Assembly: GCA_951230915.1 (NCBI GenBank)
Contig: OX579636.1
Coordinates: 5,471,001 to 5,535,000, forward strand
Length of the DNA stretch: 64,000 nucleotides
Origin: Antitrichia curtipendula
Taxonomy: Eukaryota; Streptophyta; Bryopsida; Hypnales; Leucodontaceae
Reading direction: 5' to 3'
Positions 1-64,000 of the stretch are shown here, piece by piece (position 1 is the first letter of the stretch; every line of letters starts with the position of its first letter). The notes beneath the pieces are model-generated. The model searched no databases. It was given only the letters and a program-made list of their open reading frames with translations, and had not been told where the DNA came from. A program made the translations under genes and the position numbers.

Positions 1-246
1 CAATTTCAAATGTTTTTTGACAAATAAAAGGTCATTGTCCTTCAAGGATGAATTCCACCACTTTCCTTCCATTGACATTTTGAATTTCCTAGGTTCTAAG
101 TTTGCATTTAATTTTATTTCTACCAAATTGCATGGGATGGATTGCCCATTCGTTGCAATTGTAGATTGTCAGCCTAAGATACTTCTACTTCTTCTTCTTC
201 GCAAAATCCACCTCGGAGTCCTACCCCCCTATTCCATCACAAATAG

Positions 247-790
247 GATTTGATTATCCAACACTTTTCTTTATACCGTCATTACCAGACAAAGGTCAAG
301 ATAATTTCTTTCCACATGACAGTGACATCATTGGCAGCTTGAATCCGGAATTCATTGATAGTCAAGAGCATGAAGGTGGAGGTAGAGCCTCGAGTTGTGA
401 AGAACTTGATGAAGAGGACTTTGACAAAGGCCTTTACTCCTCTCATTAAATTCGAGATGTTGATGATCTCCTTTGGCCTTTGGAGTTGTTGTACAACCCT
501 GGGCAGATTGCACATGAACTCCAACATTCGCATGATGCAAGTGGATCAACAAGGGCGGAGAGAAAGATTGTACATCGAGAGTTGCTAGACAAGGGCAATC
601 CAAGTCAGGAGTTGTAGCCTTTGTTGACACAGTAATCACGGCACTCTCACCAAATTGAGATCACTTGGATGGAAATGAGGGTGACCATCTCGAAATATGC
701 AAACAACTGAGGAACGTCAACCGGGACGAGGGTGAAAGTGTCCACGAAAACATCTTCAACATCAATTTTCTAGCAACCCTTCTACAACAT
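247..790 (+). pseudogene. Decayed coding remnant, unknown family
   Basis: One frame stays open from about 247 to 619 except for a TAA at 447-449. The peptide is acidic, with a run of Glu/Asp around SCEELDEEDFD and then a segment ending in LLDKGNPSQEL. After a frame change a second open piece (669-790, starting MDGNEGDHLEI) runs up to a good splice donor (CAT/GTAAGT at 791). The composition looks like former coding sequence rather than neutral AT-rich DNA. I do not recognise the family. It could be the 5' part of a transposon gene, since the neighbouring DNA is transposon-derived. Confidence 0.3.
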
Positions 791-1985
791 GTAAGTGTTG
801 CAAATTGTTTTTTTGGTGGGTCTTTACTTGGAGTTGGAATTGCAATTGAAAGGCAAAAAAATATTTTTTTCCCTTCAATTGCAAGAACTGACCATATATT
901 TCTTCCATTCTCTAACAGTTCTTCAACAATATAATTAGGGTAATACTTGGTGATTCTTTTATCAAAAGAAGATGATATAAAAAAAATAGATGATTTATAG
1001 CAATCCATTAGGATGGTGTGAAAATATTGGATAAAACTTGAATTATCGCTGTTCTAGGGGGGGACATAATGGATTTTCAAAAATTTCATGTCAACGCAAT
1101 TTCAAAAGAATAATGTGTAAGATCTCAAGAAATGAGAAGAAGTTATTAGCTTTTGAGGAATATAACTATTATTTCAATCAATGCTTGGTAGCAGGAATTT
1201 TACCACCGTCAATACTAATTTGAATTTATCAGGTAACACATACATTTGAATAACTTGCATTTAGAATTCTAGGAAATTGATTTTCATAGTTTAAGTTGTT
1301 GTCAATGTGAAAATATTTGGTTAATCCATTTCTATTTCTTTTTTTATAAATAATAGAGCATCTTGTTTTGTGAGCAATTACAGCATGTTCATAAGAAAAA
1401 AATGTTGAGGGTTCAAATTGAAGCTACTTTTCCACCATTTGTGAGAACAATAATGCTTAGAGATTTAATTTCTAATGCTAGACCAATGTCAATAGTGAGA
1501 TTACTATGTTTTAGTCTACCTTTAACATATTAGGAATTGAGTTGTTATTGTGTCTTGTATTTACTTGTACATAATGACATGTTCAGAGGATGAAAATGAA
1601 GAATTTCTTTTCTTTTTCATCTAAAAAGAGTTAAAAAAGAAAAAAGAAAAAATATTTAATGCTGAAATTTTATGTTGAAAGGATTTGAAGTGTCATAAAC
1701 TAGTTTGTCTTGATGCCAAATAAGCATTTTTTAAAGTTTCAATGCACGTACTTTGCATTGTTTGTGGTCATAGTTCCAAAAATGTCTTTCAATATTTTCG
1801 TGTTCTTGTATTGCAAAATCTTACAAATTGGTACGTAAAAAGAAATTTGATTTTTTACTATTCTCAATAGAAATGGTAGTGTGAACTGTCAAGTACTTTT
1901 TTTTAAATGAAAATGCCTTCGGACTTCAAGGCCTAATAAAAGAAGGGGGGCCTATTCTTTTACTTTTGACACATGAAAATTTCAA
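791..1985. other. AT-rich stretch without recognisable gene
   Basis: This stretch holds only short ORFs with no recognisable motif and many poly-A/T runs. It separates the decayed remnant from the piggyBac pseudogene. I see nothing that supports a gene here. Confidence 0.4.
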
Positions 1986-1989
1986 ATTT

Positions 1990-3690
1990 ATAGATGAAAG
2001 CGGGAGTGAGTTGGACACTGAATATTCCGACTTAGATTTTAATGAAAAGAAAGAGGAGGATGTGCACAATGATGGTTATGATAGGGATGTGAATAGCATC
2101 AAATATATATATCAGGATTGTACATAGCATCAAATTTTATTTCTTATGAATCTAAGCCTAAGGATATCTTGGTCATTCGGGTCTAATTTTCTTGGAAATG
2201 GTATCCCCTTTTTTTTTAATTTATTCAAAATGTTTTGGTCGTTATAGATTTTATGGAACATTGTTGTTGAGACAAATCGATATGCAACAGCAATGGATGA
2301 GCATTGGAGGATATATGGAGGGCCAAATTGAAAAAAGCTTACCATATTGGAGTTGAAGGTTTTCATAGCCATCGTATTGTACATGGGCATGAGGCACCAA
2401 CCCAATTTGAAGTCTTACTAGCATAAAGAGGGCTCAATTTTTCATTGTCCGACTATCTGATTTGATGTCACGGAACCAGTTTGAATTGCTTACAAAATGT
2501 TTGTATGTGACAAATCCATCAACATATGGAGCAATAAACAAATGCCGGGATATGACAAAATGGGGTAAGTTAGGTGGTTATTGAATGCAATGAGAGACAA
2601 TTTCCGGAACGTATGGAATGTTGGTAAATTTGCTATAGTTGACAAAATGATGATTCGACATAAGGAGACTTACTACCCCACTAGGTAGTATATGCCCTCC
2701 AAACTGCAGAAGTGGAGCTTGAAGGTTTGGTATTTAGAAAATTCAAAATCAAAATTTGTTTCAAATTTTGAAGTGGATTTTGGAAAAAGTCCAATGGTAG
2801 AGAAAGAAAATGTGACGACTAGTGGGGACATGGTGAAGCACGGCTAGCCCATAACATTGTATTGTGCTTGCTTGCACCAATAGAGGGTGAAGGGCATATA
2901 ATTGTCATGGATAATTTTTTCTCTAGCATTGCCTTATTCAAAGATCTATTGGATAAAAAACATATGCAACTAGCACAATGAGGGCAAATCGGGTGGGTCC
3001 TCCGTAATCTTTCAAGAATACAAAATATTTCAATAAAAATGAGCAAGGCCCATTAGATTGATGCATGCATGATTTGAGGCAAATGAATATAATTATATGA
3101 AAAACTTAGAAAGTGTTTATTATCATTTCGACACACACGATTCTGATTCAATTTCCGTGGGAATTTCTAATTGCAATTGTTCCACGTTGAAATGGTTCAA
3201 AACGGGAGAGCATTCAGACGTCACCGATGCACCTTGAGTATACAACTCACATGCTCGGTGTAGATGTGGTTGACCAAGTATAAGCGTTGCATACATGTCA
3301 GACATGGTCCCACAAATGGTGGCACTGTGTTTTCTTTTTTCTCCTTGATATGAACATTATAAATATGTGTATAATTTATGTGGACAAATGTAAGGCAAAA
3401 GATCCTTCAAAGCATTCAATGAAGCATTTGAAATTTTACACTCAATTATGTGGAACTCTAATTGCAAGATGGCATGGGAAGAGACGTTGAAAATCTTGGG
3501 AACAACTCCATTGTAGGCAAGTGTGCTATCCTACATTTACCAAGGACAACAATCCTTGTGTGGTTTGCAACAATGGCTCATCTCCATTGGCACAACCAAA
3601 AGACATATTGCCCTACTTGTGGCAATAAACTCATGTCTTGGCACAAGGGGTGTTTCCAAATTTTACCTGGCTCGCCTACTCAACACACAC
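1990..3690 (+). pseudogene. piggyBac-type transposase pseudogene
   Basis: Conceptual translation across several frames recovers the piggyBac (DDE_Tnp_1_7) order of landmarks. There is an acidic N-terminal part (DESGSELDTEYSDLDF, ~1995-2045). Next comes TNRYA...GGPN-KKLTILELKVFIAIVLYMGM (~2270-2395), then MMIRHKETYYPTR...KLQKWSLKVW (~2650-2735). DNFFSSIALFKDLLDKK (~2909-2960) carries the second catalytic Asp. GVDVVDQ (~3258-3278) carries the third, followed by the SHKWWHCVFFFLLDMNIINM stretch. A C-terminal Cys-rich part follows (CVVCNN and YCPTCGNKL...CF, ~3555-3660). Known family role: cut-and-paste transposition at TTAA sites. The gene is dead, with several frameshifts and stops; two stops (TGA ~2329, TAG ~2419) fall where the family has Trp. 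I did not identify TIRs. Confidence 0.8.
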
Positions 3691-3699
3691 AGTTCTTGA

Positions 3700-4170
3700 C
3701 CAATAACCGATCCTCCAAAACCGATTACCTATAAGGTAGAACTGCCCATCACCACGCTGATTTGCAATCTGAATATCCTGGGGCCAATTCCAAGAGGGGC
3801 ACATATTTTTCAGAGGTGTGTGCTTGTTTCACGAATTAAACCCAATTGGAATTATAATTTTCCAATCAAAATTGTATTTTTTGTGAATTTTTGAAGTAAT
3901 CAGCCTGAAATTACAAAACCGCCTCTAGAGTGAAGTCATAACACTCCATAAACACCCCATAATTGCCATCTCATGTATCTATTAGCATTGAAGTTTCCAC
4001 CAATCAAACATTGACACGCCACCCATTTTGATATAAATATACTGAAATTGTCAGAAGTTAAGAGGGATTTGAATAATTTTAGGGCAGATTTGGATTAAGT
4101 CACTGACGAAATTGAGAGCAAACCTAGCTGACGGAATTGGGAGGCTGACGGAATTGGGCAGACTTACCTT
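3700..4170. other. Intergenic, nothing recognised
   Basis: AT-rich sequence between the piggyBac pseudogene and the hairpin at 4177. The short repeated phrase GACGGAATTGGGAGGCTGACGG near 4130-4160 is the only internal repeat noticed. No gene is supported. Confidence 0.3.
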
Positions 4171-4176
4171 AATGCA

Positions 4177-4278
4177 TTCCCGGTGTCAAAATTCCCGGTG
4201 AGTTCCACTTTCCCCGGTGTGTCGTACACTGAGAATACCGGGGAAAGTGGAACTCACCGGGAATTTTGACACCGGGAA
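4177..4278. repeat. Perfect 42-bp inverted repeat (hairpin)
   Basis: Two perfectly complementary 42-bp arms (4177-4218 and 4237-4278) flank an 18-nt loop. Each arm begins TTCCCGGTGTCAAAATTCCC and also contains the internal repeat TTCCCGGTG twice. The structure would form a strong RNA or DNA hairpin. It resembles a foldback MITE but differs in sequence from the AGTCGGATC hairpin family elsewhere in the window. No target duplication was identified. Confidence 0.85.
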
Positions 4279-4628
4279 CGCAGTATGAGCCCCTTGTGCA
4301 AGATTCCAGTTTGGATTGAGGCGTGCATAGTTTCTGACAGAGATCAATTCTGAGTTGCAAGGATGGGGGTAGACAGTAGTCCCTCGCATATGCGGCACCC
4401 AGTAGTGCCGACTGCTGGGGATGAGAATCTGGCAAGGACAGGTGGCGAGGTGGGAGGAGGTACTTTCAGGAATTCCCCGAGGTAGATGCGGCAAAGCAGT
4501 GGCACCGGAGGTTGCAACGTACAAGAGGCTTTGCAGAGCCTGATGCCATGCCTCCAGGGCATGGTAACTCCCCTTTTTTTGCTTTTCTTTTGTTTTAAAA
4601 CTAAGGACAAAGGCAATTAGTGGTGGTG

Positions 4629-4790
4629 GTTTAGGTGAGTCCAATAATTCAAGGCTTTCAATAATGCTAATGGTTTAGGTAAGTCTTAATGGAATGCTCA
4701 ATAATTCTAAAGTCTTACAATAATGCTAGCGGTTTAGATAAGTATTAATGGCCATGCTTAATAATTCAGAATTTGTTGACTAATGTCCGA
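4629..4790 (+). repeat. Degenerate short tandem repeat (GGTTTAGG...)
   Basis: The phrase GGTTTAG followed by (A/G)TAAGT...AATAATTC...AATAATGCTA recurs at about 4629, 4672 and 4731, with spacings of 44 and 59 bp. It is a short, decayed tandem repeat just upstream of the Harbinger transposase and has no coding potential. Confidence 0.4.
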
Positions 4791-5049
4791 ATTTAGGTGG
4801 GAATTTATGGTCATGACTAATAATTTCTCTAATAATGCATGCGTCATTAACCTTCACACCTTGTCATTGTCATGTATAATATAAATTTTTATTTTAAATA
4901 ATCCTACAAACTAATAATAAGGATATTTAATAATGGTTGTTTTCACACCGATTTGGAGGTTTTTTGAGTCTCTCCGGAAAGGCTAAATACGAGAGAACCT
5001 TACTTGTTTTTCAAGCGGTTTCTCTAGTAGTTTGTGTATGTAGGGAACC

Positions 5050-6363
5050 ATGGCACTGGATGAAGATGAAGCAAATTTACTTCTTCTAGCTTTTTTTTTT
5101 TTTTTTCTGGTAGTTGTACCTCGGCGAAGGCGTCTTCCGCCATCGGTAGATCTTTTAGAATTGTCTGCAGGTGCAGTAGCGTTGCCGTTCGTAGTTGTTG
5201 CGGCATGGCTCCAACACTTTGATGGACGTTTTTGGTGGGTTGAGCCTCGTCAATATGTGTACCACGATGTTGTAGAAGACAATGTTTGGCATACGTCCCA
5301 TGACATGCTCGATAAAAAATATTTTGATACATTTTGGATGTCATTTTTGGCGTTTGAACAATTGGTACTAGAGTTGACCCCGTTTTTACTATCTCGTGCG
5401 TCTTATTTTGTTCGGGCTCCCATACCAATTCGCAAATAGGTGAAATTGGTAATTCATCGATTAGCTTGTGGTCATTTATGTGAAAAGATGAATGACTTGT
5501 ATGGATGTGGTGCATCTACAATTTGTAAGTATACGGATAGAGTTTGTAGAGTACTCAGTAGTCGAAACCAAGGTCTTTTTACTATATACATTCACACACC
5601 GACTGGGGAGAGACTGTATGACATCATGGAGAGATTCAGAAATTCTACGGGATTGCCAAACATTTGTGGAGCCATAGACGGGACCCACATTCCTCTTTCT
5701 CGACGCCCAAGTAGCCACATCACACCCGTAGCTGCAGATTTCTTTAATAGAAAGAAGTTCCACAGTGTTGTGTTGCAGGGGGTTTGCAATATGGATAGAA
5801 TCTTCTGGAATGTTTGTGAAGGGCAACCAAGTGGGGTCCATGATGCAGGGCAATTCCGTTGGTCCTCTTTGTACGAAGATTTGCATGTACGGCGGATTTT
5901 ATCAAATCCTACTATTGTGGTCAAAGGTGTACAAGTACAACCATACTTGATTGGAGATATGGGATATCCAAGCCGCCCTTATCTTTTGAAGAATTACAAG
6001 CCAGCGAACCCGGCATTTTGTGATCAGAAGAGGTTCGATGCTTCTATCAATTCAGGCAGGATTGTCATCGAGCATGCATTTGGCGCTCTAAAGAATCGGT
6101 GGAGGATTCTAAAGAGCTTTGGTGGCAATGTTGACAAGTGCGGGACTGTCACGATTGCTTGCTGCGTGCTACATAACTATTGCGAGCTGCATGGTGAAAG
6201 ACTTCCTGCACCAGAGATTCTTAGACAAAGAGTGGACCCATATGCTGGCCGACATCGTGGAGCACAACATTTGCCGAATGATGGAGATGGCGCAAAACTT
6301 ACTGGGGAATGTATGCGTAGGGCTATATACGGAGCTTGGTTAGCAAGCAACCCTAGTATGTAG
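5050..6363 (+). pseudogene. PIF/Harbinger transposase (one in-frame stop)
   Basis: A single reading frame from ATG 5050 to TAG 6361-6363 is broken once, by TAG at 5437-5439. Read through, it gives ~437 codons, close to the usual Harbinger transposase length. The helix-turn-helix region reads RAPIPIRK-(stop)-VKLVIHRLACGH...YGCGASTI, and family members usually have Gln at the stop position. The catalytic DDE_Tnp_4 landmarks follow: NICGAIDGTHIPL (first Asp), YLIGDMGYPSRPYLL (second Asp) and EHAFGALKNRWRIL (Glu). Apart from the stop the gene looks intact, so inactivation was recent or the stop is read through. Known role: cut-and-paste transposition, usually with a separate Myb/SANT-like partner. 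The only such gene here is far away at 62.4-63.3 kb. Confidence 0.88.
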
Positions 6364-7108
6364 GTATTTTTTTATGTTTATAGTATTTTTTTATTTTTTG
6401 AATTTCAGTTCATTGTTGTTTTTTTTTATATGATTTTATTGTTTTGTACGATTGTACTATTTTTTTATTTTATGGAGTACACATATGTCATAGCTTTGAT
6501 GGTTCCTCTCTTTCTAATTGATTATGATTTCTAACATTTTTTAGTTCATTCAATTTTAAGAAAATTATTTCAGTCTTACAATTCATTGGATTGAACCTCA
6601 TCTATATAAAGGTCTGCAAACTAGGCATGTTAGAAATCACACAAAAAAAAATAGTACAGTTGCATCACCAATGGATTGAAAGATTATAATGTTTAATCAG
6701 GAGGGTGTTATGACTACGAAAGTAAGTTAAAGTATTTCTATTTTTTTTGCATAGTACGTACAAAGCATTAGTCACCAAAGAAATATGGGTTAGAAGGGCC
6801 TCACTTCCATAATTTCATTGAAGTTTAGGCTCAACAAAATTTACTGTACAATTTGTTCAAATTATTTCATAAACTGATTTTCTTTGAACATCTAGTGTAC
6901 TGCAAGGTCGTTTTTGTAGGCTGCAAGTCCTACGGAAATAAAATATTGTTGTGGACATCTTTTGACAAAGTCTTCATTATTGATATCATAATCAATCATT
7001 TTCAAAATCGGATTGTATTTTGTAATGTGTGAAGTAAAAAATGAGGAAGTAAAAACCCTAAGGTGAGATTTCTCTCAATAATTTTTCCGTCAATAAACAT
7101 TCATAGTC
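6364..7108. other. AT-rich spacer
   Basis: AT-rich DNA with no gene. A ~45-bp phrase around 6680 (AAAGATTATAATGTTTAATC and following) recurs in diverged form near 53536, so it is part of a dispersed repeat. Confidence 0.35.
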
Positions 7109-7117
7109 CATGTGATG
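7109..7117 (+). repeat. Candidate left target-site duplication CATGTGATG
   Basis: The 9-mer CATGTGATG lies just outside the left end motif and is repeated in the same orientation at 62225-62233, just outside the inverted right end motif. Nine bp is the usual MULE target duplication length. By rough count, a chance match of this size within ~20 bp of both ends is well under 1 percent, but the two TIR tips are not identical, so this remains a candidate. Confidence 0.45.
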
Positions 7118-7209
7118 AAACCAGGGTTGCTAGCATGCGAGCCCGTGAGCCTGTGAGCGGGAACATTTTTTTGCATAAAAAAAGGTAAGGGACCTATGAC
7201 CGTGGATTC
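7118..7209 (+). mobile_element. Left terminal region of outer MULE-like element
   Basis: GCTAGCATGCGAGC (7129-7142) is followed by G-rich GAGC repeats, a short A-rich run and GGGACCTATGACCGTGG (7189-7205). The same order appears inverted at 62208-61971: GCTAGCATGCGAGC, GAGC-rich repeats, AT-rich DNA, ACCTATGACCG, CCGTGGATT. A diverged copy in the same orientation lies at 13911-14092. It sits ~470 bp beyond the stop codon of the methyltransferase gene, as expected for an element end. Confidence 0.6.
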
Positions 7210-7675
7210 TTTACATTCAAAAGTTATAGAAATGTGAAGTCATTTAATCCTTAAAGGACAGACTTACAGCCGTGGAAATCATGCATTTTGGTACCATGTG
7301 GCATCATCTAATTTAAATAAGCCAAATATACTTATTAGAAGTCAAAATACTCTAGAAGATTTTTCATTTTCATCCCTAATATCGAGGATGAATAATTGTA
7401 CTTCTATCCTGCATGGAGAGGTTCTTTTTCATTCATTGGACAAAAAACGTCCTTTGTGGCGTTTAAGGGTTAAGTAAAATTTGATTTACTTGCAAAAGTA
7501 ATTGGAAGTGGTTTTGGACAATATATTAATGTATTCATTTCTGATAGACATCATGATATACAAATTGCAAATGGAAATATCAAACGTCCAAGATGTAGCC
7601 ATAAAACACACAAATCCAATCAAATTAGAAATCCAATACAAAGTTCGACCCCTGAGATGTGTCAATCTCAAGAGT

Positions 7676-10600
7676 CTAAGTGGCAGTGGACTCAGTAGCG
7701 GAACCTTCAGAAGAAGATGATGATGACTCTGATGTCTCCCTACCCTCTGACGCACTACCATCTATAAACTCTAGAACATTCAAAGCATTTGTATCTTTGC
7801 GACGTTTTGGATTAGAGCTTCCAAATTCTACGAACGCAGATGCCATCTGCTCGGCATATACGAGAAGATGAAAAGGCTTTTCCGGACTCAAGAGAAGCCT
7901 TCGTCTCTTCATAATCTCATTTGCTGATGTCAATCGTTGATGACTACAAACAAAAGTGAAACAATGTTAGACTTGCAAAACATAAGACTGTATTTGGAAT
8001 TAAAAAAAACAACAAACAAACTCAAACTTACTTACTGAATGGTATCTGTCGAGAGAACTTTTGAGGCACAATGGTCATGCCATCCGGATCTTGGGATTCC
8101 TGAACTGCTGATGGTGCTTGTGTTGTCTCCACGACTGTGGTAGACTTCTTCATGGGTTCAAGGATGGCTTTGAAAATATCTCCATCCTCTTCCAATGCAA
8201 CAATATGGCGGCCCGTGCCACGACAAGCAGTAATGGAGGCCCCTAAAATGAACAACTTCATATACATTAATTGAATGATATAATTTGAAACAATACAGAT
8301 CTAGTCAACATAATTAAATTAAATTTATACCTGTAGCTGCAGTGCAATCTAGAACTTCATAGTCTGTGTGAGTTTGAAAGAGAAATTGGATTTTCCTTTT
8401 GTACCGAAATCCTTCACAAGTAGGGTGATTGAAAACTTTTGGGTCTGCAAGAAATCAAACCAAACATATGTAAGAATTTAATGACAAAATGAATGATAAA
8501 ATGACATCATTTTAAAAAGGAATTCAATTATATTTACCGTAGTTTTGTTGTCCAATGCCGAAGTTAAGTGCAATCTATTCATGCCCAACCACTCTTTCTT
8601 CTTCTTCAACATCGGATAAACCTCACACAATCCTAAAATAGAGCTCTTTGAGTCCATGGAAAATGAATGAATAATAATCAAACATCCATGGTCTTGCAGA
8701 TGCCTTTCTGCAAAGATAAATACCGTATGCATTGCCTCGTACTCTGTATCTTCATTCCAATGTGGAATCTCATTTGTTGGCACCGACATTCCAAGCACAG
8801 GCAAATTTTCTGGACAGTCAAAAAAGATAAGGTCCACTCCTGGCCTTCGGTTTAGGACACCATCAAAAAATCGAGACTTCCCTGTCGATACCTACGAACA
8901 TACCGTATTCCACAAAATAAATTATGAACTTACAAAATCATCATGTTGTTCAACCAAAAAAAGATTTTGCAATAACAAATCGAATATATTACCTTTGTCA
9001 AGAATTCCATAATCTCAGGATACCACGATGGTTCCTTCGAGCGCATGTCATCTACAAGGTCTACAATAGAGATATTGAGGACCAAATCCTCCGTATTGTC
9101 TCCCTCATCATCATGAATCATAAGAGCTTGAGTGCCATGCATAAGAACATCCTCGGTTAGCTGTGACAATGCCTTCCTCTTCAATCCACCTTGAGACCCA
9201 CCTTGCATCTGCGAGCCTTGGTCGACGGTAGAAGATGCCGGAATTGGGTTCTTGTCATCTACTTTCTTCTTGCCTTTGGCCTTAGCCTTCTCTTCTTTCT
9301 CCTTCTCTTTCTCTTGCTCCTTCTCTGCTAACTTTGCAATGCGCTCCGCTTCTTTTTTCTCTTTTGTGATGATGGTAAGTTTCTCCCTAGCTTCCTTTTT
9401 CCTGTCATTGTGTTCCCTCCTTGCAATGGCCCTTTTCTTTTGTTTATCACTTAAACCCGCAAACTCATCAACGTCCAAATCAATGGCACCTAAACCCTCA
9501 AAAGACTTCCGGTATTGCACCTCAAACGAAGGCGTGAAGGTGATGTGACACTCCAAATACCATCCTCCTCCGCTGAGATGAGTTGTTGTGAACGTACGGA
9601 GCTGGTTTAGGATATACATGCAATCTGCTGAACTTCGATCAAGCCAAGTAGACAAGAACGGAGGAAGATCCTTCTCTACAATTGAACCCTTTGAAAGAAG
9701 CTCCAACTTGAAATACCTGCGGTTTAATTCAAATGTGTCATTGCATATAAGTTTCAAAGTACATTAGATTAAAAACAAATCAACACATTCTTTTATGCAA
9801 CACCAAAAAAAAATTGAGAATTAACCACATAAAGAAGAATTTACTAGTGCATTTTATGGTTGCTATGCGAAAGCAAATAAGCCAAATATTCATTAAAATG
9901 AAGAAAACCAAATTAAAAATTCATTTCATGCAAAAAGTTGGGGCTTCACATGGTATCTACAAAACCATAGTTGGATTTTTGTATTTACATTAAAAACTAT
10001 CATATTCAAAAATCATTTTGAAACATAATGGTACCAGAAATTGGAGGTGAAGCTAGTAACTCCAAGAGCTTAGTCGGATCCGACTAAGCCGACTGAGGTA
10101 CCAGATTCACCTCCAATTTCTGGTACCCCTCACTGTTTCAAATAATTTTTGAATTATATGCATAGATTTTTGTAAAAGTGTAAAATTGAAATATATACTC
10201 TTCATCTCTTATTCAAACAGAAAATAGTATAGAGTTCTATGAACAAACCGAAATAGAACTCTTCGAACTGCCTGGTTTGAGCCTTCATAATTCATAAAGG
10301 AGTCACTCTTCTTAAAATAATTTGCTTCCTTCAATTGGGCATGGAACCCGTGATCCCACATCCTCCTCCTCCAACCTTCTATGTAATCCACGAGGAACTC
10401 TGGCCTCTGCGGGACTTCCATATTGATGGTGATGTTATCATATTTGATCACGCCATCAAAGTATTCAATAGCTGCATCTTCAATCTAAAAAAGAAGCAAC
10501 AACAAGATTATTTATTCAACAAAGTGACATACATGTTCAAAACAAAATTAAAAGTTACTCACATGCATGTTCATAATGACTATGGAACTTTATTCAATGA

Positions 10601-12233
10601 AAATTTGCAACTACAAAAAACAATAGAAAAATTAATACAGAATCACTTACCCCAGCATACCAAATGCATTTGTTCAAGAATGGCCCAAGGTGGGTCTCAG
10701 ATACTGGTTTTGCAGGAAACTTCCTAGCATCGCGGGATGGCGTAGAAGAATTCCACCACTTCAAAAACTTTGTCTTGTGATGAGGAGTGGTGTTGCAAGT
10801 AGAAATCATTTGCAGCTTCTCGAGGGTCATCTCCGGGACTTTGTTATTACAATAGTGCCTTTCAACTTGCATAATTAAAACGACATCATTTCACATTAAA
10901 AAAACACCCTAAAAGTAAAAATATGTCAATAAATTATTTCGGATAAAATGCAAATACCTCTTCCAAGAATTCAAGACCATTTGCTGGATTAGCCACCGCG
11001 ACTAACTTCATCATCTTCATGTACAACTTGTTCGCTTTCTCTTTAGCTCCCATTCTCATAGCATTTGCGATGCCAGCCTCGCTTTTATCGGCCTCTGCAG
11101 TTGTCTCACTATACTTCCGTCCTGCCGCATCCGCTGCAAGTGAAATTTCTTGCTGAAAGAAACCAAAGGCTTCTTAATAACTGTATTGTATACTAAATCA
11201 ACACAAGTGACCAACATAGCAATGTTCATGAAATTCCAAAATAAGAAACATACCCGAAACATGAAAGCTATGAATACATCAGCTGGCATCGAGTATTAAG
11301 TTTTCCTAGTACTGGAGGCCATACATTTCTTCACCTCTGACGGCTTCAACATCTCCAAAAACTTTGGCAAAGATAAAAGACCATACTTTTGCACACGATG
11401 CAATGAGTGGACCAAGTTGGTCTTCACATGAGAGTCTTCCGTCGATCTGAATTTTAAAAATTAGAATTAGAATTTCATTTTCCTACTTCTCTCTTGAAAA
11501 AAAAGGCTAAATCTAATTAAAACAATAAAACATGTACTACCAAAATACGTATGATACCAGTCACTTACTTGTTTATGTCATGCATGACTTCCATGGCCAG
11601 TTCAATTCTTCCTTTTGTATCAAGAACAATGCAATCTACTACAATATGCCATGCCTCGTCTGCTGGATAGAGTCTAGAAATGTGACTCATCCATGCTAGT
11701 AGACAGTGGTTTCCATCACAAACAAAAAACTTTGCCCCCCTCAAAAAATGCAATGTCTCATGTGAATTAATATGATCCATGAACTCATTGTTTGCTTTTT
11801 GCCAAACCGACCCCCAATTGCGCATTTCTTCCTCTGTAAATTCTATACTTTCACCTGCCTCATTTGTAGTGGAAACATAGAAGGCAGCAGACCCTGGTCA
11901 ATACCCGTGAGAAAATTCTTGCTCCAGCTTCTTCACATCAGAAGACAAGGTAGGTCGTACCATAGGCATGGACACCAATCTGCACAAGGGGATAAAAAAA
12001 CGGAAAAGTTTTTCTGGTTTCACTCTTAACGAAGCAATTGTGGCCACTAAATCGACCTTCTGTAATAGGCGGAGTTCATCTTCAAGAAGCTCCTTCTCTT
12101 CATCATCAATGCCATCCTCTTCCATATGACCTCCTTCGTCTTCTTCCTCAATTTCAGGCTGAGTGGTGTCATCTGTCCCTGGAGTCTTTATAATCCCCTC
12201 CAACTGTGTTTCCTTTATTGGAGAATCCTCCAT
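7676..12233 (-). pseudogene. ParB-like / N4-N6 DNA methyltransferase fusion (copy 1)
   Basis: Ten exons can be placed by GT/AG sites and by comparison with copy 2: 12233-11569, 11446-11254, 11152-10958, 10866-10651, 10484-10249, 9716-8993, 8891-8538, 8444-8331, 8242-8032, 7943-7676. The N-terminal part holds a ParB-like motif (FFVCDGNHCLLAW). A long Lys/Glu coiled region follows in exon 6. The C-terminal part resembles a beta-class N4/N6 DNA methylase: VDLIFFDCPENLP at the DPPY position, then VLDCTAATG-ASITACRGTGRHIVALE as the SAM-binding motif. Damage: TGA 11898-11900 (Arg in copy 2), TAA 11296-11298 (Trp in copy 2), a 160-bp shortening of exon 8 that breaks the frame, and an apparent AG-to-AA change at the exon 4 acceptor. 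The ParB motif has GNHC where copy 2 has GNHR. Its 3' end faces the left element end. Substrate and activity are unknown. Confidence 0.72.
10030..10127. repeat. Foldback hairpin, AGTCGGATC family, copy 1
   Basis: Perfect 22-bp outer arms (10030-10051 and 10106-10127, GGTACCAGAAATTGGAGGTG...) enclose a perfect 22-bp palindrome (10068-10089) centred on TAGTCGGATCCGACTA. It lies in intron 5 of the copy-1 methyltransferase gene. Three related hairpins exist at 13210, 13660 and ~59930. They share the central TAGTCGGATC core, and most also share the GGAGGTGAAGCTAG arm segment. Confidence 0.85.
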
Positions 12234-12426
12234 CTGCAATGACAAACCAAATAAACTCAAAATTCTAATTTAATGAAATCATAAGAGATTATAAACTTCT
12301 GAATTGATGATAAATGTAAACATAAAACTTTAATGCCAATGACATGTTGTACTACAACGGATGGATTAAAATAAATAGTTAATCAAATAACCACCCTCAG
12401 TGGGCTTTACAAAAATAGTTAATGAT

Positions 12427-12918
12427 CTACCAACTCTCATAGGATGTAAACTGGATCAAAGGGCTATCAACATCCACGTCCTCATCTGAGCTATAATGGA
12501 GTAATACCACTCTAGGACCATTCACAAGTGCGCTAGTTGCATTGTCCCCAGTTTCTTCAAAATTGGGACCAGTAACAGTAACAAAAGACTCCTCCTCTGA
12601 GCTATACTCAGTCTCTGAGCTCTCATCAGAGAATACCGGTTTCTTTCCTTTCCGGAAACGCTGGTGGTCTGAGAAACGACTAGCTAATGGCTCTTTCTCA
12701 AACTCATCTGCTGCATGATCGGCAGCATCCATAATATCATTGAAGCTTACCAAGTCTTCTTCATCAGCATCATCATCTGAAATGTTGATGTTGGAAGGAG
12801 AAGGAAGCATTTCCATTGGCTGAGATGGGCCGACAATATCTGCTACCGTGATAATGTCCTGCTGCACTGTGGAGGCTGAGGTCTGTCCTTTCTTTCCTCG
12901 TTTTACTTGGACCTGCAT
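12427..12918 (-). CDS. Acidic Ser/Asp/Glu-rich ORF, unknown
   Basis: A 163-codon ORF starts MQVQVKRGKKGQTS and then becomes strongly acidic with Ser-Asp/Glu clusters (NISDDDADEEDLVSF, SDESSETEYSSEEESF). It lies 194 bp upstream of the copy-1 methyltransferase ATG on the same strand. An acceptor-like TTGCAG immediately precedes that ATG, so this may be an upstream exon of the same gene, although no clean donor with the right phase was found. No counterpart was seen upstream of copy 2. No known domain is recognised; it could be a regulatory or nuclear protein segment. Confidence 0.4.
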   Translation of the reverse strand: MQVQVKRGKKGQTSASTVQQDIITVADIVGPSQPMEMLPSPSNINISDDDADEEDLVSFNDIMDAADHAADEFEKEPLASRFSDHQRFRKGKKPVFSDESSETEYSSEEESFVTVTGPNFEETGDNATSALVNGPRVVLLHYSSDEDVDVDSPLIQFTSYESW

Positions 12919-13209
12919 GAGAAAACAATAATAATTTAGTAAGTATACAATTGATCTAAAAGTAAAGAAGTGATTGCATTTGACATATGTTATTATAAAA
13001 ATGATTATTAGAATCTATAAAACAAAATTAATCTCAAAGAATCAACCAAAAGTGCAAAAAGAAGAAGTTTAAGTGGAAATGGGCCCAAGTGTTTTAATGA
13101 ATGCTTTTAAAGCTAATTACCTTAAGCTTACACAACCCTGCACAAAGATAGTTGTGTAAGCAAGAAAAGCCATGAAAAAAGAGTTTAAAGTATTATTGTA
13201 CTTACTGGG
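12919..13209. other. AT-rich spacer
   Basis: No gene recognised. The 5' flank of the acidic ORF lies here, with no clear TATA box. Confidence 0.3.
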
Positions 13210-13309
13210 TGTAACCATTTTTTGGAGGTGAAGCTAGTGCTTTGAAGACCCTAGTCGGATCAGACTAGGGTCTAGAGAACACTAGCTTCACCTCCAAAAA
13301 ATGGTTACA
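13210..13309. repeat. Foldback hairpin, AGTCGGATC family, copy 2
   Basis: Perfect 30-bp arms (13210-13239 and 13280-13309; the arm begins TGTAACCATTTTTTGGAGGT) enclose an inner perfect 11-bp stem (AGACCCTAGTC / GACTAGGGTCT) with loop GGATCA. The inner core TAGTCGGATCAGACTA matches the other family members. It sits between the acidic ORF and the 13.9-kb element end. Confidence 0.87.
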
Positions 13310-13659
13310 TCCACTTGTAAAAATTATTCGTATGAATATATTAAATACATGTCATTATTATTTAGACCGCATATCCAATCAATTTAAATGTGTTCATTAA
13401 AAATGCATGTTTGTTTAGTTAAATATTATTTTCATATTTTGTTGTTGAACTTCAAATACTACATATTTAAGTAAAACATGACCCTTAAACAAAAATTACG
13501 GAAGACCCAAGTCAAATTATCATTGCAAAATTACAGTTTGTATCACTGTTCATTATATATTATATTCAAATTCTTTTAAAGAAAGATGTTACTAAAACTT
13601 TTTAGTCTTTCACATCAAAATAAAAAGAACTATTTAAAATTCTAAGATAGATCCTCATT

Positions 13660-13763
13660 CTAGTACCAGTTTAGGGGGGGTGAAGGAGATCCTCACCAAG
13701 ACCTAGTCGGATCCAACTAGGGCTTCATGAGGATCTCCTTCACCCCCCCTAAACTGGTACTAG
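13660..13763. repeat. Foldback hairpin, AGTCGGATC family, copy 3
   Basis: Perfect 36-bp arms (13660-13695 and 13728-13763; the arm begins CTAGTACCAGTTTAGGGGGG) enclose the core CCTAGTCGGATCCAACTAGG. It is the longest perfect stem of the family. Arm sequence differs strongly from copies 1 and 2, while each copy remains perfectly self-complementary. Confidence 0.87.
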
Positions 13764-13910
13764 CACGGGGACATGAGCTTCAGTTATGTATTGCTATCAT
13801 TCATTAATTTAATTGTCAGTCTCTGAACACATCTAACCCTTTTTCAACCTTATTTATGACTAACTAGAAGATCAATTAATATGACTAAAACTAGACTTCT
13901 GAGCAGATGT

Positions 13911-14092
13911 GGCTAGTACGTGAGCTTGGAGCGGGGAGCAGGGAGCAGGGAGCAGGGAAAAAGAGAGCGGGGAGCAGCGATTGTCGTAAAAAATCCAAAA
14001 ATTAAGAATTTTAATCCAAAATAGAATTTTTTTGTGAATTAAATTTTAAAAAATCTAAATTTAGAAAAATTGGGACCTATGACCGTGGGTTC
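13911..14092 (+). mobile_element. Left terminal region of inner MULE-like element
   Basis: GGCTAGTACGTGAGC (13911-13925) is followed by GGGAGCA repeats, an AT-rich run and GGGACCTATGACCGTGG (14072-14088). This is the same architecture as 7118-7209, in the same orientation. It lies ~0.8-1.0 kb beyond the stop of the minus-strand SWIM transposase, comparable to the outer element where the end lies ~0.3-0.55 kb beyond the transposase stop. A matching right end was not found near 27 kb, where a retroelement abuts. Confidence 0.5.
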
Positions 14093-14149
14093 AAAAGAGC
14101 CTACTACCATCAAAAATTGAAGAAAGTACGTGTGAAAAAGAGGGAGAAC

Positions 14150-14450
14150 TAAAAATTAAGTTGGGAAATGAGACAATGTGAGGAACAAAAAGAAAGACAA
14201 AGAATTTGAAAACTAAAAAAAAAATGGAAAAAACAAGAAGCTGGAGAAGAGGAAGAACAAAGAGCAATAGGGAGAGGAGGTGGCAGAGAGAGGGAGAACT
14301 TAAACCAATAAAAAGGGCAAGGGAGAAGAAGAATGAGAGTGAGGGAAAAAAGAATATGGAAGATGAGAGAAGGAGAGGAAGAGTTTGAGAGACGGAGGGC
14401 TCAAGGAAGAGAGGGAGAAGTTGAGGGAGAAAGACGGAGAATATAAAAAC
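14150..14450 (+). repeat. Purine-rich (GA) low-complexity tract
   Basis: About 300 bp are almost pure A/G on the plus strand (AGAAGAGGAAGAACAAAGAG and similar). ORFs here on either strand are composed of Lys/Arg/Glu or Ser/Leu/Phe only and are composition artefacts. The tract lies between the element end at 13.9 kb and the transposase stop. Confidence 0.6.
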
Positions 14451-14927
14451 CCAATGAGTAAATAAAAGTGGATGAAAAAGAGGGCTACAAGCAATATAGA
14501 TTAAAAGGAGTTATAGATTCAAGTGTGCTTTAGATGGACTTTAGAATCTCCGAAGCAACTTTTGAGAAAGTTTACACGTATCAAATTCATAGGGCCATGT
14601 TCACTCCTGCCCAAACATGCATAATTCAAAGTAGGCAACTTACATAATATTTTTGAACTTGAGCCTGGAGCTCACCTGTATTTAATGTATTATGACAATA
14701 AGTATTTGAATAGCTAGAAATGTTCCAAAATTTGAATGGGTCCATCTAAATGGTCAATAAAGAGTGCAGCACAGGAGTGGGATATGCATACCATAATTCC
14801 TAATCATAGTTAGATTTAGTTACCAACATTTTCCAGAGAACAATCAAATAGGGTTTAGGCATGATTTCCAAAAGCTAGTAGTGGCCCTTTTAGTCTTACT
14901 ACCATTTTTGAATGAATTCCATAAGGA

Positions 14928-17900
14928 TTACATTTGGTGAATTTCTGGAATGCGATAAGCTAGGATACCGCTTTCTAGAATCTGCTTCACTTCATTGAAG
15001 CTAAAAGTTGGTACATGTATGAAAGCATCTCTCTCGGACTTTAGGCTACCTACAACAGTAAAAATAAAATAAAGATGCTTGCAACTTGCCCACCTCCCAT
15101 GCCTGCCCAAAGACTTTATTGCCATATCTTTGAAGTTCAGACAAGAGCATTCAGGGAAAGTACCAATGGTGATCAAGTACTGTTGAACTTTTGGTGGAGC
15201 TCCAGAATCAAGGGTGATAATACACCCATATCCTGGATGAGGAATCATCGTCACCTTACGTATCTGACCCTTCAAGGTGAGAGCAGACGCACAGTTGTTG
15301 GCCTGCTGAATGTTGGGAGCATTGTTGTTCCTGCGGATGGACTTACTTGATCTGGTCTTAGGACAGTCATCTGCATTAGCTGGAGTGGGAACTGAAGCGA
15401 GGCTAAAGGGAAGCTCTACCGTCCCAAAGAGTCTCCTTGGAGAGATGACTGCGCGCTGTGGTAATTGGAAGCTAGCACTCTCTAAATCAAGGATTTCCTT
15501 CTTGGAAAGGTTGGTCCCAATCTTCACTGGCCATATACTTGGGATGTCCGGTTTGGACTATACCCACTTCCGCTTTGTACCTTTAACACATCGCTCGACG
15601 TCATCGTTGCAGAAGAAGAACTCCATTGTCTCCAGCCTCTTCTTGTGAGCGTTTTGTATGACTCCAGTGTATGTGGGGGTTGCAGTGGATTTGTTGCACT
15701 GAACAATCTTGGCCTTGCACTTCTTCTTGGTGATAGCTTGCTGGGCGAAGCAAGCCTTTGCTGAGGTCTTGGGCAACCTTGCAATGTGCCACTCCGTCTC
15801 CTTACAAGCAGTTTCGTATACAACAGTCACATGACTAGTTCTCCCTACGTCGGTCGTCATAACTTGGTTGTTGAGTTCTTCGTCCTCTTGCAGCTCGGGA
15901 GAGAGTTCTTCCATTACATCGGGAAGACTGCAGCTCGCATGGTTAGCTCGGCTTGACCTGGTTGCAATTCGTGGACGAGAGAAGTTTACCTTATCCGGCC
16001 GGTGTGATTCGCCTTCAAAACCGAGAGGAACATTGGCTTTTCGCTTTTGGGAGCCAAAGACTTCCTCGCCAGTCAAATGAGGGTCACGAGTGTAGAAGAG
16101 CTCTGCTCCTAGCAGTTTGGCCATAGCAACGTTTAGCACTTTGGGGTCCCCAGTTCGTTCAGCTGTGTGTTGGGCAGCGCGAAGCTGCAATTCTTCTTTC
16201 CCAAGACTAGTGCCAGCGCGGTCGCCCTTTAGGTATTGGAAATATCGGACAACCTGCATGAGTGCCCGGATGAAATCATCGACAGTAGCAGTATACAAAT
16301 CAGTTCCTCGGTTGCCAAACTGCTGATTCCATTTGTGGTGCATTGATTCGGCGAGATTACAAGAGGGCATCTCAGCAAGCTCTAATTTGGTGAGATCTTG
16401 CCATGACAAAGACACAGACAAAAATCAATGGAAGAAATTAGGAACCAGAATGCCCCAAAGAGAAGCCAGTGTCATATGCAAAGTGACAAACAATAGCGAA
16501 CTTACCAATTGCATAAATCCACCCCATTGGTGATAGCGGAAGTGCCAAAATGCCAACCAGAGCTCCAGACGGCTCAATCCCTTGTCGGATGTGGCCCCGG
16601 AGGAGAGCCACCATGCACGAATGGCAAGATATAGAGTTTCGGATTCTGAAGATGAAGCTGTATTTTTGTATTGCCTACAGAGCTAACGGTGCTGGTGTTA
16701 TAGGTCGGCATGGATATCGGCCTTCGTATGCTTTTCAAGGGATTGGGCCCAATGGAATAGGCACATCCTCTCTTGGTCCTTCATGGGAATCGTGGCATCA
16801 CCACTACCGTAAATCACCCTAACCGCATTCCAGTTTGCTTGCGCGCTGTTTGCCATGAAGCCCTTGAACTTTGGTGATGGAACACCGTGCCTTGCCATGA
16901 CAGCATTTATGTTTTTCCAAAGTACCATCTGAGCAATAGCATCCTCTGACTGCATATCACATACCGCAATTGTCATGACTCGACAATACGCGGAGTCATA
17001 CACCTGGCAAGCCATGGTGGTCCAATGCTTGACTCTTTTGACGTGATCAAACATAATCCACGATTTCTCCAAATCTCCTCCAGGCTGCATTCGTTTGACC
17101 AAGTGAACGCCAGATCCGGGCCCTACCTCGGACATCTTGAAAACATATATCTTGTCTGAGTCGGAGCCTTGTCCCGGAAACTTGTTCTCTTGCACGTAGG
17201 CCCAATGGCTATAGCCTCTGAGTGTGGTGATGCTGTCCATGACTCCAAATCTTCGAATGTACCTAAACGCAGTGACGTCGTTCTTGATGCTTGGGGAGCT
17301 CATGTACTTGCACTTCTCAAGAACAGGGACTAACTCCTCCAGATCAAATTTTTGAACTTTCGCCCCTTCTGGATTAATGAGTAACACACCGACAAGTTCC
17401 TTACTAGCCTCCATGACAATTGCAGAGTTAGTGGCCTTGGGTGTCCTCTCGACCTACTCCTGAATGAATTGGCGCGTTTTCTCCTTGATCTCTTGATCTT
17501 CACCCACCTTTACAGGATGGTCATGAACTCCCAGATGCAGGCAAGCACGAGTCATGTTAGCATCTCCGTAGACATAATAGACTCTAGCAGCATAAGTTGC
17601 AACACATGTCGGTGGAACTTTACAGATTTTGTAGACAAGTGTCGACCCAGCAAGTGCGGATTGGCCAGCCGGAATCGTCTTCACAGTGAATCCATCCCAT
17701 TTCCTCTCATTGACCTCGGAGGTGCGATGAATGCGGGTAGTGTATTCACACTTTTGATTGTCACAGCGGAGGTGGCCAATGCACGTAGAAGTACGAAATG
17801 TCAAGCTGACATCACTCTTGATATTTGAAGTCACTGTTTTGGTCCAAGCATGACCATCATGACGCTTGTCCATTCCATGCATCATATGGAATGGACCGGT

Positions 17901-18613
17901 CTTTACTACTGGTGGTAATTCAAAAAACACATCTCCACTAAATGTAGGAGGGAGAAACTTGACCCTCTGGACGCAAAGAGTTTCAAAATCAAGTGTTTTG
18001 AAAACATTCCTAACTCCTTTAATATCCCGAATTCTCTTCAAGGAATCAACAACACTAAGGCACTCCTGAGTAAAGACGAGGGGTGAGGGATGATTCAATG
18101 GAGAAGAAGACTTCAAACATGACTCATGAAAAGTGCTATTGACCAATGGAGAAGGCACGGGAAGTGGTAGTACTGAGAGTTCCGATCCTCATCATCACTG
18201 AGAATTGTGATGAACTCATCAGCAAGTTCCAACTTCACCCGGGTGGCCTGGGTGACCTGAACGGTACTCGTGGACGACGGGTGGGGTGTGGCAAACTCCG
18301 TGGATGCTTCATTGATTGATTGACTCAAGCCGTATACTCGATATCTTCCAGCATTAAGCAACCATTTCTTGGTGGCTCCGTCACAAACTGGAGACTGGAC
18401 AATAGTGTGAACCAGATCTCCGGATTGTGCATCATAGACCTCTTCATCAATGAACATGACTTCCTCACTCATCTGAAACCTGAGGCTCAACCTCAATGAG
18501 GTGACATGAGCTACTCCGTCATTGCCTAACGGGAAATATACTGGAACCCTTTCACTACTGGAATAGATAACAGCCAACCAAGGATTAGGGTCACAAGTAA
18601 AATGAGCAGCCAT
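14928..18613 (-). pseudogene. SWIM-finger Mutator-like transposase (copy A)
   Basis: Start ATG 18613 (MAAHFTCDP) aligns with the start of copy C. Exon 1 runs to 16506 (donor TTG/GTAAG) and exon 2 from ~16400 to 14928. Domain order: an N-terminal unknown region; a Cys/His zinc domain of WRKY-GCM1/FLYWCH style (CIGHLRCDNQKCEY...ARVYYVYG...HLGVHDH, ~17.56-17.79 kb); the MULE transposase core (MFDHVKRVKHWTTMACQVYD, then GFMANSAQANWNAVRVIYG and CLFHW); and the C-terminal SWIM finger CSCLNF...WASCKHLYF (~15.1 kb). Damage: a 1-bp frameshift near 18180; TAG 17454-17456 and TAA 16698-16700, both Gln in copy C; TAG 16683-16685; TAG 15558-15560. The second catalytic Asp (ADS in copy C) is Asn here. Divergent from the basic protein gene at 19521. 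Family role: cut-and-paste transposition. Confidence 0.82.
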
Positions 18614-19520
18614 GGTGAAACAGATAATTGAGAATGTGAAGAGTTCTATGAGCATTTCCATGAAACAACAAAAACCATGCTACGGCCTAACATATGGGTC
18701 TGTGAACCAGTCACACAATTCAAAAGAATGACGTTTATGAATTTAATTTACAGCAGGAATCGCCAAAATGAGATTGTGTCAGACAAGAAGCTGAGTTTGG
18801 TAACACACAACTAATGGAGAGATATTTATGAATAAAGGTTCATTATGTTCATTGCACGTTGCACTTGATATCTGTGAGTAGTATCTTTGTACAGGAATTC
18901 ATAAATGAAGGAAGTACCTAAACCAAAGGGGTAGCCCGCTTAGCATTTTAAATATTGGGAAATAATATGATTAGATCAATGTTGCCATTGAAAATTACAT
19001 ATTCGTAGAAGTATATATGATTAATGATTTAATCATTACGAGTAGGACTAATACGATAACTTCTTCTATTAAAAGACTTCAGAGGACTGTATCACACTTA
19101 ATATATTTTAGATTATAGTGCCGAAGTGTATTATGATTTATATTGTAACTTATGCCCAAGAAAATCAATAATAACATTAAATAAAGATCTGATAATCTTC
19201 TATTTAAATTAGTAGAAGTGGGTTTATTTGTACTTAGGTGAAGCACATACTTGTTGTTCTAAAATAGAATATAGTGTAGGTTTAACGAAACTACAAAGCA
19301 CCTAAAGCATTCATGGATTATTGCCAGTATTTTGTCCATGGCTGCGGGAGTTAAATTATTCCGTCAGTACTCTATCAAAAGAATTAATGCCATAATAATC
19401 ATCAATAAATTATCTGACATTTTTGGTGCAGCTGTCCTGTTAGTAAACAATATATGATGGGCCTCTTAGGGCTCATTCTCATAATAGTTGAGGCTAGGAG
19501 CTTACATTTTTCTAGGGCAA
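18614..19520. promoter_or_regulatory. Divergent promoter region, inner element
   Basis: A 907-bp AT-rich gap lies between the start codons of the minus-strand SWIM transposase (18613) and the plus-strand basic protein gene (19521). The corresponding gap in the outer element is 902 bp (56684-57585). The sequences are not obviously alike, but spacing and orientation are conserved, implying a shared bidirectional promoter. I see no confident TATA box. Confidence 0.45.
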
Positions 19521-19874
19521 ATGAATGAGTTAGATGAGCCTCTTGTGTCCAATGAGACCAAGAAGAGGAGGAGACGGTCAAAGTTTAGATATTCTAGCAG
19601 GAAAGTATTGCAGCGATCGAGACTGAAGAGGGAGTTCTCTAAATTTGTAGAAAATCACTTGGAGTCGGTTACAAAGGTATTATCATTTCAATGTGAGATT
19701 GGTGACACTGACCATCATGACGTTGCACAAGGATCAAGCTGCCAACGATGCCTTCATAGTATTGAGGAACATGATGGTGATGGAGTGATGCAGAGATGTG
19801 GAAATATTATTTCTTCCGAGGGACGCAATCTAAAGGTTAGTAGCGTATCATTCTTGATGAATTGTAAACTGTAA
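19521..19874 (+). CDS. Small basic protein, element-encoded (copy A)
   Basis: Start MNELDEP is chosen because it precedes the region shared with copy C. The shared core is a basic patch (TKKRRRRSKFRYSSRKVLQRSRLKR), with copy C having RKRRKRPSSLFYSSRKALRRSRM: YSSRK-x-L-x-RSR is conserved. A moderately acidic region and CQRCLHS follow. A possible donor AAG/GTTAGT at ~19835 suggests a downstream exon that I could not place. The basic patch could bind DNA or act as a nuclear localisation signal (inference). It is divergently paired with a SWIM transposase in both elements, so it is likely a conserved component of this transposon. Confidence 0.6.
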   Translation: MNELDEPLVSNETKKRRRRSKFRYSSRKVLQRSRLKREFSKFVENHLESVTKVLSFQCEIGDTDHHDVAQGSSCQRCLHSIEEHDGDGVMQRCGNIISSEGRNLKVSSVSFLMNCKL

Positions 19875-20540
19875 GGGGATTGAGAAGTTGGCTTACTATG
19901 AACAAAGGTTAGAATCAACATCATTCCTGTAAATGTCACCACTGAACAGTCTATGAACTGATCCTAAAGTACCTCTTGAATGAGTTATACAAAATTGATT
20001 TCCTCCTTGTCCTTGAGAGTGTCTATGTAATATTCATCATGAATTCATCAGATTAAGCCTGGATTTCAGGGTTTATTCTCCTTGATGTTTTCCGAAGCAA
20101 GTGTCTGGCAGATCCATAGATGAATTCCATCTCGGACATAAAGGTCTTCACAGGGTGTTTTGATATAGTATATACTGGATTGCGGCCTTATAATGTTCCG
20201 GTAGTCTTCACTGAGTTACGAGGTACGGTTCGCTGAGCTTTCCCGGAGGAGCGACTAAAGATAGTTCTTTGATGATAAGCATTTCTCTATGACTTAGAGG
20301 ACTGAAAATCCTAATATAGAAAAAGATGTCTACAAAGACTAAAGGACAAGCAACCACCATAATCAAAATATAGCGAACCCATGGCCCTAATTTGTATCTC
20401 TAAGTAATTAACTTCACGAGTTACTGGAAATTACGCATCTTGTGTCACCTGATTAGAATGGACGTGGTTAATTTAAAGAATGGAAATGCGCGAGTTCCTT
20501 AGCATTCAGATGATCATTGATTTGTTCCTTATACCTTCCA
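19875..20540. other. Spacer, no gene recognised
   Basis: Short ORFs only. Any 3' exon of the basic protein gene would lie here, but no acceptor plus open frame could be assigned with confidence. Confidence 0.3.
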
Positions 20541-20865
20541 GCCTTTGAGCGACCCTTTTCCTCCTAACATCCAACCTGTGAGAGATTCCTTGTCTTTTAT
20601 TTTGCAGCCCGTGGGTGCGCTCTCTGAGACTTTCGTGACTTTAGGGTGTGCGGGGGAGAGCGGGAGAGGACGACAGAACCTTGCCTTGGAGACAGGAAGA
20701 AATTCGCCGAGTCCGGGAGGCAGCGAGAGCGGCCGTCTATTACGAATCGCGGAGGTGTCCAACGTTTCTTTCAGTGAGGGTGGGAGCGCGAGCAATTGTG
20801 ACGATCTTGTCCCGGAGGTGGGAAAGCAACAGAAGAGGGGAGGAGGGAGCGGGAGCGGGAGCGGA

Positions 20866-21055
20866 GGACAAAATTTCTGTCTTGAGGCACCAAAGAAATT
20901 CTCGAGGGCGAGAACGAGTGGGAGCGGCGGGCAAAGTTTCTGTCTTGAGGCACCGAAAACATTCTCGAGGGCGGGAGCAAGCAGGAGCGGCGGACAAAAT
21001 CGCGATCTTGAGGCACCGAAGACATTCACAAGGGCAGGAGAGACCAAGAGCAACC
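20866..21055 (+). repeat. 63-bp tandem repeat, three copies
   Basis: The phrase CTTGAGGCACCGAAGACATT and its variants recur at 20881, 20944 and 21007, giving a 63-bp period. Because 63 is divisible by 3, several frames on both strands stay open here (for example 20545-21093 plus). The 21-residue repeat reads SGGQNFCLEAPKKFSRARTS and similar. Whether it is translated is unknown. The tract is GC-rich compared with its surroundings and lies ~1.7 kb upstream of the copy-2 methyltransferase. Confidence 0.7.
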
Positions 21056-21180
21056 GAAGGAATCAGATCCAGAAAGAGATAAGGAATCATTAAACTCGCC
21101 TCCAAAGTAAGTCAGGGTTGGATCATCGCTGGCTTCATCTCGAGGAAGACTTGACCTCCGCAGACGTTCCTGTCTTCATT

Positions 21181-21448
21181 CGGGTGAGCCGCTTCTCACG
21201 TCTTGGTGTCGCTGGGGCTTAGCCTTGGCTCCGAGGTCTACTGTCACATGCCCGCGGACGTTCGCTGAGGCAAGGTGAAGCATGCTGTCCGATTCCTCGG
21301 TAGGTTGAATTCCTCGTGTGGGGGTGAGCCGCTTTTCACGTTTTGGTGCCGCTAGGACCTAGCCTCGCTCCCGAGGTCTCCTTTCACTCACCCGTGGACG
21401 TTTGTTGAGGCAAGGAGAATCACGCTTTCCACATCCCCAGTAGGTTGA
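21181..21448 (+). repeat. ~142-bp direct repeat, two copies
   Basis: GGGTGAGCCGCTTCTCACGT...GGACGTTCGCTGAGGCAAGG...GGTAGGTTGA occurs at about 21181-21307 and again, ~85 percent alike by eye, at 21323-21448. It lies in the GC-rich leader of the copy-2 methyltransferase gene. Non-coding as far as I can see. Confidence 0.6.
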
Positions 21449-21698
21449 GTCTCCAGCTTTGTCAAATGGTTTTCTAATTTTTCCATGAACGATAGAAGTC
21501 GAGAACAGGAGAAAGGCGGGCCTGTCTTCAAAGATCTGAGGACGACCTTGGTCCGACAGCCACCAAAAATTGATCGGCTGAAGGGCATTTTCAGTGAGTT
21601 GATTTGGTTGGTCCGGTTATCGTCTTACTAGCGCACTGTGCGTATTCAGTCAGTAAAGCTTCCGAGTTGTTCCTCGAATCCAGTGACTGCATGCAGGT

Positions 21699-22135
21699 GG
21701 CCTCGGCGCCGAGGGAATCAATAGATTACGTCAGGATGTGAGCTGGGGCAGCCGCAACCTTATTAGTTTCTCAGCCGAACACCGCGAGACCCTAATGCTG
21801 ATGACGTCCATCTGTCCCTCTGGTGTAGCCTCGCCGCCGAGGGACCACCACAGGATTTGCGGGATGCCATGCGCGGCAGCAGCTTTGTCATTTGGTTCCT
21901 TTTTTTTATCGCCGTGAGCTCGTGATCGGTCTCGGAAAATCTTGTTCGTTAGCCACGCTCTGCCGTCATGAGCGTATGGATTACTTGCCTTGTCTGGACT
22001 TTTGCAGATTGGAGGAGGTCACATCGGAGAATCTCTAGACTGAGTCTTCGTCTTCCTGCGTTTCAGTGTCTCAACTCTTGCCGCTGCTGTCCTCCGGAGA
22101 TTTCACCAGGGCAGCCTCGGCACCGAGGTGTCCCA
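21699..22135 (+). repeat. Recurrent CCTCGGCGCCGAGG palindromes
   Basis: A perfect 14-bp palindrome CCTCGGCGCCGAGG occurs at ~21701-21714. Close variants CCTCGCCGCCGAGG (~21828) and CCTCGGCACCGAGG (~22115) each follow GTAG/GCAG and precede a similar context (CACAGGATTTGC, CAGAGGATCTGC). These are candidate regulatory repeats in the leader of the copy-2 methyltransferase gene. Confidence 0.45.
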
Positions 22136-22685
22136 GAGGATCTGCAACGCCGTTGTGCGCAGCTACCCTTCAGACTGATAATCTTGTACTATCTACTGTA
22201 TGGGTCTTGTATGTTCCCGTGGTAGAAAAGAGGTCAAACAGTGTTTGGTGTAATTAGGAATTCTCCTTAATCTCGATATCCTTAGAGTAAGTATTGAATT
22301 CAATCTCAGTTTTCATTCTGGGGACAGAAACACAGAGACTGGATTTCCAGCTCTTCATCATGCACAGCCTTCATGAATGTGCAATCCCAGTGGTGACAAG
22401 TTTGCGTCGTAGCTAAATCTTAGTGGTGAAAGATCTGAGTTGTCGTAACCAATTTCTAACTATTCATGATGAACAGACTATTGATTTCATATTTGTGAAC
22501 TTTTCACTCTACAAATGCATGATATTCTTTATTATTTAAATGTCTGTAGCTCCAATTCGCTTTCTCAATGTGCGCACATATTTTCTTGAATCTAGGAATG
22601 TACATTTGCGGTGAAAGCTGTATGGTCCGTATACTCTAGGTGCAAGTTTATGATAATCTAATTACTCAGATTTGTCGAGCAGATT

Positions 22686-25600
22686 ATGGCTCAAGTAGGG
22701 GACACTCCGCTACATCCCGAGCCTTGTGGAGAGGGAACCTCCGAGCCACGGACGGCCATCGATATCAGTGAGGATGAGGCAGAGGAAGCCCTACTCAAGC
22801 TTAATGAAGACGAGTTGCGTAACCAGCAGAAGTCAAACAACATCCATTGCATTGAGGAAATGAGGTTATCGCCCAAGGAGGCCTCGAGGTTCGAGATGCC
22901 GCTATGTCGGTTGGTGTACATGCCATTAGTCCGCCCAACGTTTGCCCAGGACATCAAGAGGTTGGAGGCCGAGTTTACCCATGGATATAGGCCTGGAGCA
23001 TCCATGTTCTATGTATCCACAACCAACGAGAACGGGGAGGAGAGGCTTGTGACGGATGTGGACACTAGTAGTTGGGGACCTCAGTGGACCTCAATTAACG
23101 ATGCATTCGAGGCCAAATTGTCCCTAGACCCTCACCTCATGTTTTTATGTGGTCGAATGTTCTTCATTTGTGATGGAAACCATCGTTTCAAGGCATGGAC
23201 AGGATACATTGACCGGCTTCATCGGAATGAACGGGAGTGGCATTATTGCGTGGATAGCATTTGCCTCGACACGAAGGGCAAGGTGGCCCTCCTAATGAAC
23301 GCCATGCACGACATCAATAAGTAAGATTTCTCACTACATTTTTTTGGATTTTCTATTTTTTTCTACAAGTACTTGTTTCTTACTGTCATTTGGTATCTTC
23401 AGGTCCAATGAGCACTCCCATGTGAAGACGAGTATGGTGCACATACTATACCGTGTGAAGTCTGTCGGGTGCATGCCCCTCAAAAGCCTCAAGTCTTGGC
23501 TCACTGAGGAGGAATATAGGAGGTGTGTAAACAGCCCCCACATCAAGAAGACATGGTATCCTCTGACAACCGATGTCTTTGTTGCGCTCCTTTTCAGGGT
23601 AATAATCCTATTGACTCTTTGTGTTAGTCAAATTTCTTAATTTCATAGACATCCATGCTTATGCTAGTCACTCATATTCAATTGCAGCAAGAGATTGGAG
23701 AGGCCTCAGATGATGCGGCAAGAAGGTATTATGATGAGACACTGATGGAGGTCAGGACCGACGCCGGCGTTACTATGGCCATGAGGGCTGCAACAAGAAT
23801 CAAACATCAATCGTTCAAGGGCCAGTTCTTCAAGTACCTGTCGATTGCCAACCCGAAGTTCGGTGACAAGTTCCTTGAAGAGGTTCATTTTTCTCTTAAG
23901 ACTCCTCTTTGGGACCTTCTTCTTATTTCATATTAATGTATTAACATCCCTTGTACATTTCGCAGATCACGAAGCACTGGAGCAATAACAAAAAGCCAGA
24001 GATGACACTAGAGAAGCTTCAGCTCATTGCAACGGCTTGTGCAGGTCCGGAGTTTAAAGTTCGGTGGCTTCAAAATTGGAATTCAAGCATCTACTCCCGT
24101 GAGGCAATCCACTTCCCTCCTAAGGGATTTACTGAGAAGGACTTCGAAGGTTGGCTAAACAAGGCTTCATTTTGGGCAGGGGTGAGTACTTGAGATCTGT
24201 AATAATCACATAGTTGAATTCATTATCAACTTTCATCTTTGTTGACTCTATAAAGTTCGTGTTAGTGTTTGTTGTACTCTTCGTTTACTTCATTTCATAT
24301 TTATACATGGTATTGATGAAGTTGACATTAATCACCTAAACCCTGACCATTGAGCTTTTTAACGTGTTTTATTTATCTTATATCCTACAGCTTGAGGACG
24401 GTGCTATTGATCTGTTCTCGAAGAGCGTCAGGGACGACTGCTTGGCGATAAACATGGATGTCGCTCAAAAGCTCAGGTCCATCTCCCAGTACATCCAGGC
24501 TTGGCATAATCAGATATGGGAGCATGGATTCGTTGGCTTCTTCAGGGGCAAGGAGTCCTATACGAAGACGAAGGCATTCGTAAACCAGAAGCAAACAGAC
24601 CTTGCTGTGAAGCGAGCCGTGTATAGGTATAATCTGAGTTCCTAATCTGTTTATTATTTCATTGTTTCATTGGTATTGATGATTGTTACATAACTCTTCT
24701 TTTGCTTTGTCTTCCTTCATCAGGTACTTCAAGAGGGAGCTCCTCCCACTTGGTGCCATTGAAGAGCCCCACCTTCCGCAATACTTGACCGCATGGACAG
24801 ACAAGAACTCCGTTCTTTGCATGTACAATGCTTGGCATGCTTGATTTTGGTCCCTTGCGCATCTCAGGGCGTGTTGCTGGTACATTGAATGCGGGAAGTC
24901 CTTCTGCCCAGTTGAAGAAGAGGACGCGAAGAAGGCTTCTGATGAAGCTGATAATGTTGCTCCCGGCCAAGATGATGTGCAAGAGGAGGAGGTGCAAGAG
25001 GTGGACATCTCTATGCGACCCGAGAAGGAGAGGAACAAGATTCTCAACCAGAGGACCAAGGATGCGGAGAAGGCCAAGGCTAAGGCTGATAGGGAGGCCC
25101 AGAAGGTCAAGGACAAGGCAGCGAGGGATGCACAACGGAATGCAGAAAGAGATGCCAAGAGAGTTGGGCGATCAGGGAAGTCAAAGGCAGGTGATGCTTC
25201 TATTCCAGCGCTTGTGTTCCCAAAGGCTTCCATTGGGTCCATGTCACAGAATCCTCGCAAGCGGGATTCTTCCTTTATCGAGCTCTCAACTTCAAGATTG
25301 CAGCAGTGTACATCACCTGCCTTCCAAGATTGCTCGGGGGGGACTTTGCATTTGGATGAGCTTTTCCTCTCATCATCTCTAGATGCCGTTGCATCGTATT
25401 ATGAGCAACACAATTCCTTTCCGAAGGAATGGATGGATTTGCAAGCCTTTCTTGAGAAGGTATTCCCCTACTCTTGTTTTCCATTGCATTCTGATGTCAT
25501 TGTTGTTCACATGAAGTGAGTGTCATTCTAAATTTTTTTTGACATGTGCAGCACAAATCTGATAAGGCCCGAGCCTTGAGAGGTGTTCAAGCCGTTTCCG

Positions 25601-26979
25601 GACTTCTCGATCTCATGGTGGTGGACATTCCTGAAGGTCTACCGATTCCAACAGTGAACTCTCCTGGCTCATCCATTCCGGAGTGGAACAAGCTTCCAGA
25701 TCGATTTGTAGAGACGGTTTTCGAGAGTGCCTGTGAACTGGTTCACGACAACGGGGTGCTCCTATTGTTTCATCCAGATCATCTTCAGATCAGGGCTGAT
25801 ATTCGTGGCTGCCTGAGGCCTTACCACTTCTCACTCTTCAAGGAATTCATGGGAGTGAATCGCTTACCTCTGACTAGTGCCAGGAACGCTTCAATGACTG
25901 TGAGTCCATCATGCATGTTCAATTCACTCTTGTCCTAAGCACTCGCTTCACTGACTTCTCTTGTATTAATGTCATTTGTATTTTCATTTGTTTGTAGACT
26001 TTGAGATTCTGCATTCAATTTTTTGTGAGGAGCTTCCCCGGGGTACCAGCCTCCATCTTCTCCATTACGCCTGTGCTAGAGCTCGATACTATCGGTATCA
26101 ACGTCGCGGCTGATGATGTTCTCTTCAACTTGGTAACAAAGGACACACAGCTGATGAGAGGCACTACTCCTTGGAGAGGAGGTAGGGAGAAGGACCCTAT
26201 ACTTCTCCAAATGCTGATTGAGTCTACCACGCAGTTTGGTGACATAGTGCTTGATTGCACTGCGTCCACTGGTAAGGGCTTCCTGTTGAATCTCTTTATG
26301 AAGGTGTTATGATTTCTTGTTCATTCACATTTCCTTACTTGTTTTTGGATTCAATACAGGAGCTTCTGTCCACGCTTGTCGAAAGGCTGGTTGGCATTTT
26401 GTGGTCATGGAGGTGGATCAACCGATCTTCAAGGAAATTCTGGAGCCCCTCATCGTGGTCTCTGTCCCTAAGGTCTCCAAGAAGCAACGTCTTGATGCTG
26501 AAGAGGCCTCTGAGGTCTTACTGGATGAAGAGATTGCGGAGTCGACCATTGTTCCACGCCATAGATTCTGTAAGTAAGTTTTTATCATGCTTTGAATATG
26601 GAGGTTTAAATAAGTTAGTATTGCTATGAATTTATTTTCACTCTTTCCTATACTAATCTCTTCATTGACTTGTTGTATAATCAGCTCGAGCTTGAGGAGT
26701 CCAACTCCTACTTTCGCCTTGCAATCAGGAGTGCTTCATAGCCTTGACAAGTCATTTACCCTACCTGTCTATGCTGATGCAATGGCACGAGCTTCTCTAC
26801 AAAGTAGACCCACTTTTGCACCTCAACCTGGACTTGGAGTAGATCGCAGGGTCCTAAAGTATCTTGACATAGATGCTGCTGTTGATACTTCGTTTCCATC
26901 AGATTGTTCAGATTCAGAATCTAGTTGTAGATCTGGTGATATCTATGGAGACTGTAGTGGTGATAGTATATCTTCTTAG
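22686..26979 (+). CDS. ParB-like / N4-N6 DNA methyltransferase fusion (copy 2)
   Basis: Ten exons with GT/AG borders: 22686-23320, 23403-23598, 23688-23882, 23966-24181, 24391-24626, 24724-25459, 25552-25899, 25998-26271, 26360-26573, 26685-26979. They sum to 3345 nt, exactly 1115 codons, supporting the model. Exon 1 holds the ParB-like region, MPLCRLVYMPLVRPTF through FFICDGNHRFKAWTGYI. Exon 6 holds a Lys/Arg/Glu/Ala-rich coiled stretch. Exons 7-9 hold a beta-class methylase: LLDLMVVDIPEGLPI (DPPY position), then EKDPILLQMLIESTTQFGDI followed by VLDCTASTG, and ASVHACRKAGWHFVVMEVD. ParB-methylase fusions are known in bacteria and phages; here the gene has introns and sits beside a transposase. 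One defect: TGA 24842-24844, where copy 1 has Arg. Target base and activity are unknown. Confidence 0.78.
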
Positions 26980-27258
26980 ACTTTTTGCAGTTCCACTGCC
27001 TGTAGGGTTTCTACCTTTTGTATTTCCATTTATGTTTTGCAGTGAGACTAAAAGGGCCACTGCCTTTGATTTCTATGGTCTTGTCTTTGTTACGTAGACT
27101 ACACATTTTCTTGACTGCAATTCTTCTGCTACATTTATTTGTTTCGTACGACGTTACCCTAAACCATTGCGTGGCCACAACTTGTGGAATAGCATGTCAT
27201 TTCTTATATTACTAAGTAGTGTTGCCGGCATAAATTTATCCTTTTCTTATCGCAGTTT
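26980..27258. other. Junction between methyltransferase 3' flank and retroelement
   Basis: No GCTAGC/ACCTATGACCG end motif was found here, although the element model predicts a right end shortly after the methyltransferase stop. The retroelement coding region begins around 27290, so the element end may have been lost or interrupted. Confidence 0.3.
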
Positions 27259-28578
27259 ATGTGGACCTCCTCTACAGAACTTTGTATTTTCTATCGTGAC
27301 CTTACTAGTGAGACATATCCGAAAGGATTGAACCGTGAAGAGAGGATCATTTTCCAGAGAAAGATAGCCCCATATTCATTGATTAAAGGGACACTGTTTA
27401 AGATGGGGGCGGATGATCAACTCCGGAGGTGCTTGGAGGCCAAGGACCGGAAGCAAGTCATGACGGCCATGCATTCCGGACCTTCAGGAGGGCATTTTGC
27501 AGCCATCACCACCGTTAACCGGATCCGGACTGCCGGGTACTGGTGGCCATACCTTATCCGGGATGTCAAGGCATACGTGGGCAGTTGTAATCAATGTCAA
27601 CGGATGGGTGCCCCATCCATCCGGAACCACTGGCCACCTAATCCTATTATACCACTTGCACCCTTCGCGAAATGGGGGATTGATTTTATTGGGCCCATTG
27701 CCCCTGTTAGTTTCGGAAGGAAGAAGTACATAATTCTGGCAACAGATTATGCAACCAAATGGGTGGAAGCACGAGCAACGCGGAAGAATACGGCTCAAGT
27801 TGCGGCCACTTTCCTGTTTACGGAAATCTTGATGAGGTTTGGTCATCCACTGGAGTTGGTGAGCGATCAAGGGCTACACTTCCTCAACGATGTTGTTCAG
27901 AACATCACGACCAAGTACTACATCAAACACCGGAAAACTACTCCGTATAATCTAAGGGCGAACGGATTAACGGAAAGGGCAAATGGAATTGTGGAGAAAT
28001 CACTCAACAAAATGATTTCGGAACACAAGACAGATTGGGATTTGAAACTCCCATTTGCCGTACATGCCTACAACACATCCGAGAAGACCACAACGGGAAG
28101 GACTCCCTTCTACTTAGTATTCGGACAGGAGGCAGTACACGGGATTGAATTGGAGATGGAGACGTATCGGGTGATAACAACCCGGAATGCGGTGTCAGCC
28201 AGTGATCCGGAAATCCGGTTGCTCGCAATTGAAGACTTGGAGGAGGCTCGTCTGGTGGCATTGGACCAAACAAAAGAAATACAAGCAAAACGGAAAATGG
28301 TTCATGATAACAAGCTTCCGGCCGAGCACGGGATCAAGGAAGGCGGATTAGTGTTACTATACGACAGCCGATTCCGGATCTTCCCAGGCAAGTTACACAC
28401 AAGGTGGATGGGACCCTACAAGGTAAAGTATGTCTTCCCCAACGGATCTATACAATTGGAAGATTTGCAGGGAGTATGGCTTGACACCCGAGTCAACAAG
28501 GCTAGAGTTAAAAGGTACGAATCGGATCTTGAATCGGAAGATGAGAGAGCGGATGTTCACGGGGACTCTCACAGTTGA
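27259..28578 (+). CDS. Ty3/gypsy integrase (3' part of pol, 5'-truncated)
   Basis: An uninterrupted 439-codon ORF; homology probably starts near LTSETYPKGLNREE (~27300). Zinc-binding HHCC module: H and H in HSGPSGGHF, then CNQC (residues ~72-113). The integrase core has GIDFIGP (Asp), LVSDQGLHF (Asp) and RANGLTERANGIVEKSLNKM (Glu). A GPY/F-type C-terminal module follows (RWMGPYKVKYVFPNGSIQLE...), with an acidic tail. Protease, reverse transcriptase and RNase H are absent: the DNA upstream belongs to the methyltransferase gene, so the element is truncated. Base use is distinctive, with very frequent CCGGA/TCCGG, shared with the downstream ORF at 29034-30984. Role: insertion of retroelement cDNA. 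Confidence 0.93.
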   Translation: MWTSSTELCIFYRDLTSETYPKGLNREERIIFQRKIAPYSLIKGTLFKMGADDQLRRCLEAKDRKQVMTAMHSGPSGGHFAAITTVNRIRTAGYWWPYLIRDVKAYVGSCNQCQRMGAPSIRNHWPPNPIIPLAPFAKWGIDFIGPIAPVSFGRKKYIILATDYATKWVEARATRKNTAQVAATFLFTEILMRFGHPLELVSDQGLHFLNDVVQNITTKYYIKHRKTTPYNLRANGLTERANGIVEKSLNKMISEHKTDWDLKLPFAVHAYNTSEKTTTGRTPFYLVFGQEAVHGIELEMETYRVITTRNAVSASDPEIRLLAIEDLEEARLVALDQTKEIQAKRKMVHDNKLPAEHGIKEGGLVLLYDSRFRIFPGKLHTRWMGPYKVKYVFPNGSIQLEDLQGVWLDTRVNKARVKRYESDLESEDERADVHGDSHS

Positions 28579-29033
28579 AAAAGGGGTCATGTCACAACAC
28601 GGAAACCTAATTTCTGCGTAGATAGAGTAGAATAGATGGAATAGATAGAGATTTAAAAAAAAAATTCGGTTAAGAAATGATAGATGTCTTCCGGAAAAGC
28701 TTACGTTTGGAATAAGCGTTCATCCGGAAACTAGTTTCCGATCCGACCAGATTAGGGTTTCCGGAAATGAACCGGAGCGCCGCCACCTACGGACTAGGGA
28801 TCCAGCCTACGAGGCTAGGGGACGCACCTCGGGAACGGAAACCTAATCCAGTTCCAATCCGAGAACTCGTGACGTTGTTTTGGCTATTTAAAGGCCACCA
28901 CCCGCCTTTCTCTCTCCATCTTTTGAGTTTCCAAACTCGTCCGTGCATAGCTAGTTGAGTGAAAGTCTGGTGAGAGTGCGTTTACGGATAGAGAGAGGTG
29001 AGGCCGGATTAGGGTTACTTGGTCGGTGCAGCG
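28579..29033 (+). promoter_or_regulatory. Spacer with TATTTAAA box before 3' retroelement ORF
   Basis: After the integrase stop there is an A-run (AAAAAAAAAA at ~28653) and CCGGAA-rich non-coding DNA. TATTTAAA at 28885-28892 lies ~145 bp upstream of the next ATG and could drive a separate transcript. No LTR boundary could be assigned because the matching 5' LTR is absent. Confidence 0.4.
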
Positions 29034-30984
29034 ATGGCGGAAAGTAGCGCGCCGCGATCCGCAAAATCGTCGGTGGTTGCCCGGATGGTGAGTCCGTCCA
29101 TACCGACAGACCCCACCGCTCGGCAAGAGTTGGAGCAGGACCTCCGGAGATTAGGGTGTGCCGGATTGATAAACCGGCCGTGGAACTTGAGAGGGGAGGA
29201 GTTGATTCAGGAGCTAATCAACGGGACTTCGAACCAGTACGAGCTGACGGTACGAGGGCAGCCCAAGGGGTGGACGGAGGACGTGTGGGCGGAAGTCTAC
29301 TCTTTTCGGAAGTTTGGAGACGGGTTTGCCTCTCGGGCGGATAAATACGCCACTGGGAAGTTCCGGAACCCTCCTCACGCGAAGGAAGGATACGCGATCA
29401 GCGACTGCGTGGACGAGTGCCATAAGCGAGTGTTAAATTTTTTTCATCCCCATACTGTATCCGGAAAAACCTACCCGGGTTACAATGACGATGGCCAACA
29501 CCATTTTTGGAGCAATGGAGGAGAGAGTAGTGCACTGGGGACGGATCATAGCTCAGGTAGTGTCAAAGCTTGCGGACCATGTGTCCAAAAGCCGGTACAG
29601 CCCAATCAGCCCCTATCTCTTCCACATTTACCACCACGGAGACGTCTTAACGTCGGATGAGATGCTGGTGTACAACACCGGGTTGGAGTTGGTCAAATAC
29701 GACCTTACGGATGAGCTGGAGAAGGACGAGCCGAAGGAGGCGGAGGAAGACGATCCGGAAGAGGAAGCCTTGGAGCGGAAGAAGCCAAGGCGGAAGTCGA
29801 CGGATCCGGGTTCACGGGGGAAGCAACCTGAGACGGAACCACGGGAAACAAGCCCAATTCCGGAAGAGGAGAAGCCACCTCTAAGGGAGTTCTTCGACAT
29901 CGGGTTTGATTGGATGCATCAGGCCCAGAATCTACACCACAAGGCCATCCAGTTCATGGAGGAAGTAGCGACGGAACTAAACGTACCACCTGCGGAGATC
30001 ATCGAAGAAATTCGGCGGAGGCCGAATCCGGAAGTCATCCGTCAGAAGGACGAGCAGATCCGGGTCCTGGAGAGAAGCCGAGAGAAGGCAGAAAGTCGGA
30101 AGAACTGGGCACAGGGAGAGTGCGAGGCGGCACAGAAAAATGAGAGGGACGCCATGCAGATGGTCCGGAACCTCCAAGCCCTGATCGAACAACTGGCGGA
30201 GGTTGTGAACAAGGCAAGGCTCTACGACGCCCAATTAGTAGCGGGGGGACACGTGTCCGGATCCAAGGTCGTAATGATCCTTATGGATTTCGAGGCCCGG
30301 ATGCAGAAGGTACTCCAAGAGATGCGGACATTGGTGGCGCGAGTCGATCCGGATAGGGCGATGGACTTCTCAACTTTTCCGGAAGCGGATCTCACCACCA
30401 ACCCGTATCTCCAAACTCCGCCAAAACCAGTTGTGGGGATTCCGGTTTTGTCGCAACCAAGGGGACTACAGTCTCTCCTGAAGCCATTTGTACAGCGCGA
30501 ATGGTTGACACAGAGGACATACTCTCCGGGACAGAGTCAGAGGGAGGGGCAGAGCGTTCCGGAGCAGGGCGGAACTTCCACGCCGGCTCAGACTCAGACA
30601 CCGGAAGAAGGGATGCAGATCCGGGGTAATTTACTCAACCGGATTGGAGCGGTGGAGAATCCGACCGAGTCGCATCCAGACGACTTCGTCCACATGCAGG
30701 AAGAGACTCCAGCGGAACCATCGTCCCCGGAGGCTATCAACGAGCCGATCAACTTGGATTCACCAATCCGGGAGATGGAGATTCTCGAATCCGAGAAGGA
30801 AGACTTCGAGACGGAATCCGCGACAGAGACGGATGAGGAAGAAGACTCACCGCCGAAGAAGCGGAAGATCCAGACGCGAGCGGCCGGAAAGCTAACACCG
30901 CTGCCGAAGACTAGGGCGAGGACATCATTGGTGCAGTCGGGGAGCAGCTCGAAGAAGGCAAAGAAAGTAGGGTTTAGAAGTTAG
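29034..30984 (+). pseudogene. Extra 3' ORF of gypsy element, coiled-coil, acidic
   Basis: ATG 29034 (MAESSAPRSAKSS) opens a frame that switches to the next frame at about 29485 (a +1 or -1 change near GGTTACAATGACG). It then runs to TAG 30984, ~650 codons in total. The N-terminal third has a globular region (NRPWNLRGEELIQELINGTS...GWTEDVWAEVYSFRKFG). The middle is acidic, followed by a Glu/Arg/Lys coiled coil (~30000-30230). The C-terminal part is Pro/Ser/Glu-rich and ends with a nuclear-localisation-like PPKKRK. It shares the CCGGA-rich style of the integrase, so I assign it to the same retroelement as an additional ORF downstream of pol. No enzymatic domain is recognised. A gag of a second element is the alternative. 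Confidence 0.55.
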
Positions 30985-32460
30985 ATTTTTACTTAGGGTT
31001 TTCCGGAACGGATTTTCCGTATGTGGGCCCGTTTCCGGAATTCTAGGGATAACTTAGAGTAGCACTCTAGATATCTCGGATGCTTCTGTGGTTAGTTAGC
31101 TTGATTTTTGGTTGTCTTTTTCTTTTTGGTTTTGGTTTTAAATGGTCAGCAGGTCTGTTGCTCATTCATTCCATCCTTATGCAATTTCAGTTTTCATTTC
31201 ATTTACCTTACTTTGATCCAAGCCACTTAGTGAACTATCCATGTTCTAAAGTACTTTTTAAGGACTTGAGTGGTGTGTTTGTGTGCCTTGTAAGTTGTGA
31301 GGAACTGGGAAGGAGGAATCCGGATTCATGGCTGTTTTGATTTAGATCTTAGAAGAGGATCCTTGAAGGAGTTAGATCGGATTTGTGGGACTTGTGCATT
31401 TAGGGTCTTTAAATTACTAGAACAGTAATCCTATTGGAGTGAAGAGGGTGAGGTTCCGGAACTATTCTTAGTTCCGTGCGGAGTTAAGCGACCGCCAAGG
31501 AGAATACCCCCACTTACCGGAAGATCTGCCAACTACAGCACCAACTACTTTTTTGTGGATTTTCTCTTGTGTCTATATCGGATGATTGTGTATCTGTCGT
31601 TGTAGTGGAGAGGGAGAACCGGATTCTGTGTGACCTGCTTCCCGGATAGGAATCCGGAAAGCTGTGAGGAGACGGGAACCTACTTCGTAGCAACATTTAG
31701 ATCTATTAAGTGTCTTGGGTTGTTTTGTAGGTGTTAGATTATGTAACTGATAAGTGGTGGAGTCCCTGCCCCTTCAAAGAGTAAAAGCGGACCCCCTGAA
31801 GGTAAAACAGGGGTATTACAAGCCGAAGAGTTACTGTATCCGGATTCCGGAAAAGGACGGATCCGGATTAGAAACCGGAAAGAAGTAAAGTTCCGGAGGA
31901 GGGAAAGAGAGGTTTTAGGTTCCCTTGGGGTGTTTGAGAGATAATCCGATTAAATTCAAATTCATAGCAACATAGTAGAGTCCCTGGGACGATTTTCCGT
32001 GTCATCTAACCACAATTGTGTGTTAAAGGTGCTTACCTCTAGATTACGCGTACGACAGTACCCTGCATGAAGAATGCTTGCAAGTTAAAATTTTACAAAC
32101 ACCGACGAGGCAACACATAGCAAAGAAGATGAACAGCCAAGGCCTTGCTTGCTGGACTCTGAGCAGCCAAATTGTAGCCGCCACTATTTCCGGCTCCTTC
32201 ATTATCTTCCTTCTCTACAAACGGACAAGTTAGTAGATTTTTAAGATTTCAACAAGATAAGGTAAGAATTTCCTCCCTTGCATGCGGCATTTGTTAATTC
32301 AAGAATTTCTGAATCCGTCAATTTTCTGACACTGCAGCTGTAGTGAGCTATCGTTTTGAAGTAGAAGACCCCGAAACTAAATGCAGAAACTGCAAAGTTG
32401 TCTATCCGGACGTGACGTGGGCTTTTCACGTCCGGATGTCATGACGCGTCCGTCCTGACG
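30985..32460. other. Retroelement 3' flank, possible LTR remnant
   Basis: CCGGAA-rich DNA continues to ~31.95 kb, marking the probable right limit of the retroelement. No confident LTR terminus or target duplication was found. A 35-codon ORF (32129-32233) with one hydrophobic stretch is too short to call. The Sequence becomes CGTC/GACG-rich from ~32400. Confidence 0.35.
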
Positions 32461-32529
32461 CGTCACATCCCGTCGCCGATACTGACGGGACCATCCGGAG
32501 CGCGGATGAAGTCTGTCCATTCTGCGACG

Positions 32530-32960
32530 GCGTCGGGCCGTCTCCTGGACGGTGACTCCGTCGCCAAATGGACATCCGTCTCTTGGACGAAGAGCCTGTC
32601 TGTGGACGAAGAGGCCGTCCGCTGGACGGTAAGCCGTCCTCTGGACGGAGAGTCCGTCGCTGGACGGTAAGCCGTCTGCTGGACGGAGACTCCGTCGCTG
32701 GACGGTAAGCCGTCCTCTGGACGGAGACTCTGTCGCTGGACGGTAAGCCGTCCGCTGGACGGAGAGTCCGTCGCTGGACGGTAAGCCGTCCCCTGGACGG
32801 AGAGCCCGTCTCTAGACGGTAATCCGTCCCTTGGACGGCCTCTCCGTCCTCTGGACGGTAATCCGTCCCTTGGACGGCCTCTCCGTCCTCTGGACAGAAA
32901 ACCGTCCCGTCCCCTGGACCGGAATATCACAAGACGGGACAGTCGCCCCTTGGACGGTTT
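32530..32960. repeat. GGACGG/CCGTCC minisatellite array 1 (19/38-bp units)
   Basis: Units such as CTGGACGGTAAGCCGTCCT alternate with CTGGACGGAGAGTCCGTCG, giving a 19-bp sub-period and a 38-bp period over ~32600-32820, with more degenerate copies on both sides. Each 19-mer is a small inverted repeat (GACGG...CCGTC). The long minus-strand ORF across it is a composition artefact. It lies directly upstream of the hAT transposase promoter. Confidence 0.85.
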
Positions 32961-33007
32961 TGTTGGCAAGGTTGCGGGTTTAGGGTCCACCCCATCAGCC
33001 GTCACTC

Positions 33008-33064
33008 CGTCTAGCTGGGTTTAGGGTTTAGGGTTTTAGGGAGGGCTTCAAGGTGTATATTAAG
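33008..33064 (+). promoter_or_regulatory. Telomere-like boxes and TATA box before hAT gene
   Basis: GGGTTTAGGGTTTAGGGTTT (33016-33035) is followed by TGTATATTAA at 33054-33063, ~215 bp upstream of the hAT start codon at 33279. Telo boxes (AAACCCTA) are known plant promoter elements; here they may simply be an interstitial repeat. Confidence 0.5.
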
Positions 33065-33278
33065 GACTTCTGCCTATTCAAGATTACTTTCCCTTGCTGA
33101 TTTTGCCTTTCATGACTTGGTTGGAGTACAACCATTGCGGTAGAGCGAAGTCCAAGAAGAGTGTGTTGTGGTGGCACTTGTTGTGAGAGCAACAAGTGTT
33201 GTTTTCACATCACATTTCAAACAGAATACTAATCTTTTTTTTGGTCCAGGGGCAGGTAAAGGAGGACAGATAAGAGCA

Positions 33279-36200
33279 ATGGGTGGAGGAAGATCACAAT
33301 GGGAACCTTGGTACACACTACGGCCAGATGGAAAAGTTGTTTGCAAGTTTTGCGAAGCTTTGCTAAGCTATCAAAAGGATCGGTTGCTTTTCCATTTGGG
33401 ATATAGACAAAATGAAACCCTCCTTGGAATGAGAGCGTGCACTAAAGTCAATGCAGCCGTGAAGGTAATGTTTTTTAATTGTGGAGGACATATACCTCCG
33501 GACACTTTGCATGGAACTGGACGCGACGTGGAAGTGACATCACCATCAACGATACTACCAAGTGTAGTACGTGGTGAGCAACAACATGATGCTTCAATCT
33601 CGGCAAACGATGGAGGAGAAAACACTAGGGGGCAAAGCTCTCAAGTACGATCATCGGAGGCGCCCAACCCTAGTTTGACCCACAGTCGATCGATGAGGCA
33701 ATTGTCTCTACAAGAAGGAATGAACGCATCAAACAAGCAAGTACTTGACAAAAAGTGGGCTAAGTTTTTCTATGAAGCCAATATACCATTCAATGTAGTG
33801 AGGCATCCTGCTTTTGTGGATGCAGTGAAATCAACATCGGAATCAAGAGTTGGCTACAAACCTCCAGCGTGCCATGCACTTCGTACAAAGCTCATAAAAT
33901 CTACAAAAGACGAAGTGGCAACAATTGTAGCAGAGAAGACGAGGGCACCAATCCACAAATATGGCGTTACAATATGCTCTGATGGATGGGACAACGTTAC
34001 ACATCGACCATTGATGAATGTCATGTTGGCATATACAAGTGGAGAGGTTTTTCTTGGATTGATAAACACAACAGGCGAATGCAAAGATGCTACTTACGTG
34101 GCTAATTGCATGGGTGATTACATTGACGAGGTAGGGGCACAGAACGTGGTACAAGTTTGTACAGACAATGCAGCTAACATGTTGGCCGCTGGCGCTCTAT
34201 TACTTCGTAGGTTTCCACACATATATTTTCAAGGGTGTTCAGCACATGCACTTGACCTTCTACTTGAAGATTGGGGAAAACAAGATTGAATTACAAGTAT
34301 GGTCAAGAAAGCCAAGTCAATTGTGAAATACATTCGAACGCATCACATGCCACTTGCAATCTTTCGACGACATTCTCCTAATCACGTTTTGAAAAATCCC
34401 GTTCAAACACGTTTTGCTACCATGTTCCTCATGATCGAACGTTTGGTGGAGGTGAGGGAAGCAATAGAATCGACAGTCCACGATCCACAGTGGAATGAGT
34501 ACACGCGGAGATTGGCATCCAATCAAAAGCAAAGAAAAGCTAACGATGTGCGACGATATGTGCGAACGGATGAATTTTGGAGGAAATGTTTGAACTTTGT
34601 GCACATAGTGCAGCCCGTGTTGATTGCTCTTCGAGAGTTTGATGGCAAGCACCCGTGCTTAGACAAGGCATGGCTTGTAATGAAAAAGGTGGAAAAGCAT
34701 GTTTTATCTTTGGAGGATCCACCATTTTCATTAGAGCGGAGATATGCAGTTTCCGCCATCGATGATTTCTACAAGCGTTGGGACATGCTCAGGACAGATT
34801 TGCATTATGCTGGGGCTCTATTGAATCCCTTTTTACTTGACGAAGTCATGCTAATGGATGATAATGAGGCAAGAGAAGCCATATTGAGAGTTTTGTGCAA
34901 ATTGGCTGTTGGAGATCAAGCATTTGCTTCAGCTTTGTCTGAGTACCAAGCATTTAGAGATCGGCGAGGCATTTTTGGTGGACTTCCTGATGTAAACGCC
35001 TTGAATTTACAACCTCACAAATGGTGGGACCTTCTCGGAGCCAGTGCTCGTACACTTGCACCGATTGCCAGAAAGATCCTCGCGCAAGTGTGTTTTGCAT
35101 CATCCTGTGAACGCAATTGGAGCATGTATTCGTTTGTCCACAACAAATCACGCAATAGATTGACATCAGAGCGTGCTGAGGAATTGGTTTACATTTATAC
35201 CAATTCCAAGACTCTTAGAGAAAGGGCTGCAGCAAATCCGACAAGGTGGTATACTGAAAACATGATGTCAGAGGATTCCATGATAGATGAATCTGATGGT
35301 CTAGACCGTGGTTCGGTTCTCTCTGATCCCAATGATGACGATTCAGATGATAGTTCCAATGACGACGATGAGCCACCGTTTGATAGATTTCGTGGGGCGG
35401 GAGGAGTGCGTCCTCTAATTGATGCATCCATATTTGACTTTGAAGAGGGGGATAACAACGACAATGTATACGAGGGACATCAAGGAAGTCCACCACGAAT
35501 GCCACAAACGTGGAATGCTGGGCCAACTGGGGGCAATACAAATGAGGACGTTGTGGCACCGAGACCACTAAGTCCAGACCCTATGGATGTACAAGTTGAT
35601 GCCACAATAGAAAGAGATGGTATTGACGTTCAAAGAGGACGTGAAGAAAACGTAGTAGTACCACCGTCGTTGCCCATGAGGACCACCCGCAGTGAAGGGC
35701 CCCCTCAAGGTGGAGAAGCACATATGGCCCCTCCAAATCGAGTCTTGGTTGCACAAAGGCAAATGCCAATATTGGAAAATCTACAAATCCAAAGTTCATC
35801 AAGGCCGTCTAGTTCCGAAGTTCGTCCACGCAAACCAACTTCGTCGATAGGTACACGATTGGCTGGTATGGTGACACAGCGTGTGACTAGAAATACGACT
35901 TCATTGCGGCCACCTGTACATGCCAATAATCGAGGGAAGCGTCCACGACCACAAGGTACTACTAGTGAACGTGTAAGTAGTAGAACGCGTAGAAGGCTGA
36001 GGAGGGAAGAAGCGGCTTCCCAACCATTTTTAAGAGAAGTTCAAACAGGAGGACCCATTATAGATGGCATTATGGATGCAATAGGCCAACGACCTCTTCA
36101 GACGTTGTCTTCTATAGCTTGACCACAACGAAACCGCAATTCCGAGGCCTCCAGCGAAAGTGGTAGTGCAACATCCAATGATGATGGTGAATCCATCGGT

Positions 36201-36359
36201 GGTACTATAGGTGAAGATGGTGAGGTTCCAGGAGATAGTGATTACAGGGGGCCGGTGCCTCGACAAGGTCCACTCGAAGAAACTGGTGGTAGTGAACCAA
36301 TAGAACAAGAAGCAAATGCAAATACTTCTATGCGCATTCTTAGGCATGGAAGACGTTGA
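33279..36359 (+). pseudogene. hAT transposase (BED finger, DUF659, dimerisation domain)
   Basis: Start MGGGRSQWEPWYTL (33279) is chosen because the zinc finger follows at once; upstream in-frame ATG 33168 is an alternative. Domains: a BED-like finger (VCKFCEALLSYQKDRLLFHLGY); a DUF659 core (KWAKFFYEANIPFNVVRHPAF ... ICSDGWDNVTHRPLMNVM ... CTDNAANM ... GCSAHALDLLLEDWGK); and a C-terminal hAT dimerisation region (ASSCERNWSMYSFVHNKSRNRL). A long acidic, disordered tail follows. Two in-frame TGA codons interrupt it. One at 34287-34289 lies after WGKQD, where the family commonly has Trp. The other at 36120-36122 is followed by a further ~79 open codons ending RILRHGRR at 36359. Role: cut-and-paste transposition. 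It is convergent with the kinase-like gene and bounded by GGACGG arrays. Confidence 0.87.
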
Positions 36360-36469
36360 ATGTTTTTGAAAAGACAATAGGGTCTTCATGTTTTCAAATG
36401 CAATGGTTTTAGCGGCTCAATACCTTGCATATTGAAATCAGCATTAATATGAAATATGACTTTTGTTCC

Positions 36470-36700
36470 TTTCATTCTCATAGAACTGTTTACCCCTAAA
36501 GTCCCAAAGTCATTACACCAAAAAAACCCGCAAAACTGCCTTTTCTCTTGCATTTGCCTCAACATACGGAAAAAATGTTTTTTACAACATCTAACCGTAA
36601 GATCTTATACTTTACATGTTTTTTATCACGTGGTAAAAATTTCATGAAGTTTGACCGAATAGATTGAAAGATATTAGCATTCAAACTTGGAAAAACTAGT
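36470..36700 (+). repeat. Tail repeat shared by two hAT-like units, copy 1
   Basis: CCCTAAAGTCCCAAAGTC (~36493) and, further on, GTTTGACCGAATAGATTGAA then AGATATTAGCATTCAAA (~36648-36690). The same order with substitutions occurs at 52256-52455. Both copies begin ~120-270 bp after the stop of the main plus-strand gene of their unit, which links the hAT unit and the RING-gene unit as one element family. Confidence 0.6.
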
Positions 36701-37687
36701 TTTCTGAATGCTAGCTTTGCAATTTCAGATTAACTTTCACTGAGTGTGATTTATGGAAAATTGGGCCTTTGGGGCACTATTGTTTTTGAATTATTTTTTT
36801 GAATATTCAAGAATTGAGGTCAAAATTTGAAAGAATTATTGCAATTGGAAACTATGTTTGCAATCCAAATAACACAGTGTGGTGTTTTTTTCATGTATGT
36901 TTTCTTTTTTTCAAATTTCATTAAAATTAAAATTATAGAACTATAATTTGTGTTCATTCATTCATTTATGGCCCTAGTTTCAGATTATTCTCATACATAT
37001 TATAATTGATAAAATTTGATTTCCACGTTCAGCTTTATAAAATCACAATAAAATCAATTTTCCATTGAATTTTCTGAAAAAAAAAAGCATAACTAGAAAA
37101 TGAATTCTTACGTATGTTGAAAAATATTAAAATATTATGCTGATTTTCAATAAAAATATAAATTTGGTTTGATAGTCAAATTTGACTTCAAGCTTTTCTT
37201 TGTGGTTGTTTACTAGTTTTGGGCATGAAAAATTAAATAACCAATTGAAAATTTTTCTGACTAGAAATCTCTATTGATATTTGTACCTCTTGTAAAAAAC
37301 TAAAAATTTAGAATCTCTTGAATTGTTTTTTCTATTTTTACTTATTTATGGCATGAAGTGCAACAAAAATGTTGACAATTACAATTTTGCACAAAACTAA
37401 TTGAAATTTCTTGTAGTGATATACAATTCAAAGTTTTTAGTACTAAAGATATAAGATGTGTGTTTACACGCAATTTAAATGATAAAGTTAGGGAAGACAA
37501 GAAATTTTTTACAACTCAATGTTTAGGTAAAATACGTTTATAACTTTATATAAACCAAAATGAGTACAAAATGCATTGAAGCCACAAAGTGTGCTACATT
37601 GCTATGGATGTCCTCAAGCCCATACTATAATAACTACATGTACTAAGTAAACACTAATTTTGCAACTACATGGTAATACACTATTAT
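36700..37687. other. AT-rich spacer inside hAT unit
   Basis: Highly AT-rich DNA between the convergent hAT and kinase-like genes. No ORF of note. Confidence 0.4.
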
Positions 37688-39280
37688 CTAATCTTCATTG
37701 CGCGCCTGCTCTTCTTGAAGGTCTTGTTCTTTGCGGGCCTCGCGGTAGCAATCCATGGGTGGTGTCCAAAACGTTGGAGCACCACTTAGACGTTGCACGA
37801 CTCCAATCACCGAGCGTCGTTGTAGTGGCTCCACCTTGCACAATTCACCCAACATGGTTTGAAACATACCAAATGCCGTAAGGTCCGGAATCATATCTAC
37901 ATTTCCGCGATCTTTTTTCCATACCTTCATAGCCAATTTCCCTATGGAGTATCCGTCCGTGTGTATACTAACACACAGTGGCTTAACCCTGCGAGTAGGA
38001 GATGATGAAGTTCCTGTCTCTCCAATCAAATACATCAACTCAAGAGCCACCCACCAACGTTGCGCTCGGGTTGCCTAAAACTTCCTTGGACAATTGAATT
38101 GGTAAAGAGAAGGGGTTTCTTCGTTGATGCGGCTATCCATTCCCCAATCATATAGACCAATCCACACGGTTCTTCCATCATCATTCGGAAAATGAAGCAT
38201 AATGTTCTCCGGTGTGATGTCGTTGTGCAATACAGAGCACTGTTGCACTGCATCCACAATGCAAATCATCGCCCACGCAAGTTAAGTGCGCTTGCGTCTA
38301 TATGCCATGAGTCGTTTGGTTTCTTGCATTGATTGGGGAGTTGCATGGTAAGCCAACTCCCCAATTTCATCTGGATCTCGGTTCTTCTCATCAAGGGTAA
38401 ACATGGCGCCGAGAGTACCGCCATTCCACCATTGTGAATAACACTCCATGGTCATGTCATTTATAGCAAAGAATTTGATGACCCCTGGATGCTCGCACGG
38501 ACATACCAATGCCTCGATGGACAACTTCTCCCTGGACTTCTTCAATTCATCTACGCGCAAGGCTGACTTCCCAGCTAATTCCATATTCTCGGGAATATGT
38601 TTTGAATTTTGAACACATACTTTGCGCACCCTCCCATGCCCCCCTTGTTTGCTATGGCCAGACAAAGGAACCACCACCACTCCTCTTTCAAGGAAAACCA
38701 CTCCTCCTGCAGCTTGTTGACCAAAGGCCAAGTTCTGACTTCGTTGAAACCACGGAGCGGAACGGATGTTGCTTGAAGACAATCCACGCACTGCATCATG
38801 CCACCAATACACCTTCTTGTGCAACAAACTCAATGCTTGTTGTCTAGGCACTACACTCTTCTCAAAGCCTTTTATTTTTTCCACAATTTGGGCAAGGTTG
38901 AAGATACACGTTTGCACTTGTGACTCCAACCAATGATCGAAGCATTCTTTCGTGCGGTCTTCATGCCACTCATCCGCGCTCATTGTTGTCCAGAACATGT
39001 GGTGGAACTTTTGTTTAATGATATCCACTCCCTGTAATCCGCGTGAGACGTACGTGTTGTTCAACTGCAAAATCGAATACTGATCAAAAAAATCCAACGC
39101 CACTTCATGCAATTTTCGTGTTGCACCCTTGCTTGGCCACTTCTCTGGATTTGTAGCCTTGTACCTCCTTCGTTGTTTTTTCTTCCCCTTCGAAGACTCT
39201 CTGCCCCCCACAGCAGCTACAGACCCTTCTGCAGCTACGGCCTCTGAAACGGGCTCTGGTGATTCCGCATCCGGGTCCAT
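37688..39280 (-). pseudogene. Protein-kinase-like gene carried by hAT unit
   Basis: One frame from ATG 39280 (MDPDAESPEP) to 37688 is interrupted by TAA 38282-38284 and TAG 38075-38077. Read through, it is ~530 codons. Residues 1-170 are a unique region with a basic patch (KGKKKQRRRYK). Kinase landmarks follow: a glycine-rich-loop-like GGHGRVRKV; ALVCPCEHPGVIKFFAI; VLHNDITPENIML at the HRDLKPEN position; GLYDWGMD at the DFG position; and a helical C-lobe remnant (RAQRWWVALELMYL). HND for HRD and DWG for DFG are unusual, so activity is uncertain. The stop at 38075 lies where CAG is a single transition away. A TATA-like GGGTATATAA is at 39551-39560. This is probably a captured host-type kinase that became element cargo (inference). 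Confidence 0.65.
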
Positions 39281-39550
39281 AACCGATGCATCTCCAACAC
39301 CTGTCTACCAATCATCAACCTTTCTCTTCGAGAAATCGCGACCAGCCATCGTGACAGTAACAAGTAACAAATAATCAAAATCAAAGGAATTAGGAATTCG
39401 TCTTCTACAAAGTGAAAAACCGCCCCCCTTATTCCTCAAAACAGCCTCTACCCAGCACCCGCGCTCGCAAGCAAGGACTGCAACCAATCCAAGACAAGAG
39501 AGCACCGTCAGAGCAAGAGAGACTGTGGCGAAAGTACCCTAAAAACAGTC

Positions 39551-39560
39551 TTATATACCC
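39551..39560 (-). promoter_or_regulatory. TATA box for kinase-like gene
   Basis: GGGTATATAA on the minus strand lies ~270 bp upstream of the ATG at 39280, between the gene and the GGACGG array at 39784-40240. The hAT and RING genes have the same array, TATA, ATG order. Confidence 0.45.
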
Positions 39561-39783
39561 ATTTCATGTGGCCGGGGTGAACTGACCCCCTCGCACGGCC
39601 CTCCGGGCCGACCCTGTTTTCCGCACCATTCCTTATTTGCAAATTATGAATTCATAAAGACCCCTAATTAGTTCAATCACATCAATAATAACCCTGGATC
39701 GGCCGAAAACAGAGGGCTTTTTTTTACATGCACCCCTGGTAAGGCCGAGCGAGGGGGTCAATCCACCCCAATCATTCACGTCG

Positions 39784-40240
39784 ACGGACAGGCCGTTGGG
39801 AGGACGGACAGAGCGTCCAGGGCCGTCCAAGGCGTCCAGAGGACGGGAAGGCCGTCCAGAGGGACAAGCCGTCCAGCCCGCGGACTGGCCGTCGAGAGGA
39901 CGGGAAGGCCATCTAGGGGTGGAGATCGTCCAGCCCGCGGACTGGCCGTCGAGAGGACGGGAAGGGCGTCTAGGGGGGGAGACCGTCCAGGGGCCAAGCC
40001 GTCCAGCCCGCGGACTGGCCGTCAAGAGGACGAGAAGGCCGTCCACGGGGAGAGACCGTCCAGCCTGCAGTTTTAGGCCTGAGGACGCGAAGGCCGTCCA
40101 GCCCGCGGACTGGACGTCGAGAGGACGGGAAGGCCATCCACGGGGGAAGACCGTCCAGCCCGCGAACTAGCCGTCGAGAGGACGGGAAGACTTTCGAGAG
40201 ACGGGAAGGCCGTCGAGATGGCGGGAAGGTCGTCGAGCGG
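39784..40240. repeat. GGACGG/CCGTCC minisatellite array 2
   Basis: Imperfect tandem units such as GGCCGTCCAGCCCGCGGACT followed by GGCCGTCGAGAGGACGGGAA repeat with periods around 18-20 bp, and a higher-order period of ~60 bp (the CAGCCCGCGGACTGG phrase at ~39875, 39931, 40003, 40095). Very GC-rich against AT-rich flanks. It forms the right side of the hAT/kinase unit. Confidence 0.8.
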
Positions 40241-40299
40241 GCCATTCAAAACAGTGCTGGCCGAGTGTAATTCATTTCTAATCCTTGTTCGGAGAATTT

Positions 40300-42765
40300 T
40301 TCATTTATGTGGTTTGGCACTCTCGAACTTGTCAGGACAGGTGTCCTCCCTCTCAATCGGGCATTAGACTACGGTGGCGGGTAGTTTAAGAGTGCTAACT
40401 TAATGTTCACACTTGTTTCAATTAGAGGACAAATAAATACCAGAGATGACATTCAAATGCTCAAAAAACAAGGTTTATTGCTCATTTAGAATGGAATTAT
40501 ATTTTGTTGCACGTAAATAATGGAAAAAACATAGAAAAAACCAAAGAAGGTCAAATTGAAAACTTCTTAATGTCAGTCCTAGAATGTTCTATTTGGATGT
40601 TCATGTTAATATTTGATTCATTCTAATTGCACCCATTTTCACGAAAGTTGTTGGCATTGGGCAATGTTTTTTTTACAAAAATCCCAGAATCTTGCAATCC
40701 CTTAAAATAATTTATATTCTGTAGGGCTCAAATTCGAATTCAAATGAATTTTATCAATTATAACTTGTACAATTTCACCTTGGGAATTATTGTATTTTGA
40801 TTCCATCCTTCCCTGCATGTAAGTGCACCTGACAATTTAGTATTTTGTTGAATTTTAAACCTTGTCTACACTAATATACTAAACTCAAAGTCTCAAACGT
40901 ACAAACATTCAATAACTTACTAAGCCCGGATCAAATATACAAAGACCAAGACAAAAACCACCCTCTAAATGCTCCAGTTAAAGGTAGTAAGATTAAAACT
41001 CTGAAATGGTTAATTATGAAATAAGTGAAAGACCTCCTAAACAACATATGTCATATGCATAATATTGATTACTGTAAAACATTGTTTTGGCTTTCCATTC
41101 ATACATTACAGAAAAAGAATGTAGTCCTATACATCTAAACTTAAGAATGTTTTACCTTCTAAAGATATTGTTATGCCGTTTTTTGGTGTCTTCAATATGT
41201 TTTATAAAACTTTGATTTTAAATCATTAATCTATTTTTTTCCAATTCAAACTTCAAAGACTACATCTCGATCAAGTTTTGCACTTATAATGCCAACTAAA
41301 AAAAGGAAGAACATTTTTCGTGGTTTCCGGTCTATGCTAGGTTTTGAAGTAAATCCTATAGGCCAATACCCTAAATCCCAAACCCTAAACCCTAAACCCT
41401 AAACCCTCTTCACTGTTGCAATTTTAAGAGTATTTAATGTTCAAGTTTATGTAATTATAGCAAATAAGAGTGGATTGGTGTAATAAATTGAAATGCAACA
41501 TTGAGTACATGAACTTCACATTTTTGTGGTCTCTATATTTTTTTTATGGCTTCTAAATTATAAAGCAACTAGCGGTGAATTATTATAGTTTTTCATATGG
41601 ATTGTTTATTAATTGCTTATGTAGTACCGTATGTTAACCACTAAACTGACTAAAGTCCCAAGGCCTCTTTTCCATCCTATATCTGAAATAAATTGCCATT
41701 TCTATAGTAAAGAATGTAAAAAAAAAAAATGAATGTGTTTAGGACTTTAGGCCTTTAAGGTGCACATCTACTTGTAGTATATAAGATCTCATACTAGAGT
41801 ACTAAAGTAGTGTTCAATTGACCGGAAGAAATTTCACAAACTTTGCCTATATAAAATTGTAGATTGCAAGATATTTACAATAAACTTCAACCTCTGAACG
41901 CCCAACGACATCATTTAGTGCCAATTTGATGGCAATTCAATCACTTCAATGAGATGGAAAGATTGTGGAAGCGTTCAATTCATTTTTCGGGGACCTTCCA
42001 TGTTGAGTTACAAAGTGTATCCAAATGATTTTGTAGTCCTTCCAATATTTGCCTCCACGTAATTTAGAGTTTAGGAAAAAAAAAAAAAAAAAAAATGCTA
42101 CTTTAGTGTATCTTGGGAAGTTGTTGCTCCTTACTCTAAATCTGAAATTTCTCCCCCAAATTGATATTTTCTGAGTTTGAGTCTAACTATCAAGCAAAAG
42201 TTCATTTTCTCTAGTTCCTATTTTATGTAAAATCCCCCAACACGACCCTAAAAATAAAATTTCATTATTGCGATTTGCACTTCGAATGTGTTTTTAATGT
42301 CTACTACATTTAGTACATTCTAAATAAATCATGAAATGGAAATTAAGTTTATGCTATGATGGATTCTAATGTCATTATCCTTGTGATATAAGGTAAACCT
42401 GCTTATGACAGGCAGAATGACTGATTTGTTGTATTGCCTTTAGCAAAAATAATCAAATTTTTTCCATACAAAGACACACGTGAGAAATGAAGAACGCAAC
42501 TGGAATTTTATTTTTTGGATTAAATATGATTTTTTTTTGAATTTTTGAAGTGTACTGTCCAGTAAGCCCAAAAGAGTTTGTAGACTACCCCAAATCAGCA
42601 GAAAATTGTTTCCATGATGGTCATCTTCCCACCTAAAACAGTCATAACATTTTCTAAGATGGCTACAAGACTTTCTAACATGGACATGACATGAAGAAAT
42701 AAAAAAACTGCTTTTTACTAAAAATAAAAAATCAATTTTCAAAAGAATAACCATAAAATTTTTAA
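40300..42765. other. AT-rich DNA without gene; contains telomere-like repeat
   Basis: No coding sequence is recognisable in 2.4 kb. Notable points are the telomere-like block at ~41380-41406 (annotated separately) and a 20-nt A-run near 42076. Confidence 0.45.
41378..41406 (+). repeat. Interstitial plant-type telomere repeat
   Basis: Four consecutive CCCTAAA units (AAACCCTAAACCCTAAACCC), preceded by the near-copies CCCTAAATCCC. This matches the Arabidopsis-type telomere unit TTTAGGG and is part of the reason for placing the window in the green lineage. Confidence 0.8.
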
Positions 42766-42767
42766 AG

Positions 42768-43215
42768 GGCCGTCCAGGACGTTCGGCAGGCCGTCGAGAG
42801 GATGGGCGGGCCGTTCCCGACCAGGGACAGGCCGTCAAGAGGACGGGCAGGCCGTCCCAGACCACGAACAGGCCGTCAAGAGGATGGCCGGGCCGTTCCC
42901 GACCAGCGACAGGCTGTCGAAGAGACGGGCACCCCGTCCTTTTGGACAGCCTTTCCGTCCAAGAGACGGGTAGGCCGTCCAGAGGACGGGTATCCCGTCG
43001 AGGAAACGGGTTTGCCGTCCACGAGACGGGTATTCCGTCGAGGAGACGGGTATGCCGTCCACGAGACAGATATTCCGTCCACGAGACGAGTATTCCGTCC
43101 ACGAGACAGGTATGCTGTCGAGGAGACGGGTATTCTGTCGAGAGGACGGGCAATCCGTCGAGGGGACGGGCAGGCCATCGAGGGGACGGGCAGACCGTCG
43201 AGAGGACAGAAAATC
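42768..43215. repeat. GGACGG/CCGTCC minisatellite array 3
   Basis: The left half has units like GGCCGTCAAGAGGACGGGCA with GACCAG(G/C)GACAG inserts. The right half has ~21-bp units such as ATTCCGTCCACGAGACGGGT and ATGCCGTCGAGGAGACGGGT. It precedes the promoter and start of the RING-finger gene. Long ORFs in all frames over it are repeat artefacts. Confidence 0.82.
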
Positions 43216-43430
43216 CGTCCGTCCAAGTCTCGGGCGGCGGTGTAATTATTTCCCGAACCTGTCGACGGCGCCCCGAACCCGTTGAGGGCGTCCCAACCTT
43301 GTGTCGTACCTCTGTGGACGTATCGGCCGTCCATTCCAGGGCTGTCCCACGCCCTGGACGGTCTGGATTCGGGGGGGGGGCGGGCTGATGTTATGTTAAT
43401 TATCCTGCCTAATCGGGTCGGAAATTGGGG

Positions 43431-43440
43431 GGTATAAGTA
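43431..43440 (+). promoter_or_regulatory. TATA-like box for RING-finger gene
   Basis: GGTATAAGTA lies ~210 bp upstream of ATG 43645 and ~215 bp after array 3. An acceptor-like TTTTACAG at ~43634 just before the ATG may indicate a 5' leader intron. Confidence 0.4.
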
Positions 43441-45754
43441 AACTTTTTTGGACAGTTTACGTGCTTCCTCTTTTGAGTTGCACTGTCCGAGCTTGAGAAA
43501 ACTTCGCTCTGCAATTTGAGGGGAAGTGTTATACATTTGACATTGTTTTGTCACATTTCAGTTGCCTTCACGCAACAAAAGGCAAAGCAAATTGTCATTG
43601 TATTCGCATACAGTATCGTGTGTGTCATTTTACAGGTATCAAGAATGGACGTAGAGGATGTAGCAAGAGGTTCGGGACCTGGAGGTGACCCCCCAGGAGG
43701 TTTGGAACTTGGAGGTGACCCCCCAGGAGGTTTGGTACCTGCAGGTGAACCCCCAGGTAGAAGGAAGAGAGGAAACAGAGCAACCTTGGATTGGGGCACA
43801 CTTAATGCCGAAGAGGTTATGGCAAAGCATGGGTGGTTGGAGGCAGATGGCCCATGGACAAGAGTGATATGTCGTCAATATATAGATTGGCCCACATCAA
43901 CCGCCATTGGCCACACGACCGGTATGAGGTGCACGTGAAATCTGGCGTGGTAAATATTGACCAGTGCCAACATCCACACTTCAAGAAGAGGATGATTGAA
44001 GTATCATTGGCACTTTGGGGGGCAAGATCCAAGAAAGACGGGACACTTTCATTGTGCCAAATGGCATATGTGGAGGTTTTTCTTGGCAAGGATGTGGACT
44101 GGAGCAGCTTTTTGGACAAATCGCGGAATAATGCATTTCCAAATCGAACTCGCCACATTGCACCAAATTCTGCTGTGCCGTTGGACAATGTACCAAATCT
44201 TGCCGTGCCATTGGCTGATGTCCAAAATGTGCAAATGGACGTGGTTCCACTGGCGGAGCATCCAGGGACAGAGTTGATGGAGGTAGAAGTTGGTCAGGGC
44301 AGCGGTCCAGATGTAAACCAACAAGCTGTGATTGGTGGAGTGCAAGCTGACGGTGAAGAAGTAATTCGCTTGTGCCAATTAGTACAAACACTGCAAGCAG
44401 AAAAAGAAGAAACATGACGACAACATGCTGCAGTGTTGGAAGTTCATCATGCAAGGATGCGGGCCGTTCAAGATGAAAATGTGCGCCTCATCGCACATGA
44501 AGCCGAGCTCGTAGAGCGTGAAAGGCGGGTCAGCACAGACTCAGTTCCACCACTCGATCTTGTAGTGGAACGTGCTACATACGGTGCAGATGAAGACACA
44601 CCAGGCCCGAGCAATACATCTGAGTTTGTACTGCGATCACGATCCACTTTTCCAAGTTCAGAAAGTGCCACATTGGATATTATGCGTGCACGTGCTGAGC
44701 GAGTTGAAGCAGAGCTTGGAAGTACTTGCACAAATATGGAAGAATTATCAAACGCCATGCGTGCTTTGGAACTTCGTGCCAACAACGCCGAGGCAGAGGT
44801 GGCGGTGGTTACTACAGCTCGAACAACCTTGGAGCAGACCATGACCGCATTGAGTGCTGAAAATATGCGGTTGGTTCAAAATCCTCAGAAGGAGCAGAGG
44901 CTGCTTCAAATGTGCAACATGAAGTTGACATGCATCTTAGCGCTAAACGAGGCTGAGCAAATGCAACATGAAGTGAGGAGAGTGGCTGCAGAATTCAATG
45001 ATGGCGGTCAACGTTATTTTGGCTTGACCTCGTGGCCTCGGGTGGCAGAAATGTTCACCGATGATTTGCCAGCGTATAGGGAGAATTCAAGCATCGATTG
45101 GAATGCCCGTCCAGACTTGGAATTCCAATATAATATCGATCGCCAACGGTACGGGCCACCCAACAACGATGGCATTACGCCACTAGTGTGGCCTTCCATT
45201 CCAGGTTTTGTAAAAGATGGAACAACATGTATAATGTGCCAACAACCGTTTGGCCCCGAGGGTGGATGGAATCTTGGTACATGTAGCCATCTATACCACC
45301 CCGTGTGTCTTATTCCACACATGGTCACCAAAAAGAGATGTGCGCAATGCAGGGCTCCATTTCATGCACGACTGTACAAAACGTTTGGCCTTCAAGACCA
45401 CATGCCTCAACATTACGAGTACAATGAAGAAAATTTACCAGGCCCCGGTAATAGAGTACATTGGGGGTCCGACATGACATGGCTTTGGAAGTGGGGCCAC
45501 CACAACCGACACCTCCCGGCAAGAACGGTGGCTGACATACCATGGACGAGTGACAACCAAGTGACAGAGGTGATCAGGAGGGTGTTTGGAGACAGTGATC
45601 CAGGGCGTCGACTATATTTTGGTCAGATTGCCGGTGGACATTGGGACCCAGAACGCTTAATTTTTATACGCGCACCACATCCACAACGCATCATGTTTAA
45701 CTCTCAAGGCCAGCCAGTCGGATTTGAGGGGAAATTGAGCTATGAGGAAGAAAT

Positions 45755-45757
45755 GGC
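45755..45757 (+). repeat. Left CACTA target duplication GGC
   Basis: GGC immediately precedes the CACTA terminus and is repeated at 51808-51810 immediately after the right terminus. Three bp is the standard CACTA duplication length. Confidence 0.85.
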
Positions 45758-45949
45758 CACTGGAAGAAAAAGCGTACTTTCACAACCGACTCATGTGCAA
45801 CTACGTGTCCTATTCAACTACTCTGCGACTACATCCCTCTGTATTTGCACCAAATTTTGCGACTATGCTGTTATAGTCGCTAAGTAGTCGTAAAATGAAA
45901 AGTAGGGTTATGGAAGTGTAACTGAGAATTTACCGTGAGGTATTTTACA

Positions 45950-47080
45950 TCCGAAATTCATTGTAGTTGCTGATGTGGACAATTGTACGCTAGGGTTCGA
46001 CTAAAGATTGATTCGAATTCAACTAAAGAAGGACTACAATGCAACTGGTAAGAACAACCGGCGTGCAACTAGAGAATGACTCTCATGCAACTATAAATTG
46101 ACTCTCATGCAACTATACAGTGACTCGTATGCAACTAGAGAAGTGACTATGAGGTTTTAGACATCCGACATTCATCATAGTTGCTGATGTGGACACGTGT
46201 ACGCTAGGATTGGACTATCAACTGATTGGATTGCAACTAAAGAAGGACTAGAATGCAACTGGAAAGAACAACCAACATGCAACTATAAAATGACTCGCAT
46301 GCAACTATAAAATGACTCGCATGCAACTATAAAATGACTCATATGCAACTAGGGGGGTGAATGTGAAGTTTTAGACATCCGACATTCACCATAGTTGCTG
46401 ATGTGGACACGTGTACGCTAGGATTGGACTATCAACTGATTGGATTGCAACTAAAGAAGGACTAAAATGCAACTGGAAAAAACAACCAACATGCAACTAT
46501 AAAATGACTCGCATACAACTATACAGTGACTCGTATGCAACTAGAGAAGTGACTGTGAGGTTTTAGACATCCGACATTCACCATAGTTGCTGATGTGGAC
46601 ACGTGTACGTTAGGATTGGACTATCAATTGATTGGATTGCAACTAAAGAAGGACTAGAATGCAACTGGAAAAAACAACCAACATGCAACTATAAAATGAC
46701 TCGCATACAACTATACAGTGACTCGTATGCAACTAGAGAAGTGACTGTGAGGTTTTAGACATCCGACATTCACCATAGTTGCTGATGTGGACACGTGTAC
46801 GCTAGGATTGGACTATCAACTAATTGGATTTCAACTAAAGAAGGACTAGAATGCAACTGAAAAGAACAACCAACATGCAACTACAAAATGACTAGCATGC
46901 AACTAATATTTGACTCTCATGCAACTATAGAGTGACTCGTATGCAACTAGAGAACAACTAGCATGCAACTATAGAACAATTGACATCCTTCTACAGAACA
47001 ACTAGCATGCATGTATAGAACAACTGCCATGCAACTACGAAATAACTAGCATGCAACTATAGAACAGCTAGAACGCAACT
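45950..47080 (+). repeat. CACTA left subterminal repeats (192-214 bp units)
   Basis: GTTGCTGATGTGGACACGTG recurs at ~45966, 46180, 46394, 46586 and 46779, giving spacings of 214, 214, 192 and 193 bp. Within each unit ATGCAACTA-type 9-mers are spaced ~20 bp apart (ATGACTCGCATGCAACTATA). More isolated motifs continue to ~47080. The right side (50640-51580) carries the motif in the opposite orientation. Confidence 0.85.
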
Positions 47081-47130
47081 AGGAAACAATTAGAGTTTGT
47101 TTAGAAAATGAATATTTTCCATGAATGTTC

Positions 47131-47884
47131 TTAATATCTTGCAGATGCCAAGAGATTGTCTTCTACAGATAACTCTATAGCTCCAACCAGAGACGGGACA
47201 GTAGGTACAGGAGGCACATTCTCTGGAGCAGCGAGACCAGAAGTTTGAACAGTGGTGCTAACGAATACATCTGATGTGTCTACAAATTCTCGTCGAGCAC
47301 GAGGTTGCTTGTGTAATACTACTTTCCAATCTTCTTTCCTAAGCACATCAGATGCAAAGAACACTTGGGTTGCTTGGCTTGGAAAAATAAAATGATCAAG
47401 CATCTTCCGCATTTTGTGACGAAAGTTCACTACAAGGAAACCATCATTATCCCTAATGTATGTTGGATTTCCTCGATTGTCTAATGGATTTTTTCACCCA
47501 TTCACACCACAATAGTATCACGGGATTGCTAAGACATCCATAATCTAGTTTGAATATATCTTTCAATACTCCGACGTAGTGCACGGACACGTCTCAAAGA
47601 TCAGGAGCTGGAATTTTGAATACAGATGCAACATCGCAATCATATGTTTGCAATTGGTTAAAAGAGTTATTGTCAACCCTGAAGTGATTTCCAAAAGCTC
47701 TCATACGAGAATATCGAAGTGTCTTCTGCGATGGTCTGTTGGATAATAACATCCTATCTCTGTCCTCCAGAGTGTGAGCATCAGCACTATTATTGCAAAG
47801 AGCCGTTCTTATCCACGCATCAAGTGGTGCTGTGCTTGGATCAATTTCACTTCCTACACACACAAGATAGAAGTTCAAAATCAT
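47131..47884 (-). pseudogene. CACTA transposase fragment (DUF4216-type C-terminal part)
   Basis: Two open pieces in different frames, 47884-47594 and 47430-47131, are joined by a decayed stretch. Translation gives DVSVHYVGVLKDIFKLDYG then VILLWCEWVKK, and after the frame change GFLVVNFRHKMRKMLDHFIFPSQATQVFFASD then DWKVVLHKQPRARRE. This matches the DUF4216 region found at the C-terminal side of plant En/Spm transposases. The stop at 47594 is a TGA just before DVSVHYVG, one transition from CGA. The upstream transposase catalytic region is not present, so the gene is truncated. Confidence 0.7.
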
Positions 47885-47969
47885 AAATGTAAAGATTTCC
47901 TAGTAGCAAATACTATAGATGGTCAATTCCATCCACCTACCTCAGACATTAATTTTGAAGTGACGATAC

Positions 47970-48130
47970 TTGCATTTTAGTTGCATGTTAGTTGCAGTTC
48001 CCTTGCTGTTTAGTTGCATTTCAGTTGCATTGTGGTTGCACTTTAATTGCATTTTAGTTGCATGGCAGTTGCATGGCAGTTGCTTTTCAGTTGCATTTTA
48101 GTTGCTTTTCAAATGCATGGTAGTCAGTAG
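47970..48130 (-). repeat. Cluster of TAGTTGCAT motifs
   Basis: About ten TTGCAT/TAGTTGC motifs are packed within 150 bp between the DUF4216 fragment and the plus-strand gene remnants. They are the same motif as the subterminal repeats, here in the middle of the element. Confidence 0.6.
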
Positions 48131-48504
48131 TTTGCTATTCACACTAATTTCATATCAATATACTGCAACCTATCCCTGTTTTATTAAATAGATTCTACAA
48201 GTGGAAGAAGAAGTTAGTACAACTTACTTGACAAGTGGCTCCAAAATAGCAACATTATTCAGCACATAATTATGCGCTGCATCCCGCAATGCATGAGACA
48301 TTACAATTATCTGCAATCAAACCTCTCTAATTGTACACTTTGTAATTGCACATTCAATATACAGTAAATCTTGAGAATCTTTGAAGAGATTGAGAGTTTT
48401 ATATAGAATAAATAGGAATTCCTAGTCTCATCCCTCCATCCATCCAAAGTGGGTTGCAACTCTCATCTCTCTCATCCATCCATCCTGCTAGGATTCTGTA
48501 AGTA

Positions 48505-48690
48505 GAGGATTCTGTGAGCGAAGCGGAGGGTTCTACAAGCGAAGCGGAGGGTTCTACGAGCGGAGCGGAGGGTTCTGCGAGCGGAGCGGAGGGTTCTGCG
48601 AGCGGAGCGGAGGGTTTTACGAGTGAAGCGGAGGGTTCTGCGAGCGGAGTAGAGGGTTCTGTGCGAGAGGAGGGTTCTACGAGCAGAGCA
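48505..48690 (+). repeat. 21-bp tandem repeat (GAAGCGGAGGGTTCTACGAGC)
   Basis: About eight units of GAGCGGAGCGGAGGGTTCTGC or close variants. As 21 is divisible by 3, it gives a repeated peptide SEAEGST/SGAEGSA on the plus strand and a matching repeat on the minus strand. It could be a low-complexity N-terminal exon of the plus-strand CACTA gene, or only a minisatellite. Confidence 0.65.
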
Positions 48691-48912
48691 GAGTTCACAA
48701 GGAGCAGAAGTTTGCGGTGGAGGTGTTTCTCTGCGAGACTTTTTGGCTTCCTTAGGCTTCAAATGGAAATGTTTTCAGGGTCATCAGAATGGTACGCATT
48801 TGTAAGCCTTTGTGCCTTTATATTTATTAGGGTTTCGGGTTATTACATGAAATTGTTTATCAGGGAATAAACTAACTCTACAAGGACGCCTAAACCCTAA
48901 AGTGGCTGATGA

Positions 48913-50633
48913 ATGACTTCTAAGAGTAGTGTAGAAATGACGAATGCATCTATTGATTTAGGAATTAAATCATTTTTGGTGAAGTACTTTGGTGATAGGT
49001 ATAATCCTAAGCAAGAACTCATGGAACTAATGTTTTGTGTGGAATTGGCTATGCCATTTACAATTAATGATAATGGTTTTCAAGTTTGTAGAGTTTGTGA
49101 GATTTTGAACTATTCAAGCCAATTTGCAAACAACATAGAACAATAGTTTTCTTTATGCATTCTTTTGTGCTGGCGACAGAAAGAGTTCTTGAAGAGTTGA
49201 ATGAAGTAGTAATTGTTCATTGAACCATTATCTTGACTTCTTAGGTAGGTGAATGAGAATCGCTTGGCACGGATTCTATTGACTATGAGAAAATGAAGAG
49301 GGAATTGCGTCGAGATGCTAGAGTGGTGGAGCGAGCAGTACAAGTACAATCTATAAAAGCAACATCAAAGGAACTATAAGGGCCTCACTAAAATTAGGAG
49401 ATTGTCTTTAGTCTTCCAATGATGTTTAAGATTAGGTGGTTGTTTTTGTTTCCTAGTATTTCAGTAGTTTTTGTAAGAAGTTGTTGTAGCATTATAGAGG
49501 TAATTGAAGTTGCAAACTAATTGCCATGTAGTTGCAAGCTAGTTGCCAATTAGTTGCCATATAGTTGCAAGCTAGTTGGCATGCAGTTGCTACTTGCCAT
49601 GTAGTTGCAAAATAGACACAACATAGCATAGTATCCAAAGTAATGTTAGAAATCTTCATGTATTATGTGGCTCCAAAAATAGATGATTGTTTTTATATCC
49701 TTTTTTTCTAAAGCTATAATGTTGGTTGGTTTGCAGGGGAGCTTCAATTGCAAAGAGCAAAAGTGTGCAAGAATAGCATACTCAAGCTCCAGCATTGCCC
49801 ACACAGAAGAGTGCTAGAGTTAGCAGTGAAGACCTAAAAGCTATCAGTGAAGATGCAAATGCTGAAGATAATATGTCGGCTTCAGAGGGCTCTCACAGCA
49901 CTGAAGAAGATGAGTTGAATTTTTTTATGGAAATGAACTTCTTTTAAAGAAAACAAAGGTTCAGTGATAAGAATTTTCTCTTTTGTACATTACTTTTAAT
50001 ACTACTAATGTTGTTGTATTCTTTCAGGGAATGAAGACAATCAATTTGAAGAGGATGATAGTCGCGTATATGGAGAAGCCTCTGGTAGCAGAAAGAGATC
50101 CTTGCCTTCTCATCATGGTGGATTTGCAAGACAACCAATGCCCCAAAGCCCAGCTGGACAGTGGCAATGGGTACCAAGAACCACAGTCCATACCACCACC
50201 ACCTACCGAACCTCCACAACGGGCAATGGTTGAATTTCATGTTCCCCCTATTTCAGCTTTGTGGCAAGGGCATGTACAATCACAAGAAGTGGTGTGTCAA
50301 TCAGAGAGTGGTAGACGTTCTACTAGGCGCAAGAGGTACAGAGAGTTAGAGAAGAAAGCAGAAGAAAGAAGCAATAATGACAAAAGACCAAATGAATTAC
50401 ATGTGAAGTCAAATGGTCAAATTGATGCCTCTTCTTCTAGGAAGACTACTTGGGACCGAACTATGAGGGCTTTTGCCCCTTTGATCCTTGATATGAGTGT
50501 TATTCACTGGGATAAACACAGGTCACAAACTTTGAAAAAGCTCAGAGATATTATGGATCTTGAGTTTGAATATGTGGGGAATTCCCTTAGCAGCAACATT
50601 TTTTGGAATGCAGTGCAAACTAGTAGTATGTGA
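48913..50633 (+). pseudogene. Second CACTA gene remnant (TNPA-like, tentative)
   Basis: Plus-strand coding pieces: 48913-49144 (MTSKSSVEMTNASIDLGIKS...); a Lys/Arg-rich piece ~49290-49380; an acidic piece ~49800-49930 (NAEDNMSASEGSHSTEEDELN); and 50030-50633. The last piece contains SGRRSTRRKRYRELEKKAEE, then KTTWDRTMRAFAPLILDMS and SQTLKKLRDIMDLEFEYVGNSLS. Putative introns separate them. A basic, Ser-rich second protein that binds subterminal repeats is the usual partner gene in En/Spm elements; assignment here rests on position and composition only. The last frame runs directly into the right subterminal repeats. Confidence 0.45.
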
Positions 50634-51580
50634 GTTAGTTCTTAGTTGCAAACTAGTTGTACCTGAGTCAGCTCTCAGTTGCAAACTAGTTGTATATGAG
50701 TCAGCTCTTAGTTGCAAACTAGTTGTATGTGAGTCAGTCTTCAGTTGCAAACTAGTTGTATGTCAGTTGGCTTTGAGTTGCAAATTAGATGTATGTGAGT
50801 CAGTTCTTAGTTGTAAACTAATTGTATGGGAGTTGGCTTCGAGTTGCAACGTAGTTGCTCTTGAGTTGGCTCTGAGTTGCGAACTAGTTGCCTATGAGTA
50901 GGCCTTCATATGAGTTGGCTTAAAGTGGCAAACTAGTTGCATCTGAGTTGGCTTTGAGTTGCAAACTAGTTTCATGTAAGTTGGCTTTGAGTTGAAGACT
51001 AGTTGCATCTGAGTTGGCTCTGAGTTGGAAATTGGTAGCATATAAGTTGGCAATGTGTGCAAACGAGTTGCCCGAGGCAAGGTTTTTTTAGCAAATGAGT
51101 TGCACAGAAGTTGACATTGAGTTTCAAACTAGTTGTATATGAGTTGGCTTTGAGTTCCAAATGAGTTGGCTTTGAGTTCCAAATGAGTTGCATGTGAGTT
51201 GGTATTGAGTTGCAAATTAATTGTATGTGAGTCGGTTTTTAGTTGCAAATGAGTTCTACCTGAGTGAACTTTGAGTTGCAATTTAATTGCATATGAGTTG
51301 ACGATCAGTTGCATAGAAGTTATCCAGAAGTTGCTTAGAAGTAGCAAAGGAGTAGCACATGAGTTGAAAATTTGTCGCATAAAAGTCGCATACTTGATGA
51401 GTAGCTGGACACATCAGAAACTAGTCGCAGATCCCTCTGTAGTTGCATAGTAGTGGCAAAGAAGTCATACATCAACAGAATCTAGTTGCAAATAAGTTGT
51501 GAACAAGTTGCATATGATACGTCATAAGCGAGTGTATGCTAGTTGCAAAGAAGTCGACTACAAGTGCCTGAAGTATCGAA
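50634..51580 (-). repeat. CACTA right subterminal repeats (~33-bp units)
   Basis: TTAGTTGCAAACTAGTTGTA followed by TGTGAGTCAGCTC and variants recur roughly every 33 bp from 50640 to ~51300, then become more scattered. The TAGTTGCA motif is in the opposite orientation to the left-side ATGCAACTA motifs, as in characterised En/Spm elements. Confidence 0.85.
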
Positions 51581-51807
51581 TGCAGGACCTGACCTTACGT
51601 GGCAGTAAACTCCACGTCAGAACAATTCGTCGATGAAGTTTTTTGAATACTGTCCGATGACATGAACCCCTTGCGACTACACTGCAACTCATGCAACTTG
51701 TCCACTGCAACTGCAGGCTCCAGATTATCACCTAGTTGCAAACGACGTATGCAACTACAAAATGAGTTGCACAGTGCAGTCGCAGAACCCCTCGTTTTCT
51801 TGTAGTG

Positions 51808-51810
51808 GGC
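51808..51810 (+). repeat. Right CACTA target duplication GGC
   Basis: GGC directly follows the terminus TTTTCTTGTAGTG and matches 45755-45757. Confidence 0.85.
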
Positions 51811-52249
51811 GTACACTGAAGACAATACCTTCCATGAGCCAACCCTCGTGAATGACATTTTTTCCCACTTACATGATAGATACGATATAGAAGCACTTCA
51901 GCTTCTGAAGACTTTCGAATCGCAACAAGAACTGCAACGATTTTTGAGAAATAGCATAGTACGCGGCGTTGTAATCGAAGATGTAGACTAGATTGTGTAT
52001 AACTAGATAGATGTATAGAATTAAATACTGGAAGTTGTACAAAGCGAACGTATGTAATTATGTAAAGCCTTTATTAGTTTACCATGTACTTCAACGGATT
52101 TATAAAATATGTACATTTATTGTTTTCTTTCCACCTCGTGTATTGTTGCTTTGCCTTTGTCAATTTTTGTAATCTATTGGACCTTTTTGTAATAGTATAG
52201 AAGAAGCTTGTATGCTTAGATGGTAGGTAAAAGAGTGTTCTATTTTATT

Positions 52250-52460
52250 TTTGGTGAAGCCCTAAAGTCTGAAGTCCATTTTTTGGCCCAAAACACCCTA
52301 AACCACCACTTTTGCTATGTTCACCTATGAATTAAATTTTCCAATTTATTTTTTGAATCGAACCAAAGAATCTTGTTCTACACTTGTCTTAGATGACGTG
52401 ATAAAAAATTTGTGATGTTTGACCGTATGGATTGAAAGTTATTAGCATTCGAAGTAAAAG
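52250..52460 (+). repeat. Tail repeat shared by two hAT-like units, copy 2
   Basis: CCCTAAAGTCTGAAGTCC (~52260) is followed ~150 bp later by GTTTGACCGTATGGATTGAA then AGTTATTAGCATTCGAA (~52418-52457). This matches 36493-36690 in order and sequence and lies ~265 bp after the end of the split RING gene. Confidence 0.6.
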
Positions 52461-54040
52461 AAACAAATTTCATTTTTTTGTGGATTTTTTTGTCTACCCG
52501 GAGTCTTGGACCGCTCGGTGTCCCGATCTCCCCTGTTTGAGGTTATTGTGGCATACCCTTTGCTCCTAGGCACCGATTGGAATAGAAATTGTATTATGAA
52601 TAAACTCATAAGTTTATCTATCATTCCATGTTATCATTCTTATGAAAAAAATTTCAAAATTTTTAGTAAAAAATGAGATCATAGGAGCCTATCGAAAATC
52701 CATTTTGTCCCTGGCAGAAAGGACAATGAGAGTATGTTACTTTAGGGGCTAAGAAATAAAAACAGTAGAAATTCTTTACCAAAGCAAGAAATAAGTAACA
52801 AATTATTTGATTGCTTCATATTTGATGAAATCTCCTTTAAGTCTTTAGAATTAAACCAAAAAATAATTCACGTTTTGTAACTTTTGTTCTATTAGTTTTA
52901 ATGTTTTTTTAGTTGGACTATTGATTGACTACTCCCTCATGTTTGTTTTTAAATCCAAAGTTTACAAATTAAAGTATTGAGCATTTTCCATTTTTTCTCA
53001 AATGGCATTATGGAAATCAAATGATCAAAGTTTAATATCTTGCAATTGCTAACTTGATAAAGTCACACTACATGAAATTTATTTGAAAATCAATTGAAAT
53101 AAATGACTTTATGAATGGCGATCCTATACTTGAAAGTCTTAAATTGAATAGATTCTAATTTTTTTTTTTTTCATTTCATTTCAAGGTGAACATGGAGAAA
53201 TGCCAACTTGGATTTTTTTTTGGCAATAATTAGCATAGGGCCTACATGGCTAGATGGATTAATATTTTTGAATTTCTTGCCATATAGTCAGTGTAAAATC
53301 AATTTAGCAACTTCTCTAATTCGAAATTCAATAACAAACTTTAATCCCTAGAATCCTAGATGCCCAAGGCATGTTTTGAGCTTCTACAAATTTGCTCTAA
53401 ATTGAACAAAATGTTAACATTTTGATTAGGTGACTAGGCGTATCAATTCCAAAAAAATTGTAACCATATAAATTCAAACAAGACATATTAGGGGCTCATA
53501 GGTTGCTAAAACACAACAATATCACTTATAGAGTAAAAGATTATAATGTTTGAACATGAAGGTGTTAAAACTACAAAAATGATGTGAAGTCTTCCAATCC
53601 TCTTTTCAGTTTTCACAAGTAAAATTAAAAAAAATTTAGACCACAAAAATATGAGGTTAAATTGCCGAACATGTATAACCCCAAACAATTTATGGCTTTT
53701 AAAAATATACTCCATATTTTTTTTTAAATTAAAAAAAAATTTTGAATGTGATTTTTTCTCCAAGATCTTGTGTTTTCGAGGCACATTTCCAAAAGCTCTC
53801 AATGCTACAAGAAGTCAAGATTGCAATGGGTACCCTTGCACAAAGTCTTGAAACGAAAAATCACTATCATTTATTTTTAAGAATAGACTATTGATGCTAT
53901 AACTAGACTTCAAAAAGAACTTACTAAAAATAGCAACTTGGATACTACTAAAAATAGCAACTTGGTTAGGTTTTATTTAACTTCAAAGTTTTGCCAACAC
54001 CAGATTTGGGTGCTTCGGGCATTTAAGCAAAAAATCCAAT
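52461..54040. other. AT-rich DNA, no gene
   Basis: Long A/T-rich stretch. The phrase around 53536 (AAAGATTATAATGTTTGAAC) is a diverged copy of 6683. Small ORFs here are low-complexity Phe/Lys/Ile/Asn and unsupported. Confidence 0.4.
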
Positions 54041-54049
54041 CCCACCCGT

Positions 54050-54280
54050 CCAGTCTATTTTTCCGTCCACAGAACCGTCTAGTTACCCGTCCAGATGCCC
54101 GTCCACATGCCCGTCCAGTTTTCCATCCACATAACCGCCCCCCCTCCCGTCCACATGCCTGTCCAGATGCCCGTCCACCCGCCCGTCCACCCGCCCGTCC
54201 ACATGGTCATCCAGTTTTCCGTCCAGATACCCGTCCATCCCGCCCGTCCAGATACCCGTCCATCCCGCCCGTTCTGTGCC
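54050..54280 (+). repeat. CCGTCC array 4 (12-13-bp units)
   Basis: Units CCCGTCCACATG, CCCGTCCAGATG, TTTCCGTCCAG and CCCGCCCGTCCA are repeated ~18 times. The CCGTCC core is shared with arrays 1-3 but the unit is shorter. This may be the right-hand array of the RING-gene unit. Coding frames over it (Pro/Arg/His or Trp/Thr/Gly repeats) are artefacts. Confidence 0.75.
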
Positions 54281-54449
54281 CGTCGACGGAAGCTCGCGCG
54301 CCCGTCGGCGAAGAACGTCCATCCATTTCCGTAGTTTTCATCCTCTGTCAACGGTTCTCGTCCAGATTTCATCCTGACAGACGCCGGGGTTGAATCCTAA
54401 CGTCCGTCCGGACATGCTGACGAACGGACAGGACGTGACGGGGACAACC

Positions 54450-56330
54450 CTGAGAAACTGACATTGCTGTTGAGCGATCATTCTGATCACGAATCTGCCT
54501 TTCTGAAATACGAATCTGCCGTCATGAAACATCTCGCAGCGGGCAAGCGGAGGTGCCCGAAAAACAAGAAATCTGGCCCCCTTGGTTCGATCCGCGTGCT
54601 TGAATGCACACCATGACTTCCAAAAAATTACCTTACTTGTTACGGTATTGATCAGCGTTTGCTTGATTCAAAACATTTGGGCCTCGTGATTTACCTTGTG
54701 GGGAATTAAGTGTTTTCTATTTTCTGGGCACCTCTGCCCGCCTCAAACGCTGTCCATCTATTGATATTCCGACGTTGGGTCCTAGTCATACGGACAGATG
54801 GAGTTACAGTCGAGAAAATATTGGATCGTGTAATACACCCACTCGTGTTCTCAGTTTTGCCTGATTGGATGAGCTTGTGAGAATTTCCGCTCTAGGCTGA
54901 TAACTGATAACTGATTGTATTTTTATTTGACTCAAAACTAATACATCCATGATGAATTACACTAATTACAAAAATTGAGCATACTTATTCTTATTAATTA
55001 TGAATTGTTCATATTGGATCTAATTAGGATGTGAAATAGGATTCCAACATAATTCAGTATGAATTATTTGGATACTATATGAATGAGTCTTGAAATTTCA
55101 AATTTCGAAGTCTTTATAAAAATATTAAAGAATTGTTAAGTACTAGAAATAGGTACACCATAGAAGCGAAATGTACATTGTTAACTGCTCTAAGGTAAAA
55201 TTGAAACACAGTGATCAAAATAGTGAGATTGTTTTAGCACAAAAATAAACATTGCAAAACTTCTTCTTTTTGAAATTTGTAAAAACTGAGCTCAAAAAAT
55301 AATCTAATCGACTATTTAAAAAGAAATATGCAATGATTGTCTACTAAGAAATAAGCTCCATGATAATGATTACTCCTACATAACTAAATCCAAATGGAAT
55401 GAATCAATGGTTCAACTGTTGACAAAATTGAAATGTATGAGTAAAAAAATGTTTTTCAAGTTTTCCTTGAGTTTAGGAGTTGGTCTCTACACTAGATTTA
55501 GGACTTAGGGTGGCATAATTTTTGCTCCCAATCACCAACTAGTATATGAACCACATTCTCACACAAATAATAAATTATACTAATTTCAAAAACATTATGG
55601 AAACCATGTCAAAATTAAGGTCATATAAGTCCACGCAATATCTTGAGTGTCTTTTGAGGGGACTTTGACCTTAAGGGTTACTAAGAATAAATAAGTTGCA
55701 ACACTGAGTTGTACGATTATATTGGTCACACCACGTATACCTATCCAATTTCCCACATTGAATTTATGACTTTCGCCCCAAGAAATTGGAATGAAGCCAA
55801 AATGAATTTTGTTTACACTATATAATTTTTTAGAAACCTCAAATAAAAACACCACGTGTATAAAAACTATGAGAATGAAGATATGGTTTTTGATCATAAA
55901 ATATAACATACAAAAATAATAGAGTTTCCAAAATTCATTTGAACATTACAAATTACAATACCTATATTAAAAAATGTAGAAGAATGAAGGATAAATCATC
56001 TAATAGTCTATTGTAATACTCATAGTGATCCTAGGAATTCAAGGAATGCATGTTATTCAACAGTTCCTAGCATATTATAATTTAATAAATATTTTGGCAT
56101 GCTATATTCAGTATCCCTTAGAACATGACAGTTCAACATTGAGGATTCATTTCTTATGATATGTGGATAATAATCAAAAATTGAAGTTTCTACAAATCTT
56201 AGTGGAATTAGTACTAATTCTAGAATGCAAGTATGAATGTTGTAAAATAAATGCCTGAAGTTCAAAGTATGATTGTATAGGATGTTAGATTGGTAATATC
56301 CACTAAACTTGCAATACATAGACTATGATG
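54450..56330. other. AT-rich DNA, no gene
   Basis: Nothing recognisable. The ORF at 55595-55909 minus is hydrophobic and AT-driven, with no motif. This is probably the flank of the outer MULE-like element downstream of its basic protein gene. Confidence 0.35.
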
Positions 56331-56338
56331 AAGATGAA

Positions 56339-56683
56339 CTACATTGAAATATAGGAAAAGGTTTGAAACATTTTTACAATTGCAGCAACTTCGGATACAA
56401 CTTCATTTTGTTCTCCAATCGTGTCCTCCGACATTTCTTTCACTGCATGACGGACTTGTTGTACACCATCGTCCTCGCCACCACTCCCAACGGTTTTGAA
56501 TTGTAGAACTTTGCGCAGCTCTCCAGCAGTTGCCCCACCTGTCTTTGACATGATTTTCCTTCCTCGACTCATCCTAGATCTCCTAAGTGCCTTTCGAGAT
56601 GAATAGAACAAAGAACTAGGCCTCTTCCTTCTCTTTCTATACTGCAAACTAGAAGTTGGAGCGTCCCAAGTCTCAACTAGCAT
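56339..56683 (-). CDS. Small basic protein, element-encoded (copy C)
   Basis: Start MLVETWDAPTSS (56683) is chosen to match copy A; an upstream in-frame ATG exists at 56731. It shares the core YRKRRKRPSSLFYSSRKALR with copy A (YSSRK-x-L-x-RSR), followed by RSRMSRGRK, a KVL-x-F motif and an acidic tail ending KMFQTFSYISM. 114 codons, no intron needed. It is divergent to the SWIM transposase at 57586, with the start codons ~0.9 kb apart as in the inner element. Function unknown; a DNA-binding accessory or transposition regulator is plausible. Confidence 0.6.
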   Translation of the reverse strand: MLVETWDAPTSSLQYRKRRKRPSSLFYSSRKALRRSRMSRGRKIMSKTGGATAGELRKVLQFKTVGSGGEDDGVQQVRHAVKEMSEDTIGEQNEVVSEVAAIVKMFQTFSYISM

Positions 56684-57585
56684 GAGTTGAGAGTCTACTA
56701 CATGAAAGTGTATGCTTTTAACTTCACACAATCTTCACACAAAAACAAATAGAAAATAATGACTCTAGCTTACAACACTTGCTTGTACTTAAGCTATGGA
56801 AGCTTGAACACTCAAGCTTTGGATGTCACGTCAAAGAGTAAAGTGATGTCAGAATCCTAAATAACATTGAAAGCTGTTTTAGAAAATAGGTTGTTGAACA
56901 TGCCGTCAGTATTTAAGATATGAATCGTGGGAATTCCTAAATGGCTCTGACACTTTGCTTTCATTGATTCCTACATAATAATACAAGAATGTATTTGAAA
57001 TGCCTTTTATGCGCCGGCATCTCAAGTTCATAAATATAAATGAATCGTGACAACGCCGCTTATTGGCATTCATGTATTTTCTAGAATATGGTGATGAAAA
57101 AAACGTGGGCGACGGTTGCACAACCTTCTCCACCTACACCATCAATGACCAACATTAAATTTTCATAATGCTCATATCTTGCATCATTGGTAGTGCCGTC
57201 AGTATTAAAAGTAAGAATCGTGGGAATCCCTAAATGGCTCTAACACCTTGCTTTTACTAACTCATGCAAAAAAATAAGGGAATGTATTTGAAAGGCCTTT
57301 CATGCGCCAGCATCTCAGGTTCATAAACATGAATGAACCCTGACAACGTCGCCTATTGGCATTTTTTTCATTTCTAAAATCTAGTTATAGAGAAGACGTG
57401 TATGGTGGCTGCAGAAATGTCTCCATCTACACCATCAATGACCAACCCTAAACTTTCTATTCTATTTATGTCTTGTATTATTGATATTGGCATCCCTTCA
57501 TATACTCAAAGAAGGTGTGTTTCCCTCATTCCATACGTTGGATTGTTTATTCCCCCTTGTAGTACTTCATACATGCATTACAACC
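56684..57585. promoter_or_regulatory. Divergent promoter region, outer element
   Basis: Contains a direct duplication of ~293 bp: GCCGTCAGTATT...GAATCGTGGGAAT...CCTAAATGGCTCT...CACCATCAATGACCAAC at 56902-57190 and again at 57195-57480, ~80 percent alike by eye. Duplicated promoter modules between two divergent genes could supply each direction with its own control unit (inference). Confidence 0.55.
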
Positions 57586-60500
57586 ATGGCTTGTATCAGA
57601 GTTGATGGTCACAAGGTTCCACTTGTTTTTCCAGTAGATGAAGGAGGTAGGGCTAGAGTCTTGAATCACCTCCTTCATGTTCGTTTTAAATTTGTAGAGT
57701 CATCTATCTATGTAGAAGAAGAGAGGAGGTCCAAATCCGGTGAGTTGCAACAATCCATTTCCATTGTCAAGTCCGTTGAAGAAGAAGGTCATTGCTGGTA
57801 CCTTCCTGTAGGAAATTACAGAGCCTATGGACTTCCTTTGTCCATGCTAGGTGCCTCCACCGAGATTATTTGTCGTCAGTCAAATAATTCTACAGTGGAT
57901 ATGCCATACATAGTTCACACAGTTTCATCTAGCCCACCTCGCAAAGTGTTTACGGTGCTACCAAGTACTGGCATTCTTCAGAAAGTGAAAGTCGAGAAGC
58001 TAGATCCAATCATAGAGTTGTCTAGTGAATCGGAAGGAGAGTCCCCTGATTTGACACTTGTAAAACAACAATGCACAGTTGCATCCAAATCAAATGAGAT
58101 CTCAGTGGATAACCTATTACTTTTGAAAACTCCATGTAATAGTCTTGCGCAATCGTCACTTCTACGTCCACCTTTGCATCCTACTCCAGGCAACCGCATA
58201 AGCATTATGGAGTGTTTGAAGAGACTAGCTACTGTTCAACGTTCTCGAAATGAGTTGTCAACAATGGATTTAAACGTCATCAAGCACCATCCTGTACAGT
58301 ATTTGCCTGCTATTTTCAATGGAGATGTTGTCTTTGAGTTGCCTCTGTGTCAATCTTCTTTAGCTTCATCAGCCGCGTGCAATTTGGAGGGAATGGACAA
58401 GCGATACGACAGACACCCGTGGTGCAAGGTAGTGACTACTAACATATACAATACTGACAACTTGAAGTTTCGTAAATCATACTGCACTAGTCACCTCACT
58501 TGTGAAAATTCGCACTGTGATTACTTGAAGAGAGGTAGTACAAAAAACGAAACAGAGTGGACAGGGTATACAATGTTCCCTTTTGTCGTAGGAAATAGTC
58601 CCCCCAAAGATTCTACTCTAGTTTGCAAAATCTGCAAAGTCACACCTAGGTGTCTTAGTACATGTGAGGCTAGAATTTACTACTGCTACAGCGAGAATCC
58701 AAAAATGAGTAGAGCAGCTATTCACTTTGGAGATCACAATCATCTAGTGGCAAAGGGCATGTATAGAAATTCAACAGAAAAAATTTGTGATCTCATCGCA
58801 GAGCAAGTGGCAAAAACACCAACGGCCACTAATTCCGCCATTGCTCTATCTGCTAGCAAAGACTTTCTAACTGATTATTTGTTTCATGACGGAGAGGGAG
58901 AGAAACAAATGTTGAGGGGTGAAGAACTAGAGGAGGTAATGGATCGTTTCCAGTATCTGAGTAGTCCAAACATCCGAAATGTAATCTCTTCATTTCGCTC
59001 AAGCAACCGAGGGGGGGTTATTGACAACATAATGACCATGAAGAAGGAGTCAAAGTTTGAATTTATACACGAGAGCGTCTTTCCAGGCCAAGGCAAAGAA
59101 AAGGTGTACGTCTTCAAGATGCTCACGGAAGGACCTGGTAGTGGAGTGAACCTCGTGCAACGCATGCAACCCGGAGGTGATCTTGAAAATGCATGGATGA
59201 TGTTTGACCATGTCAAGCGTGTGAAGGAGTGGACCACAATGGCTTGCCACGTGTATGATTTGGAGTACAAGAAGGTCATGACTATTTCAACATGTGATAT
59301 GCAATCTGAAGATACAGAGATCCAGGTGTTGTTTTGGAGGTGCTTGAATGATGTGATGTCACGGAACGGTGTAGATCACCCAAACTTTAAGGGGTTCATG
59401 GCAGATAGCGCTATGGCCAATTGGAATGCAGTGCGAATTATCTACGGCAGCAGCTCACCGAATGAAAAGATGGAGAATCGTGAGAGGACATGTTTGTTGC
59501 ATTGGACTACTTCTTTTCATAAGCACACACAAAAGCACATCAAAGATGTATTTCAGCATCAACACAACAAAATGTGCAAACAATACAAAGATTCTGAGAC
59601 TATGGAGTAGGCTGAGACCCGTTACCTTGCGATTCGGTTGTGGTGGTTATCATCAGGGGCTGCAAGTGAAGAAGCATTTCATCACTTGGACCACTGGTTG
59701 GCATTTTGGCATTTTCGCTACCGCCAGTGGGGCGGTTTCATGCAAATGGTAAGTGGTCTTTAAATTAGGACATGTATATTATTTTTAAACATTGATAAAT
59801 GTGTTGAGTGAAATTAAAGAATTGAAGTTAGGATTCCATGTATCCATTTTATAAACCACATTTAGAGTTATCAGAAATCAGAACTTTTGTCAATGTTTTT
59901 TTTAAATTGCAAGGAATCGGTAGAAGGTACCTGAAAGAGGAGGTGAAGCTGGAACCACTCAGGCATTAGTCGGATCTGACTAGTGTTTTTGTGGTACTAG
60001 CTTGACCTTCTATTTTTGAGAGGTTGAAGTAAATGATTAAAAAAAATCGGAATGGAATTGTTTAGTTATATGTAATAGAAAGGAGGGAATTTTTAGCAGT
60101 GAATGTTTATTTGGAGACATAGTAATTTTAAATTATGTTTTGGGGAATATCTTTCATTTTTTTGAAGTTGTCTTAACCTCTAACATTTATGAATGTTGAA
60201 AAATAGTTTTCGGTTTGAAGGAACATATTTCACATGGTAACTAATGTATCATTTTGTTGGATTTTGTAGGGATTGAGTTTGGAGAAGATGGCCGACATGC
60301 CTTCGTGCAATTTGTCAGAAACTATTCACAACAAGTGGCTTCAAATGTCTGGGAATCGGGGAAATAATTTGTTTGACGCCACTTGCGATGATAGCATCCG
60401 GGCATGGATGCAAATGACTAATTATCGTGCATATTTGAGAGGTCATGCATGTGGATCTGGCCCATCAAAAGGTGAATTGAGATTGAGAGCAGCTAGACGA

Positions 60501-61658
60501 AACGGAGATCCAAAGAAAATTGCAGAAGCGTTGAATACACTTTCTGGATCAGAAGGTGTTGGAACTCGAGTACCGCATTTGGAAGGAGAGGAGATTTTTG
60601 GAAGCACTAAGAGGAAATTGGACGTGCCCATTGGTGATGCAGGAGACTCACATCGACCTTAGAAGGTGAATTTTTCGCAACCACGTGTTCGAACAAGGTC
60701 AAAGTCGACTTCTCTAGAGTCTTCTGAGGGAAAAAGTAGAGAAATTGCAACAAACAATTTTCACCATGTCCCTATTGCATTTGAAAGTGATTGTAACACG
60801 TCAAAGTGGCACATTGCACGAATTAGCCACAAATCAAAAGCAAAATGTCAAGCTCAGCAACGGGGTTCAAACATGAAGTGTACGGCAAAAATATCAAAGG
60901 GACAGAAGGAAACTCCAGCTCCCACCTATCACGGAAGAAAAGAAAATTACGGAAGTAAACGTGAGGTTGTGGTGGATTTTTGGTTCTGCTGGGATGACAT
61001 TGAACGATGTGTGAAAGGCACAAGGCGGAAGTGGGTCATTGATTGGCCAGAGGTGCCTGAGATTTGGCCTGTTTTGACTGGGACTCATCTTAATAGGGAT
61101 GAAACTTTGCTACTACAGCATGCGGGCTTTCGTCTTCAAGAAAGTCCTACATTATCACCGCGTCGACTTTTCAGCATGTCAAAAGTATTCAAAAACGTTC
61201 TCTATGATCAACCACCGCCACCAAATCCGACTCAATATCCAACGGTTCGGAACAATCGAAACATACGTCGAATCGCAAATGCCCCAACACCATAACAGAG
61301 GAACAAGTGGGAGAGCGCAAGCAATGTTAGAGGACAAATTGTAGGAGTGACATTGCTTCCCTTTCCAGGCCTAAGTGCAATAGTGTCGCTGGAGACAGGG
61401 GCAGACACTAACAAAAATGTGTATCGAATTACAGTGGGTATGTATCCCACATGCACATGTCCGGACTTCGTTAACATGGTTGTCTCCGCAATCGGAGGTC
61501 GCCAGCAATACGTAAATTGCAAGCACTTGTATTATTTGCTTAGGTACTTTTGCAAGATGGATGTCCATGATGATGTATTCATTCATGCACCAAGTTACAA
61601 CTTCAATGAATTGAAGTTACTTCTAGTTCGAGCAGGGATCATTACAGTCTTGGAATAG
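57586..61658 (+). pseudogene. SWIM-finger Mutator-like transposase (copy C)
   Basis: Exon 1 is 57586-59748 (donor ATG/GTAAGT) and exon 2 is 60270-61658. Together they are 3552 nt, exactly 1184 codons. Start MACIRVDGHKVP is preceded by CAACC. Domains: an N-terminal unknown region; a zinc domain CTSHLTCENSHCDYLKR...CKICKV...RIYYCY...HFGDHNH of WRKY-GCM1/FLYWCH style; the MULE core with MMFDHVKRVKEWTTMACHVYD (first Asp), GFMADSAMANWNAVRIIYG (second Asp intact, unlike copy A) and CLLHW; and a C-terminal SWIM finger CTCPDF...YVNCKHLYYL. Only three in-frame stops break it: TAG 59608-59610, TAG 60660-60662 and TAA 61293-61295 (Gln in copy A). A diverged AGTCGGATC hairpin sits in the intron. This is the better preserved of the two transposases. 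Confidence 0.85.
59930..60035. repeat. Foldback hairpin, AGTCGGATC family, copy 4 (decayed)
   Basis: GAGGAGGTGAAGCTGGAACCAC...CATTAGTCGGATCTGACTAG...GTGGTACTAGCTTGACCTTC has the same core and the same GGTGAAGCT arm as the other copies, but mismatched arms. It lies in the intron of the copy-C transposase gene. Confidence 0.7.
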
Positions 61659-61970
61659 AGGAATGAACATTTTGTTGGATACTTTATTTATAATGTATTA
61701 ATTTACATTTATTTACAATTGGAATGAAATTGAAGAACATTTTTGTCTTCTTTTTTTCATTTATCTTCTAATTCTGATTTTATCTTTGTCATTTTTTTTA
61801 ATTTTTTTGGTAAGCCAAATTTTGTTTCCATCTTTTTTGTTGTTTATTTAATTTTCTTATATTATATTTTTCCTTCTTTTTTCTTTATTTCTATTTCAAA
61901 TTTTGACCATTTTTTGACCATTGACATTGGAAAATGAAAATTGGAAGACCTGAAAAAAATTAATCTAAAT

Positions 61971-62224
61971 CCACGGTTATAGGATTAGCGGTCATAGGTA
62001 CCTATAACTTACTAAATATAGCATTTTTTTGGTTAAATTAAATTTTTTTCATTTGAAAATTTTTTAGGGGGATTTTTAATTCTTTTTAAGTTTTTGAGGC
62101 TCACAAGCTCACAAGCTCCACGCTCGCAGCTCACAAGCTCCACGCTCGCAGCTCACAAGCTCCACGCTTGCAGCTCACAAGCTCGTTGCTCTAGGCTCGC
62201 ATGCTAGCGTCATTGGTGTTGAAA
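61971..62224 (-). mobile_element. Right terminal region of outer MULE-like element
   Basis: Read inward on the minus strand: GCTAGCATGCGAGC (62208-62195), then ~4 tandem units of about 22 bp built on GAGCTTGTGAGC/GCGTGGAGC (62185-62095), AT-rich DNA, ACCTATGACCG (62000-61989) and CCGTGGATT (~61977-61969). This mirrors the left end at 7118-7209. It begins ~310 bp past the transposase stop. Confidence 0.6.
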
Positions 62225-62233
62225 CATGTGATG
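62225..62233 (+). repeat. Candidate right target-site duplication CATGTGATG
   Basis: Exact copy of 7109-7117, in the same orientation, outside the inverted terminal motif. Confidence 0.45.
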
Positions 62234-62414
62234 GATGTATAAAAGAAATTTATACAACAACAATTTCAGTGACACTTATAGATGAATTGTTGAAATGAGA
62301 AATGTAATGTTGGTTATAAATGAACATGTACACTATGGAATAGAAAGAAATATCAAGAATTGCAACAAAAATATTTTTTTTTTTATTGCATATTTAGAAG
62401 TCCATACAATTTTT

Positions 62415-63260
62415 TTACTCTTGTACATGATCCTTTCCTGCCCTCTGACTACGAATGACATTTGCAAATAAAGTAGCTACACGCTCCTGAGAAGCTTGTG
62501 TTGCCTGCAGAACATCCAATTCGAACTTCTTGTTGTCTCTTTGAAGCTGAATCGCAGTCTCCATCTTCATTTGCTCAATACGAGCTAATGATTCGGTGAA
62601 GCGATCCAATGCACTTGCCATCTCAGTGTTGAGCTTCCGACGTTTTACAGGTGCTCCTCGAACTCCTGGTAAATTATCGGCACGAATTGCTGCATTGTTG
62701 ACGTCAACGTCCTTTTGGGTAGGCTCAGTGCCCATGACAGGTGCCCCTTGATCATTTGCGCCAGGAACGCCATTGGCCTTTGCCGTCTCACTCAACATAG
62801 CATCCATGGCATTATACCATGTCCACCTAGCAAGCCCAGAGTTGTTCCCAGAGACGTTGTACATCTTCTTGTGACAGTAGTAATGTTGTCGTATTTTGGT
62901 CCACTTGTCCTTCAGATGCACCCCTTGACGACTTGCCTCCAACGGAAACTAAGCAACCAAACGGGTACGCATTGTAGCCCAATCTTTGGCCCGGAAAGAC
63001 TGCCGCCCCAACTCCACAATGTACTCCCTCAACATGTCCAACAAGTATTGTGTCTCGGCATTACCCCATTCACCATGTGTGGAAATTGGAGCACTCGTGG
63101 GTAATGCCGAGGATGGAGTGGCGGTAGCGTTTGGCAGCAACTCTGTTGGAGTGTTTATAGATTCCTCAGAATTGTCCCCTTCAAACTCCCTCTCTGACAA
63201 ATATTCCTCACTTTCCTCATTCTCAAGTATCATGATTGCGAAGAAGCCCGAGTTGGTCAT
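62415..63260 (-). pseudogene. Myb/SANT-like DNA-binding protein (one in-frame stop)
   Basis: Frame from ATG 63260 (MTNSGFFAIMILE) to 62415, broken by TAG ~62949-62951. An acidic N-terminus is followed by a Myb/SANT-like trihelix domain: EWGNAETQYLLDMLREYIVE, SFRAKDWATMRTRLVA-(stop)-FPLEASRQGVHLKDKWTKIR, then YCHKKMYNVSGNNSGLARWT. A basic patch (PVKRRK) and a C-terminal coiled region rich in Gln/Glu/Leu follow. The stop lies where family members usually have Gln. Such proteins act as transcription factors or as the second protein of PIF/Harbinger transposons. A Harbinger transposase is present but 56 kb away at 5050, so partnership cannot be claimed. Just outside the outer MULE-like element. 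Confidence 0.72.
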
Positions 63261-63374
63261 CCAAATCTTTGGAGAAAGAGTTCAAAAAAAAATTCAAAAC
63301 TAATACTAAACTACACTCTTAAGCTACCCTAACCCTCGGTGCTCTCCGTGAAGACTCGCAGTCTCTAGAGTCCC

Positions 63375-63500
63375 TGGAGTGAAGCCTCGCAGTCGCTGGA
63401 GTCCCTGGAGAGAAGCCCTTGCAGTCCCTAGAGTCCCTAGAGAGAAGCCCTTGCAGTCCCTGGAGTCCCTGGAGAGAAGCCCTCACAGTCCTTGGAGTGA
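63375..63500 (+). repeat. ~32-bp tandem repeat (GTCCCTGGAGAGAAGCCCTT)
   Basis: GAAGCC recurs at 63381, 63412, 63444 and 63476 (31-32 bp period) within units of GCAGTCCCTGGAGTCCCTGG plus AGAGAAGCCCTT. It lies ~115 bp upstream of the Myb/SANT-like ATG, so it may be part of its promoter or 5' leader. The minus-strand ORF over it (63319-63711) starts with a basic, plausible segment but ends in repeat-driven sequence. Confidence 0.65.
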
Positions 63501-64000
63501 GTCTCCGGCGTCCCTGCTTTGTAGTCGCAAACTTACCAGGGGGTGAACCTCGCACGTGAACAGTGCTGGACTTCTTTACCTTCGTCTCTTCGCTTCGCCT
63601 TGGCTGATGCCGGCTCTGATTTTCTGGGAGCTTTGAGTGGAGCCGGTTGCTACGGCATCTCCGAACGAGTTTCATCCACTTCGTTGGCTCCAGACGGCTT
63701 CGAAGCCGCATGTGCGAGAGACTAGTGTCCTGTTGAGGAATCTTGGGTCCGCACCTGAATTACCTTCGAGGCTCATGCAATCTCTGTTTTGAAGCGCCGG
63801 GAGAACAATGGACATGTCAAGACCTGTGCAGATGATGCGTTAATGATCGATTGAGGAATCAAGTGTTGTCGGAGTGGTGGGGATGTCGAGCGTTGATGTA
63901 GAAGTTCGTTGACACAGTCCAACTGTCTGCTGCTGAGGACAATGGAGGTCGTTCGATTCTCATGTTTTGAGCTTGCCACACGTCGTCATGACGATGATTT
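63501..64000. other. Window end, no gene recognised
   Basis: GC content is higher than the surroundings. A plus-strand ORF (63543-63725) and minus-strand ORFs overlap without recognisable motifs. Possible 5' exon or leader of the Myb/SANT-like gene. Confidence 0.3.

Follow-up and report, generated by a model that had tools for sequence, protein, structure and literature searches.

A family of broken Mutator-like elements and its ParB/methylase-like gene

The window (the whole stretch of 64,000 nucleotides analysed here) raises the question of whether a Mutator-like transposon carries, as a standing part, a gene joining a ParB-like to a methylase-like domain, or whether such a gene came to lie beside transposases by other routes. 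The window is eukaryotic and transposon-rich, with a GC content of 0.30-0.52 (2-kb steps). A sequence-only reading had seen in it two diverged sets of three genes (transposase, small basic protein, and ParB/methylase-like gene), one inside the other and in mirrored order, and had proposed a transposon type that carries its own methylase (Table 1).

Table 1. Features of the window and of the genome sample (window positions unless a block is named)
Feature	Position	Strand	Remarks
PIF/Harbinger-type transposase	5440-6360		Pfam
Left target-site duplication, outer element	7112-7121	.	GTGATGAAAC, 9/10 to right copy; third element's register
Outer methylase-side TIR	7122-7143	+	CAGGGTTGCTAGCATGCGAGCC; 7129-7143 identical to right end
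Outer methylase-side subterminal sequence	7189-7209		GGGACCTATGACCGTGGATTC
Outer ParB/methylase-like gene	7676-12233	-	decayed
Inner transposase-side end	13904-14092	+	CAGATGTGGCTAGTACGTGAGC, GAGC-rich stretch; first base uncertain by one
Inner subterminal sequence	14072-14092	+	GGGACCTATGACCGTGGGTTC
Inner Mutator-like transposase	14928-18613	-	two exons, decayed
Inner CxC...CxH (SWIM-type)	15149-15075	-	pattern read in sequence
Inner small basic protein	19521-19871	+	
Inner ParB/methylase-like gene	22686-26979	+	GT-AG model
Inner methylase exons 1-6	22686-23320, 23403-23598, 23688-23882, 23966-24181, 24391-24626, 24724-24822	+	
Inner methylase exons 7-11	24868-25459, 25552-25899, 25998-26271, 26360-26573, 26697-26979	+	last acceptor uncertain
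ParB/Srx-fold domain	22686-23318, exon 1, residues 66-211	+	predicted fold, CDGNHR motif
N4/N6-methyltransferase-like domain	25552-26573, exons 8-10	+	inner motif IV D-I-P-E, motif I D-C-T-A-S-T-G-A-S
Gypsy-type integrase	27220-28575		Pfam; frame starts 27220
hAT pieces	33144-36119		Pfam
Outer small basic protein	56342-56683	-	
Outer Mutator-like transposase	57586-61658	+	exon 1 57586 to ~59760; exon 2 from ~60270
Outer CxC...CxH	61452-61526	+	pattern read in sequence
Outer transposase-side subterminal sequence	61988-62002		GGTACCTATGACCGC
Outer transposase-side TIR	62194-62215	-	CAATGACGCTAGCATGCGAGCC, minus-strand reading
Right target-site duplication, outer element	62216-62225	.	GTGTTGAAAC
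Third-set transposase	C1:42000001-42050000, block positions 16530-12426	-	
Third-set basic protein	same block, from ~17244	+	
Third-set methylase gene	same block, 20483-24798	+	
Methylase relics L013, L014	C1:28015711-28018801, C1:28021951-28022229		opposite orientations

Three gene sets and their ends

The mirrored order of the two sets is borne out. When the open reading frame pieces of the inner region (13001-27200) are compared with the outer regions by blastp, all three gene pairs match in mirror order, the transposase pieces at 33-70% identity and 9 of the 11 modelled methylase exons at 22-56%, the lowest value belonging to a charged linker; exons 9 and 11 give no match at E 0.01. The two basic proteins are 34% identical over 89 aa (blastp, E 1e-5), scoring 34.7 bits versus at most 17.7 in 40 shuffles. 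Inner and outer sets differ at codon positions 1, 2, and 3 by 0.433, 0.327, and 0.697 in the ParB exon, 0.405, 0.297, and 0.627 in the transposase, and 0.600, 0.443, and 0.696 in exon 8. This pattern, weakest in exon 8, is as expected if long selection on the protein was followed by decay. As a separate observation, AGTRAGACTAAAAGGGCCACT lies 3' of both inner stop codons, within ~30 and ~60 bp (14880-14900, minus strand; 27041-27061, plus strand; 20/21 alike), and has no third place within the window.

A third set was found in a 260-kb sample of the same genome, taken at sites picked blind to their content (on contig 1, a stretch of 10 kb plus four blocks of 50 kb; on contig 2, a single 50-kb block). 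Its element measures 13,408 bp (11934-25341 of block C1:42000001-42050000), is flanked on both sides by AAGAATGAAT (10/10), and ends in CAACGGTGCTAGACTGTGAGCT and CAGGGCTGCTATTCTGAGAGCC; this bounded copy supplies exact ends for genome-wide counting. YSSRKxLxRS is common to the basic proteins of all three sets. The third element is bracketed by a 942-bp inverted repeat (L017/L019, C1:42008910-42009851 and 42025380-42026321, ~80% alike by eye, ends TTTAnCCCCTAAA), which was rejected as its TIR, since the two arms resemble copies of a different element. Altogether, the genome material read holds five methylase loci (two in the window and three in the sample), three of them within a set that includes a transposase. 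The remaining two, out of the three sampled, are broken relics in block C1:28000001-28050000, where no transposase match lies. The 5.00-Mb block holds a C-terminal transposase relic only, the contig-2 block has neither transposase nor methylase gene, and the remaining sampled blocks match neither.

When the third element's register is applied to its ends, the outer element probably covers 7122-62215, interrupted by the inner one, and its target duplication (GTGATGAAAC/GTGTTGAAAC) agrees at 9/10 positions. The ends at 7109 and 62233, which had earlier been read from CATGTGATG, did not stand: CATGTGATG is probably a chance repeat, disfavoured by unequal end spacing and kept here as an alternative. 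MULE target duplications measure ~9 bp (8-11), and the third and outer elements join such duplications (10/10 and 9/10) to TIRs that are 22-mers. Same-side ends are alike across copies, with an alignment score of 87 versus 44 in shuffles on the methylase side and of 93, 83, and 105 versus 65, 56, and 79 on the transposase side (60 single-letter shuffles for each end comparison). The third element's own two ends are alike as well (77 versus 56). Those of the outer element score 40 against a shuffle maximum of 41, and 41 against 51, with only the 15-bp core exact, and opposite-side ends of different copies do not pass their shuffles (50/53, 45/47, 37/50, and 46/46). The inner element starts at ~13904, within the outer element. 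On its right side, no duplication with a matching end motif was found, and the best alignments (48, 52, and 71; a shuffle maximum of 44 applies to the first only) are all AT-rich without a GAGC-rich end. What this material plainly shows is the arrangement of three genes, together with ends shared between copies and a target duplication.

The proteins, their decay, and their descent

No copy keeps either of the two large genes intact. The inner transposase has four in-frame stops (17454, 16698, 16683, and 15558), and its frame changes near 18190; there are three stops in the outer one (59608, 60660, and 61293) and two in exon 1 of the third (14557 and 14512). In the methylase gene, exon 1 holds a TGA in the outer copy (11898-11900) and a stop in the third (20720), and the outer exon 9 shows a deletion and a frame change. 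The inner gene, modelled with GT-AG introns as 11 exons and 1095 aa, is stop-free only if the 45 nt at 24823-24867 are an intron. An in-frame TGA (24842-24844) lies in this piece, and in the outer and third copies exons 6 and 7 of the model run together in frame, so that the likelier reading is a gene of 10 exons with a premature stop. We dropped the inner gene as an open gene, as this needs a TGA-bearing 45-nt intron that has no counterpart in the other copies. Six inner junctions were sought in the outer copy, of which four recur with good sites, one with a weak site, and one not at all. Since the anatomy and the motif discussed below rest on all three copies, a probably broken inner gene leaves the odds among the readings unchanged.

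The transposase had been called a SWIM/MULE transposase, and the core of this claim stands: the protein is a DDE transposase with an RNase H-like core of the IS256/Mutator kind. Exon 2 carries SCNLAES in the inner copy and SCNLSET in the outer and third copies, the E of which may be the catalytic third acidic residue. Pfam MULE models do not match the outer exon 1 alone, and among 52 related transposases there is one weak match to Transposase_mut (E 0.034) and none to a MULE-domain model. The Pfam SWIM model reaches 7.9 bits in one of two pieces (cut-off 19.6), and CxC...CxH is present in two of the three copies, the third reading EYNCPDF...CKH, where the first C is absent.

The first exon of the methylase gene is predicted to adopt the ParB/Srx fold. 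Queried in full length against the protein database, the gene finds nothing at E 1e-3 (7994 candidates scored). Exon 1, queried alone on the supposition that genes of this kind are represented there by single exons, yields 660 matches. Among the matches listed, CDGNHR is present in 91 of 120 relatives, and 98 of 120 ParB-exon proteins end at the same residues, which are those of the splice donor. ParB clamps bind CTP through a GxRR motif and DNA through a helix-turn-helix. A Pfam search with 40 ParB exons gave no ParB model among its matches, and the 40-exon profile found no ParB in the PDB by sequence (best XRCC1, E 0.55).

Exons 8-10 resemble N4/N6 methyltransferases, with the significant profile scores confined to the motif I half. 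PHROG methyltransferases match at E 9.5e-6, PF01555 matches two of the three copies (best E 2e-4, 21.8 bits, below the curated cut-off of 26.7), and the three-copy profile finds 5hfj (E 0.009) and CcrM (E 0.022) in the PDB. The usual motif I is replaced by D-C-T-A-x-T-G-A-S. The motif IV consensus of these enzymes is (S/N/D)PP(Y/F/W); the three copies read DIPE, DCPE, and DMPE, thus keeping D, P, and E and lacking the aromatic residue in every case. HMMER sets vdiPe of the family against DPPY of 5hfj, a stretch that is not significant alone (0.3 bits). As far-diverged copies have the same change in motif IV, its independent decay is spoken against, three broken copies of one genome being few.

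Trees built from 27 transposases and from 30 ParB exons put the inner and outer copies in separate supported groups. The third transposase is nearer the outer one (57-66%) than the inner one (44-46%; N-terminal piece 26%), as is the third ParB exon (50% versus 47%). Comparing the matches listed (120 of 147 and 120 of 660), we noted by eye possible shared contigs of matching sizes (9903, 239600, and 583271), which give a linkage hint only, two of the three being large; in both proteins, these candidate same-contig pairs lie closer to the inner copy. The trees place five pairs, including the three present sets, without conflict. The idea that the two proteins descended together thus meets no conflict, but the support is weak: with the outer copy as outgroup, the split would agree by chance in ~3 of 15 topologies.

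Possible roles of the accessory protein

We think it rather probable that these are copies of an old, broken MULE family with three genes between its TIRs, whose accessory protein acted in trans on transposon chromatin. Its members would be large Mutator-like DNA transposons encoding a DDE transposase whose C-terminal part bears a SWIM-type finger and, also between the TIRs, the small basic protein; the accessory gene, divergent from the transposase, would join the ParB/Srx-fold to the N4/N6-methyltransferase-like domain. The accessory protein may bind the element's own DNA, with the ParB-fold part as a DNA-binding or clamp module, and might counter silencing or steer transposition, a role perhaps comparable to that of VANC in VANDAL elements. 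The third bounded copy, the predicted ParB fold, and the Mutator-type core support the earlier claim that a ParB/methylase-like gene is a standing part of this transposon type, whereas the suggestion that the methylase marks the element's own DNA is made less certain by a domain without DPPY in all three copies. Telling against the family reading as a whole are the sub-threshold PF01555 score, the lack of ParB and MULE-domain models among the Pfam matches, the broken state of the large genes, the two sampled methylase loci apart from any transposase match in their block, and an inner right end that was sought and not found.

As all copies read have D-x-P-E, ordinary 4mC/6mA deposition seems somewhat less likely than a role that is altered or involves no methylation. 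We tentatively suggest, as one possible history, that motif IV turned into D-x-P-E before the copies diverged, the protein then being a sequence-specific DNA-binding factor for anti-silencing or transposition or catalysing a changed DNA reaction. If true, then together with the algal Sola1 element it would imply that several unrelated transposon superfamilies had acquired the same bacterial-type cassette. That the protein is instead an active N4-cytosine or N6-adenine methylase marking the element's own DNA, thereby protecting it from silencing or timing transposition, we hold to be rather unlikely. The motif I half is related to N4/N6 enzymes, the ParB fold could serve as a targeting module, and own-DNA marking has been proposed in print for the same architecture (PMC12477816); yet D-[ICM]-P-E stands for DPPY in all three copies, D-C-T-A-x-T-G-A-S stands for the usual motif I, and the domain has been read in just three copies, all of them broken and from one genome.

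Both accounts under which the gene would be foreign to the element carry far less weight. MULEs often pick up gene pieces, and all sampled copies are broken, which would suit a chance capture in a few copies, a Pack-MULE-like passenger useless to the element. Gene, order, and spacing are nevertheless alike in three sets, the ParB exons of which are 45-50% alike with conserved second codon positions, and the common splice-donor ending of the listed ParB-exon proteins also tells against such a capture, making it very unlikely. More improbable still is a chance landing of transposons beside an ordinary gene of host or viral origin: it would suit the two methylase relics that have no transposase match nearby, but not the third set, which TIRs and a target duplication of 10 bp enclose, nor the likeness of the methylase-side ends of two copies. 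Two scans of viral contigs and one of prokaryote genomes gave pattern matches but no relative.

Because plants are a well-studied setting for the silencing of Mutator-like elements, such a family would allow a direct test of whether transposons of this kind answer host silencing with their own mark or with a methylase fold that has lost its methylating activity. The association of ParB and methylase is already published for algal transposons; here the transposon family is a different one, and the catalytic site is changed. The closest parallel is Sola1-1_Ec32 of Ectocarpus, whose accessory protein has ParB-like and N4/N6 methyltransferase domains and for which the authors propose own-DNA marking for protection from host silencing or for transposition timing; the same paper cites green and red algal proteins of this kind (Iyer 2011; Petroll 2025) (all PMC12477816). 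The two cases share the domains, a similar length (1104 aa in Ectocarpus and 1095 aa for the inner model), a strand opposite to the transposase, and a large element. They differ in the transposase, Sola1 there and Mutator-like here; the comparison covers domain make-up, length, strand, and element size.

VANDAL elements, which belong to the MuDR family (PMC12730594), offer in Arabidopsis another plant transposon with an accessory gene and a proposed role on its own chromatin, but VANC is described as neither ParB nor methylase in the abstract of PMC10398659, and the role here is inferred only. Fungal TET/JBP DNA transposons likewise carry a DNA-modification enzyme, theirs being a dioxygenase acting on methylcytosine, without a methylase fold (PMC12730594). 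Dinoflagellate and charophyte elements also combine mobility with a DNA methyltransferase, but those are retrotransposons with C5 cytosine enzymes and a reported ability to methylate CG de novo (PMC5890265). In the literature searched, with subscription papers mostly outside it, we recognised no Mutator-like element with a ParB/methylase gene. The present family would extend such accessory genes from algal transposons to Mutator-like elements of a large plant-like genome.

Other contents of the window

Rfam, at gathering scores, finds no match in the window. Pfam matches mark further mobile elements of the PIF/Harbinger, gypsy, and hAT kinds. A 489-aa open reading frame in the nested region (44418-45884) matches a RING finger weakly, at 21.8 bits (cut-off 27.3). 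Three interrelated GGACGG-rich repeat arrays lie at 32537-32926, 39831-40240, and 42766-43220, and four short palindromic elements, each centred on a TAGTCGGA/TCCGACTA-like sequence, at 9984-10176, 13206-13313, 13652-13771, and 59926-60018, two of the four sitting between exons of the outer genes.
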